The notes under the pieces: generated by a model
Databases searched by the model: none
What the model saw: the letters and a program-made list of their open reading frames with translations, nothing else
Told to the model about the DNA's origin: nothing
Program-made: the position numbers and the translations under genes
Shown: in pieces, positions 1-64,000 of the stretch
How the letters are laid out: each line of letters opens with the position of its first letter
Numbering within the stretch: position 1 is the stretch's first letter
Origin: Apostichopus japonicus
Taxonomy: Eukaryota > Echinodermata > Holothuroidea > Aspidochirotida > Stichopodidae
DNA length: 64,000 nucleotides
Direction: 5' to 3'
NCBI RefSeq assembly: GCF_037975245.1
Contig: NC_092563.1
Span: forward strand, 12,204,001-12,268,000

Positions 1-54
1 CCGTTTAAAGTAAACTCCAAAGTATATTACCTTTTTGATTCTTTAAAAAGTTAG

Positions 55-1263
55 ATCTGCTTTCAGTTCCAAGCCTAATACTTTTTAAGAAATGATTTGA
101 TCTTTCATTTTTCAGAGTATGTAGTAATTTCTTTTATTTATAGCTTTTCCTTTTTTATTCATGTTCTCCAAGTAAGAAGGGAACTTAATAAAAATGAATA
201 TACAGTGATATTCCTTATTTCCTAGAACAGGCAAAAAACTGGAGTCTTGGAAAAGGAGCAAAAAAATACTTGGAAAATAGTGGCTGTGAGGCAAATTGTT
301 ATATCAATCTTGCTGGCTTGCTTACAACAGTTTTAATTCATGTTATATTGATGATAGCAATGGCTTCAGGAAAGTAGGTTATCAGTTACCAGATAACTAT
401 AATAAACCAATATGTATGTTGCTATGTATTTGCCATTAAGATGCACTGTGGGTTCTTATCCCTATGGCAATACAATAAACACCTGCCTGCAAATTTCGCA
501 TGACTTTTTATTCTGCTGAGGTAAAAAGTTGGAACATTCCTACACCATTGTGTCAATTTATTTACACAATGTAGCTTATTTTGCATAAATTACTGATATT
601 ATCTGTTAGCCTCAGGCCAACACCTATCTCCAACAAGCTTGTTTTTCAATTGCCTAGCTTATTTTCATATGCCACAGGTGAAAAGTGAATTATCACTGAT
701 TTGGTATCAATCAGATTTCCGACAAAAGAGGGCATTTGAAGAAAGAAAAAACATGAAACTTGAAAGAAAGTAGGACAGGTGGCGTTACTACATTCCATGT
801 ATGAGACGTTATTGCTACACTTAACATTTTAAAGGGGTAATATTTTAAACCATCTGCCATGCATTGAATAAGTTCAAGGGTCATTTTATGGCCAATTGAG
901 AGCAGAGTTCTATTGTGTGAGCAGTTGCCAGTATCATGCATTGTGAAATTTATAATTTTATGAAGGTTATTTGTTATAAAATGACCCGAAAGTGCCGTCA
1001 ACATGCATTCTGTTAAAAGTTTCTAAAGGTTATTACTATTTGGATTCTATATAAACTTAAAATCTGCTTTCAGTTCTAAGCCTAAAGGTTATGAGGAAAT
1101 TATTTTTATTTTTACGAGTACAATCTTCACTGTTACAGAATACGTACAGTAGTAGTCGATTGCTTTTTTTAATAGATTGTTTTTTTTTTTTTCATGTTCT
1201 CCTTTCATAAGTAAATAAGGAAGCATAATTATATGCATATGCATTGACATTCCTAATTTCCTA
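55..1263. repeat. Direct duplication of about 200 bp (copies near 55-226 and 1063-1263)
   Basis: Two diverged copies lie about 1 kb apart in the same orientation. Both begin near a TCTGCTTTCAGTTC word followed by AAGCCTAA, pass a T-rich stretch with TTCATGTTCTCC, and end with a CCTA(T/A)TTTCCTAG-like block. The sequence between and after them (to about 2130) is AT-rich and shows no convincing coding exon. The copies could be fragments of a dispersed repeat; I do not recognise the family. Confidence 0.6.
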
Positions 1264-2169
1264 GTAGCGGATTTTAATAAAATGGGCAATAAACACGAGT
1301 GAGTCACCTTGGAAAATCAGTATTGCAGGAAAAATGTCCAAAGATTACAGGAAAATATTGACCAAAATGTTTTGTTGATGACCTTTATACCTCTGTTCAG
1401 AAACTGTCCTATTACTCTGCTGTTGTTAGGATATCTGGCTGTAATAATGTACCTGAGCCACCCAGCATAACCCAAGCAGGTTTAACTTTGTTTGTATTGA
1501 TAAGATAAAACCATGAAATTACCACAAGTGTGTCATAACATGTACCACACCATTTAAGTGGTACAAGGATTCATATTGCATACATATTTGAACTGTAGAT
1601 TCTAATCTATAATGCAACATGTTATTGTACCAATTAGGCTGCAAATTTTTGTAAGTTACATTAAGATGTTGTTTGGGCATTGAAGAATCAAATCGAGCAC
1701 AACTCAATTCCATTTTTTTTAATCCTCCAATTTGCATGGCAGGATGATCATTTTATTCATTCAATAAAATTACTACTTATAAAAAAAAAAAATGGAAAAA
1801 TGCATGTCATTGACATTTGGGTAAAATTTAAGTACATTTTTACCAACTTTGCTCCTATGTTCTTTGCATTGGTGTATTATGGTATATCATATGTTTTTGA
1901 GTTTTAAATTGAATTTCAAAGGTTAACACTTTATCTACTCATAATAGCTTTAATAATACATTTTCCCCCCAATATTTAAATGAAATGATATGTAATATGC
2001 ATCAGATGTGTTGTTTGCATCCTTCCCTTTCTTTAGTTGAACTATATAGCAAAATATATGTATTCTATTCATGGATATTCATATGGTGATATAATATAAT
2101 TAAGAAAACATCGTCCTTTCTTTTTCTTTTCTTTTTGGTTTCGATGATAATCATAACCTTTGCATTCAT

Positions 2170-2420
2170 GCGTGTGTGTGTGTGTGTGTGTGAGTGCGTT
2201 TGTGATGCCCAACTTGTAAACACGATATCTCATGAAGGGAAGGTCAGACCAATTTCATATTTAGTGTGTAGAAGTACCACATTGAGTACAAGGAGCCTAT
2301 TGTTTTGGTGGAGGTCAAAGGTCATTTGGGGTCACCAGTGGTCAAATTGTAAAGTACCACATTGAGTTAAAGAAGCCTATTGTTTTTGGTGAAGGTCATT
2401 TGGGGTCATCAGAGGTTAAA
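2170..2420 (+). repeat. GT microsatellite and two-copy repeat with AGGTCAAAGGTCA
   Basis: A short (GT)n run near 2171-2191 is followed by two copies of a block of about 80 bp starting GTACCACATTGAGT (near 2273 and 2354). The first copy contains AGGTCAAAGGTCA, two direct AGGTCA half-sites spaced by one base; the second has lost half of it. The same direct-repeat word recurs in other repeats at about 28.4-28.5 and 62.16 kb. It is probably transposon-derived. Nothing else is recognisable from 2440 to 3600. Confidence 0.55.
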
Positions 2421-3619
2421 TCGTGAAACCCTTGTTAACATGTACACCCTCATCATACATTATATCAGATTCATGAAGAAAACTGCTGTTACATCATCAA
2501 AACTACAATGCATTTTGCATTCTGGTTTAGCTTCTGCTATCTTCCTGCTTTGAAGGATGACTTTCGGCATTATTTGTAGTGTTCATATGTCATCGTGAAA
2601 CATTTCTAAAAAGAGAGGGATGTGGGGGTGGGGGTATTTGAGAGCTATTATAGCTTTTCTATAGCTGTTCCAGTTGTATCCTGATTGCCTGGAATTTTCT
2701 TTTTAAGTTGAGTAATTGATAGACAAATCCCCCTCCCCACCCACAAATCACCTTCCAAAATGAAAGCAGACACTAACAAGAGTGTACACTGAACATCTGT
2801 ATGAGTTTTCCTTCTTTCTTAAAACTTTAATTTGCCAATTTACCTGAAAGATGTGTAATATACAGAATATATGGTACACCCTGATCAAAAGTTTCAAGAT
2901 TGAGCTCATAAGTGAGCAGAATGCAAAATGAACCAACAATGAAGTACTCTAGCATTTCCTGGTCTTAAAATATACTCACAGAGACATCATAAACGGAGGT
3001 GTGTTGCAGGTGTGCTACAGTGTACAGCCAATTAATCCATAAAGATGGAGATCAATTCTTTAAAGTAATTGTTGGAGTCGATTTTGTTCATGCCATCCTA
3101 TCATATAATCCATAACAGCACAGACTGGACATGCCTTTATTTCAATTATAAAAGTGAAATTTTGAAATTTCCAATTATGTTGTCATATATGATTGTCACT
3201 AAATATGAACAAAAGTGTCTGGGTGACAACAGATCAAACTAAAATTTGAGAACAGTTTGGTTAAACAAATTCTTTAGTATGTTTTAGTCTCATTTAATTA
3301 GTTATATTTGGGTTCAATTATTAAGTAGTACTTGGTATATTTGGTGAATTTATCAACCAATTGTAAAAAAAGGGTTTAATTTCACAAAGATTAGAGTGAA
3401 GTGATTGTGCTTAAGCATTACAAACTTATACATTTGATAGAACTGACAGGGTTAAAGGATGACAAAATTAATTTTAATATGATGTAGACTGTTAACAAAA
3501 TACACAGCTATCAGTCAGAATGGCATTCCTATAACACTGTTAAGTTTTAGGAAATGACCAGGATTTTTACTAGATTTTTAACCAGCTGAGGTACATCCCC
3601 TTACACAAATTTCTAGTAC

Positions 3620-4140
3620 CCTTTACATGCATGTATATTTCTTGAGCATGTTTTTTGCGCGGGGATTGAAACAATACATGTATGAAAATGCCATCCTTAC
3701 ATGCACTATGCCATGCGTGAAGCATGTATTTGAAAAAATACATGCATGTAAATGAGCTACATTACATGCTCCAGCAAGTACATGCCTAAAGCATGTATTA
3801 CTCAATGTTTCATACATGTACATGCTTAAAGCATGTTTTTTGCGCGGGGTTTGAAACAATACATGTATGAAAATGCCCTCACATGCACTATGGCATGCGT
3901 GAAGCATGTATTTGAAATGTTTCATACATGTACATGCTTAAAGCATGTTTTTTGCGTCGGATTTGAAACAATTCATGCTTGAAGCATGTTTTTCAATCCA
4001 TTGCATGCACTAATGCAAAGGAAATCTACATGCATGTATTCCATGGAGATACATGCATGAAAGTATTCCATGAATGCATGCATGAGGAAATGTTTTTAAA
4101 CATTATAGTTTTGGTTGCTTTGTGTGACAAATACATGCTG
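3620..4140. repeat. ATGCAT-rich repeat island 1
   Basis: About 500 bp are saturated with ACATGCATG, CATGTATTTGAAA and AAGCATGTTTTTTGCG words, many of them palindromic. Longer units (the GAAGCATG...TTTGAAACAAT block) recur near 3640, 3830 and 3935. The short minus-strand reading frame through it (3623-3925) is a by-product of the repeat. A second island with the same vocabulary lies at 46785-47165. Family unknown; it could be a subterminal array of a transposon. Confidence 0.65.
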
Positions 4141-4149
4141 TACACATGT

Positions 4150-5460
4150 TTTTAAATTCTGATGTAATGACACACTTTTAGACACAAATATTAAATGTTA
4201 CATTGAAAGTTAATTTATTGAAATACTAATTACATGGCTGTATATGGATGACAACTGATTTGTGTGTTAATATTATCGGTATTAATATTGCTGATGAGTA
4301 TAAAATCAGTGAAAATCCAAGGATTGAATTGTGACAAGTTTTTGGCATTATCTGCAGCAAGATTGCAAATTTATGCATAAAATAAGTCTCGCAAATGAGG
4401 CAATGCTTAGAAATAAGGTTACTATCGATAAAAAACTGGTTAAGAATAGACTACTTACAAGAAATGTGAAGAATAGACTTGTTAAGAAACGGTGAGGATG
4501 AAATGCAAAATCTGGACTGAAAGCACCGAACATGGAAAATCGAAGTTTTATTTATGTTGATAACATATACTAACAAGTGTAGTGAGAAAGGCAAATTTGA
4601 GTTATCCTGTCAAGCTACAAAAAGTATATGCAAACTGAAAAATAAGGAATTGGTCACATGTAGATAATGAACGGTAGATTAATTATGAAATGGAATATGG
4701 CTGATAAAAAATATAATGCAGGTGAGCTAAGAAAGAAAGCACCTTAAATGCAATTATACAAGTGTAATAAAAATGGTATATCAAACATTACATATGCCCA
4801 TGGGGCACCCTTAATTGTGACTACATTTTCCTCACTATGGATGTGTAGTGTTATAGTATTATAGTATAGTATACAAGTATACTGTTGTAAAGGTAGTAAT
4901 GAATGAATCATGTTGAAAGGTAAGATCTGGATACTCAAAACAGCGATCAAGTCATAAAATTTTGCAACGTTTAGCCAATTAAAGAATGGATTGGAAGCTT
5001 ACAGAATGTTGCATCACAGAATGGCCACTCTGTATGCTATAAGGCACATATATAGAATATATATTTGTCATTAAATTAAGGCAAAAAGAAAACATGAGCA
5101 ACATTAGTATAGTTAAGCTACACCAAAAATATGTGAACATTCTAAATGCATTAAATTTGGCATAATACATAAAACAAATTACTAACTTGGTCCATTGCTG
5201 AATTCTATTCCTATAGGCTTGGTAATTTGTGGAGCCGAATAGCAAATTAAGAACAGAGTAGAAAACTTTCTAGCAGGTACCTATAAGCCAAACACTAGCT
5301 TTTCAAGATTTTTACAGCACATGCAACTCATCAATTTCTGTAAACTTCTCCCAGGGCAAATAGGGAATATCTACTTCACATAACTCACATACAAACAAAG
5401 TTCATATTAATTAAACTCTACATTTACACTTGCAAAGATATCGGCATATCAAGATTAAGG
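4150..5460. other. AT-rich non-coding DNA, nothing recognised
   Basis: Only short reading frames without splice-consistent neighbours or recognisable domains are present. No repeat structure stands out by eye. Confidence 0.4.
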
Positions 5461-5479
5461 CATATTTTGTCAATATCCA

Positions 5480-6015
5480 TATGACTCAAAACAAAAGGGA
5501 GCATACATTTCCCCAAGCCTAGCATGCAGTATCACGGGAAAAAAACACGCGTTTAAATCGCCGTTTTCGGTCTGTAATTGCGACGTAAATTCCGAGTTCC
5601 AGCCTGTTTCCGTTACGTTTCCACTCCTGAAACTAGTGATTAAGGTAAGCTTACGACCCAACTTAAACGCGTGAGTTTTCCGCGTTCGCGATGACTTATT
5701 TACCGAGTACGCGGTGACCGTAAACGCCAAGTGTCATCCAAATACGGTGAAGCTCACTTAATCGTGCGGTTTCAGGGAAGGGTAATCTTTACGTTTCCGG
5801 TCACAATTACAACAGATTCGCTACCTTAAACATGACCGTTAATCTGGAGTTTACGTTTGAATCCAGCAGTAAACTTTTCGCATTGATCATCGTAAACGCC
5901 ATGATTACACCAATATATACGGAGAAACGTGGTCATCGTAAACACATTACTTACGAACAATACAGGGGCTGGGCTTATTCGCCACGTTTAGGGAGTCTTA
6001 ATCGGGTTGATTAGG
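5480..6015. repeat. CGTAAAC-rich island 1
   Basis: This is a sharp compositional island relative to AT-rich flanks. It carries many degenerate CGTAAACG, GTAATC, CGTAAATTCCG and TTTACG words in both orientations. Short frames inside it (5470-5730 minus, 5832-6014 plus) look like by-products of the repeat words. It shares vocabulary with the larger island at 21730-22740. I infer a subterminal or internal array of a transposon; no terminal inverted repeat was found. Confidence 0.6.
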
Positions 6016-6019
6016 CTGA

Positions 6020-8100
6020 GAAATACACGGACCACCTCTATCAAATATTACATTTGATTTAAAGAAAATTAAAAATAATAAACATAAAATCACACTCGTT
6101 TGATTTTCCACTTTTTTATTTATATATTTGCACCTCATATCGCATCGTAAACGTTTATTTGTTATTTTTACACTTATACAAAAATTATGTAAATTAACGA
6201 AATACCACTTCTAATGTGTAAATACATCTATAATGCAACTCATTATTGCTTTACATCATAGTGTTGAATATTCAGCTTTTTGAATACAAAGTTTAAACCT
6301 CGAGAAGCCATTTTCCTTTTCAAATTTCAAAACATGCATTATTGTCCGGAGAATGTTTTTTGATGCCCAAATATTACTCTACTTACATTGTGGCAATTAT
6401 ATACACATGCAACGATTTTAATGCCAGGTGAAAGAAGGAAAAAAAAACAAGTAAATATGGAATGTTTCTATTTTTAGTTACTAGTTTGCAAATCAAAACC
6501 TCTGAAAACCAGCTACCCACTTGAAGTAACTTCACATATCAGCAGTTAAATTGAACCAAACAAATTTATGTTTAAAATTCGGTGTGTTTATCCTGAGATG
6601 ATATAAACGCTTAGGCACTCCTTCCATGATGGTTATCGGCCCCTCGACCCCCCCCCCCCCCTCCACCCAGGCCCGGAAACGGTACCAGCCTCTTTTATGT
6701 GGAACGAACTTGGCACAGAACACCACTTCCTGCCTCATTTCGTAGCACGCTTAATATTTTGTTGCTGCTTTAAATTTTATTGTAATTAACATATATTTTG
6801 ATATAAAATGCAATGATAGCCCAAACAAGATCTCTAAATTTTTTACCCTGAAAGTCTGGAATTAACCATGCATGAATAATGAAAGACAAACGTACAAGTA
6901 CAACAACATTTCGACGACAAGTTATTAGGCCTATGCTCTATAGCTATGTCTTATTTTAAAATATGATTTACTAAATGATTCATTAACAATTAATAGAATC
7001 ATGCTTTTTTCTTGGCTTTTGTTAAATATTTTAAGGATAACTTTATCCTTAACTTTTAATCCCTTGATGGAATATATAAGCTGTGAAGGGAAATTTAAAA
7101 AAAAGGCTTCCATTAAAGCAAAAGACTAACAAGAAAATAATAATTAATCTGACATCTATTATTATGGGCATATTCTTTCTTCCTTGTTGCATTTATCTCA
7201 GGCATGATTTCGTTTTAAAGGTATATCATGTAATTACACCAAATGTTAAATTAGAGAAAGCTCTTCTTTATTATACAAAATCGTCAACTGCAACTTGTTT
7301 GTATCCGAAACAACGGCGTTTGCTGTTTGTTCCTGGTGCCTCATTAATCAACAAATGCTCAGGACAGGATTATCCACGTGCAACAGGGGCACGAGTTTAA
7401 ACGTTGGGTAAAAAATTCAAAGAAATATTTTTATAACGTTACATTATTCTACGTTGTATACAGTACAAAAAGTTCAAAGAAGTCAAACGAAATGGACTTC
7501 GATATGCAGTCTTTACGCTGTTGATCAATGACTGTTTTTATGTGATGTTTTAATGTACGTATCATAACCACCGTGGGCAAATAGATGTCTTTTGTGAGCT
7601 ATACATCCGGCGTTATCCGGTACCAATGTATCTCTATGGGAGCTCCAATATAAACTGTTTGCCACGGGCCTCCCACAAGCTTAATCCGGCACATCAAACA
7701 ATGACCATTTTCACCATTTGGAGGGGGTCATACCTTCATTGTTATTCTTCAGCCTAATTAACAGCCCAAGTTGGGGCGTCAGTCGGTACGCATTTTAAAG
7801 ATACGTCTCCTTTCCTAACGGTGGGTATCCTTTTTTCTGGACTTTTCGCTAAGGAGAACGTCCTTATAGAATGAGTCCAGCCTCATTTTGTTCAGTCTTT
7901 CCGACTCCGACTTCCAACTCCTGCACTACGGTACCCTAGCTCGTTCGCTCTCCATGTCAGATTCCTCGGATGACATATACTCAGTTGACATCACTGTACA
8001 GTCTGTCTTTTCTCTCCTCTGACCAGTCTATGTTCTTCATTGCGCTCAATCTACACTGAAGTTTCTGTAAACAAAGACACAAGAATAAGTATGAATTAGA
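6020..8100. other. Non-coding DNA with a C-tract, nothing recognised
   Basis: The region is AT-rich with no supported gene. A poly-C run at about 6649-6662 interrupts a short minus-strand frame (6532-6738) that looks mildly protein-like but has no supporting neighbours. The plus-strand frame 7083-7400 has no recognisable domain. Confidence 0.35.
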
Positions 8101-8497
8101 CATATATAAAGATCAGTTGGCATATAGTTTACTTTTGTCGAAAAATATACTAGCTCCAACTGTCAATATCTCCAGCCCCCCCCCCCCAGTGAAAAATGTG
8201 GAGGCGCGGAAGTATCATCCCGCCCCACCCCCCCCCCCCCGGCTTCGCAAGTCAGAAAAACCCCTTTTTCATTTCCAAATGAGAAAAAAAATCTCATTTG
8301 GAGCACCAAATTGCATCTAAGGCCAGGTGAAAATACAAAATTAAGTTTACAAAATGGGGTGGGTGTTGAAGTGTGCTTTATTGCACCATATTGCATCTGA
8401 GGCCACCTGGAAATGCAAAAACTCCCCTTAGACCCCTCCCCCGGGCCGGCCATCAGTCTTCAATCCCCCTACTCAAATGTACCTTCCTACGCCACTG
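8100..8497 (-). mobile_element. hAT-like element fragment, one end visible
   Basis: The segment ends at 8497 with CCTACGCCACTG, the reverse complement of CAGTGGCGTAGG, an end of the type found in the hAT nest at 55.8-59.5 kb. Inside are two homopolymer C tracts (near 8177 and 8229), two copies of an ATTGCATCT(A/G)AGGCCA block (8310 and 8391) and a TAGACCCCTCCCCC word also seen near 59097. No matching left end or target duplication was found, so it is treated as truncated. Confidence 0.45.
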
Positions 8498-8499
8498 TA

Positions 8500-11360
8500 T
8501 GTTTCAACGGTTTACAAAGCAGATTTGTTTATGGGTTGGGGGAGGTAGGGGGTACGTGGCCGGGTGACGTTCACCATCACAAGGTTAGAACGTGAATGTA
8601 TCAATAACAGTATACCCTGGCAAATTGTGCATGAAACATTTTACAGATATCTAAAAAGAGATTATTATATTATTTCTCTCACTGTCATATTTTAACTCTT
8701 TTAATTTATCGTTTTTAAAGGAGCGAATGCCTGTACAGGTCTAGGGTTTATATAACGGTGACTTTTAGTGATTGAAAAATTACATTAATAAGTCTTGGCC
8801 TAGTGTTACGTACCGAACAATCCAGTAGCACAGAGAACTTCGTTTTCGGTTTTTTTCGAAAGCAGTTGTTCCTTCTCAGCCAGTAGTGCTCGAAGTGCCT
8901 TTAATTCTTCCTTCAAATGTTTGCACCTAGCTTTCTGTCACAACATGTGCATACTGCCGCGGTAGTTCCAACTGTCGCTGCTTCTAAATGTTTTTTTTTC
9001 TTTTCCAATACACGTATGACATTTTCCTGCGGAACATCATTAAAAACCAGCGACGGATCGAATTGAAAGTGTACTTTTATAAACTGGCAACCTTGCTTCC
9101 AAGGAGCTTCTGCAATAAACCATGGAAGCCGGAATCGTCCATTTTGAATGCTCTTTGCAATGTAGAACTCGATTGAGGATCAAGTGCGGTGTGAATCAAA
9201 CCAACGTGTTGCTACTTGTGATACCGCCTTTTACTGATTTCAAATTGCCCGCTTTCTAGTAAGCCCAGGCTGTGACGTAATTAACTGTACTGAATACGTT
9301 ATTGTTACTAACCAACTGGAGTAGCCAACCAGTGACAGACAGTAAACTTTATCATTGTGATGTGACCGGAAATTTCACTTGCTTATCTGGAAATGGTATT
9401 TATAGTAAGTGAGCAGTATACTTTTCTGTTTCGTACATATATTGCGGTGGGTATTTGTGCGTTTCATCGCTTTACGTGCATGATATAGGCCTTGAATATA
9501 TATACTTCTTCGAATATCACTTGACGGCATATTGAGAGAAATCGGCAGAGCAAAAAACGGACTGTGAAATCTATCTCGACTAATCTATGAAAAAGGATAT
9601 GGACAATGGGAATCGTAAGAGGAGCATTTAAAACGGGGGAGGGGAGGGGAGGGGGAGGGGCAGGGGGGCATGTGGTAGGAGGTTGAAGGTTGGAAAAAGT
9701 TTCGCACAAAATTTAAGCAAAAATTACTTAAATCTCAAATATGGATTTGCGCCGCTATGACCGACAAAGTTTAGCCGAGGTTTTTGAAGCCTGACACTGA
9801 GTACCGATTGTTCGATATCCCAGTTCCGAGGCTTGTGCCCCCCCCCCCCACCCACCCACCCTGTCCCCGTTTTGAAATAAATGCCCTAAATAGCTATTCT
9901 GGACCCGACCATTTCTAAAGCCGCAAAAACGGCATCACCAAAGAACCGGCTAATTATATTTTAATTTCTATCTCAGGACTAAACTCGGAGGGGGTACATA
10001 TTGTTGGATAGAAGGAGACATCCACAAATATCCACAATATGACTCATTTGTAATATTAGATGAATTCCATGACCATTCTGGATCAGTTTAGGGGCAAATG
10101 TTGTATCCATGAGATGTCAATGTGTTACTCGATCACCTAACTTTCCAATTAAAATTAACGGATTACATTCTATAACAAAGGCATATGCAATTACACAGGT
10201 TCATAATAAAATTAAGAACGATTCTTTGCATTAACAGTTAAGTTTACCACATATTGGGGAACCTGACGAGGGGGGGGGGGCGAGTGGGTGGGGTGCACCA
10301 CATGGTTTTATTGGGCCCCCAATGTAGCGTTAAAGGAGGTCTAATTAAAGTACCCTAATTATTGTAAATGCTCATTTAAACGTCGCGGGTTCTCGGAAGC
10401 CAAAGGGAAAACTCGAATGGATTTCAAGTGACAAAAATTGTGCGATGCTATGTACTCAGTGTGAATCCTCCAAGCCATAGTTTTTTTGTTTTTTTTTGTC
10501 TTGTCTTCGAAAAGTCTTCCACGCAAAGCGATTCTTTTCACATATCAGTTCATGGAAACTGCAATTATTATATTATCATTATGTTCTACTAGTCCATAAA
10601 TTTGTTAGTACAATCATGGAGGTAAAAACCTCTATCATACAATGGTACAATGTCCTTTCTACGCTTCTGTAGCTCCGTAGTTAGCGTCCAACATTGATAT
10701 TTCCGAATTCTACGGTCCAGCAACAATAGGCAGCTAAATTCAAATCTGTACGGAAGCCGTGAACTGCCGCTTCTAAAACTTGTTGACGATCTCGTGAACT
10801 TATGTTAAAGTCGGAGGAAACTGAATATAGCAGTTTGTCGATCATTTAACCATGCTTTGACTCAGTGATCATATAGAAGCTGGAATCTTACAATAAACAA
10901 TTAAACAATGTGAAGCGTGTCACAGTGACAATAGCATTTGATATTTACATGTTATTCAGTATATCACGCCTTTTTGACAGTAATCACAAACACATTCTTG
11001 CTATATTTTTCAGAGACCCACGAGTTATCATTTTAAAAGGTTTGAAATTCTGACACTCTTCAAAATGCGGCAGTATTTAATTTTTAATTTTATTCAGTTC
11101 CATATCAACAGCGTAATGATATAGCTACATACCATTTTTGACATTCAACATATTAAATATCACTTGTGTATTTAACGTTACTTGGTCGAGATGTAGTTTG
11201 CAATAATTTTCAGGAAAATTCGTTTCATATATATAACTATTGGAGAATAAAACCATTACCTTGATCCGGCACATGCATATGGATTTCGCTGTGTGTACTA
11301 CGTATTGTAATGTAGGCGCTCTATTTTTGCCTTTATACGGCACTTATGTATGTTTATTTA

Positions 11361-11365
<5 letters not shown>
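8500..11365. other. Non-coding DNA with G/C homopolymer tracts, nothing recognised
   Basis: No convincing exon is seen. C or G runs occur near 9840 and 10271, and a GGGGAGGGGAGGGG tract near 9640. A small hairpin, GGAGGT...ACCTC, lies near 10619. Otherwise the sequence is unremarkable and AT-rich. Confidence 0.35.

Positions 11366-11367
<2 letters not shown>

Positions 11368-11450
<83 letters not shown>
11368..11450. repeat. (TA)n microsatellite
   Basis: An uninterrupted TA dinucleotide run of about 80 bp. It forms the apparent tail of the neighbouring tRNA-like SINE. The Tyr-Ile reading frames across it are artefacts. Confidence 0.9.
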
Positions 11451-11454
<4 letters not shown>

Positions 11455-11580
11455 ATCGTAATGAGTTTGTAAATCAAGAACATGTAGTGAAACAAACTTT
11501 CAGCCTCCGCCAGGATTCGAGCCACGGGCCTCCCGCTCTGTACGCGGACACCCTAACCACTAGGCTATATGGACGCTGAT
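11368..11580 (-). mobile_element. tRNA-derived SINE with (TA)n tail
   Basis: Reading the minus strand from about 11577, the sequence looks like a tRNA. It has an A-box-like TAGCCTAGTGG, a candidate anticodon stem CCGC/GCGG around a 7-base loop and a B-box-like GGCTCGAATCC. About 60 bp of unrelated sequence follows, then a long (TA)n run at about 11368-11450. This is the expected layout of a tRNA-derived SINE with a simple-repeat tail. The T-arm pairing is imperfect, so a functional tRNA is unlikely. A second B-box-like GGTTTCGAACC lies just upstream on the same strand near 11600. Confidence 0.6.
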
Positions 11581-11710
11581 TGTATGTCCAGAGGTTCGAA
11601 ACCGGTAAGGAAGGTCTATATGTTTGGGACTTGCTATTCTGTTTATTTAAGACTTGCATGTGTCTCAAGCATGAATGTATTACGGTACCCTCACACACTG
11701 AAAAAATAAA

Positions 11711-11960
11711 CTAGTCAATATTGCCACGGACTAACGTTAAATTAGTTTGTAACGTTAGTCAATGCACACGAACTAGCAAAAATCTTCGTTTCATCGCTGC
11801 TTCTTAGTCAGTTTACACTGACTAAGAAAAATATAATCGCAGCTTAGTCGGTGGCGACGGACTAAGGTATTTTAACCCATGGACTAAGAACGATACGGAC
11901 ACCCGATTTACGCCATAATCGTAGCTTAGTCGGTGTCGACGGACTAATGTATTTTAACCC
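11711..11960. repeat. Left subterminal repeat array of element A
   Basis: Multiple copies of GGACTAA, GACTAAGAA and TTAGTCGGTG occur in both orientations just inside the left end. Such subterminal arrays are transposase-binding regions in CACTA-type elements; that role is inferred here. Confidence 0.7.
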
Positions 11961-12082
11961 AATTCGATTCACTTCAATTTGGAAACCGAGAGGCAACGGC
12001 AGCTTGCTGGACTTGGCATAGTTTCATACGATCACTCTAAGCAACTTTCAACCGTAAATCACCCAAGAAGGTCTTTAGAAGA

Positions 12083-14660
12083 ATGGAGGTATTAACTGCC
12101 ATCATCGGCCTACCTGTTATTCCATTAACTTGAAGGTAAAATTAATTAAAGTTAATTGTTAGGCCACTGGCACTAGTACTCATGTATTATCGTTAGTGTA
12201 ATGCTACCGTTGTCACGCTGGCGTTTCGCAATACACAAGTGCAATGACAGTGAGTAGCCTATAGGCTTCTACTGGGTACTGCAGTGCATTCTCAACACTA
12301 CAGTGTGCATTCTAAACACCAATTAACAATGTGTTATGTGTGTATTGGGCTAGACTGAACAGTGGCACATAATCTTCTAATTTATTCCCAAACAAATGCT
12401 GGAACTATAAGTCTCAATAGTTTATTTGAAGTCTACACTCATTTGGTAAAGATTTCCTGTAATTTCCCATGTGAATCTAAATGGGTAGGCTTTGTGATAT
12501 TGAATAAGCAAGGCTAGACCTTCAAACGTACAGTCACAGTAGGCTGAACAAATTATGTTGGCTAGTCAACGGTATTATATGTTGCGAGCAGTTAGGATGC
12601 AGGCTTCAGTTCTATTTAACCTTTTCATTTATCATTTTTTAGTATTTAATTTCCGGTCACGCTCAGGAAACAATTGCGACATTCCTTCACGGTCGACTTG
12701 TTTACTGTAAGAAGTATTAACCGTTTTTTCTCAGGAAAGCTTGATAGTCTGAAGTTATTATAACATGTGCTTTTAGTATACTGCCAAAAGAGTAAGTTGT
12801 TGTATTTGTATTGATATTTTATGTAGAAGTAACGGAAAATTTAGTATGTTTAGTTTGGTCTATAATTGCACGTTTTTTTTCTGTCCAATGTAGTGCAGGG
12901 TTCACTTGCGCGAATTCAAATTATTCTGTTTATGTATATGTATATGCATCGATTCGTAGATTATGATGTTTTTTGACATTTATTTGTAATTCAAGCATAT
13001 CTGTTTAGTAGCAAAGTTTAAAGGTTAAGATTAATTAGTTTTCTCTTTTTGATCCTAGATTGAATGAAACTCATTGACGTAAATAATAGATCAGATGATA
13101 CAGTTTAACGCAGTTGCTAAAACTCTGGGTATTCTCTAGTCTTCGCCGGTCCATTATATACTTTAGTACTACTAGTAAGACTAAATCAAAACGGCCGAAA
13201 GACAAACTTAGTGTAACAAAGTATTGATTCTCCTCTAGCCTAGGTCTAAACAGGCTTGTTATGTGAGCAAGCAAAATAACAACTAAAAACGATTAGGCCT
13301 ATAAATAAGTTGGCTCAGTGCATTTCTGTTTCTAAAATTTTATATTTTTAAAGATCATAAAAACAAACAAAGATTTAGCCCATGTTTTATTATCTCTGTA
13401 TTCTGGGCATTTGATTCTGGTTGCAATGGTGATGACACTCTCGTTCAAATTTTCAGCTTATACAGTCTGCTTCAAACTTTGGGATTGTTTTTTGAGACTA
13501 TAGTGGAAGCAAATCTCACATAACTTTGTGGTGACAACTCTATTTTTTTTTTCTTCAAATGATGAATACTTTGCTGTTTCTTTTTTCCAGCAGGAATTGA
13601 GAAGCCAAATATCTAAGTCAAGGGTGAGGTTTCCTGTGATGTACGACACCAGTGTGGAGGCAACAACAGAAGAGGAGAACTGTGTTATATATGGCTTAAA
13701 GACATGTTTTAAGATGATATATTGGTACCCTTCGCAGAACAAAAGAGTTTATCCAAGAGCCCAAAAAGCAAAGGAACAAGTACCATAGAGAAAAAAGATG
13801 GAAGAGTGAGTTTAACTATTGTACCCAACTGTTTAATGATATTAAAGATATATACTTTTCATAACCTGTTTTAAAAAAAAAACAGTCTAGTATATCATTT
13901 ACGTGCAAGCTTCATAAGTTTGGTCAAATTTTCACTGATCTGTAGAGCGGGAGTCCAGAGGGTTTGGTTAGCTTGGAAGGTAACCAATTGCCTGGTACAT
14001 GGCCATTTGTTGCTCTTGGGGCCATACCTGACACATTGTACTTACTTTGATGTGTTACCATGAAAACTGATCTAGGTTAGCTATCAGGTGACTTTAAAAT
14101 TGCTCTCCCAGCCACACCCACCACAGTCGGTTTGCCAGTCGTCTGGTTTCATATACAGGAATGCACTGTGAACATTGTGATGTACAAGGCAATTGGTTAC
14201 CTTCCCAGCTAACCAAACCCTCTGGGCTCCCGGTCTATTGGGATCATTATTAACATGATTAACATAATTATTAAGCTTTGAAAAATAACTTGGTGTTATG
14301 CTGTGCAAAGCTAATAATTATTTGGTAAAGCTGCTATTCCTGGCTTATAATTTGAGGGACCTAGATTTAAATGTATACTTCCCAATATGTTATAAAATTT
14401 TAATGTAAATGTATGTTTATGATAATGTGAGTTATCATGTGCTATATCTGTATCTGTGCTTACACGTATATCATATTTTCTGTTCACAGGTCAATAATGG
14501 TGCAGATTTTGGCTTCCTGAAGACAAGTGGGAGGCCATTTGTAGTTAAGAGAAACACTCTTTGTTCGTGAAGACTTAACTGGTGTCGATTTGGGGTACCA
14601 CTTTAAAACGAAAGTCATGAGGAACCCTTGCCCAAGATTCAACTTTGCATTATTGTGCAG
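12083..14660 (+). pseudogene. BEN-domain gene relic in element A
   Basis: Exon-like blocks are shared with element B. Block 1 starts at ATG 12083 (reads MEVLTAIIGL, with a stop before a GTAAAA donor). Block 2 is 13591-13805, bounded by TTTTTTCCAG and GTGAGT. Block 3 is about 14490-14640, after a TGTTCACAG acceptor. Block 3 reads in shifting frames as GADFG, FVRED and LTGVDLG-like pieces that correspond to the start of the BEN-type domain read better in element B. Stops and frame changes are present and the C-terminal block is missing, so the copy is broken. A foldback of about 290 bp (13943-14236) sits in the intron before block 3 and is absent from B. Confidence 0.5.
13943..14236. repeat. 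Foldback (MITE-like) insertion inside element A
   Basis: Inverted arms of about 50-60 bp: GCGGGAGTCCAGAGGGTTTG onward at the left matches the reverse complement of the right arm ending AACCCTCTGGGCTCCCGGTC. The corresponding position in element B (near 38400-38440 on the minus strand) lacks it, so it entered copy A after the two lineages split or was lost from B. Confidence 0.7.
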
Positions 14661-14864
14661 TGCTATACTTTTGCGATTCATGTTTGATCCATTAACTTGT
14701 CTTAACTTTGTTGGAATAAAATCATATTTTCAGATTTTTGTTTACAGTGATTTCTTCTCTATCTGTCGAAAGTCAGCCTTTGTAGACATCAGAAGTTTTA
14801 TCAGAAATAATACTGCCAATGTACACATTATTTGTGTTTCTTCTGCTCTCTTTTCTTTCAGTGA

Positions 14865-15240
14865 TGCTAGTCAGTGAAACTAGTCGGGTTTAATTCTTTC
14901 AGTGATTCTAGTCAGTGCAACTAGTCAGTCGATACCGACTAAGAAAGGTTAGTCGGGAGAGGCACCATCCTGACTAATGTAAAACCTGCTATAAACTAGT
15001 CGGTGGCTCATATAAATTAGTCGGTAAAGACCGACTAATGTCACCAACTAATGTAACTGACTAATATACATTTAGCGACTAAGAAATTGTTGATCGACTA
15101 AGTTGACGGACTAAGATGACCCACTAAGAAATCCAACTGACTAAGGAATAAATTAGTCGGTATATCAACTGACTAAGGCTATGTTAGTCGGGAGAGGCAC
15201 CAGATGGACTAACGTTATGTTAGTCGGTGAACCAATTTAA
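14865..15240. repeat. Right subterminal repeat array of element A
   Basis: At least fifteen ACTAG/TTAGTCGG/GACTAA words occur in both orientations, including two copies of TTAGTCGGGAGAGGCACCA. It mirrors the left array at 11711-11960. Confidence 0.7.
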
Positions 15241-15480
15241 GTTTTCAGTGCAGGATAATACTTCCGTGTCTCAGGTATGCATTTCTTTAATGGAATTATA
15301 TAACGGACACAGGACAATCTTAGCTATTACATATTTGCATATAGGTGCGTGATTTTTACAAACACCACACGTGAATATGCCAATTTTTTGGCATAATGCT
15401 TATTTTCTCAAGCGATATAAATTATTTTCGACATTTCCGTAAAAACTACACAGTAATGAACGTCGTTTACGTATTATACA

Positions 15481-16735
15481 CAGGGACGTAGCTAAGGCCT
15501 GATGATTGAGAGTGGGTAGGGGGGGGGGGAGATGTAGTGGCTGAAATTCCAACTGGATGGGATTTGGAGCCAGAAAATTCCGACTGCTGCCTTGTAACCC
15601 GCAGCCCCCCCCCCCCCCACACCATACTCGTCAACGATACAGTCAGTGTCAGTCAGTCAGTCAGACACTCCATCTTTCGCGACTGCACTTTTGTTTTTTC
15701 GGTACATTTGTACCACTGGCCCTCACTTCACAAATTTATTAATCACTCTGGTTAGCGAGTAAGCAATGAGTATAAGTTATCTGCTTGATAGGCTACATAG
15801 ACTACCAACTAAAAAGGCTATGTTAATGTAACAAAGGGGAAAACTTTTCTTTTTCAACAAATTATATTCGACGACATAGTGAACTACCCCAAAATACAGT
15901 GCTTTTTCCTAGCGCGCTTAATATTATTTTCTTGGGGGGGGGGGGGGGCTATTTATCACTCACATGAAAAAAATTAAATTGTTCACTTCATTCCAACTGA
16001 GCATTGGGAATGAAGTGAACAGTTAAACATTTTGCAGAAAAATGTTGAGTTGACGAGATACGATAAGTTGCCAATTAAACATTTTGCAGAAAATTTTACA
16101 ATTGCTCAATTGGGATGAAGTGAACAATTGAACATTTTGCCAAAAACATGTCCAATTAACGAGATAAGATAAGTTGTCAATTGAACATTTTGCAGAAAAT
16201 TTTTCAATTGCTCAGATGGAATGAAGTGAACAAGTGAACAATTTGCAGCAAAATGTCCAATACACGAGATATGATAACTTGTCAATTAAACATTTTTCAA
16301 AAATTGTTCAATTGCTCAGCTTAAGCAACTAAGCAATCCAACATTTTTATGTTTTTTTTTTATAAGATTTTATCTTGTTATTTTAACAATTTACTGAAAA
16401 ATTTCACTTTATGGGCAAAGTTTTTCTTATGTTGATGGCCATTTTAAGCTTCCGTAGAATAACATTGAGCGTTTTAATTAATTGTATACGTTGTACAGTA
16501 GTTTATTAGGCATTTTTTTTAGAGTATTCAAAATCACACAAAGTTTTGTATGGTGGAGTATAAGAACCGCGAGATACAATTTCTTAATATGACAAGGAAA
16601 ACGTGGTAAATATAACTGATTAAAGGTCAAGTTTGACCGAAAATTGTAGGTCACTCACAAATAGCAAGAATTTATGAAAAATAGAGTGCGACAGTCGGAA
16701 AAATTAGAGTGCCACAGTCGGAAATTCCGTACTCA
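15481..16735 (-). mobile_element. Truncated copy of the outer hAT-like family
   Basis: It starts with the end CAGGGACGTAGCTAAGGCCT at 15481. It is an inverted relative of the outer element of the 55.8-59.5 kb nest: 15481-15720 matches 59476-59230, and about 16500-16730 matches 58230-57930 in reverse complement. The latter block includes the words GTGCGACAGTCGG and CGGAAATTCCG. The expected other end is not seen. Short frames across it are not genes. Confidence 0.65.
15960..16330. repeat. Degenerate tandem repeat, unit about 110-125 bp, about 3 copies
   Basis: Each unit contains GAAGTGAACA, ACATTTTGCAGAAAA, an ACGAGATA(C/A)GATAA(G/C)TTG block and CAATTGCTCA. It lies inside the truncated hAT-like copy and has no counterpart in the copy at 58-59 kb. 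A poly-G run sits just upstream near 15935. Confidence 0.65.
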
Positions 16736-16989
16736 TAAGCGTACGTATACAATTGTAATCTAAGGCTGATGGGTACAGTTTCTTCCTCGTTATGATCCCC
16801 CACTATAATTTTCAGTTGATATATGTAATCAACATATTATGTTAAATTAAAAGTAAGTATAGGTATCATCAACCTATATATGAAATTGATCGCAGAGTCA
16901 ATCAGGCGTAATAGATTTAGGGAGGGGAAATTGATTGTGGGGTGAGGGGCTTCGAGTTCAAATACGTATACTCATCAAAAGTAGTCTGT

Positions 16990-17345
16990 AATGGCCCCAA
17001 ATTACGGCATGCTGTAATTGCTGGAAGTTTTCAAAAAAGTCCTTTCCTGAAGGTGTTCACTCTCCATATTGTTCGCTGACATTATAAACACACACAACAA
17101 GATGACTAAATTTCCCAGTTAGGTAAATTTCCTCCAAGGTGGTTAATAAAACAGCTTAAGAATTTTAACATAAGGTGACCATATTTTAATATGTAGCATA
17201 TATGGGACCAATAAATCATACTTAGTATGATAGTAATATTTAGTAGTGTAGGGTCTACTCGTTTGTATTGGGCTTTAACCTAGTGAAGTTGCATATAACA
17301 AGGTTTGAACCTAACTGGAGACCAAAACTTCCCGGTATGTAACAC
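16990..17345 (+). repeat. Dispersed repeat R, copy 1 (forward)
   Basis: The copy contains AATTGCTGGAAGTTTTCAAAA, CACTCTCCATATTGTTC, GATGACTAAAT and GGTGACCAT blocks in order. A diverged forward copy lies at 18680-19030 and inverted copies at about 19800-20035 and 21465-21680. Family unknown; transposon-derived by inference. Confidence 0.6.
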
Positions 17346-17363
17346 CTTCGAAAAAAAATGAAG

Positions 17364-18600
17364 AGGCGCGGGAGGGGGTCGGGGGTCGGACAGAGGATTC
17401 AAGAAAGTATGTAATATATTGGCTTCTTTAATAGTGCAGTTCCTAAAGGGTCTACTCGTTTGTATTGGATTTTAATGCTTTCTAAATCGCTTAATTTTCA
17501 AACATGTTCTGTGAAGACTACTATATTTCAGTCATACTTTCCCAAGCGTGGGCACAATTCCCCTAAGCGTGGGCACAATAAAGTTACTGTCACACATGCA
17601 TGTTAACCAATATGTATATGTGTATCTATGTATATGTGTCGGGGGGGGGGGGGTCGGGTGTCGGAAAGAGGATTCAAGAAAGTATGTAATATATAGGCTT
17701 CTTTAATAGTGCAGTTCCTAAAGGGTCTACTCGTTTGTATTGGGTTTTAATTCCTTCTAAATTGCTTAATTTTCAAACGGTTTCTGTGAAGACTACTATA
17801 TTTCAGTCATACTTTCCCAAGCGTGGGCACAATTTCCCTAAGCGTGGGCACAATAAAGTTACTGTCACACTTGCATGTTAACAATATGTATATGTGTATA
17901 TATGTATATGTGTCGGGGGGGGGGGGGGTCGGGGGTCGGAAAGAGGATTCAAGAAAGTATGTAATATATAGGCTTCTTAAATAGTGCAGTTCCTAAAGGG
18001 TCTACTCATTTGTATTGGGTTTTAATTCCTTCTAAATTGCTTAATTTTCAAACGGTTTCTGTGAAGACTACTATATTTCAGTCATACTTTCCCAAGCGTG
18101 GGCACAATTCCCCTAAGCGTGGGCACAATAAAGTTACTGTCACAAATGCATGTTAACCAAAATGTGTATATATGTATATGTGTCGGGGGGGGGGGTGGGT
18201 CGGGAGTCGGAAAGAGGATACAAGAAAGTATGTAATATATAGGCTTCTTAAATAGTACAGTTCCTAAAGGGTCTACTCGTTTGTATTGGGTTTTAATCCT
18301 TTCTAAATCGCTTAATTTTCGAACAGTTTCTGTGAAGACTACTATATTTCAGTCATACTTTCCCAAGCGTGGGCACAATTCTCCTTAGCGTGGGCACAAT
18401 AAAGTTACTGTCACACATGCATGTTAACCAATATGTATATGTGTATCTATGTATATGTGTCGGGGGGGGGGTGGGTCGGGTGTCGGAAAGAGGATTCTAA
18501 TATAAAGGCTTCTTAAATAGTGCAAAGCGTGGGCACAATAAAGTTACTGTCACACATGCATGTTAACCAATATGTATATGTGTAGTGTATGCGGCTGCGT
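17364..18600 (+). repeat. Tandem array, unit about 275 bp, four copies plus a partial
   Basis: Units begin after a G-rich TCGGGGGGGG tract. They contain AGGATTCAAGAAAGTATGTA, GGGTCTACTCGTTTGTATTG, CATACTTTCCCAAGCGTGGG and a second AAGCGTGGGCACAAT, then a TGTATATGTGT run. GAGGATTC-type starts fall near 17392, 17666, 17945, 18214 and 18489 (the last truncated). A more diverged relative lies at 19030-19250. The copies are highly similar, suggesting recent expansion or gene conversion. Confidence 0.8.
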
Positions 18601-18679
18601 ACATTATACATATGTTGTCTATGTATATATGTTAATCGTACATATGTCTGTATCTGAGACTGTATCTGTGGACTGTATT

Positions 18680-19030
18680 GGCCGCAAATTAAGCAACTTG
18701 CAATAATTGCTAGGAATGTTCAAAAAAATACTTTCCTTGGAGGTCTTCGCTCTCCAAATTGTTCTCAGACATTCTTAATGAACACAAAAGATGACTGAAT
18801 GTCTAGTGAGGTAATTTTTCTTCCAACGAGGTAATATAACCGTTTAAGAATATTGACCAGGGGTGAGGTGACCATTTTTGAATATATGGCATATATGGGG
18901 CAATACAGCATACTTTAATCCTTCTACATAACCTATATTAGTTGCATATAACAAGTTTGAACCTAACTGGACACCCAAACTTCTCCCGTAGCAACGTAAA
19001 CACCTTCGAAAATTAAACGGGTGAGAGGGG
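18680..19030 (+). repeat. Dispersed repeat R, copy 2 (forward)
   Basis: A diverged duplicate of 16990-17345: the same block order, including AATAATTGCTAGGAATGTTCA, TTCGCTCTCCAAATTGTTC and GGTGACCATTTTTGAATA. Copies 1 and 2 bracket the 275-bp array, so the whole block looks like a segment duplicated together with a repeat unit. Confidence 0.6.
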
Positions 19031-19799
19031 GGGGGGGGGGGTCGGAGTGTTTGAAAGAGAATATAAGAAAGTATATGATGTATAGGCTTTTGTCTCACTT
19101 GCATTTTTTTCATGGGGCCTTCTCGTTTGTACATGGTGTAATGCCTTCCAAATTGTTAAATTTAAGAACAGGTTTTATGACAACTAGCCTAATATATTTC
19201 AATCATACTTTCCCAAGCGTGGGCACAATTCCCTAAGCGTGGCACAATACGGATCATATGTATATATGTGTGTGTATAGTGTACGCGGTTGCGTGCAGTA
19301 CACGTTGTATATGTTCATTTTAATCGTTACGTCTGTATCTAGCCGGTAAGCAATAGGCCCTACCTACAAGTTGTTTTTCATTCTATATATTAATCTTCGT
19401 GGCATTGTTCCACTAATTTTGAGGTGAATGTTTGTAAAACGTTTCCATGTTTGAATTCAGAGTTCAATAACATTATCTACAATAGAAAATTTTCAATAGA
19501 AATGAACGTGGAACACATTTCTGGCGTCAACATGTGTCATTTATTTACACTTGCTTTCTATGGCTGCAACAGAAACATTTGCAGCAATGAATAAGAGAGG
19601 AAAGGGAGAGCAAAATCGTTATTAAGTTGTCGCATTCCTGCAGTAAAGAGTGCACCGTCTTAACTACAAATTTATAAATATATACTTTGTACCTCGTGAA
19701 ACGTGTTTGGTAAAGTATGTTCTTTACTTTGAATCTTTTACTTGCAATTGTTTAGATTTTACACCCCAATACAAAACCAGTATATCCCGCTCCAAAGGT

Positions 19800-20035
19800 T
19801 TGCTGTTTTGGCCCCTAATATGCCAGGTATTCAAATATGCATGGTCACTTTTGATACAAAAAAAAATAAATATTGTATTTGTATTACCACCCTTGAGGAA
19901 ATTAACATTCAGTCATTTTATGTCTTTAATTTAGAAAGTATGAGAACAATTTGGAAAGTAAAGACCTCCTGGAAGGTAATTTTTGTAAACTTCTGGCAGT
20001 TATATATAGCGTGCTATAATTTGTGGCATATGCAG
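19800..20035 (-). repeat. Dispersed repeat R, copy 3 (inverted)
   Basis: It matches copies 1 and 2 in reverse complement (CATTCAGTCAT, GAACAATTTGGA, AACTTCTGGCAGTTA in order). The 142-residue frame at 19742-20170 runs through this repeat, has no recognisable domain, and is judged not to be a gene. Confidence 0.55.
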
Positions 20036-20264
20036 ACTACCTTTCATCCATTTAGCCACCGACAAATTGCTCAACGGGCAAGTATTAGCTTTGAAGTTAT
20101 GTTTTCAGGATCACCGCCCTATAAGTGTGTTATACATGTGCACATAATGGTAGCAGTGTTATACATATGAGCTGTTAATGTTACCCTAAAACTGAGGCTT
20201 TCTAGGCATTAACCCATCATTTCATGCTCACGACCCGACCTATAGCCAGATTGTTTAACAGGTG

Positions 20265-20735
20265 AGTTACAACTCCCTGATTTAACTAGTAATTAGCTAG
20301 GAAGCACATTAACGCAGGAGGATCGCCATCCTTTTGGAAATTTTCCAGTTCATATACTCCCTTAATGGGGTATAAGAGAATGTATAGCAAACGCTGATAC
20401 GTGTGCGAAAATTATCAAAGGAGAAAACAACCTCCCCGTGTGAAAAGAAAACAAAGAACAATAAGAAAGCAGACGTTAATTCAGTAAGAGTATACTATTA
20501 CTTTCAAACGTAAATAGTATCAGCAGGGAGTTGTTATGCAACTCCCTGGTATTAGTCAGCCATACATTTCGTAATCTATTCGCGGTCACATTATTAACCT
20601 TCCTGTTGTCATGTAAGCAGCTTTGACCGCGTTTGAAAACAAGCGCGTTTTTTCATGCTGGTTTTGCTGTCGTTTGATTGGAGGATGAACAGCGACTGAT
20701 CAGGGAGGTCTAAAATATCACCTCCCTGATCAACA
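20265..20735. other. Cluster of short perfect hairpins
   Basis: Small stem-loops include CAGGGAGTTG...CAACTCCCTG (20524-20548) and TCAGGGAGGT...ACCTCCCTGA (20700-20728); an isolated CAACTCCCTGA lies at 20271. Related hairpins occur at 27857-27882 (CATGGAGGT...ACCTCCATG) and about 50352-50381. They may mark ends of foldback MITEs; pairing of specific ends is not established. Otherwise 20035-21230 shows nothing. Confidence 0.45.
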
Positions 20736-21235
20736 GATGAGGATTGTTCATTGCGGTTTCACAAATTCTCTACAATAAACCAATTGGATGCACTGTTCTG
20801 TTTGATACAGTATAAGGCAGGCCGTATCGTGTATTTTCATTGTTGTATCTGCATATGCATCAAGAAGCAGATAAACCAAACACGTACCATACTAATCGGA
20901 CATAAATAATAATAATAAATAATAAAAAACGTCAAGCCAACTTACTTTAACACATAAATAATTATACATAAAAAAGTTAGACAGACAGATGAGGAGACCC
21001 GTGTATGTGTCTTCTCATCTGTTTTCTCATGATTCCAGCGGTAGTGATAAGAATATCGATCAGCCATGCCATAGCGCCGAACTTAATTCTTTGTGAGGGC
21101 GAGCTGTTTGCTGAGGTATTATGATCGAGGGCCCGCAACGTGAATTACGTAACTTACCAAAATGAGCAACCACGAGGAAATTTGCTGATACTCTCACAGA
21201 ATTATCTTGAGGAGTTTTGTTGGTTTGACGGCTGC

Positions 21236-21241
21236 ATATAT

Positions 21242-21273
<32 letters not shown>

Positions 21274-21302
21274 TTATATATAGGCCTTTATATATATATA
21301 GG

Positions 21303-21366
<64 letters not shown>
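21236..21366. repeat. (TA)n microsatellite
   Basis: A long TA run interrupted by two TAGGCCT(A/T)TATATA islands. The frames across it are artefacts. Confidence 0.9.
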
Positions 21367-21372
<6 letters not shown>

Positions 21373-21464
21373 CTGAACAAAGTATGAGAAATACATTGTG
21401 AGGTACATATGGTTGTATGTATGTGCAAGCCATGCACATTCACGTTGAAAGATATATGCTGTAT

Positions 21465-21680
21465 GAGAACAATGTCAGATATTCAAATATGGTCATCTTT
21501 GGTCAAATCCTTTAACTTTTTTATATTACCACGTGCACCCTGAAGGAAATTTACCTCACTGGACATTCAGTCATCTTGTATGTCCATTTACTAGAATTTC
21601 AAGAGAACACTTTGGAAGAGTTAAAACCTCTCTTTTTGAAAACTTCTAGCAAGTACTTTAGCATGCTATAATTACAGACG
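21465..21680 (-). repeat. Dispersed repeat R, copy 4 (inverted)
   Basis: It contains GGACATTCAGTCATCTTGT, GAGAACACTTTGGAAGAG and GAAAACTTCTAGCAAGTA, the reverse-complement order of copies 1 and 2. It closes an inverted arrangement (forward, forward, inverted, inverted) across 17.0-21.7 kb. Confidence 0.6.
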
Positions 21681-21729
21681 AACATATAATGAACCGAATA
21701 GGCAGATGATTGTCTCGGTAAAAATTACC

Positions 21730-22740
21730 CGTGGGTATAAATTAAATGTGACGTATATGGGCGTTGTAATCATACCGTAATCACGTTCTGTGTATTTCTT
21801 GAAATTTCCGACGCTTAAGTTAATATTAATCATCTCTTAAATTCCGAATCTTTATTGAGTCAATGTAAGCGAAGTTGATGTAATCATGCTGTACTGACAC
21901 TCGTGGTATGTGTATGCTCTTCGCTCGACGCGTAAGTGAATCGTAATCTTACCGTAAATTCCGAATTCAGTGGAGAATACATTCAACGTAAACGCAATGC
22001 GTAAGTTGGTGTAATCATGCTGTAATCCCGTGGTGTGCATGCTTCGGAATTTCCGACGTGTATATCCTAAACATGCCGTACTGTGCCTGTTTCAGGCGAA
22101 CGAAAATAACTTAAACTTGACGTTTAAGGATTTCGTAATCAATACGTAAACGCTGAAATGAAAGTATTTGGGTATTTGTAATTTTTTTTACAAATTGTTT
22201 GTAAATTTGTAAATTTTTTACAAATTATTTGTAAATTTTTAACTGCACTCGTTTCAGCCAACGTAAATGTTGAAATTTTGTTCATGAGATGCAGTCACAG
22301 GGTAATATCATTATCGGAAAGATTGACATGAGAATTGTGTCCAGTGTTTTATTTCATGGAACAATCAACGTTAACGTCATGCTTAAGTTTGGCGTAAGTT
22401 TGTTGTAACGCGTTGTATCTATGCTACGAGTTTCCGATGTGTAAGATAATCGTAATCCTGTCGTAAATTTCTTCGTGGCGAGATTAAGGTCAACGTAAAC
22501 GTGGAGAAGAAATAAGTTTTAATCAATACGAAAGTAATTATTAACTTCCGATATGTAAGTTGTCATAAACGTAACGGAAATCTGTTGGTTCGTGTTTACA
22601 ATGTTTACGGATGCGTAATCACATCGTAAACGCGTGGTTCCAAAATGTACGGGTTTCCGATGTTTAAGGTGACCGTAAGCAAGACGTAAACATCCAAGGA
22701 CTGTGCTTACGATAACTTAAATGCGTGTCTTTCTCCCGTG
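21730..22740. repeat. CGTAAAC-rich island 2
   Basis: About 1 kb of degenerate GTAATC, CGTAAAC, CGTAAATTCCG, TTCCGA(T/C)GTGTAAG and TCATGCTGTAATC words in both orientations, more CpG-rich than its flanks. A short sub-repeat (ACAAATT(A/G)TTTGTAAATTT) lies at 22187-22240. It shares words with 5480-6015. It resembles the subterminal arrays of elements A and B in style, but no bounding inverted termini were found. Confidence 0.6.
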
Positions 22741-22744
22741 TATA

Positions 22745-23298
22745 TGTCAGATATTATGTTTACAAGCTACAGTATTTCTCAATTATCAGAGGTGACACTT
22801 TTTGTAAAGTTGGTACATATGTTTAAACATCAATTATTGACTTTTCGATGAACTTAAAATTCAACCATTTTGCATGTATGTAATCCTTAACTCATTCCAA
22901 TTACATTGCTGCAATTCACTTTACCAATTACGGACGTTAAATATTTGAAAAAATGGCAGAAAAGTCAGCCTTTTAGGAAAACTATATCAGACATTCCTAA
23001 AACATTCCTCAGACATCAGGTGACCATGTTTTTTTAATGGGTTATAGTAGGTTTTCTGCAGATTTTTTTACACATGTTGATTTTGGGTATGTAAACTCCC
23101 AAATTAATAAAAAAATTACCCCAAAAAAGTTGGTCTCCATAGTTGATGTTTAATCTGGTACAGAATCCACCCGTAATTGAAGAATGACTCACACCTAAAC
23201 CAACAAGAATCACCTACTTTCCATGACCTATACAATTGTCACATAAAACATATAAACACAAGCATCCAACTTAACTATATACGGTACCGGTACAGAGT
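22745..23298 (-). other. Downstream region of the BEN gene
   Basis: AT-rich sequence just 3' of the BEN gene stop codon (minus strand). It probably includes the 3' UTR; no clear AATAAA was seen near the stop. A faint match to repeat R lies near 22985-23045. Confidence 0.35.
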
Positions 23299-23426
23299 TT
23301 AAAATAATTTCCTGGCTCGTCTGACCTCTCTCCTTACTTCAACGCATTTGCTGTTGACCACAGAATTCAAATCTTTGTCAGCGGGAATGGGCACCCCATT
23401 TTTCCGACAATAGCAGAGAACAAAAG
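23299..23426 (-). CDS. BEN gene coding exon 5 (BEN domain end, stop)
   Basis: Too short to stand out as an open frame. Acceptor TTTTATGCAACAG; reads AFVLCYCRKNGVPIP, then VVNSKCVEVRREVRRARKLF and TAA at 23299-23301. The phase matches exon 4, and the sequence is typical of BEN C-termini. Confidence 0.85.
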
Positions 23427-26400
23427 CTGTTGCATAAAAGAAAGAAGTTTTTGTTAACTTAAACTAATGGATGCTTCTTACACTTGTGATTAAAACAGCA
23501 TGGTTGTAATTTTATACAGTATAACATTCAGAGGACTTCAGACCTTCATAAAGCATGGTGGTGATGCATTTATGACAGGAACATGCAAATCAACAATTAG
23601 CATAATCAAGTTGGCAAGGCCAAGTTATGGTGCTTACACTGTTCTCACTTTTGTTTACATTTGTTGACCATACAACATAGAGTTATTTCTAGTGTTCGAC
23701 TGATTGTGATAATCGGTTGGTATACCGATTAGTCAATTAGACGATGCCGATTACTTAATATTTCATCACTTTCGTTGATGCAGTTTTCAATCCATGGTCT
23801 TCGGCAACCACCGGCATACTGTGACCTACTTTTCGCTCATCGCGATGAAAAAGTTGTTGTGAAGTAAAAGTTATAGCCAGTTGCAAGAAAAGTTTGGATG
23901 CAATGTATATTACAACAGGTCATATATTATCCCTTCACAAGGCCTAATATTCAAGTTTATATACACACAATACGCATGCATGCAGTGCAATGAGTGTTGT
24001 AAGATTATGTAGATTAATTGGCTATACAGTACTGGCCTAATAGTCATTTCCATAGATCTGTGCATTAAGAACACATGCAATTTGACAGCTGTTCAGTAAA
24101 TCAGTTTCCACGAAAATTAATTTCTCAGCTAATATTTTCTACCCCTCCCCCTGCACTCGTATATAGGACTTTCTTTTAGTTGTGAAAAATATAAGCCAGC
24201 CAGACTGCCCTAAAATAAACATAGCAAATGCAATGCCTCACGGGCACATCATCTTGACTTACGGATGTCACTTTGTTGCTAAGCCCAAACTGAGCCTAGC
24301 TGTGCAATGAATAAGAACGTTACCCTGCGGTTGTCAGGACGAAATGCATCATGATTAATACTTTTAATACAAAAGGCTTAATCAGCATAAAGGGTAGTTT
24401 AAATGTTTTACCTTTAGCAGCATCCAGCTTCTTACTGTCAAGAGGAATGCTTCGGGATCCATCTGGCAATTTGTTCACCGCTGTCTTCCTCCCACCAACA
24501 GCGCATCCATTTCTCAATTCCTCTGGTGAAAAGAGAACTCCAAGGAGCTTTCTTAACATAAATGTTGGTCCTTTTTTCCCCTTAAGGATGACACATGTTC
24601 TTTTTTGAACTGTTATGTACACCCCAGTTCCCTTGACCAACTCAACCAAGTCACTCTGAGAAATCAACCAAAAAAAGAAAAGAAAGTTCTAAAAGAGTCA
24701 GTAACATTTAAAACATTAAAATGATTGAACTGGACTATTTCACAATGGAATATCGTATGGGTTTTATCAGTGAGAAAACAGTCACCTGTTCCTCAGTCCA
24801 TAATCTAAGGTTTGAAATACAAGAGCCCTGAAATACCACCAAAGGATCATACACAACAATATGCAGTTTATAGATTACTTTGACTTGATATCCATCAACA
24901 CCCCAAAGGTACAATAGCACTTTACCAAAGGATCTTTAAAAATTAACAGTTCAATACAGCATCATTCATTTAAAGTAGGATAGCCTGTTGGTAAAAACTG
25001 TTAAAAAAAGAAAATTCAAAACCATACAAAGTTTTGCTTTCATTTGATTCTGTGAGTTTAACTGCTTTTAAAGATCAATTGGTAGGATGTTTTGTAGGTA
25101 TTCTCCTCACTTGAAAGAAGGGAAAGTCCTATGGGCATACAAAATTGCTATCGTGACATATCCCACACATAAGGAGATTTGAACGAAAAACTATTATTTC
25201 CTCCTTTATAGGCCATTCCTTGTTGGAATTCCAACACCTAAGGCAGTTTTTGATAGATTTCTTAGTAGGGGGCATACATATAGCAGATTTGGGAGGACAC
25301 TGTACCCATATGTAGATTATTTTGGTAACTAGCTATCCTCCTTTAAATTTGGCGTCTAATTGCTATAGCATAAGCTAAGTTTTATAGAATTAATGTTACA
25401 AATTTGCATAGCTTCCACACAGGCATGTATGAGAAATGTGAAAAATGACAAGAATAGTGGTCTACTGAACAAACAAGCAAGATGGAAGAGATACCATGCG
25501 ATACATGAAACAAATATTAGCTTTTTACACAGAAAATATCAAATAAATATTATAAAATTATTTAAACTGAATTTATAATTGAATTTGTTGGAGTGAACTT
25601 GATATCAGTGAACTTGGCAAAACAACAAGATAGTGATAATTGCTACTTTCAGACTCACAATAACTTGACATCTCTGTCAAACTAGTCACACTATCAATTG
25701 TTATCATATAAGAAACTATACATATCTGTGATTAAAGCCAGTTTTAGTACATTGTGGAGATAATGTCTACACAAATAAATCCTGCAACTTGACAAAAATT
25801 GTTATGTTACTCTGATGTTGACTATCCTGTAACAAATGACACTTCAACAAAAATGTACTAATTTAGCTGAGATGTTAAGTTATCACTAGTCTAGTCAGCA
25901 AAACTAATAATTTTATACCAACATAATACATTACAATGGGAAAGTCTGGAGAGATGTTGAGTTTTTGTATTGTAAGTTGAAAACAGGACAAAAACCACTA
26001 CATCTGTTGAGCTGTTATTTTAATAATATGGATACCTCACACCTTCAATGTTCACTCATGTCCACCATCTCAACCGAATTGTTTATTAAAAATATATATA
26101 ATATACGTACCCTTTCCATGGTTTCATGGGTTGGCAAATCTGAGGTATCAGATGTTTGAGACGAGGAATGACCTGATACGACAGGACTAGGCAAGGATGG
26201 AACAAATAAGGACTCATGGTCAGGCATGGATGGAGTAGAGTATGATGCACCACATGAGGATGGACTGGAGGATGATAGCTGACATGGGGATACATGAAGA
26301 CTAGACTCCACAAATGTGGCTAGTTCTCGCATGAATTTCACCTTTCTTGGTGTGACACATATGCCTAAAGATAATATCAGAACAAAAATATGTTAGACAT

Positions 26401-29400
26401 TTGCAAATTACTATGAAATGGACAGATTGAGGATGTCTTTGAGTAAATGGTTTAAAACATTGTGATTAAGCCCTCAGCGCCAACCATCCATGTTACCTAA
26501 GGAGTTGAAAGACCACTGCCATGTGGGAATGTACCTATAATCAACTAGAATGAGTACATACATGTATGTTAAAACCACCCTGAGCATGTCAAAACCATGA
26601 TTTCTAACAGGGAGAGGGAGGGAGGAATAATCAGATATGATACTGTGTTTAGGCAATCTATGAAATATCAAGGTTATAATTAAATCATATTGTCCAGTTT
26701 ACAGTATACTGTTTTTCCTTGCTGAACGCTTGAAATGTCTTTGTCAAGCGTGAAAGGGTTCTAAAGACCAAGAGTCTCTTTCTGCTAAAAGAATTCAAAG
26801 TATTAAAATGCCATGTATTGCACAATACATACAGAGAACACATTACTTGATCCCCCTTTTTATCAGTTCTGGCACAATCCCTGAATGCTGTTCATCTTAC
26901 TGTAGGAAAGAAAACATACCTGAACCTTCCAATTGAACAGTTTGAACTGCTTGTGTGCTGGTGGCAGCTTCCAGTGTCTTCTTGTTCTCAAAAAATTCAA
27001 GCTTTAAGTTTTCATTCTCCAACCTAAGGCTGTTGCATTGTGCAGTCAGTTCATTGTTCTGCTGAATAAGTTTAAAATTTTCCTCAATTAATGCTAAATT
27101 TTCAAGGTCTGACTCTGATGACCCATCATCCATGTTGTGGTATTTTATGTTGGGAGCATCTGTATAGCTCATGTCATTGGCCACCTCCACTGCTTTTGCA
27201 ATGCCTTCAAATGCATAATTGTCAAGATGTAATGTCAGTCTCATCTTGCACCACGTATGGTGGTGCCACCTCCTGGACAACATCAGATCCAGAGTCACTA
27301 AAAAAGCTACTACAAACTGCATGCTTGGCTCTCAGTTTAGCATTTATCTGTTCCTTAGAATTGTCTTCTTGCACTGATTTCACACATACTGTTTTTGTTT
27401 TCTTTGTTTTCTGAACTTCTGCTTCTTCATCTTCACCCTCTATTCCCTCTTCAGCTTCAATCACCTTCCTGCTTTTCTTAATTTTGCGTCCTCTGGTGCT
27501 TTTACTCTCTTTGAAATCTGCTTCTTGCAATTCACTTGCAATTCCTTTCTCTAACTCTGCTTCAACATCTTTCAAGACTTGTAGATTATCTGCAAGAAAG
27601 TAATGAAATGTCATTTTTTTTTTTTAAAGATTCTTGCACACATCAGCATCAAGTTAAGAAGTGTGATTGTAAGAAATTCATTTATAGTTACACAATTTCA
27701 ATACACGGGGTAAATATTAAAGGCTGGGTTTCAGGTTTTCCAAGACAAATGTGCCAAGGCTTCTGCACTCTTGATTTAATTAGGTATTAAATTTCACCAT
27801 TTGTTGTCTCTATATGTTTTATTTTCCACTGTACACCATACCTTACCCTGATCATGGAGGTAAAAACAGACCTCCATGCCCTGATTAAAGTAATATATGC
27901 CCCATAATGTTAATTTTATGCAATCTCTGCTGGCCTGGCTACAGACCACAGTGATAATATTATGATGATTCAATGTACAATTATATGCTTAAATATATAC
28001 TTCAATAAAACTTATTGTTTGCAATCGTATGTTGGTATGAGGAAGATTAAAATGGTTGATTGTAAAAAGGTGCAGATAAATCCTAATAGTAGACCTAATT
28101 TTTGTAACTGGTACAACTATAACATAACCAGAAATTTCAGTTGTGAAAGTTCATGTCACTCACTACCATTAGGCCATGATTATGCAACTGACAGGCCATC
28201 CACAGCTTGCAGCAATAATTAGGGATCATATACACTCACTGCTTAGAATTTTGATTTACTGGAAATCTTTTACTGCTAACTTTTCTACAAAAGTTGGGTT
28301 TTGTTTTAACCACAACATTTACTTCTTGAGATATTGTGTTTACAAGGTTTTAATACTTTGACCTCTGTTGACCTTTGACCTCCATGAAAAACAATATGGA
28401 TCATCTATTCACCAAGGGCTATCTACAAAGCAAGTTTGAAGTTCAACCAAGTTTGACTACATGAGATATTGTGTTTACAAGGTTTTAGGACTTATAACTT
28501 CTGTTTACCTCAAATGACCTTTGACCTCCATGACAAACAAGCGAGATCATTGACTAACCAAGGGTTACCCACATACCAAGCTTCAAATTCAACCAACTTT
28601 TACTTCTTGAGATATTGTATTTACATGTGTAACGCCGGGGAAAAGGATGTTCTGTGGTGAAATTCTTGGGGGGTGGGGTGATGGGAGCTCGGGGTCTCTG
28701 CCGATGACCACAAGAATGGAATAGAAACGATGGTTTTTGTTCTAGTCCATGTGTATTAAATCTACTAGCGTGTACTCTGACACCAACTAGCGAGCTCTAC
28801 GTGAAAAGGAATGGAAAACAAAGTGGCAATTCTTAAGACTAGTTCTAAGAATAATTTATAACTAGGAGTACTATTTTTACGACTAGGAGTAACAATAATT
28901 TCCGATTAGGGTTAAGGTTAGGCTAGGGTTACCCCTACTACATGCGCAGTTGTTTTATTTACTTTACTGCACTTGAATTCGCCGATGTCGTAAGAATAGT
29001 TTACAAATAATTGTTACGACTAGTCGTAAGAATAGCCACGGCCAAAGGAAAACAATGTCTCAGAAGTAAAAGCCATTTACAAATAAGATAAAGTGAAAAT
29101 CTTAACATTACAAGAATAAGGAGCAGCATGGCAAACAATTATGTAAGACACTTAAATAAATGAAAGTAAAACTAAGGGATGGTTACACTGAAATGAGAAT
29201 ACTCCTATTAGGTATCAAGAGTACTCACTTAATAATGAAATACAGGGACGGCTCCTTTAACTACGTGTGGTCAAGTGACCATACACGAGTGAACATTATA
29301 AGTTCACAATTCTGATTAGGAATTAACTAGAAACTAATTTATGGCAAAGCAAAAACAAATGATGGTTATTCCCCTCATAACCATAACTTAAAAACTTTAA

Positions 29401-30686
29401 AAATGGCTCTATAACAATGGTTGCACATTAGCTAACTTTCTAAAGTTATAATTAAAAAGGTGTACATATTTCCCAATACAAAAAAATCTCTTTAAAACCC
29501 AAGAGAAGTGTCCAACATTTAGTTAAAACAACCTCTCAGTACACATTAATAACATGTCATTGAAAGCAACTCGGCCTCAAGTTCACACTGACATTACGAA
29601 CATGAGTAAAGACTATTAGTATCTAACGACTCTGGGCGCGGCCATCTTGCTTTCTTAGGCGCTATGCAAAAATATAAGTGTACTATGACGTAAGGTCCCC
29701 TAGGCCTAGGCTACAATACAATTTGTTCATGTGACGTACGTAAATTACGATCTTAGGAACCACTGATATCATTGAGTATGGAGATATAAAATTATGATAA
29801 AGGTTGATAAAAGTTTCTGGAAAAGCATTTATACTAATATTAACGAAATCTTAACTCAGCATTTTAATGAAATATTGGATTTAAAGCTACGATTTATGCT
29901 GGAAAGTTTAGCCTAGGCTATACTACTCTGGCAGTAGCCTACCATTGAATTAGTGTAAACAGGACAGAGACCGCCAACCGTGACTCTGAACTTGATCGAG
30001 AGAAACAAAATCTAATCGATATTATGAAACACAGAACCCTTGTTTGCTTGAAAGATATAAAGAAGAACAGATATTATATAATTACCTCATAGAGCTATTA
30101 AAGAAACAACTACAAATGGGCTGCAAAAGCGTAGTAAAGAGGTAGGCCTAAATAGAAAACTTGAAGGTTTTGTGTTCACTAGTAAAAGTATCGTAGTGTC
30201 TCAGCACAATGGAGTTCAAGGCTACACCACGCCCTGAAGGGTCTCCCAATCTGAACGGAAGGGTTTTGACCAGTTCCGGTGGAGTTAAATGCTAAGGCAT
30301 GTCTGCTATGCCAAAAGGGCATGGCTCTACATAAGGTTGACCTAAGATAACCATGGCTTTCAAAACAATTGCTCAGGGCAATTTTCAATAATAGAGCAAA
30401 AATAAATAAATTAAAAATAGGAATCAAGATAACACCTACCGCTGATTTTTATGATTCGTGCCTGGTATGGCCCAGTTGCTCCCCACATAACACCTGTTGT
30501 AATCCCTTCTCTAGCATCTTCCTTCTTGCATACTGCTGACAAAGGCACTCTACTAACCTTCATCTCGTCCACCCAGTACACCACACAGCGTTGTTGCTTT
30601 GCCCTAGGTCTAACAACAACCTCACTAGAGCTTGAATCTCTTGCTTTCGTTACGCTGGACATTGCTAGTAACTCCTTGACGTTCAT
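23299..30686 (-). CDS. BEN domain-containing protein, BEND5-like (5 coding exons; exon 2 frame break)
   Basis: Predicted DNA-binding or chromatin regulator. Coding exons on the minus strand are 30686-30440, 27589-26920, 26364-26111, 24655-24412 and 23426-23299. All junctions are GT-AG and all phases agree. ATG 30686 has an in-frame TGA 19 bases upstream. Without one extra base in exon 2 the product is about 513 residues. Order: N-terminal module with CVVYW and VPLSAV; basic segment STRGRKIKKSRKV (about 113-125) followed by acidic residues; leucine/asparagine-rich coiled coil late in exon 2; Ser/Pro-rich exon 3; BEN domain in exons 4-5 (TFMLRKLLGVLFSPEEL, then CRKNGVPIP, then VNSKCVEVRREVRRARKLF). 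BEN domains bind DNA and partner proteins and usually sit at the C-terminus. The gene is divergent from a transposase gene, so it may be a host gene or transposon-linked. Confidence 0.85.
24412..24655 (-). CDS. BEN gene coding exon 4 (BEN domain, first part)
   Basis: Acceptor TGATTTCTCAG, donor AAAG|GTAAAA. It encodes SDLVELVKGTGVYI and FMLRKLLGVLFSPEEL, which are hallmark BEN segments, and ends PLDSKKLDAAK in phase 1. Confidence 0.9.
26111..26364 (-). CDS. BEN gene coding exon 3
   Basis: Acceptor ATCTTTAG, donor GG|GTACGT, entering in phase 1 and leaving in phase 0. It encodes GICVTPRKVKFMRELATFVE and then a Ser/Pro/Thr-rich linker before the BEN domain. Confidence 0.8.
26920..27589 (-). 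CDS. BEN gene coding exon 2 (with 1-base frame break near 27223)
   Basis: Acceptor TTTCTTGCAG, donor CAG|GTATGT. The first part reads in one frame to DETDITS then TGA; the rest reads in the next frame from DNYAFEGIAKAVE through the coiled coil to QLEGS. Removing one T from ACATCTTGAC joins them. The exon is 670 nt where 669 would keep phase. Confidence 0.8.
28345..28640 (+). repeat. Two-to-three-copy tandem repeat with TGACCTTTGACCT
   Basis: Units of about 135 bp contain GAGATATTGT(G/A)TTTACAAGG, TGACCTTTGACCTCCATGA, ACCAAGGG and AAGTTCAACCAA. The TGACCTTTGACCT word is a direct repeat of half-sites spaced by one base. It lies in the large first intron of the BEN gene. A related block sits at 62100-62420. 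Confidence 0.65.
28823..29039. repeat. Foldback MITE-like element
   Basis: Inverted arms: GTGGCAATTCTTAAGACTAG at the left and the reverse complement of GTCGTAAGAATAGCCAC at the right, with similarity continuing inward about 50 bp. The middle holds a TTAGGGTTAAGGTTAGGCTAGGGTTA stretch of telomere-like words. It lies in BEN intron 1. Confidence 0.6.
29050..30435 (-). other. BEN gene intron 1, remaining part
   Basis: Mostly unremarkable AT-rich intron. GCGGCCATCTTGCTT at 29638-29652 contains a GCCATCTTG word like the YY1 site; function is not inferred. Confidence 0.35.
30440..30686 (-). CDS. BEN gene coding exon 1
   Basis: Starts at ATG 30686 and ends before GTAGGT, phase 1. It encodes the conserved-looking CVVYWVDEMKV and VPLSAVCKKED segment. 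Confidence 0.8.
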
Positions 30687-31290
30687 TATGTCTCCCAAGT
30701 TCAATCACGGTATTACTTTAGCTTACTACTGAAACAGAGACCCTCTCGCTCTAGACCAGATCATGCAGACGATAAGTATAGGCTACAGACACACGTACAT
30801 ATTTTAACGTTAGGATATATGGCGTCATCAATAGCGCCCTGATATAACTCGGTGTCAACTTCTCTGCATAACAAACATCTCGGCCCAGAAACAACTCGGC
30901 AATTTTTGAAATAGTGGTATATACTTTTCCCTGTTAGTGGTGATAGAACAAGGGGGATTGCCCTTCCTCGAAGATCCCAGCTGATATAAGGCGGGAAAAA
31001 ATGACATGCAGATCTGTACGCCAACTATAATGTGTGCGACTTATCTCCATGGTGATTTGTTTTGGCTCGACTTCTAAGAACCGTGTTGATAGCCGGTACG
31101 ACCAGGCCGATATATTTCAGAGCATGTATGCATGCAGCGCTCATACTCATTGTCTGTCGAGTCGGTCATACGGTTTACGTTACGGCTGCAAGGTCGAGCT
31201 AGGCTACTGAGTACTGTAGCAATCAATCTGTATCTAGGCTACCTCTCAAATGGAGGAAACTTAACATTTACGGGCATATTCAAACAAAAG
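30687..31290. promoter_or_regulatory. Presumed bidirectional promoter between the BEN and transposase genes
   Basis: The two divergent coding starts are at 30686 (minus) and 31132 or 31291 (plus), leaving only about 0.45-0.6 kb for both 5' regions. The interval is richer in CpG than its surroundings. No TATA box or defined element is claimed; the promoter role is inferred from gene geometry. Confidence 0.45.
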
Positions 31291-31805
31291 ATGGAGCTGA
31301 CTGACAAAACAGGTGAAAATGAACTCAACATTAAACGAAGCCGCAGAGAGGAAGAAAACTATGGCGGTTCATTTGTTCGTCCAAGTCAAAGGGAGCCTAG
31401 CGCTAGGCCTAACGTTAGGCCTAACGTTGAAATGAAACGTTCGCGAAGCACACAGTGGCGATTAGATAAGGCTATTGCAGCTCATAGTGGAACAAAAAAT
31501 GATTTCTTCAGTTTGGATTACATCAAAGGAGTCCAACATGAGGATGTTAGCTTCGTCGGAACGTCAGTCAATTCGCCAACTAGTAATATGCCACTTGCAC
31601 TAGTAAGTGGCCTAGGGCCTACTTGTGATTCAAAATTAAACCAAAAATGTGCAGACCAGTCAACTAGGCCTAAATTGGACCATGCAGGCCCATCAAATGC
31701 TATGACATGTCAGACAGTATCTGGTTCAAATTCAACAAGGAATCATGAAGTTCCATCAAGTGCCATATCCTCTAGTAAAGATGAATGGAGCTTTGAAACT
31801 GAACG
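31132..31805 (+). CDS. Transposase gene exon 1
   Basis: Open from ATG 31132, with a second plausible start at 31291. It encodes Arg-rich stretches (KRSRREEEN, MKRSRSTQWRLD) that could bind DNA or target the nucleus. It ends ETE + CG before GTGAGC, phase 2. Confidence 0.65.
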
Positions 31806-32416
31806 GTGAGCAAATACCTAACTACAAGATGAGCATTTTAGCTTGTATAATTAAAGGTTGGCTAAGTACCTTTGGCTAGGCAAATTATTATAAAATAAAG
31901 GCCTAGGCCTATAGGTGTGTGTGTAGATTAATGTACCATGGTATACTGTCTGATTGACGTAACTTGGAAGTTCTGGGCTTGAATCTAACAGTTTCTTGTG
32001 ACTATATATCTTCATCAAAATAGCAGTTGGCACCACTAGTAAAAGGTGTGGTCTAAGGGAAGCTAACTTTTTTTTATCACTTTGGGAATTTCATTTTTGA
32101 ATCTTGTAGCTGAATAGACCATAGCACGCTACCACAGAAAATTTTCTTGAGATTACATAATCGACCTGCCTTAGTAGTAAAATGACCTCTCTTTACCAAT
32201 TTAGTCTGCAACTCCTGCCACATATTTGTTCTTGTATGAGGGTCTTTGTGTAGCCTATATGCTGTATGATTAACTACACAGTATAGACAAAGAGCCTCAT
32301 GGTGTCAAGAAGCAATGGGAAAGATCCGACACACAGGAATATGTAAAAATCTTCCATCTGATTTTGTTTCATATTTAATGCAAATATCTTTTTGTATTTT
32401 ATTTTTTGTATTCTAG

Positions 32417-32518
32417 TTCCATGGGCGATGATATAACAAGAAGAAGCAATGCTCCAGGTGACATAGGTTTTGACAGGGAAGAACTGGCTAGACTGAATTC
32501 TTCAGTACAATCAATCAA
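32417..32518 (+). CDS. Transposase gene exon 2
   Basis: A small exon between TTTGTATTCTAG and GTAAGT. It reads SMGDDITRRSNAPGDIGF and REELARLNSSVQSI; its phases match exons 1 and 3 exactly. Confidence 0.65.
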
Positions 32519-33292
32519 GTAAGTACTCTGTATCACATAAACTTGTGCAGTATCCCACACAACCGTTAGTGTTGCTAGAAGAATTAGGATAGCAAAACTT
32601 GATAGCACTACTTGTTTAATTCCCATATTTGGGTTACTATATGGTTCAGAGAGCACCCTAGTGCAAATGCTGCTACGTGGCTGCCGATGCCACTCTTTCA
32701 AAGGTATAGGCCTACTACACACTCAGTGACTCAAACACATTAATGCTGTCCATATTTAACATACTACAAATTATGTAAAAGTGGGCCTGATATTTCGATC
32801 CTAGCAGGATCTTTTTCACAAACAAAGGAGTAGTCCTCTACATATGGGCCAGTATCAAACTAGTGGTACAGTACACATTGCTAGCCTGTGACGTACAATG
32901 CGAATCAAACATTGCATAGAAATTTGCACACAAAAGCTTCAGAAATCAAATAGACATTAGGTCAAACAAAAGCACTACAGTGGAATGTACACAGACTGGA
33001 TTCCATCAAACGATAGTTACACCACACTTGTATTTAAACTACATGACTCATTTGGGCATAAAGTTTAATGCAGTTACTTGTATCAACACTTACAGGTAAT
33101 CCAAAATTTAACTTTATGTTCTTTAATTCAGTTGTGCTTCTTTTACTTGCCACCCACATACCCAAGTTTGCCACATTTTTACTTGTAATGTATGGTTTGC
33201 AATTGGTATATTTTTTATTTTATCAAAATTGGGCAAACATTGAATGGGTAAACCGATAATTTATTGTGATGATTTTTATCTCTTTTTATCAG

Positions 33293-35527
33293 CAGTGAAG
33301 AAGTGAGTTTTGAAGATGACATCGACAGTGTTAATGTGGATTTTGAAGAAACGGATAGCATGGAGGAATGTGAAACTTGGTTTGACTCTCAAGAAGACTT
33401 TGACATGAGTGAAGATACCTTAAATGGAGACATGTCAGTGACTTGTGACCAAACTGAAGCTGAAAATTCTGCTAGTGATGAAGGTAAACCAATTTACCAT
33501 GGTTCAAAGTTAAGTGTTGGGCAAAGTATGCTTCTGATTTTGTTGTATGCAACGCGTCATCAATGAACAGGAGTTGCTCTTGTAGACCTCCTTACATTAA
33601 TTTCCTTGCATTGCTTGACACCCAACTTGTGCAGAACTAGTCTCCACCTGTTTAACAAATTTTTTGCAAACTTGAGAAATCCTGTGAAATTTCATAAATT
33701 TTGCAACTTCTGTATGTACCTGTTGGAGAAAGAGGATCACCGTCCAATATGTGGAAAAGATGTTTCAAATAGTAGTGCAACTTCTGTTTTTATAGAAATT
33801 CCCATTGCTCAACAGATTGTTAATCTAATGCAGAAGCCAGGGTTTTATACAGACTTACAGCATAGATTTCATCGGAAAAAATCTGACCCCAAAAATATTG
33901 AAGACCTGTATGATGGTATTCAGTACAGGAGGCATTCCCATAATGGTGGGTTTTTTGATAACAAAAACAACATCTCCTTTATGTGGTATACGGATGGCTG
34001 TCCAATCTTTAAATCATCTCGTCTCAGTATGTGGCCGCTCTATTTTGTTATAAATGAGCTACCACTCAATAAAAGGTTATTGAAAGAAAACTTAATTTAT
34101 GCTGGACTGTGGTTTGGTGAGAAGCCAGCGATGGGGTCTTTCTTGAAGCCATTTCACGAGTCATTAAAACAGTTAAAAGAAGTTGGAATTTCTGTTAAAG
34201 TTCCAAGTGATGAGGAACCTATAACTGTGCGAGCAATAGTACTCTGTGGAACGTGTGACTTGCCTGCTCGTTGTTTAGTGTTGAATATGACACAGTTCAA
34301 TGGGGCATATGGATGTTGTCATTGCAAACAAAAAGGCAAGTCTGCTTCAACTGGCAAAGGTACTACATGGACATACCCATTTAAAGAGGTGGATCCCAAA
34401 GGTCCAAAGCGAACACATAATGATATGATGATGGATGCAAAGAAGGCCTACACAGAGAAAAAGTCTGTTGATGGCATCAAGGGGCCAACATTCTTAAGTT
34501 TTACTGGTTGCGACTTGGTTCATGGTGTAGCTATAGATTACATGCACACTGTTCTTCTTGGTGTTGTACGGAAGCTGCTGCACCTTTGGTTTGATAGTTC
34601 TAACCATAAGGAACTGTTCTCGATTGGAAAACAAGTTTATAAGGTAGATAAACGTTTAAAGGAAATAAAGCCACCCCATTTCATTTCTAGAGTTCCTCGT
34701 AGCATTAAGGAACACCTAGGTTATTGGAAAGCGTCTGAGTGTAGATCGTGGGTATTTTATTATGCTATTCCAGTTTTGTCTGGTATATTGAGTGATGTTT
34801 ATTTAAATCATTTTGCACTTCTTGTTGAAGCTATGTTTTTGTTGAATGGAGACTCTATTTCCCAAGAACAGCTTTTACATTGTGATCGTTTGCTTTACCA
34901 GTTTGGCTGCACCTTTAGCATTCTATATGGAGATAGATATATGACAGCTGTTGTACATCAGCTTGTCCATATAACAGATGTTGTGAGACATTTAGGCCCA
35001 CTGTGGGTGTATTCCTGCTTTGCCCTTGAAGATACAAATGGATCACTTTTGAAAATGGTAAAAGGTACTCAAAAACCAGAATTACAAATTGTTGCTAATC
35101 TCCAAATTATGTTAAAGCTGCCAACACTGTCTCTTCTGGTTCATGAGGAATCATTCATCAAATCCTTTGTAAAGAAACTAACTTACAAGAAAAGGCAAGC
35201 AAAAAACTGTTTAAAGGTTTCTGAAGTTTTCGATATAGTTGGGACACAACAAGAATACTACCCTTCAGAAGTTGAAATGAAGTTGTTGGCCAACTACCTG
35301 GGATTTGTCCCTAAAAGGTGTTTTAAATTTCTGAGATTGCAACTTAGAGAAGTAATGTTCCATTCAATGGAATATGTATTTGTCAGAAAGAGAAATTCAT
35401 ACACTGTAAAGTACATAACAAATGACAAGCATGCATTTGGTCAAGTTAGTTTTTATTTGAAATGTGTTGAACAATACACATGTAAACAGAAGTTTTGTTT
35501 ATGCAGTAGCAGGTATGTAGCACTGGT
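33293..35527 (+). CDS. Transposase gene exon 3 (catalytic region, internal TGA at 33564)
   Basis: Acceptor TTTTTATCAG. An acidic stretch (SFEDDIDSVNVDFEETDS and onward) leads into SVGQSMLLILLYATRHQ, the TGA, TGVALVDLLTLISLHC and then the tnp2-type catalytic core. At the 3' end CAG|GTATGT at 35512 could also act as a splice donor. Confidence 0.8.
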
Positions 35528-35539
35528 CCCAGGTGAAAA

Positions 35540-36230
35540 TTCCAGTTAATACCTGTTGAACAGGTTTTAACAGGTACCTGTTGCAACTGGTATTTGGTGA
35601 CAGGTAATAACAGGTATTAAATGGTATTAACGGGTGTTAACTGGTATTGACAGGTATTAACTGGTATTAACAGGTTTCAACTGTTTTCAACAGGCATAAC
35701 AGTTTTTAACTGGTATTAACAGGTATTAGCTGGTATTAACAGGTTTCAACTGTTTTCAACAGGTTTCAACAGGCACAACAGCTTTAGCTGGTATTAACAG
35801 GTATTAACTGGTAATAACAGGTTTCAACTGTTTTCAACAGGCATAACAGTTTTTAACTGGTATTAACCGGTTTCAACTGTTCTCAACAAGTTTCAACAGG
35901 CACAACAGTTTTTAACTGGCATGAACAGGTATTAACTGGTAATAACAGGTTTCAACTGTTTTCAACAGGCGCAACAGCTATTAACTGGTAATAACATACT
36001 GTATGAACTGGTTTCAACTGTTTTCAACAGGGGTAACAGGTTTTAACTGGTTCTGTTTTCAACATGTCTTTACTGGTATTGAAAACGTTTGAACAGGTAA
36101 GAACATGTATGGAAGGTTTTAAGCTGGTTATAACAGTAGGATTTTCCACACGTTCAATTGTTTTCAACAAGTTATCTGGTGAAAACAGGTGGCGATGAAT
36201 TTCAACAGGTTAAAATTACTCTTTACAGTT
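35540..36230. repeat. Left subterminal repeat array of element B
   Basis: About 690 bp of GGTATTAACAGGT, AACTGGTATTAACAGG and TTTCAACTGTTTTCAACAGG words. Nested higher-order units of about 95-105 bp recur through the array. Confidence 0.8.
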
Positions 36231-36234
36231 GCAC

Positions 36235-37341
36235 ATGATGTAGGTCTAACACTTAACAAGCAAGTTAAGGCGAGGGAGAACTTCCAGCAGATGGAGTAAA
36301 AATCACTGTTAACAAAAATCTGAAAATATCATTTTATTCCAACAAAGTTAAGACAAGTTAATGGATCAAACATGAATAGCAAAAGTATAGTACTGCACAA
36401 TAATGCAAAGTTGAGGGCAATGAAAAAGAAAACATAAATTTGGAGTCTAACAAGAAAGCAAACTTATGAAGTAAACGCTTTCATATTACACATTAAAAAC
36501 TTATATATATTATGAAATACCAACTAAATATGTTCATTAAAACAATGATTTCATGTATTGCTGTGGCAATTAAGAAAGGAAACTCTATCTGTTAAAACAA
36601 TATAAAGGTTAATTTTTTATCAATCATTATATCAAAATAAAAGTTACAGCTGAATAGATAAAAGTTATTCAAGAGTTAGCATTACCAAACTATGTAGTGT
36701 GCAATTCTGCATGCTAGGCAGACAATAATAATAGCTAGTCAGACAGTAACCTTTTGAAAGGAATTCATTCTTAAATTGGCTACCAATCAGATCTTAAAAA
36801 ACAATATTTACCTACAAAGCATGTATTTGTAATGCATATTTATACTGAACACATATGTGACGACAATGAACTGTCTATTCTGGAGTTTGAATAAAAATCT
36901 GAATACTGTTTAATGGCATTTGTACATACTGATTATATACTAGAAATGTTAGTTCTTTAAAAAAAAATAAGGCAAAAGTGGAAAGATGACTTTGCCAAGT
37001 AAAAATCAACATCAGTCTATAATAGTCATGGTTAAACCACTTTCAAGAAAAAACTGTCCAGAAGATCTCCATTGAAAACTTAAGTTGTAATTGACAGCAA
37101 CATACTTTCCATTTCCTGAATTTAATTAAAAAACTAAATACCATATAATGGCAAACAATAACTGTTTTAAACATAATAATAAATATGGGTTTAATCCTAC
37201 TTTGAAAAAAGAACTGTCTAAAAAAATTCCTCTGAAAAGTTAACTTGTCAGTGACAGCAATATGCTGTCAGTTTGAATAAAACTAAAGACTGTTTAATGG
37301 TAAGCAATAACCATTGAAAAAAATAATATGATACTAATGCT
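36235..37341. other. Element B interior, non-coding part
   Basis: AT-rich sequence between the left array and the BEN relic. GAAAAGTTAACTTGTCAGTGACAGCAA-like blocks recur loosely near 37075 and 37235, suggesting an old internal duplication of about 160 bp. No gene seen. Confidence 0.4.
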
Positions 37342-39690
37342 TTAAGGCCTTCTTTGTTTTACGATTGACGTCAGCTTCTCGGATATGTATTTGCTGAACC
37401 TTGCAGCTTCCTCAGTAAACTGCAGCTTTCTTTCAAACGTTCCACGAATTGTGCTGCAAGAAACAAAGCGTATGAACACTTAAGAATGGACTTATCATGA
37501 TTAACAGTAACAGTGTGGTCCTAAAACTTAACAAACTCTCTTGCATTGCTGGATGAGTGCTTTCATGGAAAGTTAAGGTCAAACTTTCCTATGGTTTATA
37601 ATGTCTCACGATATTTATCTCTGTTGGTATCCAACCTGAATGGACTAGCAATCACAGTCTAACCAAGAACATTCTTTTGGTTTAGAATTTGGGTTTGCTC
37701 AATGTAGTTTGATTGTAGGCTTCCTGTCAGAACTCAAAGGCAATTAAGAACCAACCAAAATGATATCAGTTGTTAACTCATGATACTGGAATGCATAATC
37801 CTACTGATAAATAGTTCTGTCAGTGTTAAAAAATTACTTACTCCTGAAAAACAGCTTATTCAGTAAATTATATTGTACACTTGTGTACTATGTCATGAGC
37901 TTGTAATATAAATGGTAACTTGTTTGAAAGCTTTCCATAATGACTAACCTTCCATAGCATTAAGCTTCACGGGAGACAACAGCGGTTTTCCATCTCTGTC
38001 ACTGTTGAATCGTGTGCAAGCATTCCCAACGACTTTCGTTTTCAAAGTGTTGGTACCCCAAATCAACACCAGTAAAGTCTCCACGAACATAGAGTGTTTC
38101 TCTTAACTACAAATGGCCTCCCACTTGTCTTCAGGAAGCCCAAAATCTGCACCAATATTGACCTGTGAACAGAAAATATGATATACCTGTAAGCATATAT
38201 ACAGATATAGCACATGATAACTCACATTATCATAAACATACATTAACATTAAAATTTTATATCAACATATTGGGAGGTAAACATTTAAATCAAGGTCCCT
38301 CAAGTTATAAGCCAGGAATAGCAGCTTTACCAAATAATTACTAGCTTTGCACTATAACACCAAGTTATTTTTCAAAGCTTAATAACCATGTTTATAATTA
38401 TCCCAAATCAGTAAAAAATTGGCCCAACTTATGACGCTTGTACGTAAATGATGTACCAGACTGTTTTTTATATATATTATATATAAACAGGTTATGAAAA
38501 GTATCTAAATAATATCATTACACATTTGGGTACAATAGTTAAACTCACCCTTCCATCTTTTTTCTCTATGGCACTTGTTCCTTTGCTTTTTGGACTCTTG
38601 GATAAACTCTTAATATCATCTTACACCATTATGTCTTTAAGCCATATACGTTCTCCTCTTCTGTTGTTGCCTCCACACTGGTGTCGTACATCACAGGAAA
38701 CCTCACCTGGATATTTGGTTTTTCAATTCTTCCTGGAAAAAGGAAATAGCAAAGCAGCAGTAGTCATGAATCATTTGAAAATATGAAATAAAGTTGTCAC
38801 CACAAAGTGATGTGAGATTTGCTTCCACAATAGTCTGAAAAAAAGATTCCCAAAGTCTGAAGCAGACTGTATAAAGCTGAACATTTGAACCAGAGTGTCA
38901 TCATTGCAACCAGAATCAAATGCCCAGACTACAGAGATAATAAAACATGGGCTAAATCTTTGTTTGTTTTTAAGATCTAAAAATACAAGATTTTCGAAAC
39001 ACAAATGCACTGAGCCAACTTATTTATAGGCCTAATTGTTTTAAGTTGTTATTTTGCTTGCTCACTTAACAAGTCTTATTTAGACCTACTGTAGGCTAGA
39101 GAAGAAACAGTTCTTTGTCACACTAAGTCAGTTTGTCTTTCAGTCGTTTTTTTAGTCTTACTAGTAGTAGTACTTAAGTATATAATACCGGTGACTAGCC
39201 AACATAATTTGTTCAGCCTACTGTAACAGTAAGTTTGAAGGTCTAGCCTTGTTTTATTCAATATCACATAGCCTACCCATTTAGATTCACATGGGAAATT
39301 CAAGAAATCTTTACCAAATGAGTGTAGACCTAAGCTTCAAGTAAACTACAGTATTGAAACTCAGTCCCAGCATTTGTTTGGAAATAAATTAGAAGATTAT
39401 GTGCGACTGTTCAATCTAGCCCAATACACACATAACACATTGCTAATTGGTGTTTAGAATGCACAGTTTAGTGTTGAGAATGCACTGCAGTACTCAATAG
39501 AAAACCTAGGCTACTCACTGTCATTGCACTTGTGTATTGCGAAACGCTAGCCTAACAACGGTCACAAGTGCCAGTGGCCTAACAATTAACGTTAGTTTTA
39601 CCTCCAAGTTTAAGGAACAACAGGAAGGCCGATGGTGGCGGTTAATACTTCCATTCTTCTATAGATCTTCTTGGGTGATTAACAGTTGAA
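37342..39690 (-). pseudogene. BEN-domain gene relic in element B
   Basis: Exon-like blocks on the minus strand: block 1 around the ATG near 39655 (reads MEVLTATIGLPVVP); block 2 38732-38549 (reads RIWLKDIMV, then DDIKSLSKSPKSKGTS and AIEKKDGRV); block 3 38162-37949 (VNIGADFGLPEDKWEAICS, stop, TLLVLIWGTNTLKTKVVG, then GKPLLSPVKLNAMEG); block 4 37452-37342 (IRGTFERKLQFTEEAARF to a TAA). Splice sites flank each block. GLP..KWEAIC, TLKTKVVG and KPLLSPVKLNA match the usual order of BEN-domain segments. A stop in block 3 and an internal frame shift show the copy is decayed. It is clearly related to the element A copy and only distantly to the BEN gene at 23-31 kb. Confidence 0.6.
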
Positions 39691-39724
39691 AGTTGCTTAG
39701 AGTGATCGTATTAAACCATGCCAA

Positions 39725-40440
39725 GCAATGCTTACGCTGTGCAATGCAAGTTCCCGTTGCTCCTCGGTTTCGAAATTGAATATGGTGTTGAAGTCAAAGT
39801 TCAACCTCGTACAAAATGTGATTATCGAAAAAATTTAAAATATTGTCTTTGGCCCCAATTTGAGAGTTTCATGTCACTAAAAATTACAAATATCATTAAT
39901 TGATATCAAAAAATTAAAACAACAGTAAATAAGAAAGAATTAAATCATAATACAATTTAAACAGTAATTATTTTTATCTTGATCTTGACTTGGCAATATG
40001 TGTCTTACTTTCTTAGACTATGAATCACTGATCTAAATATAGATGCGAGCTCGTCTCAATCTTTTGATGTATGTGTATGCTACGTATTCATATACTATCT
40101 GGAAGAACTCTCTCAGAAATTTAATATGTGAATTTTTCATTTTACCTTAATGTACCAAATAGGATAAACAATTCAGTGATCAGACATAGGTTATACCACA
40201 TCTTTGCAGTGGCAAAGCCAGCGAGGGCGGGGAAGGTGGGGGGCAGGGGAAAGAGTACCTCCACAAAAAATTTTGGGGACGTGATGTCCGACGGTGAAAA
40301 AAACGAAGGGAGCAAAAAAAGAGGAAATAATTGCATTATTTTGCATATAAGCCCTTTATGAGAAACACAAATTTTCAAGCCCCCCTCCCCTCATAAACCT
40401 TCCCTGACAACGGTGATCCACCATTATGTACCTTAAAGTG
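39725..40440. other. Element B right interior with hAT-like end fragment
   Basis: CAGTGGCAAAGCCAGCGAGG at 40209 resembles a hAT-type end followed by G-rich sequence, but no partner end or duplication was found. The remainder is AT-rich with no gene. Confidence 0.35.
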
Positions 40441-40975
40441 GAGACAGAAATTTTAACCAACTGGTACCTGTTGAATGCAACTGGTGTAACAGGTACCTGT
40501 TAAACCAGTTGTTTTCAACAGGTACCTGTTAAACCAGTTGTTTTCAACAGGTACCTGTTAAACCAGTTGTTTTCAACAGGTACCTGTTAAACCAGTTGTT
40601 TTCAACAGGTACCTGTTAAACCAGTTGTTTTCAACATGTACCTGTTAAACCAGTTGTTTTCAACAGGTACCTGTTTAACCAGTTGTTTTCAACAGTTACC
40701 TGTTAAACCAGTTGTTTTCAACAGGTACCTGTTAAACCAGTTGTTTTCAACAGGTATTTACCTGTTGAAAGCAACTGGTTTAACAGGTACCTGTTAAAAC
40801 CAATTGGTACCTGTTACAGCTTACAGGTAATTTACCTGTTGCAACAGGCAATTAACTGGTATATACTGGTTTTGGTCACAATACCTGTTAAAACCAGTTG
40901 TCGTTAACAGGTACCTGTTAGTCCCTGTTGGTTCCGGTTAAAACCAATTGAAATTGTAACAGGTATTAACAGGAA
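40440..40975. repeat. Right subterminal array of element B with 29-bp palindromic tandem
   Basis: Between about 40485 and 40755 a 29-bp unit repeats about nine times. Each unit carries the 14-bp perfect palindrome AACAGGTACCTGTT and AACCAGTTGTTTTC. The flanks hold looser AACTGGT/AACAGGT words. It mirrors the left array but is far more homogeneous. Confidence 0.85.
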
Positions 40976-40987
40976 TTTTCTCCTGGG

Positions 40988-41197
40988 GTGTGTAACATGG
41001 AAAAACTGCCAATTTCTCTGACGAAGGATGATGTATCCAACAATAAATTAACACATATTAATGTAGTTGCTCCACCCAACCAACGTTTTTTTATTTCTGT
41101 GTATGATTTGGTTGCTGTTTGTGTGTGCATGGATTTCACTGATGCAAAGAATATTAGTTACATTGCTGAGGTTCCAAATCTGATTGAAAGTGATTGA
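40988..41197 (+). CDS. Transposase gene 3' segment after element B
   Basis: Joining ...YVALV to CNMEKLPISLTKDD across element B, allowing for a 2-bp GT duplication, restores a continuous frame. The segment continues TYPE-like residues HINVVAPPNQRFFISVYDLVA to a stop after LIESD, a plausible C-terminus. If 35512 is a real donor, this would instead be a separate exon whose acceptor was displaced. Confidence 0.55.
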   Translation: MCNMEKLPISLTKDDVSNNKLTHINVVAPPNQRFFISVYDLVAVCVCMDFTDAKNISYIAEVPNLIESD

Positions 41198-41244
41198 AAC
41201 AGAGGGCCCTGTTTAAGTTACGTATAACATAATCTTTTTATTGG

Positions 41245-41622
41245 AAAGCTGATTCTGATCAGTATTGTTTGGAGAAAGAAAGTAATCAACACAACAGGGA
41301 CACTGTAGATATAAATGACTATATGAATAAAATTGTGAATTCAGTACAATGCAGAAAAATTTTATTCTTGTTCACAGTTGATTTTCAAACTCTATTGATA
41401 GTTATTTAATTTGTATATATACTAATTGTGTTCATTCAATGAACACAATTAGTATACAAATTAAATTTTGTTTTGAGTTTGAAAATCAGTTGTGAACAAG
41501 AATAAAATTTTTCTGCATTGTACTGAATTCACAATTTTATTCATTTAGTCTTTTATATCTACAGTGTCCCTGTTGTGTTGATTACTTTCTTTCTCCAAAC
41601 AATACTGATCAGAATCAGCTTT
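41245..41622. repeat. Long near-perfect palindrome (hairpin)
   Basis: Two arms of about 185-190 bp fold back around a centre at about 41437 (TTCATT-C-AATGAA). They start AAAGCTGATTCTGATCAGTA and end with its reverse complement. The arms differ at only a few positions plus a small indel near the middle. It lies just 3' of the transposase stop, so a transcript of that gene would form a long double-stranded hairpin. It may be a foldback element. Confidence 0.85.
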
Positions 41623-41629
41623 GATTGAA

Positions 41630-44600
41630 CAGTACACACCAGTCGAAGAGATGCATAATATAAGTACTATAAGTACAGTAAATGGTATGGTAGTCAAAGG
41701 TTTTTTGCTTGCATGGAGACCCAATACTACTGGCTATGTAAAACGATATCTATGTATGGGTAAACTAGACTTTTGTTTACATGTACCACCTTTTTTATGT
41801 TTGCCTATCATAAAATTGCAAAATTTTGAATGTAATTAACCCAAATGAGTTAGAAGAGTCAGTCATTTTAAGATCAAGTGAATGTTGCTGTTTGTGGTTT
41901 TTCTTTTGTACTGTGTACAGTAAAGACACTGTAGTAAAGTGGAATTTCCAGAGTATGTTCTTGTTTTGGTCCCCCATGTCGCTTTAACTTAAACAGATCT
42001 CACCAAGGTTATCCAGGGTAGGCATGACTTGTTCCCTGTCAGTTGTTCACGCTGATATTAGTGGGCATCATACAATTTAGTGCCTGTATATTTTCTCTTA
42101 ATGGGTTGAGGATCTTAGTATTTCTATAAATTTAACTTTCATTTGTATCTAAATGATTGTTTCCTACCTTGTATTAAATGTTTTCCCCGTAAATATTCTT
42201 GTTACTGGTCAAAATTGATAGTTACGCCATGTGATACGTCTAGATGCTCGCGTGCGGTGCTTGTGAGTTAATTGCTCTTTGTTCTTGCGCTTGGCCACTC
42301 ACCGATCACTGAAGCGAGACGTCCGATTTCCGTGCAGAATATTGTTAGCCAAGAAGTGACTGTTTATCAAGTGATTTTTCTTGTAGGAATAAGTGGGTGA
42401 GTTTAATAAGTATTTTTGTACATGCGTGCAAGTATAGATGAAGACTTAATGTCTATTTGAGACCAAAATGAACTTTATTTTGCTGAAGCTAAGTTCCGTT
42501 ACGAAGTATTTTAAGTAGCGTGTATCGTAACCTGTTATATACTAGTTGTGCGGGTGTATTAGTTACGATCATTCCTTCACCTCGATTGTCAACTTTGGAT
42601 CTTGTTATTTGAAGATGATAATTTTAATATGAATAACTATATGTTAAGCTCATCTCTAGTTGTGACTAGCGGTGATTATCGATGTTGATTATTTCATATT
42701 TTTAGAAGTAACGGTTATGAAATGTATTGTACTTTTCAAGCTAAGGTATCACAGTGAGTGTACATATATGTGAGAGACGGATACGCTCGATGATTTTACG
42801 GAAAGAGGGAGACATTCTGATTTGTACTATGAATGTTGATAATATGACATACTATGAGAAAATAAGGTTATTTGGTGATGAAGTATGATATTATTCCAAT
42901 GTGAAAATGGATTTCGTTATTTAGTGTTTTCTATTGTCGTATGTTGGTTGGTTATCACATCGTTTCAACTCCTAATTCTTTATTGATTATTTGATGTCAA
43001 AGTACATTTAGTTGCCATGGTAATGAAGAGTCTTAGTAAAGAATGAACTCAGCAATGGAGGTAGCTGAATTTATAAGATGTTTACAAAAGAACTAATATT
43101 TTATTAGGATGGGTTCAGCTTTATAAGGTATGGGTATGATGGGATTTACATTCCATTGTGGATGCATATCTTTGGTTTTTTTATTGTATTCTTGTTATAT
43201 ATTGTACATACAGTAGTGTTATTAGATAAAACAAAGGTCAAGATTGTTGTGTTGAGACAGTGTCACCTGAGCTCTATTGATATTTGGAGAATTAACCTGA
43301 TAGTATCGCTGGAATGTGTGATTATGACAGCATTGAGTGTTCGTAACATGAGTTGATTTCATTCTTTGGTATTTCCAGACATAACACTGTAGCAGGATTC
43401 ATATCAACATTTCAATGATTGAATTATGGGAATGGGGTGTCTTGATTATTTTATGTCGTAGTGACCAATGTTATATGATTTTTTGGTTGGCACATCTCTA
43501 TATTACCTGTTATATTTATTTTTTAGGTAACTGTCCTTGAAGGTGTAAAACTATCCTTGTGAGGGTACATTTTCTACTGGGTATCTGGATGGTGAGTCAT
43601 GGTGTTTGGTAGTGATGATTATCTTATTTTTCAGCACAGTTCTGCTAAATTACTGCAAGGATATGTATTGGTATCATCTGAACACAATTTTATTGTTATT
43701 TGGAAACTGAATGTTTTAGTAACAGTTTTGTTTATAACCATATATTTGGACAATACCTTCTACAGAATTTATGCTTCATATTTTATTGCGTGCACTTACA
43801 GAGAGAATTTAGTAAGCAGTTTCAGTAGAAGAGGTGACTATGGTAAAGATGATCAAGTACCTAAAACTGACAACATAGGCTGTGACATGCTTTAATTTAA
43901 GTTTTCTCTAACCAACTATCTCGATTAGTAAGGTTATGTTCCAGGTTGGAGATTTTCTATGCTTGATAACATTTGTTTAACTTGCATAAGTTTTATACAG
44001 AAATCCCATGTTGATTGTTTACGATGAAGCATGGAGCATAATTACATTTTTTTTATTTATCCAAGTCATTTGAAACATGCTGTTGTGTGAATGCAAACTT
44101 TATTTTATCATTTATTTACTTTGGTTTGTAACTTGTGAATTCCATGTTTCAGGAGCTGTTTATCCAGTATTGATAATATAGACCGACAGACCGTATACTT
44201 CCTGGTTGTGTGATTCTTTCCCGAGGCTTACTACCTCAAATTTGCGTTCTTCTTCAACACCAATCGTTTATATTTTATATAAACTATTTATAAGCTGCAA
44301 TATGTTTGTACACAAATTCCATAAGGTTACAGCAGGTCATGTTATGACCTTTTTGTTGTGAAACAATAATTTCAACAAGCATTTCCTATATATATATGTA
44401 AGGAATTTCATAGTAATCTGAATGTTCTTCTTCATTGTACAGTATGTACAGTAGGTAAAATCAATTTGAAAAGTATTTGTTGTAACTTGCTGTGGTAAGC
44501 CTCTCATCTTTCTTTCTGTTTTACAGGCTGTCGTTCACTTTTGACTCAAGAGGGCATTGCGTATCTCTTTGGAAATTTGTCAAACCTTTACAGCTTTATT

Positions 44601-45635
44601 CTATGGCGCAAGAGTTACCTGAATAATTTGATTGAAGGGCTCGTGTTCAGTACTCAGAAGGAAGAATAATTACACTTAGGCTGCCGTTCTATTATTGTTT
44701 TCTTGGGGGGAGGGGGGGAGGGGAGTAGGGGTGGATGACATAAGTTGATTTGCAAAGAACAATCCAAAGACTATTTTTGCTGTTAGTCATGTTGTAAAGT
44801 AATGCCAAATATAGGCTTTGTTTTGGCCTACAGTACTCAAGGAAGTTGGACTGTGCATGTTACACTTAGCTTAGGCTAAGTCTACCAGAACAGGAAAAAC
44901 ATCAGCTTTGGTGAACATTCAAATTTGTACATTTTCTTGAGATGTTCTGAAACTAATTTTATCTTTTTTAATTCGTTTGTTTGTATTTATATGCCTCAAC
45001 CATACTATTCAGTCTCAAAGTGCAAGCAATTGTGGTCTAGGGATGTTATACTTGACTTCAAAAGAACGTAAATGTCATAGCTTGGCTTGTGCTTTTAACA
45101 CAGGTTGTCTTGGGGGACATAAGTTTTTATCTGCAGGATGCAAACTTTTTCGGGCAGATGCGCCCCTGGAACGTGCGTTTTGAATTCCTAGTAACTAAAA
45201 ACACTGGCTGACATTTTCCAATTGACTGTTTACATTTGGCCATCCAAAAAACATTTGGTGTCCATAAAAAGGGTTGTGACCCCAATTTGACTACCAGGGG
45301 TGTAACATACAGTAGAGTAGTAGTCCACTTTACTTTCACCAACTCATTGTAGTAATGCATTAGTGAACATTTGTGAATGTATAAGTGGTAAAATAATTAT
45401 TTTGAGAGTGCAGGCAATTCCAAATATAAATTCAAAAAGTCATACCGCATCATCCTGTATTTTTTTTGAAGTTTTTAAATTTCTGTCATCACAGTATGTA
45501 AAGTTGGAATCAAGGCACAGTGTGAAGCATGTACAGTAGCAAAATACACAATGGCATTTCCTAATAACTCATGGAAGAATACCAAATCAATGCTTTATAT
45601 TTCAGGGTGCTCCATTTAATAACATATGTCACCAA
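41630..45635. other. Four kilobases with no recognised gene
   Basis: Short frames (41621-41839, 43156-43356, 43599-43895) lack recognisable domains and splice-linked partners. A more CpG-rich patch at about 42225-42360 precedes possible donor-like GTGAGT words (42398), so an unrecognised or non-coding transcript could begin here; this is a guess. A G-rich tract lies near 44705. Confidence 0.3.
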
Positions 45636-45639
45636 TGCA

Positions 45640-46571
45640 CAGGCTTGGGGCGATAACATCTGAATGTAATCGATTACGATTACTTGAGAATGTATGATTA
45701 CGATTACGATTACAGCCTGAAGTTGAAGTAATCGATATCAATTACATTGTAGTGTAATCGTGATTACAATCATGATTACATTGTGGTTACTTGCACAATC
45801 CTCTGCATATCTGTTTAATATAACTCTCTGCCGGGAAATAGGGCAATGAAATAGGGCAAAGGAAGGGCATTTACAGTATGTACGGAAAAAATTGTGGAAG
45901 TACTGTATATCTACAATTCCTACCAGGCATTACACATTTATGCCTTAACACGTTTAAGATGTGTAACCCATAAGTCCAGTAAAAAATACAATTTAAACAG
46001 GCAAAGAGTAAACAGACATATACTAAAGTAAAACAAATGAAGATTTTCATGCAACACTATATTTTGTAAACTAATAATTTCTGCATAGCAGCAAAACTAA
46101 AAACTCTTTTACATTATAACCCAAATAAAACTAAACAGCTTTGAAATGGGGCATTCCACAGTACATGGGACATGGAAGGCCAAAGTAAAAGTAAATTATT
46201 TTCATCAACAACTCTGGTAAAGCAAATTCTGATCCACCAAATTCTAGAAGCAGGAACACTTCTTTGGTCACACTAAAAGCCAATAGTAAGAATTAGCTTT
46301 AATCATTTCTACTAGCTTTGCCCTTCTCATTCAAATTTCACTGTAATCATAAATGTAATACGATTACGATTACTTTGCCCTTGTAATCGATTACGATTAC
46401 TTTGTAATTTTCACAAAAGTACTCGATAACGATTACTTCAAAAAATGAAATCGATTGTAATCGATTACGATTACTTTGTAATTTTCACAAAAGTACTCGA
46501 TAACGATTACTTCAAAAAATGTAATCGATTGTAATCGATTACGATTACTGATTACGATTACCCCAAGCCTG
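45640..46571. mobile_element. Element with CAGGCTTGGGG ends and TAATCGATTACG arrays
   Basis: Inverted ends CAGGCTTGGGG at 45640 and CCCCAAGCCTG ending at 46571. Both ends carry repeats of GTAATCGATTACGATTAC (45663-45790 and 46340-46560); the right side includes two nearly identical copies of a block of about 65 bp. Flanks are CCAATGCA (left) and CCAATTAATGCA (right), an imperfect duplication. The CAGG-type end is hAT-like. The core is AT-rich without an open frame, so it is non-autonomous. Confidence 0.7.
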
Positions 46572-46784
46572 CCAATTAATGCATGAGGTTACTTGAAACA
46601 ACCAGCTAGCTGAAATTCGAAATAATGAATGCTTGTTTGCATCTTAAGATGTCAAGAGCTCATCTGGAAAAGTAGAAATAATCAAACTCTTCATTCCTAC
46701 CAAAACTTATTGTGATTAAATATGATATAATCATCCTATATACAGTATACCATAAAATTACATCCAAATTGACTAATTGCATGT

Positions 46785-47165
46785 GTGCAATTGCAAATTG
46801 ATCAAAGTCCAAAATACATGCACTGTCAATTTGAATACATGCACTATGAATTTGACAAAGTCCAAAATACATGCTTCACAAGCATTCATAAAACAACTAA
46901 GTCCAAATACATGTTTGACAGTTTGGTTACATGCATGCATACACCAACTTACATGCCCAATGGACACTTAATTGCTGCGATACATGCTTAGTGTAAGGTT
47001 TACACGCATGTATTCGAATACATGCATGCATAAATACATGCTTCCTGGATGCATGCATGTAAATTGTATGAAAACAGCATGTGTAGAGCATGTACATGCA
47101 TGCAAATTGCATGTTTTAGCCTTTTCATACAAGATACATACAATTTACATGCAATTTGCATGCTT
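46785..47165. repeat. ATGCAT-rich repeat island 2
   Basis: Dense ATACATGC, ACATGCATGC and AATTTGCATGC words, many palindromic, with AAAGTCCAAAATACATGC recurring near 46804 and 46858. Overlapping short frames on both strands are by-products. It shares vocabulary with 3620-4140. Confidence 0.65.
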
Positions 47166-47169
47166 CAAT

Positions 47170-47770
47170 TTGTATGAGGGGTTCATCACTTGAAGTGACT
47201 GGCTTGTACAGTCTAATACACAACATTAGGTCAGTTATTAGGGGCAACACAGAACTCAATGCGAATAAGTCTTGTGGCCTAAAACAACAATGTTTACAAT
47301 GTAGTACATACTGTATATTGTCAAGGGCAATGATGTTGAATGATATCCAATGGTGCAGTCTGTAGTTGATATGAAGTTAACAGAAAGTGTTTTGGTTGAG
47401 TCATTAGAGTTTATAAACAAGCAGTCTTTGTCTTTCTTCTTTTTTGTCTTGGAATGTATCAACAATTACAACGAGTCAATGTTTTCTTTGAGTCATCCTT
47501 TAAATGAAAGTAAGTTTGCTTTTAACATAACACGTACCATTATCACTAGATTCAATGGGAAAAAGGAAGTACTACATTTGTTCCTGCTTTTGTTCAATTT
47601 GAAAACCAAACAGATTTAACACTGAGCATATGCCTTTGGGTTCACTGTAACATTATGAAGCAGATGCCTACAACTTGTTCTATTGTCGTCAGTGAAAGAG
47701 GAATTACACTTGATCATACGCCAATCATTTAGAGCAAACGCTAATTGGGCAACTCGTTCTATACTAAACC
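47170..47770. other. Unassigned sequence
   Basis: Frames 47256-47465 (minus) and 47350-47619 (plus) overlap antisense and have no recognisable domain. No repeat or splice pattern was identified. Confidence 0.3.
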
Positions 47771-47773
47771 AGA

Positions 47774-48368
47774 AAAATGTAAACTGACATTGTTATTCTT
47801 ATGCCATGTAATTTTATTATACATGCAGATTACAAATGTAAACTGACATTGTTATTCTTATGCCATGTTATATTATTATACATGCAGATTACAAATGTAA
47901 ACTGACATTGTTATTCTTATGCCGTGTTATTTTATTATACATGCAGGTTAAACATGTAAACTGACATTGTTATTCTTATGCCATGTAATTTTATTATACA
48001 TGCAGATTACAAATGTAAACTGACATTGTTATTCTTATGCCATGTAATTTTATTATACATGCAGATTACAAATGTAAACTGACATTGTTATTCTTATGCC
48101 GTGTTATTTTATTATACATGCAGATTACAAATGTAAACTGACATTGTTATTCTTATGCCGTGTTATTTTATTATACATGCAGGTTAAACATGTAAACTGA
48201 CATTGTTATTCTTATGCCATGTAATTTTATTATACATGCAGATTACAAATGTAAACTGACATTGTTATTCTTATGCCATGTTATATTATTATACATGCAG
48301 ATTACAAATGTAAACTGACATTGTTATTCTTACGCCATGTGAGTTTATTATTCATGCAGATTACAAAT
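47774..48368 (+). repeat. 59-bp minisatellite, about 10 copies
   Basis: Ten head-to-tail units of 59 bp, each with ATGTAAACTGACATTGTTAT and ATTATACATGCAG. Variant positions (CCATGTAATT, CCATGTTATA, CCGTGTTATT; AGATTAC versus AGGTTAAAC) recur in an order suggesting duplications of several units at once. The last unit is the most diverged. Confidence 0.95.
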
Positions 48369-48369
48369 G

Positions 48370-50040
48370 TGGGAGAGAATATTCCAACGGTTGAAATTGT
48401 CTCTGAATAAAACTAACTACCAATTACATACCTCGACAACACGTCACAAACATCTATAAAGAGTTCCCCCTCCCACACTCTATCTAGGGGTTTCTACACG
48501 TTCCATCTGTTTCAGCTGATTATAAATATATTGGCTTTGATCCTAATGAACGTTGACCAAATATCTCCAAAGTAAATATGACATTAATACATCATTAAGA
48601 TATGGACAAATTTATAGTTTGAAGGTTTCACAATATACAGTATGCTATGTCCACTTGTTAAAGTTTCTCCACCACACCAAAATCAAAAGCTATGGACTAC
48701 CATACATCTGGGAGTAGTGTTGTGCCAAGTACTGTATCATACTCAAACTTTAACATGGTTCTTTCGTGTTTAAAATCTCTGATATATATATATACGCTGC
48801 ATGTAAACACACACTTATTGGAATGAATTAGATTTCTCATGATTTGGACAAATGAATTTTAAATATAATCAAATGTATGAAACTAAGTTATGGCCTGATG
48901 TTTTATAGAAACAAACAAACATTGTTATACCAAACTAAAATTGACTCCTCTCAACTTAAAAAAATATACCAAGCATGAAATAAATGCATCAAAAACCTTT
49001 ACAATCACTTCCTATAAGAACACAGGCATGTTGGGTATAAATGCTCCCAAAAATGCTAGTGCCACTGTGTTTCATTTCAGGTTAATCTAAAATTGTCAAG
49101 AGCACTGATTTTTTTTTTGATTTTTTTATTGCTGTTGATAGGAACTGACAATATTGAGCTGTCAGCCATAACCATAATTATCAATCTTTTGTTCGATTCT
49201 GACAGATTTGTGTAATTAATATATTTTTAGCATGACTTACTTTGTCATAGATGTAGGTTGCCTACTTGGTGCTGAATATATTTAGCACCGAAGCTACACC
49301 ACTGGCCAGGCAAACCTTTAAGCTCTCACTGAATAACCATGCTATTCTCCTTGAAGGTATTTACAAATTATTTTAGTCATTTAACAGCACCAATTTTTAA
49401 AAATGCTGTTTGCAATATTTCAGAGGCTAAATAAACAAAGGCAAATGAAATGATCTCAATATAATGCTCCAATGAGATGATTAAATTGTCACTGTAATAG
49501 ATTTCAGTCCAATAACTTGTATACTGAGTTTCAAAAATACTATGAATAAAACTTTGGCACTGTAAGATGTTTCCTTTTTTATTATTAAAAATATTATCAA
49601 TATTCTTAGGAAATGTTAATCTATTAAAACTTTGACAAAAGATTGCATTAAAAAAATATGAAGACTTGTTCCAGACAAATTGAATATAAAAATAATAATA
49701 ATCCACCTTCCTGCAATATTACTCAATTATAGAGTGTAACTGGACTGTAGGAAGTATATCTTCTCACCCAAAACAGACTGTGAGAGGAATTATTGGTCAT
49801 GCTGGTTGCTGAGGACTTCCCTGTCCAAATTCATTTATGCAAAGCAGGCCATAGGCCTAGGTGGGATGAAAGTTATATATAGTAGGTGTAGGCGAAGCAT
49901 TGGGTGTTTGTTATGAAAAGTGAAAGAACTTTCTCAATCCTTTTGTTGTATTGCAGAAACCATTAAAATGTTGTGTAGCAAAGCAATAGAGAATAGTTTC
50001 AAATCCAACCAGCTGCTTTATATAAGATAAAACACTTCTA
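48370..50040. other. Unassigned sequence downstream of the UNC93-like gene
   Basis: AT-rich. The 109-residue minus frame 49377-49706 is Ile/Tyr/Phe-rich with no recognisable motif or supporting exon structure. No other feature seen. Confidence 0.3.
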
Positions 50041-50047
50041 ACTTTAA

Positions 50048-50667
50048 AGCAGCATTTTGCGTTTGGTCGCCGTTTCCCACTTTTTTGACAAGTCCATCAA
50101 GTTTTTTACATATCACAAAACAGCAAACTAATTTATTAACCAGTTTTTCCCCTGCCAAAAGCGTTAATTGGCGAGTAATTAAGGACATTTGCAGATAATG
50201 AGAAAAGTGTCGTCCGACAATTTACACATTAATATTAACCGCATACAGTTCCCCCAACCCACCAGTTTGAAATCAACCAATCAGAGATGCAGGTTTAGTT
50301 ATGAGCCGTTGCTGAAAATAGATTCAAACGTCGAGTTGGTAACTTGGTACAACCAGGGAGCTGGACTCTAACAGCTCTCTGGTACAACTGCCATAGACAA
50401 GCTACACAAATAAAGCATGGTGTTGTATTACGTATTGGCCAATGATGTTCGTAGCATTTAAATATTCATATTATGGACGAGGTTTATTTGGATCCCAACG
50501 GAAAATATCTTCGAGAAAAACAAAGTTGAAAGTTGTAAATTTTTCGACTATTTTGCCACCATTTGAAGTAAGATTTGAATAGATTAGATATAGTTATGTA
50601 TGTCGTTATGGCATCGTGGAATCAGTGAGGTTGAGAAAAATCATAGAAAAGGACGCAAAATGCTGCT
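50048..50667. mobile_element. TTAA-flanked non-autonomous element (620 bp)
   Basis: 15-bp inverted ends AGCAGCATTTTGCGT and their complement, each flanked by TTAA (50044-50047 and 50668-50671). TTAA target duplication is typical of piggyBac and Kolobok transposons; which one cannot be told without a transposase. The interior has no convincing gene. It lies directly 3' of the UNC93-like stop and contains an AATAAA on the minus strand near 50483 that could serve that gene. Confidence 0.75.
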
Positions 50668-50731
50668 TTAAAGGACAGTGTTGGAACTGCTTGCTATCAC
50701 TGCCTATCAACTCTCGTCGATGAAATCCCAG

Positions 50732-50964
50732 TTACAAATCAGCGAAAACTACCTGGTTTGTTTCTCTTCTTATTTTGTACTCGCAGACAAAGTAGGCGAT
50801 CATGGAAAACAATAACCAAATACCAATTCCAATGATTTTATGAAAAATACAGATCCCATCTGGAATGGATAAGACAAAGCTGATGCAAAACCCAGCAGAC
50901 TGCCAGAAACGGTAGTTAGAGAACGCAGGCTCCTGACAACCGGCAAAGATAACACCAATGATTG
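50732..50964 (-). CDS. UNC93-like coding exon 3 (C-terminus)
   Basis: Acceptor CTATCTTCGCAG. It reads IIGVIFAGCQEPAFSNYRFW, then the last membrane segments and stop at 50732. A different in-phase acceptor at about 51798 (minus) would give an unrelated short tail ending at 51652; this is considered less likely. Confidence 0.9.
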
Positions 50965-53900
50965 CTGCGAAGATAGGAATGAGAGAACAGAGTTTAAGTA
51001 ATGAGATCCATGGAAGAGAGTAATTCATTCACAAAAGAGAGCATGAATTACGTAAATAAAGACTGGGAAGCTCTGATATTAGCCTACATATTGTGTCCAG
51101 TGTCAGATAATGCAACATATATCTGTAAAAGAAAAGAAAAACATGATGCAATGGTAATTGAAAAACACATGCCTATATCTTAAGCCAACAATAAAGTTCC
51201 CTTCCTATATATGGTTGATTGAATGTTACCTACTGTAGTTTGACTGGCTAATCAGTCTGTTATTCCAGAACATGAATGACTGTATTAAAGTGTATGAAGC
51301 CGTCATGGCAGAGGTTTTGCACAAGCTTTACTTTCCTTTCATAATCACATGACATGTGATATATTTGGAATGTTTGCTTAGATGACAAAGTTCTCTGTAT
51401 TTAGAAAAGCAGGTTTATTTTAAATACTATTTTCCTCTGTGACTAAGTGATTTAAATATTACATAGAAAAACAGAAACACTTTACAGCTCAGCCTTCTTT
51501 TAAAATACTACTGTATTTTCCTCAATTACCATGATTAACTATGACACCATTCACACTGCTGTTGCCTAATGCATTCACACAGTATCAGAAAAGGTGAAAA
51601 TCCTGTCCTATATATAGTAAAGATGCTGAAAGTTTCTAGCAATGTTGATTAGAAATCAACCTGGGTCTTCAAAATATCCCTTAAACCTTTAGAACTTGAC
51701 ATCCTTGAAGGAATTAACTTCCCTTGCACTTGATGTTCCTGGTTGTCTATGAACAAGTTGGATTGATAGCTCCAACGGAAAGCCATGTATGCAACTACAG
51801 TATGTGAGAATATAATCACAATAAATGTGGGTAAGAAAAAACATTGAACCAAATTATGCAGAAATTAATTTTAGTAGTTAACAAGTAACACAGTTGTCAG
51901 GCATAGTACACATATATACTTCATATCTGGATTGCACTGGGTACTCCTTTTTGATATGATAATATAATTGAGTATTCATAGTACATTTACTCAAATCCTA
52001 TGAAAGCTCCGTGCAATGTACAAGATGTACGACGTACATAAAACATCACCATGGTGTCAATATTTTCTGGCCAAGTTGAATTTGAACATATTAAATGCAA
52101 AGAGTGTAACTGACTGACAAATTGAATTTATGTTATAGTCTGTGAGAAATTACCAGACATACTGTAGCTTGGGCACATTTGAGTACATTTCAAGCATATT
52201 TTCTTCTTATAGTATATATATTAAATTATTTGACACTGATTTTTGAGGGAGTAAGCAAGGGTGGTGGGGGGGGGGCGGGGGGAATGGTGAACATTCCTGT
52301 TTGTCAGTCAGATGTGGACTTGCTATAAAGTAACTACTGTATCTATTATTAGTTATGATATTCCCATTGAAACTCTCATTTATCTACTGCTTAAAGTACA
52401 CCAGGGAATAATTTATTCAGTATCACATCACAAAATGTATTCAAAATGGTAAAATTGATTATATACAAGTAGAAATATGTAACTCAACAGTTTTAATCAC
52501 AATAACCATAGCATTTAACATGAAATGTGTAATGTGCAATCCATAAGCCCTTGCGGGGTTCTCCCACATTTGGGGTCGATTGAGCATCGTAAAAATAACT
52601 GCTGATTACAATTATATATTATTAATATTATTAATAGACAAAATTTAGCTCGTTCAAATCTGCTTTACAAACTTTGAACTACTATACTAAATTATTCCAC
52701 AAGTACAGGAGCCTGCATCTTTACTTCTCACACATTGCAATTTACGTTAAAATACCAGGTGCCGTACTGTACACCTATTATTTCATCACAATACTTAAAT
52801 AGTTTCTGCAGAAAAGTAAGGGAAAACATGTAGGGTTTTTAAATGATGAACAGAGTTCATGTACACCACTGTACGCTAGAGAGTACTCACATGCACACTG
52901 AGTCTGAAAGACAGCATCCCCTACACCCCATCCAACAGCAACAAGATATAGCTGCCATTCAGCTTGTTGGTTTGGTTTCCAGACATAGAGATACACCAAC
53001 AGACCTGCATGGACCACAGATCCAAGACAAAACAGGAATATTCGGCCGGTAATCTTCTCTAGCTGGCCTGAGATGAGACTGCTTATAACATCTGAAACAC
53101 CATATGCAATCATAACTAATCCTACTGCGGAGACGCCCTGAGTGCAAGTAATGTAGGACTGTTGAGACAAGAATGGAAAAATGAAGAAACTAGTTCACTT
53201 CTGACAAATTCCATGTTATAGTTATGTAAATATGGTTTAGGCAAAGTAACAGTAAGGATTTTGTGGTTCAAGGTTATTAAGGATGAATGAAATGTTAACT
53301 GATCTGACCACTGTTTCTTGAACTTCTTCCTTTTTTTTTTGGCAGGATGGGGGGGGGGGGGGTTCATTATGCACAAATCACTATGATCACAAAAGTAAAG
53401 AAAACGTATACATTTACAAGAAAGGAGCAATAATGGATGCTGACAGAATATACTTAAAGCTCTCTAACCGAGGCCACCAACCTGCAACAACACCAAGGGC
53501 TCTCCGCTGTGTGTATAACATAAGAATAGCACAGACAGGAAAATACTAAGCTTTTCTTAAAGCAACTAACTTTCATCAAATTCAAAAGATTGTATCTGTG
53601 AAGTAGTTTCTGTTCTCTGAATATTTGGCCGCTCTGTAAAGCAGAAAAGTTTCTTTACAATCTGTGAATAATGTTGGCCAATAATTTATCTTGTCCTTGA
53701 TATTGCTCCAACCTTGTTATTTCTTTGCATATGCAATACTGTATGAAGTTCAGACTCACCTTTGTAAAATCTCCAACAATAAATGCCTGTTCAATTCCAC
53801 TATACACAAAGACTGGTATTAGCAGGAAGAGTTGAAAGTTACCCATGAGTCTTACAGTGGACAAAACCAGAGAAAGAGAAGTTCCGGTGTCCGTTTCAAT

Positions 53901-54677
53901 CCGTGTAGTAGCTGATGGCTGCTCATCTAGGAAGCACATTGAGAGCAATACAGCCAACATGCCACTCACAGAAAATATACAAAACAAAAGTTGAACTTCA
54001 GTCTTGCCTGGGCTTGGCGGGTTACTTTCGATGGGGGCACCGCAACTTTGGGAACCGCAAGAGCTGAAATTTGTTGGTCTCTGGTCTTCCATTCCAGCAT
54101 CCAATATAGTGAAAGATAATAAATTCCCCCAAATTTGGTTGGTTTGAAAGAAGGCAAACAGGACACCATTGAAGCGACTGATGACAAACTCTGGAACTTC
54201 ATTGATTAATTCGGCAAGTTGAATGGCAGAGGTAGTGAGGTAGGTTCCCTGAGCCACCCATAGTGGTGCCGCAGAGAAACCGAGCAGAAAGCTTGCTGGG
54301 ATTAAAGTAGCATATGATGGAAAGAAGTTGGCGTAGGAATAAATGCAGTAGCAAAGTGTCGCAAAGACAATTGTCCATTTGGCTCCAAAATATTTAATGA
54401 CTGTTGGAGCTAGTAAACTGGAGAGCATGAGAGAGCCATAGACAATAGCGAGAGACAGGAAACCCAAGCCGTTGGAAGTATTTACACTGCTCTGTATATT
54501 CTGAATGGCTCCATAGGCAGTAAAACAAAACAAGAATGTCAGACTCAAGACAATCAGATTTTTCCAATGTCGTTTCCTTGTAAATATAACACTTCGCTCC
54601 CTTCGCACCACTTCGTATTGTCTTTTAAGTAAAGTCTGGTTTTCATCGTCAGAATATTCAGTCCCAAGGGTGGACAT
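50732..54677 (-). CDS. UNC93-like multi-pass membrane protein (UNC93A type), 3 coding exons
   Basis: Minus-strand coding exons 54677-53760, 53158-52891 and 50964-50732 join in phase (0, 1) with GT-AG junctions to 472 codons plus stop, close to the usual UNC93A length of about 450-460. After a cytosolic N-terminus, hydrophobic segments alternate with family signatures: IQNIQSSVNTSNGLG, FGAKWTIVFA, FLLGFSAAPLWVAQGTYLT, AFIVGDFTK joined to SYITC, GWGVGDAVFQTQ and EPAFSNYRFWQSAGF. The family belongs to the major facilitator superfamily fold; UNC-93 relatives act as channel regulators or trafficking factors, while UNC93A's substrate is unclear. ATG 54677 is preceded by an acceptor at about 54745 (TTCTTCACAG), implying a 5' UTR intron. 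No breaks are seen. Confidence 0.92.
52891..53158 (-). CDS. UNC93-like coding exon 2
   Basis: Acceptor TTGTCTCAACAG, donor GCAT|GTGAGT. It encodes SYITCTQGVSAVGLVMIAYG through GWGVGDAVFQTQ, two or three membrane segments, leaving in phase 1. Confidence 0.9.
53760..54677 (-). CDS. UNC93-like coding exon 1
   Basis: 306 codons from ATG 54677 to donor AAAG|GTGAGT. It covers the first two-thirds of the protein, with a loop containing several Cys, Asn and Pro residues (around residues 200-225). Confidence 0.92.
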
Positions 54678-54689
54678 TTTGAGTTACGT

Positions 54690-55820
54690 CAATCTTCTCA
54701 TCCCAGTTAAAGAGTTCTTTCTTAACAGATGTTTGATGCAGGTGCTGTGAAGAAAAATGATGCTGTGTAGTTATAACACCAATGAACAGGTACAGTATCT
54801 GACAATATCAGGAACGCTGTTCAAAAGGGATTTAATCGGCTGAAACTTTAAACCTCCTATACTGAATGTCGTTATCTTTTAAGTAATTAAATTTCATAAG
54901 CATGATACTCAAACGTGATACTGTCGAAATGGCTAGGCCGTAAGTCATGGCACAAGTAACTATAGCTTAGGCTAAGTTATAGTTATACAGTAGTTGGGTA
55001 TAGATGAAATGTTAAAAGTAGGAACAACTCCACACAAAAATAATTAAAACTAACTTGAATGTCACTGCAAATAGATACCTAGATCGCAATTACCTCCCCT
55101 GGAAGAGGGTGATTCCGAAGTTGTAATCTAAAGGCCAGGAAATCCAATGTTACAAAGCAATCCCAGTCTTTGCTCACAACCTCAAGTTCCGTCTGTAACT
55201 GTCGACTGCTGTGCTGTTCTGCAGATCTAGGCTGCAGTATCACAAGACTCATGTACTTTGACACTTGTTTACAATTTGATTGCGCAATCACTGCACACGC
55301 TCAAAGAGCCATGAAATATACTACATAGGATTAACACTGCCGTTACACTCCACGCAGTCATGTTCACCTATCCAATGAACGTAACGGGACTTTTCGCAAC
55401 CGACTCATTCGCAGTAATTGGACCCGGTGTGACAAGAAATGCGGAAATTTGTGTCCTTCGGACAGTATTATCTGCCCGGGCGGACATTATTAAATTGGGA
55501 TAAACGTCCGTGTCGAGTGATTTCTGTCTGGGCGGACAGGGACTATCGGAAAAGGCTAATTTTACATATCATTCCATCATTCCATCACATTCCATTGTGG
55601 AAAACTATCCAATGTTGTCTGCATATGTCCCGCAATAGATTATTCCCAAATTGGAGATAATGATGCTCTCTTTAGCACTGTCATCCTTCAAATTATGACA
55701 ACTTCAGTCCCATTTCTTTGAAGAGCAATGTTTTCCAAGAGTTGAGATTTAGCTCTGTTTTGAACTGAAATAACCGTTGGCCTTATTTCGCACTTTAAAA
55801 TGTTGCCGTAGATTAGTATT
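54690..55820. other. Upstream region of the UNC93-like gene
   Basis: It probably holds the UNC93-like 5' UTR exon(s) and promoter on the minus strand. The patch at about 55320-55560 is richer in CpG. No coding exon was recognised. Confidence 0.35.
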
Positions 55821-55860
55821 GCACAGGGACGTCGCTAGAGGGGGGGGGGGGGGGTGTCTC

Positions 55861-57893
55861 CAGTGGCGTAGCTACGGGGGGGGCCTGGGGGCCGAGGCCC
55901 CCATGAAACCGGCTGGCCCCCCCACTGGACCCCCCACTGGGAATGGGGTAAATAAAAAAAAACACTCATCAGTGCGATTCGCTAATATTTTTTGTTCAAT
56001 AATTTGGGAAATAGAGTTACACAATTTTCTCGTCTGAATGGTCACACAGCATGGCATGGCAATGGTCGATGCGACGATTGCGACCATACACCACGAACCT
56101 TGTTGTGCTGCGTGATAGCGATATCTGCTGAAAATATGTTCAGTGCTTCCACCTAGCGCAACAATCCATCAAAAGATTGGCTCCATTTGTACTGAGCCGA
56201 GGTATCAGGTATTCATGGGCGGCGATCATGGGGGGGACATGTCCCCCCAATATTTTAGGTGGGGGGATACAGTATCTTATATCCCCCCCCAATATTTGGT
56301 GGCATAGTTATTTTTAAGCATATGTTTTGTATTTTTTTATGATATCGCTAGTAATTTCAAACTAGAAAATGCTTAGATGCAACTTACAAGGCCTGGGAAG
56401 TGCCATTTCCAGCGATCTGGGAGGCATTTTCGGCCAAAATTTTCTTTTGCGCTTCGCGCCAACTTATGGTGGCGCTACGCTTAGAAAGTCTGGGTACAAG
56501 CTTTGCCCCTCCCTTGGCAAATTCCTCGCAAAGCGCCTGTCTAACCGTGTCACAATTTGTTACTATATATGACCGAAAGTAGTTTTTACTTTTTTTTCTC
56601 GAAATGAATAGCTAGACGGACCGCATCCGTAATGAAATTTGGTTTGCATCTTGTGTATGAGTGTAAGTACGTACAATCATACATAGGATCCACATCGATA
56701 TGGGTTCACTGGGTTTCCATTTGGCCTGTTTCCTACAAGATTTCTAACCGCAGGTGCGTAGCCAAGGGAGGGGGGGGGGGTGAAGGGATGGAGACCGCCC
56801 TCCCCCTCGAGCATATTTTTTTGGTATTTTCTATGATATCGAAGTTTTATAGTAGCCGTTATAAGAGGTTTTAATATTTGTACACCAATAACTTAACTGT
56901 GTCTGAAATTTCGAAAATTCCTTGACCAACATTCTTCATCATAGTATACTTCCCTCTACACTCGTACAATTTTGACCGGTCTGTTAGTGGTTGAGGGGGG
57001 TTTTCTATATTGGTTGTCCATAGATGAAATTTAGTGCAACATTATGGGTATGTTTTGAAGTGAATTTATTATTCAAATTCTGAACAAATAATGGGCTTAA
57101 AACCTTGAAAAGTGGGGCTGACGGGTATTGTGGGGCGTTACGTAGAATTACCTACAAATGCAATGAGGTCGAACATGATGTGTGACTGGTGACAATCTTG
57201 ACAAAAGGTTATGAATGAAAAAAAACTAGTAGGAAAAACTTGGTTCTCAGGCAAAAGTGTACATCTGGTTGGTCATTTTCAAGCCCGAGATGTGCCATTT
57301 CCGGTCATCTGGGGGGCTATCAAAACCAGAAAAATTTTCTTGTACGCTGCGCGCCAACCAATGGTGGCGCTCCGCTTTGACAGTAATTCGCCTGCATCCA
57401 AGCAGATATCCCCCCCCCCCCCCAATATTTGAAACAGATCGCCGCCCCTGCAGGTATTCATATATTGCCTCGAGTCAAATGAATATATGTCATTGAATAT
57501 TCCACAAAACAACTTTTTTTATGGCCACGAAACTGTCGAAACAGGATTTTCCACTACTGGTAAAGATATAAAATATTGGGAATTCTGAAATTCCTGCAAA
57601 TGATGCCAACTTCCCTCAAGTTAAAAGTCTGGTTGAGTTGGCAAGGCCAGTCAGCATGAAAGAGAAAAAACTTTTCTTGCATTTCTGTCACCAAAGTTGC
57701 ACATCTTTTTGGTTGCTATTTTGCCTCACAGCTGCCATCTCCTGCGATCTGGGGGGTGCTGAAATCTCAAATTTTCTCTGTACGCTCCGCGCCAATCATG
57801 GTGGCGCTCCGCTTAGATAGTAACCTCCGGCCCCCCACTAGAAAGAACAGCCCCCCATGGCCCCCCACTCAAAAAATCCTAGCTACGCCACTG
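55861..57893. mobile_element. hAT-like element nested in the outer element
   Basis: Ends CAGTGGCGTAGCTA at 55861 and its 14-bp complement ending at 57893, flanked by a perfect 8-bp duplication GGTGTCTC (55853-55860 and 57894-57901). It carries one copy near 57725-57820 of a GCCAT..CC..G.GATCTGGGGGG / CGCGCCAA..ATGGTGGCGCT block whose other copies lie in the element nested inside it. Confidence 0.9.
56214..57450. mobile_element. hAT-like element nested two levels deep
   Basis: Ends CATGGGCGGCGATC at 56214 and the complement of CAGGGGCGGCGATC ending at 57450 (one mismatch), flanked by a perfect 8-bp duplication CAGGTATT (56206-56213 and 57451-57458). The interior holds two GATCTGGG...TGGTGGCGCT blocks (about 56400-56485 and 57290-57380). 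Another CAGGTGCGTAGCCAAGGG end-like word at 56751 has no partner. Short frames inside are not genes. Confidence 0.85.
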
Positions 57894-58320
57894 GGTGTCT
57901 CACCCCCCAATCTTGGTAAAAATGACGATAGTTGGAAAATTTGAGTACGACAGTCGGAATTTCCGACCGTGTCGGAATTTCCGACTGTCGCCAGCTTCAA
58001 TTCGGAATTTCCGATTGTCGCGCTCTAATTTTTCTGACTGTCGCACTCTTATTTTCATATGTTCTTGTAATTTGTGAGTAACATAAAATTTTCGATCAAA
58101 ATTGACCTTTAATCAGTCATATTTACCACGTTTTCCTCGTCACATTGAGAAATTGTATCTCGCGATTCTTATACTCCACCATACAAAACTTCGTATGATT
58201 TTGAATACTCTAAAAAAAAAAAAAAACGTTCGCCAGCTTCAATTCGGAAAATTTATGTATTAATTTTGCTATTGGGTGGGTCGACCCTGTTCGCTAGCTT
58301 AAAGTAAGTTCAGGATATAC

Positions 58321-59162
58321 CAGGGACGTAGCCAGGGGTAGCAGGGAGCAACTGTTCCCCCCTTTGAGTATCGGAAAAAATGTTTAAAAACTGTTGTTTT
58401 TTTAGCATGGTATTTTGTCAGTGCTCTTTTGATCTTGAATACTCGTCAGCTCCGTTAACTCGATTATAATCGTAATAACATGAAGGCCTACTGATTCAAC
58501 TACTTACTTAGTTTGGCAGATGCAATTAGATAAATTTAGCCTATAGCCTATTTCAAACCTACAGTTGGCAACTGCGTAATAAAATACATATTGCCTACCT
58601 AACCTCACTCGATGGAATGTCACGAACCGTATGCACAACGACGACGACAAGTTCGTTCTCATCCGTTCTATGATTCGTCCTAAGTTGTTGCACGGACAGC
58701 ATGTTATTAAGCTAAGCTAGCAATCGTACGTGATACGCACTTCCTATAAATAATTATTACACTGTTAATACACTGAGATAAAGATATTTTCTTTAGGCCA
58801 CTGCAAATCTGGCTGTCTAACAAAATATGAAAGTTTATATTGTCCATCAATTAAGTTCGTCAAATGTATTTAAGTCCAGACATTGGACAATAGACAAGAA
58901 TCATCCTTCTGGAAAAATTGTAAAAGAGCACTATGTTTGTCTTTCTGATATATTATGTAAAAGAACATGTAAAAGAATTCAAACAGGAAACAAAATCTGC
59001 TGATAATACGATATCATATGATAATGATGAAACTGGCAACAAATTGCACCAGATCGCATCTAAGGACCTTCAATTGTTCAAAAAAATCTCCTCCCATTAG
59101 ACCCCTCCCCCATATCAATCGCAAAAAGTACTTCCCCTTTAAAAATCCTGGCTACGACGTTG
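58321..59162. mobile_element. Second hAT-like insertion in the outer element (842 bp)
   Basis: Ends CAGGGACGTAGCCAGG at 58321 and the complement of CAACGTCGTAGCCAGG ending at 59162, flanked by a perfect 8-bp duplication GGATATAC (58313-58320 and 59163-59170). No open frame of note, so non-autonomous. Confidence 0.85.
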
Positions 59163-59484
59163 GGATATACATTGTCTCTATGGTATACTATTAAAACACT
59201 CAATGCTAATCTACGGAAGTTTAAAAGTGCCATCAACATAAGCAAAAACTTTGCCCCATAAGGTACAAATGTATTCCAAAAAGTTCGGAACAAAAGTGCA
59301 GTCGCGAAAGATGGTGTGTCTGACTGACACTGACCGTATTGTTGACGATGAGTGCGGGGGGGGGGGGGGTACAAGGCAGCAGTCGGAATTTTCTGACTCC
59401 AAAACCCATCCAGTTGGAATTTCAGCCACTACACCCCCCCCCCCCCCCCAATCATCAGGCCTTAGCTACGTCCCTGGTATTGCA

Positions 59485-60650
59485 ACATAGAATATAATTA
59501 TACCGAGTATCTCAACAATCGGAAAATAAATAGGCTAAAACATGTGCTCGAATGTTTCTATTTCTTGGAACATAAGTTATCAAACCAAGCATCATGCCTA
59601 ACTCTTTAAGGCATGTCCGACTGACAGACAGGTGGAGAGAGAGAGAGAGGTGGAGAGAGAGTGATAATAGCATTATAGCAACACCTATTCTTTGAAAGTG
59701 CACTACGGAAACATTATTTGTGCCATACATGTTAGTACGCACTGAACATGTTTTTTGCCTCTAGCGTGCAATGAGAATTTTGGCTAAAACAATTCAATCA
59801 TCGTCGTCTTATTCAGTTAATATCAAGAAGAAAGACGAAAGTAAATAATACGTGACTCGCTGTAATGATCGACTAACAGATAGAGAGAGATAATAGCAAC
59901 ACCTATTTGTTTTGAAAGAGCACTGCGGAAACGTTATTCGTACCATACATGTTGGTATGCACGATACAAATATGCAATCATGGTCGACCTACCTAAGTTT
60001 AATTTCAAGAAGAAAGACAAAGACGAAAGTAGATAATGCAAGTCTCGCTGTTTAAATGGAACAGAATGGCCTTAGAAACCGTCTAATTTAAAGAACGTTT
60101 TCAGGGATGCCCTCAAAATTCCCCGCCGAGACAGTCGCGACTGCTGCGCGCGGAGACTCTGGCTCTACTGCCCGTGTGGCAGTAATGAGTGTCCGTGCGT
60201 CCGTAGGACCGTACCTGTCGACCTTACAGCGTTCTTCGGTACCCCCCCCCCCCCTTCTGTCTCTTGTGTAAATGAACACTCTTAGTTACACGGCAGTCTA
60301 AAGAGAAAGGAAAATATATGTTGATAGTAATGATATAACGACAAATTGGCTTTTTGAGAAAGTTGAAACTTAAAAGAAAAAATAGAAAATTATTACCTGG
60401 TCACAATTATAACAATTGAAAAGGTTTTAAATGACTACGGTTTTTTAACCCACATATCATATATATAAAACCAATTTAAAATGGTGTAATTCATCAAATT
60501 CCGTGCAAATTGTTGTTTTTGTTGCAAAACTTTAAGACGATTCAGAGGAAGTTAATGGAACTATGTTTTTCTCAGTTTTTCGGTTTCGATGAAACTATCA
60601 GTCATGCAGGTAGAAGAGTGCGTGCATGTGACATGCCACTTGCTTGTAAA
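59485..60650. other. Unassigned, with a GC-rich patch at 60110-60250
   Basis: Two AGAGAGAG tracts (59634-59660 and 59881) belong to a direct duplication: ATAATAGCA..ACACCTATT, AGCACTGCGGAAACGTTATT and ATCATCGTCG-like words recur about 240 bp apart. The 60110-60250 patch is strikingly GC-rich and preceded by a poly-C run; the minus-strand frame through it (60088-60279) is not recognised. Confidence 0.35.
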
Positions 60651-60658
60651 CGCTTTCT

Positions 60659-60760
60659 GGTCACTTCGCCCAACAACCATTTCGCCCAACCAGCCTGGTC
60701 ATTTCGCCCAACCAGCCTGGTCATTTCGCCCAACCAGCATGGTCATTTCGCCCAACCATT
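60659..60760 (+). repeat. 22-bp tandem repeat, about 4 copies
   Basis: Head-to-tail units reading CATTTCGCCCAACCAGCCTG with a GT spacer, the first and last degenerate. The two overlapping frames here simply translate the repeat. Confidence 0.85.
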
Positions 60761-60769
60761 TTTTTACTC

Positions 60770-62095
60770 ATATTCAGTCAGAATAATATTACTTTTTCTA
60801 TTTCACTAGTTTAATTTGATTTGTTTTGGGTTATATGACATGAAAATATAGCACCAATGGGAAACAAGCAGCACCAGTGACAAGCACGGAGTCTCCTCCT
60901 AACTGCATTGATATATGTTATAGCGTGAACAGTCCATGCAGTATGATGTACCAGCTCCCATGTCCAAAGTACAGACCCCTAAATATACAGCCACGTAAGG
61001 CTACTTGATTCGCGATTCCCATCGTTCGTGATAGGTTATATAAACAGTCTTAGCTCGTTATCTCTAGACCACTAATAGATATGTGTCCGCAAAGTTGTCC
61101 TGGTGTGGTGACCACTGATACGTGTGCTCTTCTCCTGCATACTTTGTGCTTGAGCAGAAGATGGTGTTTGTCAAACACTCACAGCCTAAAGAATTAGTTA
61201 TGTCACTTGTGTTAGAAGCACGATGTGTCTGATATGATCATTTATTTGTCCATAAACTAAATGATCATATGCAAGAATAACTAGGGATATTTTTGTAAAG
61301 GAATGGCGGGGGGGGGGGGGGTAGGGGTCACTTTTACAAACGGGATCTTTGCGAGCCTTGTGATATAAAATATCGGGGTAGAAACCGACATAAAAAAATC
61401 CTATATAAATAGAAATAATTTACTTTTTTTCAGTTCGTTATGGATACATGGAGCTGTTCAATATGATGAACTTCAACAAGTCATTCACTTCTTTAAGTAT
61501 AGCCATCCCCTGACGTATAAATCTTCCCAAATCCAACACAATATCACATTCATCTGTTACAGATTAACAGTTTCTATTTTATTAAATTAGATAGCATAAA
61601 TCAATATTATCGCCTACATGTCGCACGTCTTTAGCATGTCGCATGCACGTCTTTAGCAACTCCACGCTATGGTAGCAGTGATGGTATGCCTTTCCTATCT
61701 TTGTAATCACCGACCACCTAAAAGAGAATGGTAAATAACAGAGAGAATAAACACTCATATAGTTAGGAAAATCGAATTCCCCAAACGAAATTCACGTTAT
61801 ATCGCAATTTACGGGATCATAGAGCCAAATTTATGTTTGATATATATATAAATAACCAGAATGCAAAGTGCACACTTCAATTCTAGTAATACAACAAAAG
61901 GCATGGAGATGTGAAAACAATATTCACATTGGCAGCTGATGATCGAAATGGATACTTATTGTCTTCTTCTACTCAGCATTTAGGTATTGTTTTGACAATG
62001 CTTTCACAATTTGACCCAGTCGACCTAACATTACCGTTGATATCTACCAAATTCATCATGGTTCTTCAACTTAATGTCGTACACATATAAACTAA
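60770..62095. other. Unassigned AT-rich sequence
   Basis: Poly-G near 61307 and a duplicated GCACGTCTTTAGCA word near 61625-61650 are the only landmarks. No gene seen. Confidence 0.3.
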
Positions 62096-62099
62096 GTTC

Positions 62100-62420
62100 A
62101 CGTGATCTGACCAAGCTTCCCTTCTTGAGATATCCTTTTCACAAGGTTTCAACAATTTGACCTTTGACCTCCAACAAAGCAAAAGCCGACAGTCTTCTTT
62201 CGCTCAATGTGATACACTAACAACTAAACATGAGATTAGACAAAGCTTCTCTTTTTGGGATATCATGTTGGGATATCATGACACCAGTTGAACCCAAATG
62301 ACTTTTGACCTCTAGTAAAACCAATAGGCTCCATGTACTCAATGTGGGACACACAAATATTAAACATGAGATCTGTCAAAGCTTTTCTTAAGGTATCAGG
62401 TCAACCAGGGTTTCAAAATT
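62100..62420 (+). repeat. Dispersed repeat with TGACCTTTGACCTCC words
   Basis: Units of about 130 bp with AAGCTTC.CT(T)CTTGAGATATC, TTTGACCTTTGACCTCCAAC and GACTTTTGACCTCTAG. Related to the repeat at 28345-28640. Confidence 0.55.
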
Positions 62421-62997
62421 CCACTCTTTTTAGGAGAAGGCAACTCTCACTCCGAATACCCCCGACGAGAAACGTATAGAAATTTTATGCCAACTTCCCT
62501 AATGCTCAGAATATATTCCAAAATTATATATTAAAATGAATGTTGGACTGGGCTGTCATTTTAAAGGAACTATAAACTGAAGCAAAGGGTAACATCACTT
62601 TTAAAGTGTACCAAACTTCAATGAAAGACTCAGAGTTGTTTCAATAATTATTATGAATTCATGGAGTTTGCAAATCGTTGATTAAACTTCAAATACATAT
62701 TCTAATGCTCTAAACAGTTCCCAAAGGAAAGTGTGTCCAGTTAACATATGTTATGGTCATGTTAGCATATCTAGCATTTCTTTGGGTCACAATTCAGTCC
62801 TCTAACCGTTTTACAAAATACGTATTATGGTGTTCTGCAACTCTTCTAGAATTTGTGTTTACTCTTACCGTTCACAATATGGATATAATGTTTGGATGCT
62901 AATAATGTGATCGATATGTAAAGATTGCTCTAAAAGTGTTGCATTTCAAGAGTATATGCATGCTGAGAAATTGGAAGAACTAGTATGATAACAAAAA

Positions 62998-63399
62998 TTG
63001 TTCATGACACCTGTGCTTCTCGTCAATCTCCGTCAAAACATCTCCGCCAATAAACAGATAATATATAAGCAAGTTGTTCAATTACTCTTGAACAACTACT
63101 GCTATAAAACCTGGAAAGTGCTTCCAAATGATATAAAAACTGTTAAATCTTATGTAACGTTTAAACGCAAACTTAAAGCCCACCTAATTGAAAACTACGC
63201 TGACTGAGTATTGATTATCTCTTGTTTATTTTTCTCTTCTCTTAATTGTTACCTTCTTCCATTGTTATTTGTTATTTTTTGGTCGCTAGCTCGATAAACT
63301 ACTATTGTTTTTCTAGTGTCCTGTTTATACTATACCACTTTGTTCTATTGTTCTTATGTATAGACGAAATAAATGAAATGAAATGAAAAAAAAAAAAAA
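62998..63399 (+). mobile_element. 5'-truncated non-LTR retrotransposon (LINE) 3' end
   Basis: The frame ends with YCYKTWKVLPNDIKTVKSYV, TFKRKLKAHLIENYAD and a stop at 63207, the pattern of W..LP..IK..KS...FKR.LK.HL seen at the C-terminus of many LINE reverse transcriptases. About 150 bp of 3' UTR follows, then AATAAATGAAATGAAATG and an A run at 63386-63399. The catalytic domains are absent, so it is a dead fragment. The 5' boundary is uncertain. Confidence 0.75.
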
Positions 63400-64000
63400 T
63401 GTTTCTATGCCTGAGCCTTGCAGGAACATTCAAGTTGTGTTCTATTTTGCAACTGAACTTTCACTTCTTGGTTTAATGAAAGCCTTTTGATATGTGTACA
63501 CTTTGAGTTTGATAATACAATGAAGTAGCTTGATGGATTTGTACAGCCAATATGACAAGCAAACACTATTTACCAGATATTTTGTATATGACCGAAAAAC
63601 TTTACCCTTCACGTTTAATATATACAGTAGCTAAAATTTAGTACAAATGTTTATAAATACGGCATGTACACAAACTACGTACGCTTGCATAAGCTGCCAC
63701 TAAATGTTTCATATAGGCTTATTATTCAATGTCGTTAATTCTGGAGAAAACAAGTGTTGCTTCAACGTCATAGCGTTTGCAAGAATGCAATTATAACATA
63801 ACCTAAACTATTTACAAAAGGGGCAGGTAATTTGTAAATAAATAATTACTTCTTTAAACATTTTATCCAAGATCCGCTTACAAAACAAAATAATCCGCAA
63901 CTGGATAATTTTACTTAAGGAAGTTTCATTTTTATATAGTGTCAATTCAAGAACCTTAACTAGCGCTGGCCGGCTGCGTTGCCTCAACTAGATCTGGTAC
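63400..64000. other. Unassigned AT-rich sequence
   Basis: No gene or repeat recognised up to the window edge. Confidence 0.35.

Follow-up and report, generated by a model that had tools for sequence, protein, structure and literature searches.

A Chimeric Transposon of Apostichopus japonicus Probably Combines the Ends of One Family with the BEN-Gene Interior of Another

Two non-autonomous transposons, elements A and B, lie in the 64,000-nucleotide stretch of Apostichopus japonicus DNA analysed here (contig NC_092563.1; hereafter the window) and have a common interior enclosed by unlike ends. Very probably, element A is a chimera in which the ends of the element F family flank an interior of the element B lineage, and the BEN protein of elements with CCC termini is probably the array-reading partner of their tnp2 transposase. 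Direct observation covers the two sets of ends, relatives of each donor, the junctions, the way ends sort with interiors and the position of A near an old B-ended copy. The first-pass annotation had described one interior within elements of different end systems, which the alignment and the sorting of ends bear out.

Element A (11696..15250, + strand, 3,555 bp) is nested in element D (5533..22740, + strand, 17,208 bp; termini CACGGGA.AAA.ACACGC; duplication TAT) and has the termini CACTGAAAA...TTTTCAGTG, flanked by the 2-bp duplication CA/CA. Its 5' end and array (11696..11961, + strand) contain GACTAA/TTAGTC words, and its 3' end and array occupy 14774..15250 (+ strand). Element B (35528..40987, - strand, 5,460 bp) sits in the tnp2 exon of element C and has the termini CCCAGGTGAAAATTCC...GGAATTTTCTCCTGGG (pattern CCCAGG[A/T]GAAAATTCC) with the duplication GT/GT; its host site is a coding exon, as the open frame is restored when the flanks are fused with a single GT. 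The 3' array of B (35528..36215, - strand) has AACTGGT/AACAGGT words, and the 5' array (40456..40987, - strand) has AACAGGTACCTGTT palindromes. Eleven palindromes of at least 10 bp are present in the 5' array, and as many occur in 0 of 200 shuffles; the same shuffle comparison reveals no palindrome enrichment in the B 3' array or in the arrays of element E. The idea that palindromes generally characterise BEN arrays was dropped in light of these mixed results.

The alignment of A with the reverse complement of B reveals four collinear blastn blocks, with identities of 82.3% over 838 columns, 82.4% over 636, 90.9% over 397 and 92.6% over 135, confirming the resemblance first seen by eye. The aligned span covers 11973-14773 of A and 39780-36280 of B; the common part of B had been placed at 37.34-39.79 kb, which lies inside this longer span. 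Approximately 1.6 kb of B is missing from A within the span, and A has stretches without a counterpart in B, one of approximately 560 bp (12.58-13.14 kb) and the other an insertion (13.94-14.24 kb). The interior of B (36280..39790, - strand) holds a dead BEN gene, including a third exon with the BEN domain (37947..38159, - strand; one in-frame stop) and a last exon encoding the BEN C-terminal helix (37345..37455, - strand). In A, the common interior (11973..14773, + strand) likewise holds a dead BEN gene, whose truncated third exon (14490..14643, + strand) gives a tblastn match of 68% over 47 aa, with stops. The gene is broken in A and in most B copies, and in-frame stops in exons 2 and 3 are common to A and B. 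The ends are another matter: the 5' and 3' arrays of A give no blastn match to those of B (E<=10, word size 7), so that the arrays are as wholly different as they had appeared, the terminus classes differ (CACTG vs CCCAGG), and in the two pairings computed only 10 and 6 of 20 terminal bases agree.

The role of the BEN gene is best approached through element C (3597..47181, + strand; termini CCCCTTACACAAATT / CCCCTCATACAAATT), which measures 43,585 bp when D and B are counted and 20,917 bp without them. No matching duplication was found flanking C (AT vs TT). Its left array (3597..4150, + strand) contains 35 CATG words and its right array (46751..47181, - strand) contains 22, compared with maxima of 7 and 5 in mononucleotide shuffles; the density is 51-63 CATG/kb vs 5.9 in the window. 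The tnp2 transposase gene (31093..41197, + strand) is split by B and has a stop just ahead of 33567; its first exon (31093-31809) is placed by position only, and the segment 33567-35549 matches Pfam Transposase_21 (E 2e-9, 37.4 bits, cut-off 28.6). The BEN gene (23302..30686, - strand) has an N-terminal exon at 30438-30686 and BEN exons at 24410-24655 and 23302-23433, with exon limits set by eye, and the exons at 26.9-27.6 kb look coiled-coil by eye. Its BEN domain matches the NAC1 structures 8yzs (E 1.1e-9) and 7bv9 (E 1.7e-9). An Rfam search gave 0 matches.

The same arrangement recurs in element E (contig C16, 11.7 kb, duplication TT), in which a BEN gene of the A/B type is divergent from a tnp2 gene with 34% identity over 532 columns to that of C. 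The termini of E agree with those of B at 18, 16, 15 and 13 of 20 bases in four pairings, and the arrays of the two elements give weak blastn matches (best E 1e-4). The BEN exon of E is approximately 50% identical to that of B, and for this reason E is counted as a relative, not established as the driver of B. As for the reading of a BEN domain in A and B, the isolated pieces of A/B and of C reach 13.8-16.4 bits against Pfam BEN, below the cut-off of 23.2, and the A/B pieces match BEND6 weakly and non-significantly (E 1.3), but the stop-free exon of the intact relative in E scores 25 bits (PF10523). Termini starting with CCC are present in B, C and E and at the single seen ends of L051, L052 and L053, whereas A, D and F have termini starting with CAC (CACTG, CACGG), as in CACTA/EnSpm elements. 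Because of their CCC termini, B (by likeness to E), C and E are named tnp2-type and not strict CACTA elements. As for the other CACTA/EnSpm features, a tnp2-type transposase is found in C, in E by likeness to C and weakly in F, with none in A or B; a 2-3 bp duplication flanks A, L056, L058, F, B, D and E, not C; and subterminal arrays of short words stand at both ends of A, B, C, D and E.

A divergent tnp2 gene lies within 10 kb of 12 of the 19 BEN exons (E-type 4/5, C-type 8/14), for which the probability by chance is approximately 0.001 each, a figure that ignores clustering on contig C17. Several of the C-type pairs (five rows with equal scores) are probably copies of one family, and two stop-free partial BEN-exon matches (C15:12324607 and C16:38993281) have no tnp2 match nearby. 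In tnp2 elements with CCC termini, BEN is the gene that usually accompanies the transposase, and the earlier view of it as cargo packaged by two transposons gives way to that of a recurrent divergent partner of tnp2. It is nevertheless conceivable, if unlikely, that BEN is a passenger or captured host gene, retained for a host or anti-silencing role and not for transposition. PMC11472053 presents host BEN proteins as chromatin factors, and 6 of the 14 C-type exons, which might belong to host genes or be remnants, have no divergent tnp2 match within 10 kb. Against this, the divergent arrangement recurs with two BEN subtypes at 12 loci, and the array words of C fit the motif bound by the closest BEN relative with a solved structure.

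The ends of A point to a separate source, element F (contig C2, 17.8 kb; CACTG termini; duplication CT). The 5' end of A is 89.9% identical to F (89.85% over 266 bp) and the 3' end 91.8% (478 columns), and the homology to F halts at the interior borders, where the homology to B starts. A second copy of F is 98.6% alike over 1.94 kb. The F transposase is present at 4 loci with 99-100% identity, three of which are long and open; its score against Pfam Transposase_21 is 17.9 bits, below the cut-off of 28.6, and its clade has no overlap with the tnp2 starts compared. The 54 F-type transposase starts compared have none of the 19 BEN exons within 25 kb, and A-type arrays are absent from the right flanks of the seven tnp2 loci read; L047, L049 and L050 have no clear array within 4.2 kb. 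The proposal that the two end systems are recognised by different transposases is partly supported, in that each has an element with its own transposase clade, E for B-like ends and F for A ends.

These comparisons bear on whether A and B might descend from one ancestor, the ends of one lineage having diverged past recognition while the interior drifted. Arrays can shift fast, as illustrated by a relative of C at C16:1371447, whose BEN is 65% identical to that of C. Its array has CGTG and zero CATG, so that the main array words differ and a weak match remains (E 0.011), and its termini are similar to those of C by eye with one gap (10-11 of 20 bases ungapped). Between A and B, however, a largely non-coding interior still aligns at approximately 82% while the ends fail to align and those of A match F at 90-92%, and for this reason the suggested alternative, in which arrays change quickly while a cargo is conserved, was rejected; the separate transposase clade and the CACTG vs CCCAGG termini also make descent from a single ancestor very improbable.

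In the genome, the exact B terminal pattern has 73 matches (control 0) and the A-type pattern 652 (control 1), the two patterns not being equally strict and the A count including F ends and some ends that match twice. Element A probably has a few hundred copies. Widely spaced pairs of B ends enclose the B-type BEN exon and resemble B copies that have received insertions; the genome-wide pairs of the exact B terminal pattern included no autonomous element, and four further ends stood alone. L056 (1.05 kb) derives from A by deletion, and the duplications agree in all four A-end elements for which both ends are available (A CA, L056 TA, L058 TA, F CT). Subterminal arrays and 2-bp duplications do serve as family marks, as expected (A CA, B GT, E TT, F CT). 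For contigs C1-C5, on which the two lists of ends were comparable, B-like interiors have B ends in 13 of 13 cases and A-like interiors have A ends in 32 of 32. The interior copies thus fall into distinct end families, as anticipated, although the copies read show two types and not several. The loci L039-L044 were read to see whether the interior occurs with any further end type, and none was found: L039 and L043 are old B-type and L040, L041 and L044 are A-type. L042 has no ends, and its flanking sequence was taken for a retroelement. The extreme termini of L039 are AT-rich and have no CCCAGG.

A tree built from 43 loci groups all ten A rows in a single clade (100), which is joined to the old B-ended L043 (97.4); the root is the midpoint, and the polarity leans on E having B-like ends. 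The exon identity of L043 (78%), taken alone, places it among the A-like rows, and it lies outside contigs C1-C5. That the common interior is instead a mobile element in its own right, or a dispersed repeat, inserted into both A and B is highly implausible and was rejected. The interior is indeed repeated (836 and 668 first-look candidates), and in B it meets the array only on the 3' side, its other limit lying 665 bp from the 5' array. In A, however, its borders coincide with those of the arrays on either side, the junctions display neither a terminal repeat nor a duplication belonging to the interior, no copy of the interior by itself with a target duplication at its borders turned up among the loci read, all 45 BEN-exon rows scored on contigs C1-C5 lie at most 6 kb from A or B ends and never both, and a homologous BEN gene is an integral part of element E.

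Under the chimera explanation, a B-lineage ancestor would have carried a BEN gene that was already dead, together with AACAGGT/AACTGGT arrays and CCC termini. Such an element would have lost its own ends, and the orphaned interior would have come to lie between the ends of a relative of element F (CACTG termini, TTAGTCGG arrays), e.g. by abortive gap repair with a template switch, after which the hybrid A may have multiplied. Because the machinery reads ends and arrays, the interior would thereby have passed from a tnp2 and BEN system to an F-type transposase. The F-type transposase presumably moves A, and E-like machinery may move B.

Element A offers a clear example of a transposon interior that has acquired a new set of ends and, as a most likely consequence, a new mobilising system; relatives of the two donors are present in that same genome. 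BEN genes additionally gain a place as the recurrent divergent partner of tnp2 in the CCC-end elements of A. japonicus. If BEN reads the arrays, it would be a concrete candidate for the role that TNPA has in plants, and the many natural arrays would offer a record of BEN-DNA specificity. The chances seem even that, in animal tnp2 transposons generally, BEN is the array reader in helix/word pairs matched per family (in C, NAC1-like and CATG), forming a co-evolving, interchangeable module, and that end swaps like that of A let dead interiors leave one BEN/tnp2 system and parasitise another. If this is true, some host BEN transcription factors might stem from transposon array readers. In the open-access literature (Repbase and subscription papers being outside the scope), no report was found, among the papers listed, of BEN-domain genes tied to CACTA/EnSpm transposons, and the open-access literature likewise yielded nothing on subterminal repeats with TNPA in animals.

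Among known systems, the CCC-end elements resemble En/Spm (CACTA; TNPD, TNPA) in having a tnp2-type transposase and a second element-encoded protein, together with terminal repeats, subterminal word arrays and short duplications, and the BEN protein may read the arrays as TNPA does. According to PMC2613891, array words vary between plant En/Spm families and TNPA-like proteins have little mutual similarity. In contrast to En/Spm, the second protein of these elements carries a BEN domain and is encoded by a divergent gene and not by a splice form of the transposase transcript, the termini of C, B and E are CCC and not CAC, and the duplications of A, B, E and F are 2 bp. As for NAC1, the two joined BEN exons of C align over residues 2-119 of 123 (E 1.1e-9), and the CATG-rich arrays of C recall the ACATGT/CATG motif bound by human NAC1 (NACC1) according to PMC7764960 and PMC11472053. 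However, the BEN of C keeps R468, R469 and R472, i.e., three of the six named alpha-5 contacts, while three differ, and no BTB domain was noticed. The CATG-free, CGTG-containing array of the relative of C also counts against the array-reading role. Finally, A and B resemble non-autonomous CACTA deletion derivatives in having no transposase and in keeping their ends, but the interior of A, unlike that of such derivatives, is foreign to the family that supplied its ends.

Four transposons are nested within the window (G000:C3:12204001-12268000; the genome searched was the 671.6-Mb assembly of 35 contigs): A lies in D, D in C, and B in C. Element C (3597-47181; termini CCCCTTACACAAATT and CCCCTCATACAAATT), whose subterminal arrays consist of ACATGC words, carries a minus-strand BEN gene and a plus-strand gene for a tnp2 transposase, and no matching duplication was found at its flanks. 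Element D (5533-22740, 17.2 kb; CACGGG termini, duplication TAT) has CGTAA words in its arrays and tandem repeats at 17.4-19.2 kb, and it carries the non-autonomous element A (11696-15250). The non-autonomous element B (35528-40987) lies inside the tnp2 exon of C, and joining its flanks with one GT yields an open frame of the C tnp2 (...RYVALVCNMEKLPIS...). The palindromic stretch at 41245-41622 (378 bp, 91% self-complementary), just past this gene, is probably a foldback element. The right part of C (45670-46560) contains a cluster of CGATTAC and TAATCG words and a 95-bp direct repeat, and a tandem repeat of ~59 bp (~10 copies, 93-98% alike) occupies 47775-48370, ~600 bp beyond the right end of C. 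Minus-strand frames at 52778-54683 resemble a UNC-93/MFS-type membrane transporter, which we take to be probably a host gene.

A comparison of A and B bears out the first-pass annotation, which had claimed a common interior and different subterminal arrays. The interiors (A 11973-14773, B 39780-36280) align in four collinear blocks at 82-93% identity (blastn), whereas no array-to-array blastn match is obtained at E<=10, and the arrays are unrelated at the sequence level. The BEN gene is dead in both elements, and in-frame stops in exons 2 and 3 are common to A and B. In the exon-3 search, a stop is present in 36 of 40 B-like rows and in all 43 other rows typed in the sorting by end and interior; the B copy L037 is without the exon-3 stop. 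Loss of gene function in the interior thus probably predates the separation of A and B. Relative to B, A contains an insertion at 13943-14240 with inverted ends (GGGAGTCCAGAGGGTTTGGTTAGCT); at this site many scored A copies are ~0.5-1 kb longer (L040, >2 kb), which indicates that A in the window carries a shortened form.

For the genome-wide survey, 40 copies were scored out of 836 first-look candidates for the A interior and 40 out of 668 for the B interior. CACTGAAAAAATAAAC starts all eight A loci from the first search (L001-L008), and the B terminus is present in 25 of 30 B loci (L009-L038; CCCAGGA in 24, TCCAGGA in one) and was not found with <=2 mismatches in five. The A-type end pattern has 652 matches genome-wide, with some ends counted twice (control, 1), and the B-type pattern has 73 (control, 0). 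Sorting of interior copies by end type, as the annotation had proposed, was limited to contigs C1-C5, for which a comparison with the list of A ends was possible, with interiors typed by exon identity (B-like, >=81%; A-like, 67-78%). Within 6 kb of each of the 13 B-like interiors there is a B end but never an A end, and the 32 A-like interiors all show the opposite, an A end without a B end. In the whole genome, at least one exact B end lies within 6 kb of 36 of 40 B-like interiors. Exon identity alone is an imperfect label of interior type, since L043 (on contig C12) is B-ended despite 78% exon identity. The best 40 scored A copies are 97-99% identical to A of the window over the main block; older copies also exist (L041, 3' array 89%), and the A-end elements read are inserted at TA, TG, CA or CT. 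The old B-type copy L039:1-9801 has B arrays on both sides and AT-rich termini instead of CCCAGG.

Four stop-free BEN exons with 47-51% identity to the A/B type are located 5.4-6.6 kb from divergent tnp2 frames. One of these loci, element E (contig C16:19760870-19772606, 11,737 bp; duplication TT; termini CCCTGGTGGAAATTCCAGTT and CCCTAGTAGAAATTCCAGTA), has a BEN exon above the Pfam cut-off, a 675-aa tnp2 frame and one further frame. Its termini equal those of B at 18, 16, 15 and 13 of 20 bases in four pairings, and its arrays of AACTGGG words are weakly similar to the B arrays (best E 1e-4). The presence of BEN, tnp2 and B-like termini in E indicates that CCC-end elements are the home of the BEN interior, whose ancestral setting was likely one with B-like ends.

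The ends of A are matched by element F (contig C2:30660328-30678161; duplication CT), which has an A-type end pair 17.8 kb apart. The first 266 bp of A match F at 89.9% and the last 477 bp at 91.8%; these matches end at the borders of the A interior, to which F has no match at E<=1e-3. No BEN is found in F by tblastn; it encodes an 815-aa frame whose start looks like C2H2 fingers by eye, with Pfam finger scores below the cut-off, and whose similarity to tnp2 is weak (17.9 bits, below the cut-off; 19% identity to C tnp2). The F transposase occurs at four loci with 99-100% identity. Element F also has a second copy, which matches it at 98.6% over 1.94 kb. Among the 54 F-type and 64 tnp2 starts compared, no pair lies within 5 kb, and the 19 BEN exons are all more than 25 kb away from those F-type starts. 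In a midpoint-rooted tree of 43 interiors, the ten A rows form one clade (SH-aLRT 100), which is joined to the old B-ended L043 (97.4). The F matches at the ends of A, together with this tree, indicate that A is, on sequence evidence, a chimera with ends from the F family and an interior from the B lineage. A cut-and-paste element is mobile provided that its ends are recognised; the swap would have passed the dead interior from the tnp2/BEN system to the F-type system, and amplification of A would have followed, to which the 97-99% identity of the best-scored copies to A of the window points. The molecular route may have been abortive gap repair or template switching, the one observation that points to it being a TCAAC microhomology, read by eye, at the internal deletion of A.

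A divergent tnp2 lies within 10 kb of four of five E-type BEN exons (the fifth at 21 kb) and of 8 of 14 C-type exons, with a chance of ~0.001 per exon, uncorrected for repeat-rich contigs or copies of one family. No published report of this pairing was found among the open-access papers listed, and Repbase entries may note it. BEN domains recognise specific DNA sequences, and their helix α5 sits in the major groove (excerpts of PMC11472053). The nearest solved structure to the C BEN is human NAC1, which selects ACATGT with the core CATG (excerpts of PMC7764960). As read by eye from the alignment, the C BEN keeps R468, R469 and R472 of the six α5 contacts named for NAC1 and differs at D462, T465 and N466 (residues from excerpts of PMC11472053). 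CATG occurs 35 times per 554 bp and 22 times per 431 bp in the C arrays (maxima of 7 and 5 in 200 mononucleotide shuffles; window average, 5.9 per kb), 18 times per kb in the array of L051, which belongs to another tnp2 family, and 0-8 times per kb in the other ten arrays tested. However, a C relative with a 65% identical BEN has an array of CGTG words (42 per kb) and zero CATG, which counts against a simple BEN-word correspondence; its terminus, CCCCTCTACAAATTTAAG, is like that of C by eye with one gap (10-11 of 20 bases ungapped).

In plants, TNPA binds subterminal repeats, and the array words and TNPA-like proteins vary, whereas the termini are conserved (excerpts of PMC2613891). In light of this parallel, the BEN-tnp2 pairing, the likeness of the C BEN to NAC1 and the CATG arrays, we propose that, in animal tnp2 elements, BEN may serve as the reader of the subterminal array. 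Chimera A is new as a variant among non-autonomous tnp2/CACTA-type elements, a kind that is already known.
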